Assembly (NCBI GenBank): GCA_026770585.1
Contig: MU646346.1
Coordinates: 834,349 to 856,729, forward strand
Direction: 5' to 3'
DNA: 22,381 nucleotides
Source of the DNA: Baffinella frigidus
Lineage: Eukaryota; Cryptophyceae; Cryptomonadales; Baffinellaceae
Each line of letters starts with the position of its first letter. Position 1 is the stretch's first letter. This document shows, in pieces, positions 1 through 22,381 of this stretch. The position numbers were made by a program, and so were the translations under genes. The notes under the pieces are model-generated. The model made no database searches. It was given only the letters and a program-made list of their open reading frames with translations, and was not told the origin of the DNA.

Positions 1-126
1 AACCCTACAACCCTACAACCCTACAACCCTACAACCCTACACATTTACACACCTACACACCTACACACTGACACACTTACACATCTACAGGATTGTACCC
101 CTAACCCCAAACCCTAAACCCTAGAA
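1..126. repeat. Degenerate telomere-like array at the left edge
   Basis: Five copies of the 8-mer AACCCTAC are followed by ACACCTAC-like units and CCCTAAACCCTAG. It is C-rich on the + strand, as in the introns of the gene that follows, and probably belongs to an intron upstream of exon 209-371. It is not a clean telomere, because the unit varies and lacks uniform CCCTAAA. Confidence 0.8.
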
Positions 127-208
127 CCCTCAAGGATATCTCAGCCATAACCCCTCAACCGGCATATCCCAAAGGATTGCTCGGTCTGAACCCCAAACCC
201 TCCGCCAG

Positions 209-3200
209 GTGGACGAGCGGCGGAACCTCGCGGTGCCCTCCGCGCCGGGCGGGGAGGGTCCGGGCTTCGGGGTGGTTGTCGACGGCTCGCAGGTGATGGT
301 GTTTGACGCCGCGGACCCGCGCGAAGTGGTGGGCGTCCTCGACCTCGGCGACCTCGGCACCGTCACCCACGGTGCAAACCCTACACCCTGAACCCTGAAT
401 CTCCCCGAGGTTCCTCGTCAACTTTTCGTCTCAACCTTGCTCGTCAACTTGTGCGGTCTGCTTTTCTAGTCAACTTGAGAGAACTTGCGGAACACCACCA
501 CCCCACGACAGGGTTCTCGACGCTGGATCCACTTCATCGCCTTCATCAGGTTATGAGAGGGCGCCATAACCAGGTTATGAGTGGGCGCCCTCTCGTAACC
601 TTGAGAAACGTGCCCACAACTTTAAGGAACGTGCCTGTAAACTTACGGTCTGTAAACGCAAGGATGTCTTTAAACGTAACGCCAATAAAGTTAAGGTGTG
701 CAAACGTAAGGATGCCTATAAACGCAAGGCCCATAACCTTAAGGGCCTACAAACATCAGAAATGCTACCCTCCCTCCTGACACACAAACACACGCACAGG
801 GGTCTCGGCGCTCGACGCGTCCTGTAAATGTATGGACTGTGCCAGTAAACTTAAGGACTGTGTCTGTTAACTTAACGCAACTTATCGAATGCAGGGGTCT
901 CGGCACTCGACGCGTCCTATAAACGTATGGACTGTGCCTGTAAACTTAAGGAATGTGTCTGACGCACAACTTAAGGAATGTGCCTGTAGACTTAACGCAA
1001 CGTATCGAATGCAGGTGTCTCGGCACTGGACGCGTCCGGCGACACGATCTACTTCATCGCCGGCGGCGCCCTCTCATATCCTTTATAAACGTGCCCACAA
1101 CCTTAAGGAACGCGCCTCTATAAACGTGAGGACTGTGTCTTTAACCTTCAGGGAAATGCCTGTAGCCTTAAGGAATGTGTCTAAGGCCTAACCTAACAAC
1201 TTAAGGGAAACTTAACTTAAGGGACATGGAGGAATAAACCCTAAACCATCAACCCTCCCACCGCACAGGGGTCTCGGCGCTGGACGCGTCCGGCGACACC
1301 ATCTACTTCATCGCCGGCGGGGCCCTTGCGGCCGTGTCCCTCTCGTAACCCCCAACCCCTTAAACCCTAAACCCTAAATCCTGAACTTTAAACCCCAAAC
1401 CTCAAACCCCAAACCCTAAACCCCAAACCCTAAACCCTAAAACCCAACCCCCAAACCCTAAACCACAAACTCTAGATCCTGAACCCTAGACCCCAACCCC
1501 CTCTCTTCCTCTTTCCCTCATGCTCGAGCCCTTCCCCAGGTCTCCCGCGGTGGCGCACGTCCCGCTGCGCGCGCCCGACGCTTTGATGGGGGGCTTCGTC
1601 TCGATGGAGTGGGACCCTGCGCGCACGCGCCTGGTCGGGCTGGCCCTGCTGGACGGCGAGATGGCCGTGGCCGCGCTGGACGTGACGCTCGGGAACGTCT
1701 CGAAGCTCGCTGACCTCCCGGCGTGCGGCACGTGCGAGTGCTCCCCGGCACAGGTGCTCCCCCCTGAGAGAGAGAGAGTGCGGTATACAGCACCTGTGCG
1801 GGGGAGCACAGGTGCTCCTCCATCAACCCCAAGCGCCTCCCCCGCCGTGTCAGTATTTGAATCCCAAGCGCCTCCCCCGCTGTGTTGGTGTTGGTATACG
1901 CGTCTCTCCCGATGTGTCGGTGTTGATGTACGCGTCTCTCTGCGAGTGCTCCCCCGTAAAGGTCCGATAAACCCTAAACCCTAGACCGTCCGTCCACGCC
2001 CTCTTCTCGAACCGCCCTGGGCCTAACTAGGTTGCAGAAGACACTAGATGAGGACCATATCTCTCCCTCTGTGGTCCCTCTGTGGTGGTATTGATATATA
2101 ACACTCGCTCTCTCTCTCTCTCTCTCTGTTGGTATTGATCTAACGCTCTCTCTCTCTCCCCCTCCCTCCCTCCCTCTCTCTCACTCACTCTCTCTCCCTC
2201 TCTCCCTCCCTCTCCCTCTCTCTCTCCCTCTCTCTCTCCCTCTCTCTCTCCCTCTCTCTCTCCCTCTCTCCCTCTCTCTCTCTCTCCCTCTCTCGGCAGG
2301 GCGTGTCAGCGCTCGACGCAGAAGCGGGCGTGTACTACCTCGCGTCCCAGGTGTCCCTCCACCCTAAACTTTAACCCCTAAACCCTGATCCCCCATCACT
2401 AGAGCCTAAACCCTAACCCCTAAACCCTGATCTCCCATCACTAGACTCTAAACCCGAAGCCCTAAACCCTGATCTCCCATCACTAGAGCCTAAACCCTAA
2501 CCCCTAAACCCTGATCCCCCATCACTAAACCCCAAACCCTAAACCCTGATCCCACATGACTAGCGCCTGGCCCCTAAGCCCTAAACCCTGATGCAGGTGA
2601 CCCACCCTAAACCCGAACCACCAACCCTCAACCCTAACCCTGATGCAGGTGACGCTCCTCGGGGTCTCAGCAGGCGACGGATCCCTGGTCTCGTACACGA
2701 CCGTGGTGCACGGCAACCGACCGTTCAACGGCTTCGCGTCCCTGGAGTTCCACGCCCCCGGGGGCGGGGCGGGGGCGAGCCTCGGGCTGCTCGGGGTCGC
2801 GCTGTTGGGGGAGGACGTGGAGCTGGTCAAGGTCGACCCTGTCACTGGTGCGGCTACGCCCGAAACCCGAAACCCTGAACCCTCACTCCCCAACCCGAAA
2901 CCTTCAACGCTCACCCCGAGAACTACACCCTACACCCTAAACCCCAAACCCCAAACCCCAAACCCCAAATCCCAAACCCCAAACCCCAAACCACAAACCC
3001 CAAACCCCAAACCCTAGGCACCCTCGAGTCGATCGCGTACATCTTCGATGCCGACTTCTCCGGGCAGGTCAGCCCTAAACCCTAAACCCTGAACCCTGAA
3101 CCCTGAACCCTAAACACCAAACACCGAACACCGAACACCGAACCCTAAATCTTGAACACCAAACCCTAAATCGTGAACCTGAACCCCAAACCCTGGGCAG

Positions 3201-4343
3201 GTGTTCGGGGGCATCTCAGCGCTCACCCCCTCGGGGTCGCACTACATGGTAAACCCCAAACCCCAAACCCCAAGCCCCAAGCCTCAACCTGTAAAGGCGG
3301 TGCCGAGGCGGGTCCGTCGTCTCTTTTTGCCCCACACCCTCATTCCGCAACCCTAAATCCGCAGGTGCTCTCGCACGCGCGGCTCCTGGCGGTCGACCTC
3401 GCCACGCGCGTTGTCTCGCACTACAACCCGTATGCCTCCGAGGTACCGCAACCTCCGCCCTCCGTAGTCCAAACCCCTAAACCCTGAGCCCTGAACCCAA
3501 AACCCAAAACCCAAAACCTAAAACCCAAAACCCAAAACCCGAAATCCAAAACCCAAACCCCAACCCCTAAACCCCAAACCCCAAACCCCTTTTTAGGGGT
3601 TGGGGTTTCCCTTATCCAAAAACAAAATAATAATAATAATAATAATAATGATAATAATACTAAATTATAACTCCCAAACAATTAACACGCATCCCTAAAC
3701 AGGTGTCCGAGGTGTCCAACTCCGGCGGGCAATGGGGCTTCCTCGAGATGTCGTCCTTCCTCCCCCCCGACTTCTCGGCCCTCCCCGACTCCTCCTCCGT
3801 CGTGAACGCGAGCGCGTCAGCCCCGCCGCTGGACGTGTCCGCGCTCGACATCAGGATCCTGCACCTCGAGGATTCTCTACCGGTAACCGTCGCTCCCTCT
3901 CCCTCTCTCCCTCTCCCCCACTCCCCCACTCTCCCACTCTCTCTGAACTCATTCTGACATCAGAATCTGGCACCTTGAGGCCTCGCTCCCGGTAACCCTC
4001 CCTACTTCGCGGTGACGAATAGTGCTGACAAATAGTATTGTAGTGCTGACTAACAGTATTATAGTGCTGACCAATAGTATTATAGCGCTGAGTCATAGTT
4101 TAATAGTGCTGACTAAAAACACGGAACCAGGTCCGGCCCGGCGGCGCGGGGAGCTACTTCGCGGTTCAGGTTACGGGCCTCGATGTTTTCGCGAACGACT
4201 CGCTCAAGGTCCATCTATAACCCTAACCCCGAAACCCGAAAACCTGAAGCGCACGCCCTAACCACAACCCCTGAATCCTCTGGGGACTCCCGCAAGGTCG
4301 CGCGCCCGAAACAGGGAGAGACCTTCATTGATAATACTGAACC

Positions 4344-4424
<81 letters not shown>

Positions 4425-7400
4425 ACCCCTCCCGCCAGGTGGCCCCCGCGGGAGGATGTCTCGCGACGCTCCCGGGCGGCGAAGCGACGTTGCTCGGGGC
4501 GGACGGGGCCGCGACGGTGTCCTTCGCGCTCGCGCTTACTACGAGCCATGTACCCCCCCCCGATCTCCCGCTAACCCTACACCCTGCACCCTGCACCCTG
4601 CACCCTGCGCCCTGCGCCCTGCACCCTGAACGATCCTGAATAAGGTCTGGGACCATCCTGAACCCTGAACCTCCAACGCAGGCGCCGGGGACTGAACAAA
4701 ACTGACGCCCTATTCACCCAACTGACGCCCTGTCCACCCAACTGACGCCCTATCCACCCAACTGACGCCCTATCTTCCCGTATCAGGCGCCGGGGGCCGC
4801 GCAGCTGTGCTACCGGCGCGCCGCGGATGCCTCGGGCGCGTGGCGGGAGGTCCCCCCCCAACCCGAAACCCGCAACAGCAACCGGGACCCGCAACAGCAA
4901 CAGCAACAGGGTGCGTGTCCTCGCGTAACAAGGACACGCACCGCCCCTGGGCCCCTAGGACTAGCCCTTCCGTATACCCGAAATGCTGCACCCGAACCCC
5001 GAAACCCTACACGCTACACCTTCAACCCGCAACCTTAAACCCGAAAGCTGTGCTACCGGCGCGCCGCGGATGCTTCCAGCATCTGTCCCGATGAAAAGGC
5101 GTATGATAGCATCATTGTATGCCTGAAATAGCATATACACCCCTAACTTCCGCGTGGGGAGCCTAAGATAGCGGCGCGTGGCGGGAGGTGCCCCCGAAAC
5201 CCGAACCCTTGAAACCTAACCCTTGAAACCTTGAAACAAGAAAACCGAAATCTGGATTCCTACACCCCGAACCCCGAAACAATAAATAATGATAAATGGT
5301 TAACAATAAACAAAAAACAAAAAACAAAAAACAATAAACAATGAACAATAATCCCGGAACGGTGCACCAGGTGATGTGGGGCGAGGCGCAGGACCAGCTC
5401 ACATTCCCTGCACCCGAAATCCCACACCTGAAACCAGATATCCTAATCCCGAAACCCGAAATACCCAACTCCCTACACTCTCAGGTTCAAAACTTAACCC
5501 CTGAACACGACTCAGGTGATGTGGGGCGAAGCGCGGGAAAGGCTCACGTTCCCGCTCACCATGGCGGCCTTCCAGGTTTGAACCCCTAAGCTCCTTCTTC
5601 TTCTTCTTCTTCTTATGTGTTACCAAAACCCTAAACCCTGAACATTAAACCCTGAAGCCTAAGCGTGAAACCCGAAACCACTCACGTTCCCGTTTACTAC
5701 GGCGGCGTTCCAGGTTGCCAAACCCAAAACCCAAAACCCGAAACCCGAAACCCGAATCCCTCCCCCAATGAATACACCCATGGACACCAAACACTCTCCC
5801 CAAACCCCGCCCACTATCCCCCCACCCCCAAACCTAAAAAGGGTCTATTGAAAAGGGGCCTGTTGGTCTTGCCTACGTGATTCTTGATATTCGACTGGGA
5901 AAATCCAATTTAGTTCGGGCCCTAATTCAACTTATCGCCCACCTACTATCACAATTAGGAGAACTTTCTATCGAAATTCAACATCAACTCCCTTCCAGGT
6001 TGCGCCGCTGCCTGTCCCGGTGGGGCTGCCCGTGCAGCTGCGGCTCACGGGGAACATCAAGACGGGCGACCGATTCCTCATCGTCCTCGACGACAACTCG
6101 GTGCGTCCCAACCTTCTAATTTCACGTGGGATTATGTAACACCCCAACCCCTAATCGTTAATCCCTGAACCCTAAACCCTGAACCCTGAACCCTAAACCC
6201 CAAACCCTAAACCCTAAACCCTGAACCCTAAACCCTAAACCCAAACCCCTAAACCCTAAACCCTGAACCCTAAACCCCAACGCAGGTGAACCCACTGGGC
6301 CTGTGCGTGGCTCATAGGAGTTGGACCCAGATTAATTAGGGCCCGAACTAAATTTAATTAGGGCCAGAACCCGGTTTGGTCGTCCGTTTTCTTTTATATT
6401 AAACATGGTCCCCCCCGACGCAGGTCAACCCTCTGGACCTTTGCGTCGCGGCTTCGGCCTCGGCGGCCGCTGCGACTGACGGGACATCTGACTCCTCTTC
6501 GATCCTCTACCCCGGCACGCGCGTCATGGCCGTGGTGAGCACCCTATCCACCCAACTGACGCCCTACCCTGCCAAATGACGCCCTATCCTTCCAACTGCC
6601 GCGTGCAACTGCCGCCCTATCCTCCCAACCGACGCCCTATCCTCCCAACTGACGCCCTATCCTCCCATACCAGGTGTCGGTGGGCGCGCTGCAACTCCAC
6701 GCACACGCCTACGGCGCGTGGACCGAGGTCATCTCATCCCCCTTGTACATCGGTCCATTTATATTCGTGCTACTTTTTTGTTTTCGTGGTACTAATTAAC
6801 AACTGCTCAGTACACCCAATATTTAAATACCCGACGTTTCGCAGGTAACCTCGGACGTGCTCCTCGCGCCCGGCGGCGGCGCGCCCCTCCGCATGTGCTA
6901 CTCTGCGTCCGGCGGTACTCCCTACACCCCAAACCTCGCTCGCTCTCTCTCTCTCTCCTTCTCTCGCTCTCGCTCGTTCTCTCTCTCTCTCTCGCTCTCG
7001 CTCGCTCTCTCTCTCTCTCCTTCTCTCGCTCTCCTTCTCTCCTTCTCTCGCTCTCTCTCTCTCTCCTTCTCTCGTTCTCTCTCGCTCGCTCTCTCTCGCT
7101 CTCGCATGTGCTACGCTGCGTCCGGCGGTGCACCCTGCACCCTACACACTACACACTAAGCCCTACACCCTGAACCCTGGACCCTACATTCTAAACCCTA
7201 AACTATAAACCCCAAACCCAAAACCCAAAACCCAAAACCCAAAACCCAAAACCCAAAACCCAAAACCCAAACCCCAAGCCCCAAATCCCAAACCCCAAAC
7301 CCCAAACCCCAAACCCCAAACCCCAAACCCCAAACCCCAAACCCAAACCCCAAACCCCAAACCCTAACCCCCAAACCCCCCCAGGGCCCTTCACACTCAT

Positions 7401-7524
7401 GCTCGGCACAGGCCTCGACGCAGCGGGGGGGGTCGTCCTCGAGGGGTCGCAGATGCCCGTCGCGGGTGAGGGGGAGCCGTCGTCTGTCACGCCTCAGTGC
7501 GCCCACGCTGCCGTGGCTGCCTAG
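209..7524 (+). CDS. Multi-exon protein with propeller-like blades and C-terminal Cys repeats (5' partial)
   Basis: Exons by eye: 209-371, 1269-1344, 1540-1753, 2300-2350, 2649-2847, 3018-3067, 3201-3248, 3365-3442, 3703-3882, 4131-4208, 4439-4549, 4787-4849, 5516-5575, 5999-6100, 6424-6534, 6674-6727, 6845-6914, 7385-7524 (TAG). All 17 introns are GT-AG, the phases agree, and joining gives 615 open codons; no start codon is seen. Residues about 20-290 form blade-like units in which two types alternate: one begins GVSALDAS / GVSALDAE / GGISALTP, the other FVSMEWDP / FASLEFHA, each closing with LLAVDLAT- or LVKVDPVTG-like strands. This suggests a beta-propeller. Residues about 354-600 hold two looser repeats with a GLDVFANDSLK / GNIKTGDRFLI strand and Cys motifs (QLCYRR, LRMCYS), possibly Ig-like or surface domains. 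Function unknown. Every exon start is G, and 13 of 18 start with GT. The exon chain is well supported; the fold is inference. Confidence 0.75.
509..550 (+). pseudogene. Decayed copy of the start of exon 1269-1344
   Basis: An acceptor-like CAG is followed by a diverged match to the GVSALDAS...IYFIA coding start, including a shared ACTTCATCGCC core. It lies upstream of the real exon. A separate short match to that exon's end plus donor (GGGCGCCCTCTCGTAACC) is at 583-600. Confidence 0.6.
798..827 (+). pseudogene. Partial copy of the start of exon 1269-1344
   Basis: ACAG plus GGGTCTCGGCGCTCGACGCG matches the acceptor and first codons of the real exon (VSALDAS), then similarity stops abruptly in the minisatellite. 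Confidence 0.75.
891..919 (+). pseudogene. Partial copy of the start of exon 1269-1344
   Basis: GCAG plus GGGTCTCGGCACTCGACGCG again copies the acceptor and first about 20 bases of the exon, then diverges at the same point as the copy at 798-827. Confidence 0.75.
1011..1076 (+). pseudogene. Near full-length copy of exon 1269-1344 without a donor
   Basis: It encodes VSALDASGDTIYFIAGGA in frame behind GCAG|GT, almost identical to the real exon. The end reads CTCTCATATC where the real exon has CTCTC|GTAACC, so the 5' splice site is missing. It could once have been an alternative exon. Confidence 0.75.
1345..1500 (+). repeat. CCCTAAA-type intron array
   Basis: Irregular CCCTAAA, CCCCAAA and CCCTGAA units fill most of the intron between exons 1269-1344 and 1540-1753, C-rich on the sense strand. 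Confidence 0.9.
2101..2295 (+). repeat. (CT)n / (CCCT)n microsatellite
   Basis: A long impure CT-rich tract runs directly into the acceptor of exon 2300-2350 and could act as an extended polypyrimidine tract. Confidence 0.95.
2378..2580 (+). repeat. Tandem repeat of about 45-65 bp in an intron
   Basis: The segment CCTAAACCCTGATC followed by CCATCACTAG recurs about four to five times. It mixes telomere-like units with a conserved CCATCACTA block. A short copy of the next exon's acceptor region (CTGATGCAGGTGAC) is at 2588-2602, ahead of the real one at 2640-2654. Confidence 0.75.
2880..3015 (+). repeat. CCCCAAA-type intron array
   Basis: About a dozen AACCCCAA units, all C-rich on the sense strand, end in the acceptor of exon 3018-3067. 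The intron at 3068-3200 is filled the same way, with ACACCGA variants. Confidence 0.9.
3624..3661 (+). repeat. (AAT)n microsatellite
   Basis: An AT-rich trinucleotide tract inside the intron 3443-3702, otherwise filled with CCCAAAA units. Confidence 0.9.
3956..3998 (+). pseudogene. Copy of the end of exon 3703-3882 with its donor
   Basis: GACATCAGAATCTGGCACCT and what follows match the last about 36 bases of the exon (coding DIRILHLEDSLP) and keep the CCG|GTAACC donor. It lies about 75 bases downstream of the real donor and could act as a second 5' splice site. Confidence 0.75.
4020..4117 (+). repeat. Tandem repeat of about 25 bp
   Basis: Five units of the type AGTGCTGACTAACAGTATTAT occur just upstream of exon 4131-4208. 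Each contains a CTGAC or CTAAC-like element that resembles a splicing branch site. A 12-base match to the exon (CTACTTCGCGGT) precedes the array. Confidence 0.8.
4340..4428 (+). repeat. (AACCCTC)n array
   Basis: About 12.5 nearly perfect 7-mer copies sit just before the acceptor of exon 4439-4549. The homogeneity suggests a recent expansion. Confidence 0.95.
4677..4693 (+). pseudogene. Copy of the start of exon 4787-4849
   Basis: GCAGGCGCCGGGG repeats the acceptor and first ten bases of the exon about 105 bases upstream of the real site. Confidence 0.6.
4699..4782 (+). repeat. Tandem ACTGACGCCCTATCCACCCA
   Basis: Four to five copies of a roughly 20-bp unit precede the acceptor of exon 4787-4849. 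The same unit fills the intron before exon 6674-6727 (6543-6670), so two introns of one gene share it. Confidence 0.9.
5047..5073 (+). pseudogene. Copy of the middle of exon 4787-4849
   Basis: A 27-base perfect match to the exon segment coding LCYRRAAD, about 250 bases downstream of the original. Confidence 0.85.
5173..5189 (+). pseudogene. Copy of the end of exon 4787-4849 with donor
   Basis: GGCGCGTGGCGGGAGGT copies the last 15 exon bases and the GT. The following bases (CCCCGAAACCCG) also resemble the real intron start. Confidence 0.8.
5369..5411 (+). pseudogene. Copy of the start of exon 5516-5575
   Basis: CAG|GTGATGTGGGGCGA begins a copy that encodes VMWGEAQDQLTFP, against VMWGEARERLTFP in the real exon, then decays into CCCGAAA repeat. 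It has an acceptor but no donor, and lies upstream of the real exon. Confidence 0.85.
5681..5714 (+). pseudogene. Copy of the end of exon 5516-5575 with donor
   Basis: CTCACGTTCCCG followed by a diverged match to the last about 33 exon bases ends TTCCAG|GT. It lies downstream of the real exon, the mirror case of 5369-5411. Confidence 0.8.
5907..6354. repeat. 21-bp perfect inverted repeat flanking exon 5999-6100
   Basis: The arm at 5907-5927 is the exact reverse complement of the arm at 6334-6354 (core TTCGGGCCCTAATT). The two arms lie in consecutive introns on either side of one exon. Confidence 0.9.
6283..6315 (+). pseudogene. Copy of the start of exon 6424-6534
   Basis: GCAG|GTGAACCC continues as VNPLGLCVAH, against VNPLDLCVAA in the real exon, then runs into a stop. 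It lies upstream of the real acceptor. Confidence 0.85.
6543..6670 (+). repeat. Second array of the ACTGACGCCCTATCC unit
   Basis: Six or so imperfect copies of the same 20-bp unit seen at 4699-4782 fill the short intron before exon 6674-6727. Confidence 0.9.
6938..7102 (+). repeat. (CT)n / CTCTCG microsatellite
   Basis: An impure CT/CTCG tract of about 165 bases separates exon 6845-6914 from a copy of its own end. Apparent Ser/Leu- or Arg/Glu-rich reading frames here are artefacts of the repeat. Confidence 0.95.
7103..7129 (+). pseudogene. Copy of the end of exon 6845-6914 with donor
   Basis: GCATGTGCTACGCTGCGTCC then GGCG|GT copies the exon end (coding RMCYSASG) with one change, and keeps the donor. 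Splicing here instead of at 6915 would insert the CT-tract. Confidence 0.85.
7180..7384 (+). repeat. CCCAAAA / CCCCAAA array in the last intron
   Basis: More than 20 units, C-rich on the sense strand, ending in the acceptor of the last exon. Confidence 0.9.
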
Positions 7525-7529
7525 TAGAT

Positions 7530-7633
7530 TATCCCTTCAGTGGCGAGTAGGCTCATACGCCCTACGGTAGGGCCCTAGGACCTGCCTAGGGCGAGTTAGG
7601 GCGAATATTCGCCCGTCCGCCACTTATGGGATA
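7530..7633. mobile_element. MITE-like palindromic element, family 1, copy a
   Basis: The 104-bp element has imperfect 16-bp terminal inverted repeats (TATCCCTTCAGTGGCG at the left; 13 of 16 bases match at the right) and an internal palindrome around CCTACGGTAGGGCCCTAGGA. It begins five bases after the stop codon of the upstream gene, so it must form most of its 3' UTR. Other copies are at 14869-14986 and 15926-16032. Confidence 0.75.
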
Positions 7634-7637
7634 GGCG

Positions 7638-7690
7638 GGTGCTTGGTGCTTGGTGCTTGGCGCTTGGCGCTTGGTGCTCGGTGCTTGGTG
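7638..7690 (+). repeat. TGCTTGG-type short tandem repeat
   Basis: About six copies of a 9-10 bp unit (GGTGCTTGG / GGCGCTTGG). Confidence 0.85.
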
Positions 7691-7702
7691 CGGGGAGTAG
7701 GA

Positions 7703-7775
7703 CGGGCCCGCCTCGGGGCGAGAGGTTGGGATGGGCCCGCCTCAAGTTGAGAGGGTGGGACGGGCCCGCCTCGGG
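7703..7775 (+). repeat. ACGGGCCCGCCTC repeat, three copies
   Basis: Three spaced copies of GGACGGGCCCGCCTCGGGG-like units. The same unit forms a larger array at 16617-16745 and occurs inverted near 11505. Confidence 0.85.
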
Positions 7776-8158
7776 GGGGGAAGTCCTCCCAGGGAAAGTT
7801 GACTTTCTCTCTCTCTCTGGGAAAGTTGACGTCTCGCTCCGGTAGCGGAGTTGAGACCTAGGTTGAAGGCCGGGAGCTTGTGACGCGTCAAGGCGAACTT
7901 GCGCTCGGTCCAGATTATTGCAAAATCACGTGTAAATAAACTAGAATATAGCCATGACTTTCGAACTTTGTACTACGCGCATAATGGTTCTGATTACAGA
8001 TTACTGACATCATGATGGTTCAGTCAGACATGTGGACTGGAGGACATCTCTAGAGAGTGCGTCACCCCGGTGGTGTTGAGCGCCAAAGCATTTTTGGTGC
8101 TTACTCTCTCCAGGGAACTACGACTTCTCGAGGGCTCCAATCTTAATTCAACTGGTCA

Positions 8159-8425
8159 GGAGTTCCCCGAATGCACGAAAATTACTACACACCTGGCGCT
8201 TTCAGTCGCGTTCAAGGCAAATGTGTAGTAATTTTTAGGTTCTTCGAGCGCCCAACATAGACGGACACTGGAACTTCTTCTGCAGAAAAGCCATGCTTCC
8301 TTTCGGATCACATGCAGCCCCACCCTCCCCGGTGCAGAGGATCGCAGCAGAAACCGGCTTGGTCCTAGAGTTGGGTGCTTGAGGTAGATCAAAGAGAACA
8401 CATTTTCGTGCATTCGGGGAACTCC
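8159..8425. mobile_element. Inverted-repeat element with 23-bp perfect ends
   Basis: The arms at 8159-8181 and 8403-8425 are exact reverse complements (GGAGTTCCCCGAATGCACG...). Inside, a 14-bp hairpin (AAAATTACTACACA and its complement, about 8178-8236) follows the left arm. TTAATT lies outside both ends. Non-coding. Confidence 0.7.
8235..8275 (-). repeat. Dispersed repeat R, inverted copy
   Basis: On the - strand it reads AGTTCCAGTGTCCGTCTATG...CGAAGAACCTAA, matching copies at 8596-8640, 11561-11606 and 16278-16327. Confidence 0.8.
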
Positions 8426-8595
8426 CAAGTAATTAAGGAAGCGTGGCCCACTATCCCCTCTTCACGAGCCTCTGCACTGGAGAGCTAAACGCGATCCGAA
8501 AGCAAAAATGCTTTTTCTGCAGATCTTTTCTACGGAAAGGCGTGTCGTTGGGCCATGTTGGGAGAAATCAAAACCTAAAGGACCTTCTCTGCAAA

Positions 8596-8640
8596 CCAGT
8601 TCCGGTGTCCGCCTATGTTGGGAGCTCGAAGAACCTAAAG
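8596..8640 (+). repeat. Dispersed repeat R
   Basis: CCAGTTCCGGTGTCCGCCTA, then TGTTGGGAGCTCGAAGAACC. It is preceded by GATCCGAAAG...TTTCTGCAGA (from 8493), which is itself inverted at about 8270-8310, so the region 8235-8640 is a large imperfect inverted duplication. Confidence 0.85.
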
Positions 8641-8791
8641 AACCTGAAATTAAATGCCTGGCGGGATGACAGAAATCTCGCAGTGCGCAGGTTCCTCTAC
8701 GGGTCGAGAAACCCGGCTCAGGCAGACATGTGGAGAGGATAAAGGCCTTAGGTTACGGAACCCTCTGGGCAGCAAGGTCAAAGGAGGACCT

Positions 8792-8912
8792 ACAGGGGTA
8801 TCTCGCACATAAGAAAGCGCGCCCCCCCCTAGGACCACTGTAGGGCCCTAGGCATAGGCCTACTGTAGGTTCCTAGGGGGAGGCGGTTTCTTATGAGCGA
8901 GGTACCCCATGT
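8792..8912. mobile_element. MITE-like element, family 2, copy a
   Basis: The ends ACAGGGGTATCTCGC and GCGAGGTACCCCATGT are inverted repeats. The core contains CACTGTAGGGCCCTAGG. It is diverged at the right end compared with the copy at 14557-14677. Confidence 0.8.
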
Positions 8913-8950
8913 GCCCCTAATGCAGAGGTAAGCATCACGGGTACGGGTAC

Positions 8951-9010
8951 GAGCCCGCCTCGGGAATGACGTACACAGCAGTGGATCCAACGTCATCCCG
9001 AGGCGGGCTC
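8951..9010. repeat. Hairpin with about 21-bp arms
   Basis: GAGCCCGCCTCGGGAATGAC is inverted at 8990-9010 with a single-base insertion. The arm shares the GCCCGCCTCGGG core of the repeat at 7703-7775. Confidence 0.8.
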
Positions 9011-9095
9011 AATCTAGCCTAGGTCCGCACAGTTCCCCTAATGCTTACTTCTTCATCAGGGGTACAGTGTCGGAGTCCCACTCCTTGCGAGTGGA

Positions 9096-9140
9096 CAACT
9101 GCGAGGTCCACTTAGTGGTCAAAAGCGGACCTCGCAGTTG
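9096..9140. repeat. Hairpin with 14-bp perfect arms
   Basis: CAACTGCGAGGTCC at 9096-9109 pairs with 9127-9140; weaker pairing continues outward. Confidence 0.75.
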
Positions 9141-9401
9141 GCCCACTTTCACTCCTACCCTCTCCCAGACTCTGTAATAAGGTTGTGACCACGCCGCGCT
9201 TTGGGGTCCTGGCTTTCTATTCGATTCGGCTATTAATTTTGTTGTTGGTGCACATTTGCGAGTTAATGGACAGTCATGGACAGCGCGCACGAATTCCGTG
9301 CGCGGCTGTGCTTTAAGATTGGGGGCTGGTCAAACTCTCGGCGGAAGAAAGAGACGAAACACGGTACTTCTGGTCCCAAAGGTTCTCTCTTTAGATACAC
9401 G

Positions 9402-9950
9402 GCGGACTTCGAAAGGATTTCGAGTAACCCCTATGCGATAAGATCCAGGACCCTACGGTAGGCAACCCGCAGGGACATAGGGGGCTTCCTACGGATAAGG
9501 TCACGGAAAGGTGGCCCGATTTGGGCCCAAAATCCCCTCGTGGTCCTTTGTGTGGGTCCTAGCTCATTTTTACAAACGTCGGTATTTTCTGAGAATGTTC
9601 AGTCTCTTTACAGTACCGACTGGGGCGTTTTCCACACAACACCACTGGTGACCTCTCATCCACCCTGGAATGTGTGTAGTAATCTGGCTTGATAGATACA
9701 TGGCCCTTCCGGGGCTCTTCCACGGTAGGGTTGAACCTTATTACAAACCTGAAGCTCGCTAAGACGACACGGACAAGTTCTTAGGGACGGTGCTCACAAC
9801 CTGTGTCTCAATGAATACTCGCTTCGCTCCGCGCCGTCTGCTGCTTGACGTTGATTCGACGACAAAAGCTGTTGAGGCCCTAAGGGTTGCCTACCGTAGG
9901 GTCGTAGGTCTGATCGCTTAAGGGTTATTCAAAATCCCTTGCGAGTCCGC
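9402..9950. mobile_element. Possible transposon remnant with long imperfect TIRs
   Basis: The left end GCGGACTTCGAAAGGATTTC and the inverted right end GCGGACTCGCAAGGGATTTT start about 60-70-bp matching arms that include AGGACCCTACGGTAGGCAAC on the left. The roughly 550-bp body shows no credible gene, which fits a non-autonomous element. Confidence 0.6.
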
Positions 9951-9996
9951 TGTGTGGTAGGCCCGATGGCTTTCTCTTCATGCTTTCTCTTTTTGC

Positions 9997-10080
9997 GAGG
10001 AACCTCAAATACAGAACCCCCTCCTTTCCGCGCGTGGAAAAGAGCGAGGAACCTCTAATACAGAACCCCCCTCTTCCGTG
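9997..10080 (+). repeat. Direct duplication of about 45 bp
   Basis: GCGAGGAACCTCAAATACAG... recurs as GCGAGGAACCTCTAATACAG..., both followed by AACCCCC and CTTCCG-like sequence. Confidence 0.85.
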
Positions 10081-10163
10081 CATTGAATGCCATGAATGCC
10101 GAAGAGACCTGCGACGTCTCCCGAAGCCCACTCAACCGCTCCGAAGATACCCCGTTTGCATTC

Positions 10164-10169
10164 AATAAA
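10164..10169 (+). promoter_or_regulatory. Possible polyadenylation signal AATAAA
   Basis: GCATTCAATAAAGACAG contains a canonical AATAAA, but no gene is recognised upstream. A similar context, GTATTCAATAAAGTGGC, occurs on the - strand at 16404-16409. Confidence 0.2.
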
Positions 10170-10420
10170 GACAGCTTCGCAACCTCCAACGATGGTTCTA
10201 GCTAGGCGCCCGTCTGGGAGATGGCGAACTTCTGATGGTGGGGATTAGGCACCCGCGCTAACACCGTCAGTGTTCAGCAGACGCTCAGTCCAGAAAATGA
10301 AGTTGGGCCCGTTGTGGCACAATGCTTCAGTGCTGAGAGAGACCTTGATTACCACCAACACGGCCGCCATGTACTGCCCCACACGGAGGCTGTGGCGGGG
10401 GAGGACCTAGAGATAACTTT

Positions 10421-10496
10421 GGCATTTCGATTAGAAGAGAACGACTTTGGCATTTCGAACAGAAGAGAACGCATAGCTGGGTATGCGTTCTCTTCT
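10421..10496. repeat. Direct repeat leading into a 15-bp hairpin
   Basis: ACTTTGGCATTTCGA followed by AGAAGAGAACG occurs twice. The second copy continues into a perfect hairpin, AGAAGAGAACGCATA at 10461-10475 and its complement at 10482-10496, with a 6-base loop. Confidence 0.85.
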
Positions 10497-10686
10497 CGAC
10501 CCTGTTCTCTCCTGTGGGGGCCCTAGCAGGGACACGAAGTAAGAAAGGTCTCTACCCCTCGCAGGAGCCTAATCCGCACCATCAGAATCCCGTTGAGGAG
10601 GCGGGCGACGTTGCGGAGATACCCAGACGCCCCCCCCCCCTGGAACCTGGTGGTGGGTGTGCGGTTCACTGTAAAGCAACTCATGT

Positions 10687-10737
10687 AGAGAGAGGGAGAG
10701 AGGGAGAGAGGGAGAGAGGGAGAGAGAGGGAGAGGGA
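10687..10737 (+). repeat. (GAGAGG)n tract abutting the gap
   Basis: A purine-rich microsatellite runs directly into the run of N. This is the usual cause of such an assembly break. Confidence 0.95.
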
Positions 10738-11292
10738 NNNNNNNNNNNNNNNNNNNNNNNNNNNNNNNNNNNNNNNNNNNNNNNNNNNNNNNNNNNNNNN
10801 NNNNNNNNNNNNNNNNNNNNNNNNNNNNNNNNNNNNNNNNNNNNNNNNNNNNNNNNNNNNNNNNNNNNNNNNNNNNNNNNNNNNNNNNNNNNNNNNNNNN
10901 NNNNNNNNNNNNNNNNNNNNNNNNNNNNNNNNNNNNNNNNNNNNNNNNNNNNNNNNNNNNNNNNNNNNNNNNNNNNNNNNNNNNNNNNNNNNNNNNNNNN
11001 NNNNNNNNNNNNNNNNNNNNNNNNNNNNNNNNNNNNNNNNNNNNNNNNNNNNNNNNNNNNNNNNNNNNNNNNNNNNNNNNNNNNNNNNNNNNNNNNNNNN
11101 NNNNNNNNNNNNNNNNNNNNNNNNNNNNNNNNNNNNNNNNNNNNNNNNNNNNNNNNNNNNNNNNNNNNNNNNNNNNNNNNNNNNNNNNNNNNNNNNNNNN
11201 NNNNNNNNNNNNNNNNNNNNNNNNNNNNNNNNNNNNNNNNNNNNNNNNNNNNNNNNNNNNNNNNNNNNNNNNNNNNNNNNNNNNNNNNNNNN
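10738..11292. other. Assembly gap (N)
   Basis: 555 undetermined bases. The two sides need not be truly adjacent or correctly spaced. Confidence 0.99.
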
Positions 11293-11560
11293 CTCCCCAA
11301 CCCTTTGCCACCAAAGCCCCCCTCGGACCCAAACGCGCCACCAACTCTCACGCCTTTCGCTCCCGTGATGTGTACCTGGATGGCAGGCTCAAAGCCCGAT
11401 ACCAGGGGCCTCCAGTAGAAACCAAGGTCACTGAAAAAGCCGATTTGGTCGCCCTCTGGGGGGGCCCCAAATGTAGTCGAGCAAACCATCGTCGCCTCAC
11501 CCAAGGCGGGCCCGTCCTAGGCCTCCAATGCTTGAAACAAAGCAGGGCCATCCTGCAGAA

Positions 11561-11606
11561 CCAGTTCCAGTGTCCGCCTACAGTCAGAGCTCGAACAACC
11601 TGAAGG
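11561..11606 (+). repeat. Dispersed repeat R in the TPR gene flank
   Basis: CCAGTTCCAGTGTCCGCCTA...GCTCGAACAACCTGAAGG, a diverged copy just beyond the stop codon of the - strand TPR-like gene. Confidence 0.75.
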
Positions 11607-11612
11607 TCCTCA

Positions 11613-13161
11613 CTATGGGTCCCACAGGGGAAAGGGGGATGGCGGCGTGCACTTGTGAAAGCCCAGCTTGTTCTTCCACTGCATACGCTCCTTCTCCTAG
11701 TTTAGGGTTTAGGGTTTGGGGTTTAGGGTTTGGGGTTTGGGGTTTAGGGTTTAAGGTTTAGGGTTTGGGGTTTAGGGTTTGGGGTTTAGGGTTTAGGGTT
11801 TAGGGTTTAGGGTAAGGGTTTAGGGTTTAGGGTTTAGGATTTAGGGTTTAGGATTTAGGATTTAGGGTTCAGGGTTTGAAGTTTAGGGTTTGGGGTTTAG
11901 GGTTTAGGGTTTAGGGTTTAGGGTTTAGGGTTTAGGGTTTAGGGTTCAGGGTTAAGGGTTTAGGGTTTAGGGTTTAGGGTTTAGGGTTTAGGGTTCAGGG
12001 TTTAGGGTTTTGGGTTTAGGTTTTAAGGTTTATAGTTGAGGGTTTAGGTTTGGGGTTTGGGGTTTGGGGTTTGCCTCATGAGCCGGATCGAGCACCATGT
12101 CCATGATGGTGTGGTACAGCAGATTCGGGAACCCCGTGTTTGCCCTAAAAAAATCATCGCGGAGGTGCGGGTTCTGGAACGCTAGTTCGAGGAGGGCGCG
12201 GTAGTCCTCGGTGGCCTCGTCAGGCTGTCCGCGTGCCTGCAGGGAGCGGGGTGGTTGGGGTTTAGCGTGCAGCGTGTACGGGTTAGGCGGTAAGGTTCGG
12301 GTGTGGGGTCTTCCCACTTCAGGTTTTTGGGCCCACGCGGTAAGAAAGGTGACTGGGGGGCACGTGGAGCGGAAGGGGCGAGCAGTGTGAAGGGTGAGGA
12401 GGCACAGGACCGTGGGGAGCCGCGCGCTGGCGCGGAGGCTCAGCAGCTCGTGATACGACAATTCTCCTCTCCTGCGCGACTCCGTCTTGGCTGCAAATCG
12501 ATAGACCGGAACGAAGTGAGAAAGGTTTCTCGAAGATTGCGTGTCTTCGATTGCGTGTGTGGCGAAGAGCGCCTGGGTGAAAAATTCGAGAATCATGAGA
12601 AAAACGAGGTTGTCCTGGTCGTCATGGAACTTCGCCAGTGAAAGCGCATGGCGCAGAAGCCTGGACCTCTGGACCAAGCGGCAAGCGCTAGACCACCTTC
12701 TCCACCGCCTCGTCGTTCCTTCCCTCCTGAAACGCCTTCTGCCCGAGCCCTTGGCACGTCCTGGACTCCACCTCCGAGAAGCCGTGCGCTGTGCCGATCG
12801 CGCGTGCCCCTTTGAAGAACCGCTCGGCTTTCACTCCGTCGCTCATGTCTCCAGACGGAGAACGGTGAGGCGGGAGGATGTCGAGTGCCCTTTTCAAGAA
12901 CATGTCCACTTTCTCTGAGCCAGCCTCCATTAGGAGGAGGTTGTTGGCCAGCTCGCACAGTGCAAGAGTGCTTTCGCGGAGCCTCCCCATCTTGGCCAGG
13001 AGGTCGGTCCGCCGCTCCTCCAGCCGGACGTACTCGCGCCCATGCTCTTTCCCTGCGGCGTCCTCCTTGAAGTCCAGAAAGTACAGCAAGTGAGCATGAT
13101 TGAAGTTGGAGAGGATCGTGTCCGAGGCAGCTTCTGACGAAGCATCCAGCAGCTCTTCCAT
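11613..13161 (-). CDS. TPR-like repeat protein, - strand paralogue, probably damaged
   Basis: Exons on the - strand: 13161-12697, 12668-12411, 12236-12075, 11696-11613 (TAG). The product aligns almost end to end with the + strand gene at 13473-15350 (shared GKEHGR, YHELLSLRASARL, DYRALLELAF, MVLDP). It belongs to an alpha-helical TPR-like family that I recall as multicopy in microalgae; the function is unknown and protein binding would be expected. Homology extends upstream to about 13209 (EVKAAEWLGILEWEGR), but no in-frame ATG is seen there, so the start at 13161 is only the first Met. Oddities: a 28-base interruption with an in-frame TAG (12696-12669), an internal duplication (KVDMFLKRA / KAERFFKGA), and a last intron (12074-11697) that starts with GC rather than GT. 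Either a pseudogene or a gene with an unusually small intron. Confidence 0.65.
11701..12074 (-). repeat. TTTAGGG array forming a GC-AG intron
   Basis: About 50 TTTAGGG and TTTGGGG units on the + strand, which is CCCTAAA on the sense strand of the - strand gene. It fills the whole last intron between ...CATGAG|GCAAAC and CTAG|GAGAAGG. Confidence 0.9.
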
Positions 13162-13209
13162 GCGCCCCTCCCACTCGAGGATCCCAAGCCACTCCGCCGC
13201 TTTAACCTC

Positions 13210-13472
13210 GCTCAGAGAATTAGCGACGGTGATGTTTTGATGGAAAAAAAAGTTTTTTCTTGCTCCCGGGAGGGGTATTTTCTGTTCGTTCTTGGAGCCG
13301 TTTGCTTGTTCTTGGAGCTGTTTGTCAACTTTTGGCCGAGATGGAACCTGGCTCCGAAAAACCTAAAGAAATTGACTTTTGAAATACCCCCCTCCAGAGA
13401 CCTGCGCGGTACTGGTCAAATCAACAAGCTCCATAAGTCAAAGAACGTTTCTCTCTTTGCGGTTCATCGACA
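13210..13472. promoter_or_regulatory. Shared region between two divergent genes
   Basis: About 260 bases separate the head-to-head paralogues and presumably carry both promoters. It contains GGGAGGGGTATTT (13268-13280) inverted near 13382-13395, a direct repeat of GTTCTTGGAG (13288 and 13308), GTCAACTTTT and ATTGACTTTT, and a remnant like repeat R. No TATA box is obvious. Confidence 0.45.
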
Positions 13473-15350
13473 ATGCAGCGCACGCCCCTGAAGGAGGTTG
13501 AAGAGCACGTGAAAGCGGCGGCCGCCAATGGTGACTGGCAGTGGATACTCAAGTGGGAGGGGCGGATGGAAGAGCTGCTGGAGAATGTGTCGGAAGCCGC
13601 CTCCAACACAATCCTCACCAACTTCAAGCAGGCGCACTTGATGTGCTGGGTCGACTCCAAGGAGGATGCGGCGGGAAAAGAACATGGGCGCAAGTACGTC
13701 TGGCTGGAGGAGCGACGGATCGACCTCCTGGCCAAGATGGGGAGGTTCCGCGAAAGCGCTCTTGCACTGTGCGAGCTGGCAAACAACCTTCTCCTACTGG
13801 AGGCTGGCTCAGAGAAAGTCGAGCGGTTCTTGAAAAAGGCTCGCTTGATCGGCGCAGCGCACGGCTTCTTGGAGGTGGAGTCCATGGCGTGCTACGGGCT
13901 CGGGCAGAAGGCTGTGCTGCAGGGGAGGAACAAAGATGCGGTGCAGCTTCTGCGCCATGCGCTGGCAGCGGCGACGCAGATCGGCAATGTAAAGGAGCAG
14001 AGCGGCACCTCGTTCCTGAACCTTCTCGAATCGTACACCCACGCGCTCTTCAGGACAACCGCAATCGAAGAGGTGGCGCCGCTCGTTCAGATCTACCGAG
14101 AGGCAGCCAAGGCGGAGTCGCGCAGAAAAGGCCAGATGGCGTATCACGAGCTGCTGAGCCTCCGCGCCAGCGCGCGGCTCCACAAGGTCCTGTGAATCCA
14201 CACTCCTCCACACTTACCCCCCCTTCTGTTTCCGCGTGGAGCCCCTTCACGCTGCTCGCCGCCTGGGCCCAAAACACAACCCCCCCCCCGCTCCCTGCAG
14301 GCACGCGCGCGGCCGCACGAGGCCACCAAGGACTACCGCGCCCTCCTCGAACTAGCGTTCAAGAACCAACACCTCCGCACAGCCCTCCACCGCGAGAACC
14401 CGCACTATCCGGTTCGCTTTCCCTGAACCCCTAAACTTCACTCTAACTCCATCATCTCTGAACCCGAAACCTTCAACCTTCAACCTTCAACCTTCAACCT
14501 TCAACCTTCAACCTTCAACCTGACACCCGACACCCGAAATCCGAAACCCCAACCCCTACAGGGGTACCTCGCTCATAAGAAACTGCTCCATCCCTAGGAC
14601 CACCGTAGGGCCCTAGACATAGTCCTACTGTAGGGTCCTAGGGGGAGGCACGTTCTTATGAGCGAGGTACCCCTGTATTCTGAGCGTTCTGATTTATTAG
14701 AGAGGTTTAGCAAGGCTCTTCCCCATGCCAAGCTCAAGGTCGGTACCGCCGGTTGAAACTCCCTACACCAACGCGAGTGGTGTAAGTAGTAGACTCTGTC
14801 CTTTTTCCTGACGCCTCGAGGCACGGAGTTGTCGAGGAGTCACCTACCCAGAGTCGTATATCACCAAGTATCCTGTAAGTGGTGAGTAGGCTCATACGCC
14901 CTACGGTAGGGCCCTAGGACCTCTCTAGGGCGAGTTAGGGCGAATATCCGCGGGTGAATGTTCACCCTATGGTCACTAAAGGGGTACTAAGGTAAAGGGG
15001 CCGCTCGTAGGTCCTGCTGCAGGAGACCATCGAGGACATGGTGCTCGATCCGAACAACGCGGCAAACCCTAACCCCTAAACCCCAAACCCCGAATCCCAA
15101 ACCCTCAACCCTCAACCCTCAACCCTAAACCCTCAACCCTAAACCCTTGAACCGAATCTCAAACCCCCAAACCCTCAACCCTCAACCCTAAAACTTAACC
15201 CTCAACCCTCAACCCTCAACCCCAAACCCTAAACTCTAAACCCTTAACCCTACACCCTGAACCCTACACTAGGGGGAGGAGCGCCTCCAGTGGAAGTTCA
15301 AGCTCGGCTTCATCCAGATCTGGGGGGTGTCGGGCAGCCCCCCGTGGTGA
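13473..15350 (+). CDS. TPR-like repeat protein, + strand paralogue
   Basis: Exons: 13473-14186, 14301-14411, 15011-15061, 15273-15350 (TGA), 317 residues. The ATG at 13473 gives MQRTPLKEVEEHVKA and is the first in frame. The protein is helical. GDWQWILKWEGRMEELL (20-36) starts the conserved part; helical pairs follow around 97-128, 130-168 (GAAHGFLEVESMACYGLGQK, then LLRHALAAA) and 198-260 (AIEEVAPLVQIYREAAKAES, SARLHK|ARARPHEA). Alignment with the inverted paralogue fixes the exon borders: HYP|VLLQETIEDMVLDP and DPNNA|GEERLQWKFKLGF. Intron 3 (15062-15272) begins GCAAAC, a GC-AG intron conserved in the paralogue; introns 1 and 2 are GT-AG. Intron 2 (14412-15010) is absent from the paralogue and carries two MITE-like elements. 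Function unknown, probably a protein-interaction scaffold; family recognition is from memory. Confidence 0.8.
14471..14520 (+). repeat. (CTTCAAC)n array
   Basis: Seven perfect 7-mer copies inside the paralogue-specific intron 2 of the + strand TPR gene. Confidence 0.95.
14557..14677. mobile_element. MITE-like element, family 2, copy b (best preserved)
   Basis: 121 bp. The ends form a perfect 25-bp inverted repeat including the flanking TA (TACAGGGGTACCTCGCTCAT..., inverted at 14653-14677). The TA at both edges looks like a TA target duplication. The core CCGTAGGGCCCTAGAC is also palindromic. It sits in intron 2 of the + strand TPR gene. Confidence 0.9.
14869..14986. mobile_element. MITE-like element, family 1, copy b
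   Basis: It shares GAGTAGGCTCATACGCCCTA and the following GGTAGGGCCCTAGGACC with the copy at 7530-7633. Its termini are diverged but still inverted. It is in the same intron as the family 2 element at 14557. Confidence 0.8.
15062..15272 (+). repeat. CCCTAAA / CCCTCAA array forming a GC-AG intron
   Basis: About 25 telomere-like units, C-rich on the sense strand, fill intron 3 of the + strand TPR gene. Confidence 0.9.
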
Positions 15351-15354
15351 TGGC

Positions 15355-15471
15355 CGGAAGTGCACCAAATCGAGATTGTGACTTGGGCCATTTCCTTCGT
15401 GGGGCCGGTCGAAAACGACCGGCTGCCCGAAGGAAAGGGCTCAACTTACATCCTCGTTTGGTCCACTTCTG
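15355..15471. mobile_element. Foldback element beginning four bases after the stop
   Basis: Arms of about 57 bp pair imperfectly around a short loop (GGCCGGTCG-AAAA-CGACCGGCTGCC). The left arm begins CGGAAGTGCACCAAATCGAG and the right arm ends CGTTTGGTCCACTTCTGA. It must lie in the 3' UTR of the + strand TPR gene. Confidence 0.85.
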
Positions 15472-15473
15472 AG

Positions 15474-15512
15474 GGCAGGTGGAACTAGTGGAAGTTCAGG
15501 CTTGGCTGCGGG
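15474..15512 (+). pseudogene. Possible partial copy of exon 15273-15350
   Basis: AGTGGAAGTTCAGGCTTGGCT resembles the exon core CAGTGGAAGTTCAAGCTCGGC, downstream of the foldback. Short, so chance is not excluded. Confidence 0.45.
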
Positions 15513-15530
15513 TCTAGCTCTCTCTCTCTC

Positions 15531-15630
15531 AGTCTATTTGGGCCCACCAGTTTGGTGAGCCCGGGCTCTTTCCCGCCCCAAAGTTGACGAATTTGAACCA
15601 CAATCCCAGCATGTCAACTTGGGACTAGTC
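15531..15630 (+). repeat. AAAGTTGAC module, copy 1
   Basis: AGTCTATTTGGGCCCACCAG, a hairpin ending GAGCCCGGGCTC, then AAAGTTGACGAATTTG...CCCAGCATGTCAACTTGGG. The pair AAGTTGAC and GTCAACTT frames about 30 bases. Confidence 0.85.
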
Positions 15631-15674
15631 AGTCCGCAAGAGTGAGGGGGGGCTAGAGTCTGGGAAAGAGTAGG

Positions 15675-15765
15675 AGCCCCCCCCAGGACCGCGATAGGGC
15701 CCTAGATAGGCCTACTGTACGGGCCTAGGAGGGTGCGGCTCCTTATGAGCGAGGCACCCCTGTAG
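15675..15765. mobile_element. MITE-like element, family 2, copy c (left end lost)
   Basis: The right end CTCCTTATGAGCGAGGCACC and CCTGTAGG matches family 2 and the core GGGCCCTAGATAGGCCTACTG is present, but the left terminal repeat is not recognisable. A second right-end copy (CTCCTTCTGAGCGAGGCATC) follows at about 15795-15820. Confidence 0.7.
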
Positions 15766-15925
15766 GGTGTAGGGTTTGGGGTTTTGGAGGATGCAGCTCC
15801 TTCTGAGCGAGGCATCCCTGAAGGGTGAAGGGTTTGGGGTGCACAGAGTTGTCGTCGAGGACGATAAGACAGCGCGAAGGAGAAGGAGTAGGAGGGTTTA
15901 GGGTGCAGGGGCATCGGGTGTAGGG

Positions 15926-16032
15926 TATCCCTCAAGTTGCCACGGGGGTCAAAAGTGACCCCCGCCAGGTCCTAGACAGGTCATAGGGCCCTGCGGTAGG
16001 GCGTATGAGCCTACTGGCCACCTGAGGGACGG
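15926..16032. mobile_element. MITE-like element, family 1, copy c (inverted)
   Basis: It has TATCCCTCAAGTTGCCAC at the left and GGCCACCTGAGGGAC at the right, with CCCTGCGGTAGGGCGTATGA inside, the reverse orientation of the copy at 7530. An extra hairpin, GGGGGTCAAAAGTGACCCCC, occupies one arm. Confidence 0.75.
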
Positions 16033-16127
16033 GTGTGGGGTTTAGGGTTTGCGCGGCGTCGCATGCCCCGCGACATGGGCAGTGCCCCATCTGTGAGGGG
16101 GGGACGGACTCGGGCGTAAGACGGGCG

Positions 16128-16248
16128 TACACGGGTACCTCGCTAATAAGAAAGCGCCTCCTTCTAGGACCTTACAGTAGGGCTATGCCTAGGGCCCTAT
16201 GATGGTCCTAGGGGGGGTGCGCTTTCTTATGAGCGAGGTACCCCTGTA
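16128..16248. mobile_element. MITE-like element, family 2, copy d
   Basis: TACACGGGTACCTCGCTAAT at the left is inverted as TTATGAGCGAGGTACCCCTG at the right, 121 bp in all, with TA at both edges and a palindromic GGGCCCTA core. Confidence 0.85.
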
Positions 16249-16277
16249 GGACAATGCCCAAGGACCTGCGGCCTGAA

Positions 16278-16327
16278 CCCAGTTCCGGTGTCCGCCTATG
16301 TTGGGAGCTCGAAGAACCTAAAGGACC
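16278..16327 (+). repeat. Dispersed repeat R
   Basis: CCCAGTTCCGGTGTCCGCCT...GGGAGCTCGAAGAACCTAAA, almost identical to 8596-8640. Both lie within about 150 bases of a family 2 element. Confidence 0.85.
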
Positions 16328-16616
16328 TAAAGGACCCAAACCTCGGGCATCCCCGTAACGCCCCGTCGCAAAGCCTGTCCATCTGAGAGAGAGAGACGGC
16401 CACTTTATTGAATACAGGCATGGCAGCACGACAGCGTCAAGTTTCACCATCTTCCCTTTTGGAGCACTTTCTAAGTTTCTGTAAAGCGTAAAAACACCGG
16501 GCAATCCGCGTGTGCCGGCGAAACACGAGGCACCCTCCACACCATAGTTTATTCCAGCGACAGGAAAAAAAGGGCCGCGCCCCCCGCAGCCCCGGGCCCA
16601 CCTCAGGACGCAGTGT

Positions 16617-16745
16617 AAGGACGGGCCCGCCTCGGGACTGAGTCCACGGACGGGCCCGCCTCGGGAGAGGACGGGCCCGCCTCGGGACTCCGCCTCAGGA
16701 CGGGCCCGCCTCAGGACTGGGTCTTTGGACGGGCCCGCCTCAGGG
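16617..16745 (+). repeat. GGACGGGCCCGCCTCGGGACT array
   Basis: Five or six copies of a roughly 20-bp GC-rich unit with variable spacers; an isolated further copy is near 16915. Confidence 0.9.
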
Positions 16746-16950
16746 CTGAGTGTGCCAGCACGGAGGCTGTGGTGCGTAAAAATCGCTAGGACCCTACGGA
16801 GGCGATACCGTAGGGACATAGGATGGTCCTACGGAGATCCTGACCGATTTAGGGCAGTACGCGGATCGCAGCTACTGCCTCTGCCCTCTCGAGGAGCGTG
16901 GGTCGCTCCTCGTGAGGCCCGCCTCGGGACCGGCCTTAGGGTTGAGTCTC

Positions 16951-17050
16951 AGTCTATTTGGGCTCGCCAATCTCGTGAGCCCGGGGTCCTCCCCGCGCCA
17001 AAGTTGACGGATCCGCACCGCACGCCCAGCACGTCAACTTTGGAATAGTC
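16951..17050 (+). repeat. AAAGTTGAC module, copy 2
   Basis: AGTCTATTTGGGCTCGCCAA...CCAAAGTTGACGGATCCG...CCCAGCACGTCAACTTTGG. A further CGTCAACTTTGGAATAGTC repeats just downstream. Confidence 0.85.
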
Positions 17051-17239
17051 CGCGAGCCAACGTCAACTTTGGAATAGTCAGCGAGCCAACCCGGAGCGAG
17101 GACGCGCTTGATTTGAAGGCCGCGTCAACTTTCGAACAGCCCTCCAGTCAAAAGTCAAGAAGAGTAGGAAGCGCTCAGTTGAACGACGCGAAAGTGCCGC
17201 GGGTTGTGATCGGCCCAGCGCCGCGGTTTGAGTTCATGG

Positions 17240-17520
17240 GCCTGGATTAGGGTTTAGGGTTTCGGGTTTCGGGTTTCGGGTTGAAGGTTCAGGGTTAAGG
17301 GTTTAGGGGTTAGGGTTTAGAGTTTAGGTTTGAAGGTTTAGGGTTTTGGGATTTGGGTTTGGGGTTTGGGGTTTAGGCTTTCGGAGTTGGGGATTCGGGT
17401 TTCGGGTGCAGGGTTTTGGGTTTTGGGTTTTGGGTTTTGGGTTTTGGGGTTTTGGGTTCAGGGTTTGGATTTTGGGGTTCGGGGTTTCGGGTTTCGGGTT
17501 TAGGGTGTAGGGTGTAGGGT
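17240..17520 (-). repeat. TTTAGGG / TTTCGGG / TTTTGGG array after the PDZ gene stop
   Basis: On the sense strand of the - strand gene this is CCCTAAA-like and starts with the stop codon itself (TAAACCCTACACCC), so it forms the 3' UTR or the next intron. Confidence 0.85.
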
Positions 17521-20500
17521 TTACATGGATGCGAGGCCATTGGATCTCTGCTGGGGGATGGAGCCGTAGAGAGGGGCGGTCACCCCACCCTCCGTGTACT
17601 CTGACAGGCGCGATTGCTTCATGGATTGGACCTGGAGGGGCAATGATCCGTTTATTGGTCAAAAGGGGGTGTCACGAGGTGGTCACGCGGTTCTAGTGCC
17701 CCCATTAACCGACGGATAGCGTTCTGCTGACACGTCCGTGCCGCCCTCCGCGTACTCGGAGACGCGGGATTGCTCCTGGATTGGACGTGCACATGGTTTC
17801 AGGGGGTGTCACGAGGTGGTCACGCGGTACTTGTGCCCCCATTCACCGAGGGTTCAGGGTTGAGGGTTCAGGGTTCAGGGTTCAGAGTTCAGGGTGCCAG
17901 GTTCAGGATTTTGGGTTCCGGGTGTTGGGTTTAGGGTGTAGGGCGTAGGGTGTAGGGTGTAGGGTTCAGGGTGTAGGGTTCAGGATTCCGGGTTCCGGGT
18001 TCCGGGTGTAGGGTTTAGGGTTTAGGGTTTAGGGTGTAGGCTTCAGGGTTTCGGCTTGAGGCTGTAGGGTGTAGGGTGTAGGGTGTAGGGTGTAGGGTGT
18101 AGGTACCGGGGGAGGTGGCGGCGGGGCCTGGAACCCGTTGTTTGGCGGCGCGTCCCTGCACCAAAGGGTTTGTTTTAGTTTGTTATAAAACCTTTGTTAG
18201 TTTTTTATAAAACATTTTTAATTTTTTGTAAACCTTGTAGGATTTATACAATGTTTGTTTCAGGTTCGAAAGTTTTAGGCCCAGTGCCTAATGTTGTATA
18301 GTTTTAGGCTCAGGGTGGCTGCGGGGCCCGGTACTCATTAATTCGCTGCGCGTCCCTGCACGAGAGGGTTTCGGGTTTCGGGTTCAGGATTGCAGATTTA
18401 GGGTTTAGGGTTTAGGCTTTGGGGCACGAAGGGGTTTTCGGGCTTCGGGTTTCGGGTTTCGGTTTCGGGTTTCGGATTCAGGGTTTCGGGTTTCGGGTTA
18501 AGGGTTTAGGGTTTAGGGTACCTGGCAGGCATCCACGAGCCGTGGCTCTGTCACTGCGCGTGCATGTGGTACGTGCCACATCACTGAACGGGCTAATCGC
18601 TGCGCTCAATTCCGGGCGGCCGGGCTCTTTTCCGCCCCAAAGTTGACGGATTTGTACCGCGAACCCAGCATGTCAACTTAGGAATAGTCCGTACCTGGCA
18701 GTCTATTCACTTGGGTTGACTGCCAGACTATTCTCAAGTTGACGTGCGGGGTGTGAGGTACACATCCGTCTGAAAAGAGCCCGGGCTCGCCAAATTGTTG
18801 AGAGCCCAAAAAGACTGCGAGGGAGGAATACCTGGAAGGGTTGTACTACTGCAAAGCCACAGAGGAAGTCTCAAAATTCCTGGACACGACACTAAAATTA
18901 CTTGTAGGTTACCTTTTGACGAATTTTGGTCACGTCCTTGGGGGTGAAAATTGCCTTTTGAGGAGAAAATGGCTCAAAAGTATGCGACACCAGAGTGTCG
19001 CGAACTTTTTGACACTTCCCCTGGGGCTTTTCAGTAGTAAGAGACGCGGCTTTGGAACTGGGAGTCCATGTTGTGTGCGCTAACGGACTATTCGATGCGC
19101 TCGATTCCGGGCGGAACCCCCCGAAAAGAGGAGGGCGCAGCACCAAAGTTGACGGATTTGTACCACATACCCAGCGTGTCAACTTTCGGATAGTCCGTAC
19201 CTGGATGGAATGTATGAGACGCGGCTCTGGAACTGCGAGTCCATGTTGTGTGCGCGGCGCAGGATCACCTGTTGGGGTTTGGGGTTTTGGGTTTGTGGTT
19301 TGTGGTTTGTGGTTTGGGGTTTATGGTTTGTGGTTTGTGGTTTGTGGTTTATGGTCTAGAGTTTGGGGGTTAGAGTTTAGGGTTTAGGGTTCAGGGTTTA
19401 GGTTTTAGGTTTTGGGGTTTAGGGTTCAGGGTTTAGGGTTTAGGGTTTCGAGTGTGGGGTTTAGAGTTTAGGGTTTAGGGTTTAGGGTTTAGGGTTTAGG
19501 ATTCAGGCATCAGGGGGGCGGGGAGGCATCACCGTGAGGGGCAACCCCTCCTTGAGCATCTCGAACTTGATCTGGTGTAGGGTTTAGGGTTTAGGGTTTC
19601 GGGTTTGGGGTCTGGGTTTGGGGTTTAGGGTTTGGGGTTTGGGTTCAGGGTTTAGGGTTTAGGGTTTAGGGTTTGGGGTTGAGGCATGAGGCATGAGGGA
19701 TTAGGGATGAGAGATGAGGGATGAGGGTTTAGTGGTTGAGAATTTGTGGGATGAGGGAACAGGGTTTACGGGTTCAGGATCAGGGATTAGAATTCATGGA
19801 TTACGCACTTGTTTGGATCGGATTAGGGTTTAGGGTTCAGGGATTTCCGGGTGCATGGATGTGTGTTCAGGGGTTCAGGATCAGGGATGGGGGATTAGAG
19901 TTCAGGAAAAACAGGGATGTTTGGGATGTTTTTCCAGGGATGTTTGGGATGTTTTTCCTGAACTCTAATCCCCCATCCCTGATCCTGAACCCCTGAACAC
20001 ACATCCATGCATGTGTGTTTGGGGGATTAGAGTACAGGAAAAACAGGGATGTTTGGGATGTTTTTCGTCACATCCCAAACATCCCTGATCCTGAATCCCT
20101 GAACACACATCCATGCACCCGGAAATCCCTAAACCCTAATCCGATCCAAACAAGTGCGTAATCCATGAATCCTCATCCCTGATCCTGAACCCGTCAACCC
20201 TGTTCCCTCATCAACATCCCTGCGTCACATCCCCAACATCCCTGAACTCAGGTGCAGGGATGTTTGGGATGTGACGGCGTTTTTTTCTTACCTCGGTCGA
20301 GATGTCTTTATATTATTTTTACCACACACTGTGGCCACTTTCAGATTGAAACCAAGGATTCCTGGGTAAATCAACTTATGTAAGGTTTAGGAAATCCGGA
20401 TTGGAGGATAATTGACCTCTGTACCCTCCTCCCCGAGCATGAGGAGGCTACGCTAGACCTGAGGGTGGTCAATCGCAAAAGTCAACTCCTCACCGCCGCG

Positions 20501-21676
20501 AGGTCAACTTTTGGAAGAATAGCCCGTTTTCGGGCTATTCTGCAAGGGTGTCAACTTATGATTGCTCCCGGTCACGTCTAAAGCAGAAGATGCGGTCGAG
20601 GCACCCACTCAAACAAACTCCAAAAGTTGACGGCTTAGTGACCAGCATCGTCCACGTTTGGCATTGTTTTCGTGCAACATACGTGAACAGACCGTCAACT
20701 TTTGTAGTCTCGAGGCGGGGGGAGTTGTAAGGAGAGGAGACCTCTTTCTCTCCCAGGTCTTTTCGGTCTTTGAAAATTACTGAGGTCTTGTAAAGCCACT
20801 TTCTCTCCCAGAATAGGGTCTCAGACCTCGGTGCCCTCCTCCCCGAGGACGAGGAGGAAAATGCGATCCAAGTCCATCCCGAACACGGACGTGTCGTCGA
20901 CTGCCACGATCTGGTTTCAGGGTTTCGGGTGTTGGGTTTAGTGAGGGAGGGGACACACGAGGACACTGAGAAAAAGTGTTTGGATTTAGGGCGCTTCCGC
21001 TCCTGCACCTCGGGGGTTTGGGGTTTGGGGTTTGAGGTTTAAGTAGGGTTTAGGTGGGGTTTAGAAAGGGTGTAGGTAGGGTGTAGGTAGGGTAGGTAGG
21101 GTAGGTAGTGTGTAGGTAGGGTGTAGGTTGGGTGTACGTAGGGTGCAGGTAGGGTGTAGGTAGGGTGTAGGTAGAGCGTTTGCGGTAATTGTTGTCCGTT
21201 TTGGACTTACGGTTTCCCCGTTTCCCCGTTTTGAAATTGGACTTATAGGACGTGACAAGGATTTTAAATAGTACCGGAAACGCGCTTCTGGTACGATTTA
21301 AAACAACACTTTTGATTTACTACTCGCTCTAAAACCCTACACGTCCATTTCAAAACGGGGAAACGGGGAAACCGTACGTCCAAAACGGACAACAATTACC
21401 GCAAACGCTCTAGTGTGTAGGTAGGGTACGTAGGGTGTAGGTAGGGTGTAGGTAGGGTGTAGGTAGGGTGTAGGTAAGGTGTAGGTAGGGTGTAGGTAGG
21501 GTAGGAGGGGTATGGGTAGGGTAGGGTGCAGGTAGGGTGCAGGTAGGGTGCAGGTAGGGAGTAGGCAGGGTGAAGCAGACCTGGTCGCCGACAGCGATGA
21601 GGCCGCACGCTTCGGAGGGGGTCCCGGGCACAAGGCGCTTCACGTACACGTTGGGGTCGCCAGTCACTTTCTGCAC
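17521..21676 (-). CDS. PDZ-domain protein with proline-rich tail (5' partial)
   Basis: Exons on the - strand: 21676-21581, 20910-20827, 19571-19533, 19268-19201, 18155-18107, 17631-17521 (TAA), joined in phases 0,0,0,2,0, 148 residues visible. A PDZ fold is clear: VYVKRLVPGTPSEACG, then GLIAVGDQ|IVAVDDTSVFGMDL, then LGEEGTE|IKFEMLKEGLPLT|VILRRA. This is the classic GD-I-V-V-(G/D) turn, the GM helix region and the G-T-x-(I/V) plus final R strand. The carboxylate-binding GLGF-type loop should be just upstream (see 22204-22230). After the PDZ come DSQFQSRVSYIPS, a proline run (QAPPPPPP) and a C-terminus ending QQRSNGLASM. PDZ domains bind C-terminal peptides and organise membrane or signalling complexes; the partner is unknown. 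Introns are GT-AG. Two exons start with A rather than the usual G. Confidence 0.75.
17683..17775 (-). CDS. Possible alternative last exon of the PDZ gene
   Basis: Behind CCAG a 30-codon frame reads QSRVSEYAEGG, matching QSRLSEYTEGG of exon 17631-17521, then continues differently to NGGTRTA and a TGA. It is in the right phase (0) to follow exon 18155-18107. The mostly third-position differences in the shared part suggest that both were under coding constraint. A third, shorter relative (VNGGTSTA, stop) is at about 17821-17852. It could equally be a decaying duplicate. Confidence 0.45.
   Translation of the reverse strand, partial: EQSRVSEYAEGGTDVSAERYPSVNGGTRTA
17850..18105 (-). repeat. GGTTCAGG / GTGTAGGG array
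   Basis: Fills the intron between exons 18155-18107 and 17775 or 17631; C-rich on the sense strand. Confidence 0.85.
18311..18355 (-). pseudogene. Copy of exon 18155-18107
   Basis: Behind TGCAG the - strand reads GGACGCGCAGCGAATTAATG..., matching the exon over its whole length but ending in a TGA instead of the CCG|GT donor. It is 200 bases upstream of the real exon in gene direction. Confidence 0.75.
18522..18565 (-). pseudogene. Copy of the end of exon 19268-19201
   Basis: ATGCACGCGCAGTGACAGAG... matches ATGGACTCGCAGTTCCAGAG... of the real exon and keeps the CCAG|GTACC donor, but has an in-frame TGA. Confidence 0.75.
18621..18690 (+). repeat. AAAGTTGAC module, copy 3
   Basis: GGGCTCTTTTCCGCCCCAAA, GTTGACGGATTTGTACCGCG and CCAGCATGTCAACTTAGGAA. 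With copy 4 it forms an imperfect palindrome of about 190 bp (18621-18817). Confidence 0.85.
18719..18817 (-). repeat. AAAGTTGAC module, copy 4 (inverted)
   Basis: The - strand reads GGGCTCTTTTCAGACGGATG...CACGTCAACTTGAGAATAGT, the inverted partner of copy 3. Confidence 0.8.
19031..19080 (-). pseudogene. Copy of exon 19268-19201
   Basis: GCGCACACAACATGGACTCC... encodes MDSQFQSRVSYY then TGA, against MDSQFQSRVSYIPS in the real exon. It lies downstream of the real exon in gene direction. No donor is kept. Confidence 0.8.
19102..19200 (+). repeat. AAAGTTGAC module, copy 5, abutting a splice donor
   Basis: CCAAAGTTGACGGATTTGTA...CAGCGTGTCAACTTTCGGAT then AGTCCGTAC. On the - strand the module's edge GTACGGACTA is exactly the first bases of the intron after exon 19268-19201. 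Confidence 0.85.
19275..19500 (-). repeat. TTTGTGG / TTTAGGG array
   Basis: Fills the intron between exons 19571-19533 and 19268-19201; CCCTAAA-like on the sense strand. A similar array fills 19574-19740. Confidence 0.9.
19750..20215. repeat. Nested palindromes in a PDZ-gene intron
   Basis: The inner arms 19852-19911 and 19952-20011 are 60-bp exact reverse complements around a 40-base loop made of GGGATGTTTGGGATGTTTTT repeats. Outer arms (about 19755-19872 and 20094-20211) are also inverted over about 115 bp, sharing ATTCATGGATTACGCACTTG and TTGGATCGGATTAGGGTTTA. Entirely intronic, between exons 20910-20827 and 19571-19533. Confidence 0.9.
20416..20447 (-). pseudogene. Copy of the end of exon 20910-20827 with donor
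   Basis: The - strand encodes LLMLGEEGTE and then GAG|GTCAAT, matching LLVLGEEGTE|GT of the real exon. It lies downstream in the following intron. Confidence 0.8.
20480..20705. repeat. Cluster of GTCAACTTTT / AAAAGTTGAC motifs
   Basis: Five occurrences of the AAGTTGAC / GTCAACTT octamer (one as AAAAGTCAACT), one pair enclosing a perfect hairpin AGAATAGCCCG-TTTT-CGGGCTATTCT (20514-20539). Related to the modules at 15531-19200 but without their full sequence. Confidence 0.7.
21060..21171 (-). repeat. GTGTAGGTAGG minisatellite, left part
   Basis: About ten 10-12-bp units; the array resumes at 21412-21560 on the other side of an inserted element. Confidence 0.9.
21172..21411. mobile_element. 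MITE-like element with about 70-bp TIRs inserted in a minisatellite
   Basis: The ends AGAGCGTTTGCGGTAATTGT and its complement start arms of about 70 bp that are nearly perfect (21172-21243 and 21342-21411), around a roughly 100-bp AT-richer centre. TA lies at both borders of GAGCG...CGCTC, as for a TA target duplication. The flanking GTAGGTAGG array is interrupted cleanly. A lone diverged end (ACATTTACCGAAATCGCTCT) lies at about 21778-21799. Confidence 0.9.
21412..21560 (-). repeat. GTGTAGGTAGG minisatellite, right part
   Basis: Continuation of the array at 21060-21171, ending just before PDZ exon 21676-21581; CCTACACCCTAC-like on the sense strand. Confidence 0.9.
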
Positions 21677-21879
21677 CTGTGTTGCAAAGGGCGTCGCGGT
21701 CATGGAACGCACCGGTTCGGGAATTGTGGTACACGTCACGCCACACACTCGATAACTCGGCACGTCGAAACGCGGCCAACATTTACCGAAATCGCTCTGT
21801 CCCGGGATAGACGATAAGAATTATGCCTCCATTAAATTCAATGCATTCTTGTTTTTTTTGGGGGGGTCAGCGTTTGGAG

Positions 21880-22198
21880 CGCTCCTGTTGGGGTTTAGGG
21901 TTTGGTACCAATGAGGTTCTGGATTCTGGGTTCTGGGTTCTGGGTTCTTGGTTCTGGGTTTACGGTTTGGGGTTTAGGGTTGTAAGGTTCAGGGTTTAGG
22001 GTCCAGGGTTTAGGATTTAGGGGTGAGGGTTTAGGGTCCAGGGTTTAGGGTTTAGGGTTTAGGGTTTAGGGTTTAGGGTTTAGGGTTTAGGGTTTAGGGT
22101 TTAGAGTTGAGAGTTGAGGGTCAGGGGTTTAAAGTGTAATTGTTTATGGTTGAGGTTGGTTGGGGGTTAGGGTGTTCAGGGTTCAGGGTTCAGGGTTT
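21880..22198 (-). repeat. TTTAGGG array
   Basis: Long, partly homogeneous TTTAGGG run (about 22037-22104 nearly perfect) within the intron upstream of exon 21676-21581. The interval 21683-21880 shows nothing coding that I can support. Confidence 0.9.
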
Positions 22199-22203
22199 GG
22201 CAC

Positions 22204-22230
22204 TAGCATGCCGAGGGTGTTGGATGTGGG
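22204..22230 (-). CDS. Possible upstream PDZ exon carrying the ligand-binding loop
   Basis: The - strand reads TCCAACACCCTCGGCATGCT then A|GTGCC, coding NTLGML before a GT donor in phase 0. Joined to the next exon this gives TLGML|VQKV, which fits the x-Phi-G-Phi loop expected at the start of a PDZ domain. Against it: no AG acceptor is visible upstream within the window and the frame soon meets a stop. Confidence 0.35.
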
Positions 22231-22381
22231 GTTCAGGGTTCAGGGTTTAGGGTTTAGGGTTTAGGGTGTAGGGTGCAGGGTGTAGGGTGTGGATGTAGGG
22301 TGTAGGGTGTAGGGTGTAGGTTGCAGGGTGCAGGGTGTAGGGTGCAGGGTGTAGGGTGTAGGGTGTAGGGTGTAGGGTGTA
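22231..22381 (-). repeat. GTGTAGGG 8-mer array at the right edge
   Basis: Degenerate TTTAGGG, then GTGTAGGG and GTGCAGGG units up to the last base. G-rich on the + strand, the mirror image of the left edge. Confidence 0.9.

Follow-up and report, generated by a model that had tools for sequence, protein, structure and literature searches.

How do fragments of exons come to lie in the introns of the very genes to which they belong? The question is raised by a window of 22,381 nucleotides of Baffinella frigidus DNA (the whole stretch that was analysed), in which two genes carry such fragments.

209..7524, + strand: gene without assigned function, 18 exons, one open 615-aa frame (209-371, 1269-1344, 1540-1753, 2300-2350, 2649-2847, 3018-3067, 3201-3248, 3365-3442, 3703-3882, 4131-4208, 4439-4549, 4787-4849, 5516-5575, 5999-6100, 6424-6534, 6674-6727, 6845-6914, 7385-7524)
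17521..21703, - strand: PDZ-domain gene (Pfam PDZ, E 9.8e-08), 6 exons (21703-21581, 20910-20827, 19571-19533, 19268-19201, 18155-18107, 17631-17521)

The exon bounds of both genes were picked with GT-AG in mind, and the use of GT and AG is thus partly by construction. The + strand model is supported by the proteins P0001 (jgi), which matches at 91% across query residues 1-268 with exons 1-7 joined, and P0002 (jgi), which matches at 46% and covers 93% of the query; no Pfam family was found in this gene at E 0.1 or better. The protein search with the PDZ gene returned a single relative, P0004, whose match to exon 2 was judged by eye, and that with a TPR-like gene at 13473-15350 returned 32 proteins, none of them informatively named. 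Rfam gave nothing at gathering thresholds, and no orthologous genomic DNA was present among the viral contigs or genome contigs searched.

The presence of exon fragments in the introns, as proposed in the first-pass annotation, is borne out. When the exons alone were scanned against the TRF-masked introns of both genes at a score cut-off of at least 13, 16 matches were obtained, all 16 in an intron adjoining the source exon, where 3.61 would be expected by intron length. Controls were near zero, with one antisense match, none to reversed sequence, none in the introns of the other gene and a mean of 0.6 (maximum 2) in 20 Markov shuffles; at a cut-off of at least 15, 14 matches stood against no antisense match and a shuffle mean of 0.05. 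The unmasked intergenic region 7701-17100 gave three matches on both strands together, one of them scoring 18 or more. An independent BLAST self-comparison found 15 same-strand exon-intron pairs versus one inverted. With 12-nt flanks added, the scan yielded 23 matches and one antisense match (score 18.5, to exon 3). The copies are as follows; upstream and downstream refer to the source exon.

508..639, + strand: whole-exon copy of exon 2, internally deleted; 5' piece 508-527, 3' piece with donor 588-600; polarity exception
797..822, + strand: exon 2 5' end with AG, upstream
892..917, + strand: exon 2 5' end with AG, upstream; intron sequence in common with the 1012 copy
1012..1120, + strand: exon 2 copy (nt 1-58, about 95% identical) with AG, then a probable 3' end piece from 1065 on, upstream
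1941..1963, + strand: exon 3, 3' portion, downstream; internal when the exon alone is scanned (nt 194-207 of 214), extending to the 3' end with flanks
3956..4008, + strand: exon 9 3' end with GT, downstream; runs 12-17 nt into the intron
5046..5076, + strand: exon 12 internal piece (nt 17-47, 30/31), downstream
5173..5208, + strand: exon 12 3' end with GT, downstream
5368..5408, + strand: exon 13 5' end with AG, upstream
5681..5716, + strand: exon 13 3' end with GT, downstream
6280..6311, + strand: exon 15 5' end with AG, upstream
7104..7129, + strand: exon 17 3' end with GT, downstream
20414..20447, - strand: PDZ exon 2 3' end with GT, downstream
19037..19080, - strand: PDZ exon 4 internal piece (nt 14-57 of 68), just past a repeat element whose ends are inverted
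18520..18570, - strand: PDZ exon 4, diverged copy, downstream; internal in the exon-only scan, reaching the 3' end with GT with flanks
18314..18361, - strand: PDZ exon 5 5' end with AG, upstream
17741..17848, - strand: PDZ exon 6 5' end and intron, source 17711-17585 (74% over 127); repeated in tandem with a unit of about 137 nt

Of 18 fragments located by the first-pass annotation, 14 were recovered by the exon-only scan, those at 509, 2588 and 1805 needed the flanks, and the one at 4677 appeared in neither scan. Exonic identity next to the junction amounts to just 5, 9 and 6 nt at 2588, 4677 and 1805, respectively; the fragment at 19080, listed there as a 3' end, carries neither end of its exon. 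Newly found were 5046-5076, 1941-1963 and 588-600.

The same annotation had read a polarity rule into these fragments, by which 5' ends lie upstream and 3' ends downstream of their exon. The distribution itself is confirmed by the exon-only scan, in which 5' ends lie upstream in 7 of 7 cases and 3' ends downstream in 5 of 5; the internal pieces (4/4) are likewise downstream. It is no evidence for a special rule, since the truncated copy necessarily ends up on the outer side whenever a local duplication spans an exon edge. In the flank scan, 21 of the 23 matches carry an exon end, 20 of them on the predicted side. Three of the 21 are doubtful, namely two that lie outside adjacent introns (exon 4, 797-818; PDZ exon 4, 21896-21884) and a match to PDZ exon 4 at 18698-18684 that is mostly repeat element; without them, polarity is obeyed in 17 of 18. 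The clear exception, where none had been seen before, is the exon 2 3' end at 588-600, which sits upstream of exon 2. As 584-639 matches 1065-1120 at 87.5% in the BLAST self-comparison, the copy at 509 is a whole-exon copy with an internal deletion, and the one at 1011 is probably the same.

The fragments are thus real, local, on the same strand as their source and nearly always on the predicted side, and strand, adjacent intron and side together support local duplication well. Probably they are what remains after short segments spanning exon edges had been duplicated locally again and again. A segment spanning an exon edge would be copied beside itself; the copy still attached to the rest of the exon would remain the working exon, and the truncated one would be left on the outer side, a 5'-end copy upstream and a 3'-end copy downstream, to drift thereafter as intron. 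Plain tandem copies are found within two families. Copies of exon 2 share intron sequence (848-917 versus 968-1037, 63/70), with 876-915 versus 996-1035 as a further BLAST pair besides that at 584-639, and 17848-17741 versus 17711-17585 forms a tandem unit that includes intron sequence. Only at these two places is the tandem duplication across borders that had been proposed seen to extend to intron-including units; the remaining fragments would have arisen by local duplication as well. Several observations count against it: the copies lie 49-741 nt from their own exon (doubtful matches excluded), most of them not directly abutting it, the 3' end at 588-600 is on the wrong side, and the TPR-like gene holds no junction copy but a single internal piece.

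The flanks beyond the junction count against it as well. The intron flank that should be shared is short or missing when the copies of exon 2 are compared with their source exon, and likewise in most other cases. Outside the two families, homology ends 3-21 nt past the junction. Among 12 copies, ungapped extension is limited to 3 nt in 6, one of which is the about 95% identical copy at 1012. The source's own 25-nt flank ranks first in one of 18 pairs (registers are off by 1-2 nt in 4 of 18, a shift within the tolerance of the gapped comparison), and an unrelated flank from the same gene, or more than one, matches equally well in 17 of 18. The + strand gene seemed to lack local repeats between introns apart from the exon-2 family; this was given no weight, since such repeats would mostly be masked tandem arrays. 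Either repeat turnover has overwritten the intronic halves, or filler DNA accompanied the duplication. The introns are full of CCCTAAA-like repeats, and turnover of these would have erased the intronic halves in the former case.

The latter case leads to the main alternative, in which a staggered break near a splice junction would be filled in, duplicating the exon edge, with foreign or telomere-like filler between the copies serving as spacer and new flank. Double-strand-break repair is among the routes of intron gain listed in PMC3443670, homology frequently stops near the junction, source flanks are seldom the best match, and CCCTAAA-like repeats are abundant. Against this stand the two families whose tandem units have intron sequence in common, the fact that repeat turnover, too, could have removed the intronic halves, and the fact that no young insertion with clean direct repeats was noticed in passing. 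Break filling is possible but less likely. A further reading, in which splice junctions attract the duplications of this genome or set their limits, with copies starting or stopping only a few bases from AG/ or /GT, appears unlikely. Breaks there, for instance in transcribed C-rich telomere-like introns, would be repaired by exon-edge fill-in plus telomere-like filler, and introns would grow through the capture of exon edges. Highly improbable is the birth of the introns themselves by tandem duplication of exonic AGGT segments, with the fragments as the two duplication halves (Rogers 1989 and Hellsten 2011, as cited in PMC4974935; the model is also described in PMC3443670). Local duplication and the AG and GT motifs are common to both situations; GT directly follows AG at the start of 14 of 22 exons, and AG/GT occurs at both ends of 7 of 22 introns. 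The predicted donor-acceptor likeness within introns is absent, however (6.05 of 20 sites for same-intron junctions versus 5.98 for other pairs; 22 introns, permutation p 0.45), and in the intron between exons 12 and 13 the exon-12 copies precede the exon-13 copy, opposite to the model's order.

That the copies are selected, working alternative splice sites or exons is very unlikely. As to the spare splice sites noted in the first pass, AG or GT is retained in 11 of 12 copies, but if they served as exon extensions, 11 of 12 would bring a frameshift or a stop; only the exon-17 copy gives an open, in-frame extension. A candidate new exon at 17775-17710 (- strand), overlapping the copy 17741..17848, is open in frame, and the 1012 copy of exon 2 differs from its source at third codon positions only (3/3). 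A third-position excess in a hand count had suggested coding constraint on the copies themselves. It is unsupported by the scripted count over 19 copy-source pairs, in which 40 of 72 differences fall at third positions, above one third (p 8.8e-5) and not distinct from one half (p 0.21), the expectation for a constrained exon and a free copy. None of the copies from the part covered by exons 1-7 is present in P0001. The copies look like duplication relics, not working parts, and would be without function. Reverse-transcribed copies of mRNA were also considered and rejected; 20-mers over the 22 spliced junctions gave six matches in the two gene regions (at most 3 mismatches), each of them at the donor or acceptor site of the junction concerned. 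Practically no weight is due to misassembly, repeats or similarity by chance. The introns are indeed rich in repeats, and three of the fragments first listed have at most 9 exonic nt in common with their exon, but the controls argue against chance, and the spread of copy identity (73-100%) is unlike that of collapsed or mis-joined copies.

Summarizing the comparison with known systems, local duplication is a kind of process already known, and it is its density here that is unusual. In the potato RdRp gene, according to PMC4974935, a tandem duplication inherits the parental intron-exon junction and thus also reuses the splice signals of an existing structure; the outcome there is a new intron, whereas here mostly inert-looking relics lie in existing introns, several per gene. 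Regional intragenic tandem duplications affecting splice positions are similar, albeit with coding segments carrying proto-splice sites in place of intronic relics. Intronic exon-edge relics with this polarity were unreported among the literature matches listed (titles and abstract beginnings, few subscription journals covered). Intron lengthening and the origin of splice sites are often inferred from single cases; two genes in one window keep a dozen junction-crossing relics, some about 95% identical to the exon and others decayed. If the pattern is genome-wide, the rate, breakpoints and fate of such duplications become countable. Introners, introns made by transposons (PMC9860276), differ in that the exon-edge copies derive from exons and not from transposon sequence; a single case in the window resembles them, a PDZ-gene intron that begins at a repeat element with inverted ends bringing AG/GTACGG.

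Each exon of the plus-strand gene (18 exons, 209-7524) and of the minus-strand PDZ gene (21703-17521) was aligned, as exon sequence only and at a score of at least 13, to the repeat-masked introns. All 16 resulting matches lie in an intron adjoining the source exon, against 3.61 expected by length. The same scan gave one match on antisense introns and none on reversed introns or on the introns of the other gene; 20 Markov shuffles gave a mean of 0.6 matches (maximum 2), and an unmasked 9.4-kb intergenic stretch, searched on both strands, gave three, one of them scoring at least 18. BLAST self-comparison of the window agrees with the scan, with 15 same-strand exon-intron pairs versus 1 inverted. 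Given such near-zero controls, most of the intronic exon fragments reported in the first-pass annotation are real; the duplication claim is based on these two genes of one window.

The plus-strand gene has GT-AG introns and a single uninterrupted frame of 615 amino acids. Its product finds no Pfam match at E 0.1 or better, and its earlier label as propeller-like is not confirmed. Three relatives were retrieved by protein search: P0001 matches at 91% over query residues 1-268, with exons 1-7 joined; P0002 matches at 46%, covering 93% of the query; and P0003 at 41%, covering 61%. Past exon 7, P0001 continues into intron-like residues, so the transcript behind it probably kept an intron unspliced. 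The product of the six-exon PDZ gene contains a PDZ domain (Pfam, E 9.8e-08); the sole relative from the search is P0004, whose match to PDZ exon 2 was judged by eye. In both genes, exon starts with GT are common (14/22); in the plus-strand gene this GT yields Val, at positions frequently occupied by Ile, Leu or Val in the distant relative P0002 (alignment read by eye).

The proposed polarity, with 5'-end copies upstream and 3'-end copies downstream of the source exon, holds for all 12 end-bearing copies of the exon-only scan (7/7 and 5/5, respectively), and the internal copies lie downstream in 4/4 cases. Fragment midpoints of upstream and downstream copies do not overlap (1/11440 labellings), with the matches not all independent, as three derive from exon 2 and two each from exon 12, exon 13 and PDZ exon 4. 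Upon addition of 12-nt flanks, 23 matches and one antisense match (score 18.5) were obtained; 20 of the 21 end-bearing ones obey the polarity, or 17/18 when three doubtful matches are left out (797-818 of exon 4; 21896-21884 and 18698-18684 of PDZ exon 4). The earlier remark that no clear exception was seen has to be corrected, since the 3' end of exon 2 is found at 588-600, upstream of that exon. As 584-639 matches 1065-1120 by BLAST, the copy at 509 represents the whole of exon 2 with an internal deletion, and that at 1011 probably does so too.

Several individual assignments required revision. The copy at 19080, listed as a 3' end, covers exon nucleotides 14-57 of 68 and thus neither end; those at 2588, 4677 and 1805 share 5, 9 and 6 exonic nucleotides beside the junction, and 4677 is absent from both scans. 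In the PDZ-gene copy at 17786, AC occupies the position of the acceptor AG; in our reading, the AG preceding 17775 is located deeper within the former exon.

A local duplication across an exon edge would strand its truncated copy on the outside, since whichever copy stays continuous with the remaining exon counts, by definition, as the exon. Local duplication, rather than random insertion of exon pieces, is thus favoured by the polarity, which would not constitute an independent rule. Tandem duplication spanning intron-exon borders, as originally proposed, is borne out for the exon-2 copies, which form units with common intron sequence (848-917 versus 968-1037, 63/70; 876-915 versus 996-1035, 92.5%; 584-639 versus 1065-1120), and for 17848-17741 versus 17711-17585, where BLAST aligns both intron and exon sequence. 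Outside these units, little or no common intron flank is present in most cases: the source flank is the best match to the 25-nt flank of the copy in only 1/18 pairs, and exon 2 itself has only 3-7 intron nucleotides in common with its tandem copies. Among 12 end-bearing copies, ungapped extension beyond the junction amounts to 3 nt in six, one of which (PDZ exon 6) is an ungapped artefact whose gapped alignment reaches far into the intron, and to 7-21 nt in the rest; the exonic part (15-58 nt) exceeds this extension in 11/12. Where missing flanks adjoin copies of about 95% identity, their loss by point mutation alone is unlikely, which leaves either replacement by repeat turnover and insertions or copies made with filler DNA.

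No sign was seen of an mRNA origin of the copies: 20-mers over 22 spliced junctions gave 6 matches in gene regions, each at its own splice site, and none elsewhere. Likewise, AGGT duplication as the birth of these introns left no sign: over the 22 introns, donor and acceptor junctions agree at 6.05/20 sites within the same intron and at 5.98 in other pairings (p 0.45). Orthologous DNA was not found in the viral and genome contigs searched. Published work accepts tandem duplication as a genuine way in which introns are gained (PMC3443670, PMC4974935, PMC2891723), and in a potato case the signals are stated to be inherited from the parental intron-exon structure (PMC4974935); among the titles and abstract openings listed in literature searches, none describes intronic relics of exon edges that follow this polarity.

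The notion of spare splice sites stands insofar as AG or GT is retained in 11/12 copies, but in 11/12 lengthening the exon to that site would cause a frameshift or run into a stop codon, the exon-17 copy alone having an open extension. Of the differences between copy and exon in 19 pairs, 40/72 fall at third codon positions. This share exceeds one third (p 8.8e-5) without exceeding one half (p 0.21), as expected for a constrained exon and an unconstrained copy.

A third gene was inspected:

13473-15350, plus strand: TPR-like gene, 4 exons and 3 introns, exon bounds by eye

Its three introns contain no junction copy, so copy density is uneven even inside the window; the single fragment found is an internal piece of the last exon, located downstream at 15487-15507. 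The TPR-like genes form an inverted pair (12887-13194 and 13533-13840, 85% over 308 nt). Pfam PF01753 occurs in 22/32 related proteins and was not found in the 240-aa frame scanned here.

Telomere-like AACCC[T/C/G] repeats are C-rich on the sense strand in four gene regions, a bias for which selection against G-rich RNA and a strand-biased origin are possible reasons.

AACCC[T/C/G] repeats, C-rich on the sense strand versus the opposite strand
209-7524: 149 versus 3
11700-13210: 45 versus 1
13473-15350: 29 versus 0
17241-22381: 117 versus 8

An inverted-end repeat element with ends CCAGGTACGGACTATCC is present in two copies, 19204-19082 and 18698-18587 (65 nt at 88%; 33 nt at 88%). The former, a candidate introner-like element, supplies the AG/GTACGG donor closing PDZ exon 4. 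Hairpin elements identified by eye, their ends resembling GGGGTACCTCGCTCATAAGAAA, are likely MITEs; a search of viral contigs for their core pattern gave no exact match.

8790-8910: hairpin element
14559-14675: hairpin element
15660-15760: hairpin element
16130-16250: hairpin element

A 20-nt minisatellite of the AACTGACGCCCTATCCACCC type is common to two introns of the plus-strand gene (4700-4774 and 6542-6667).
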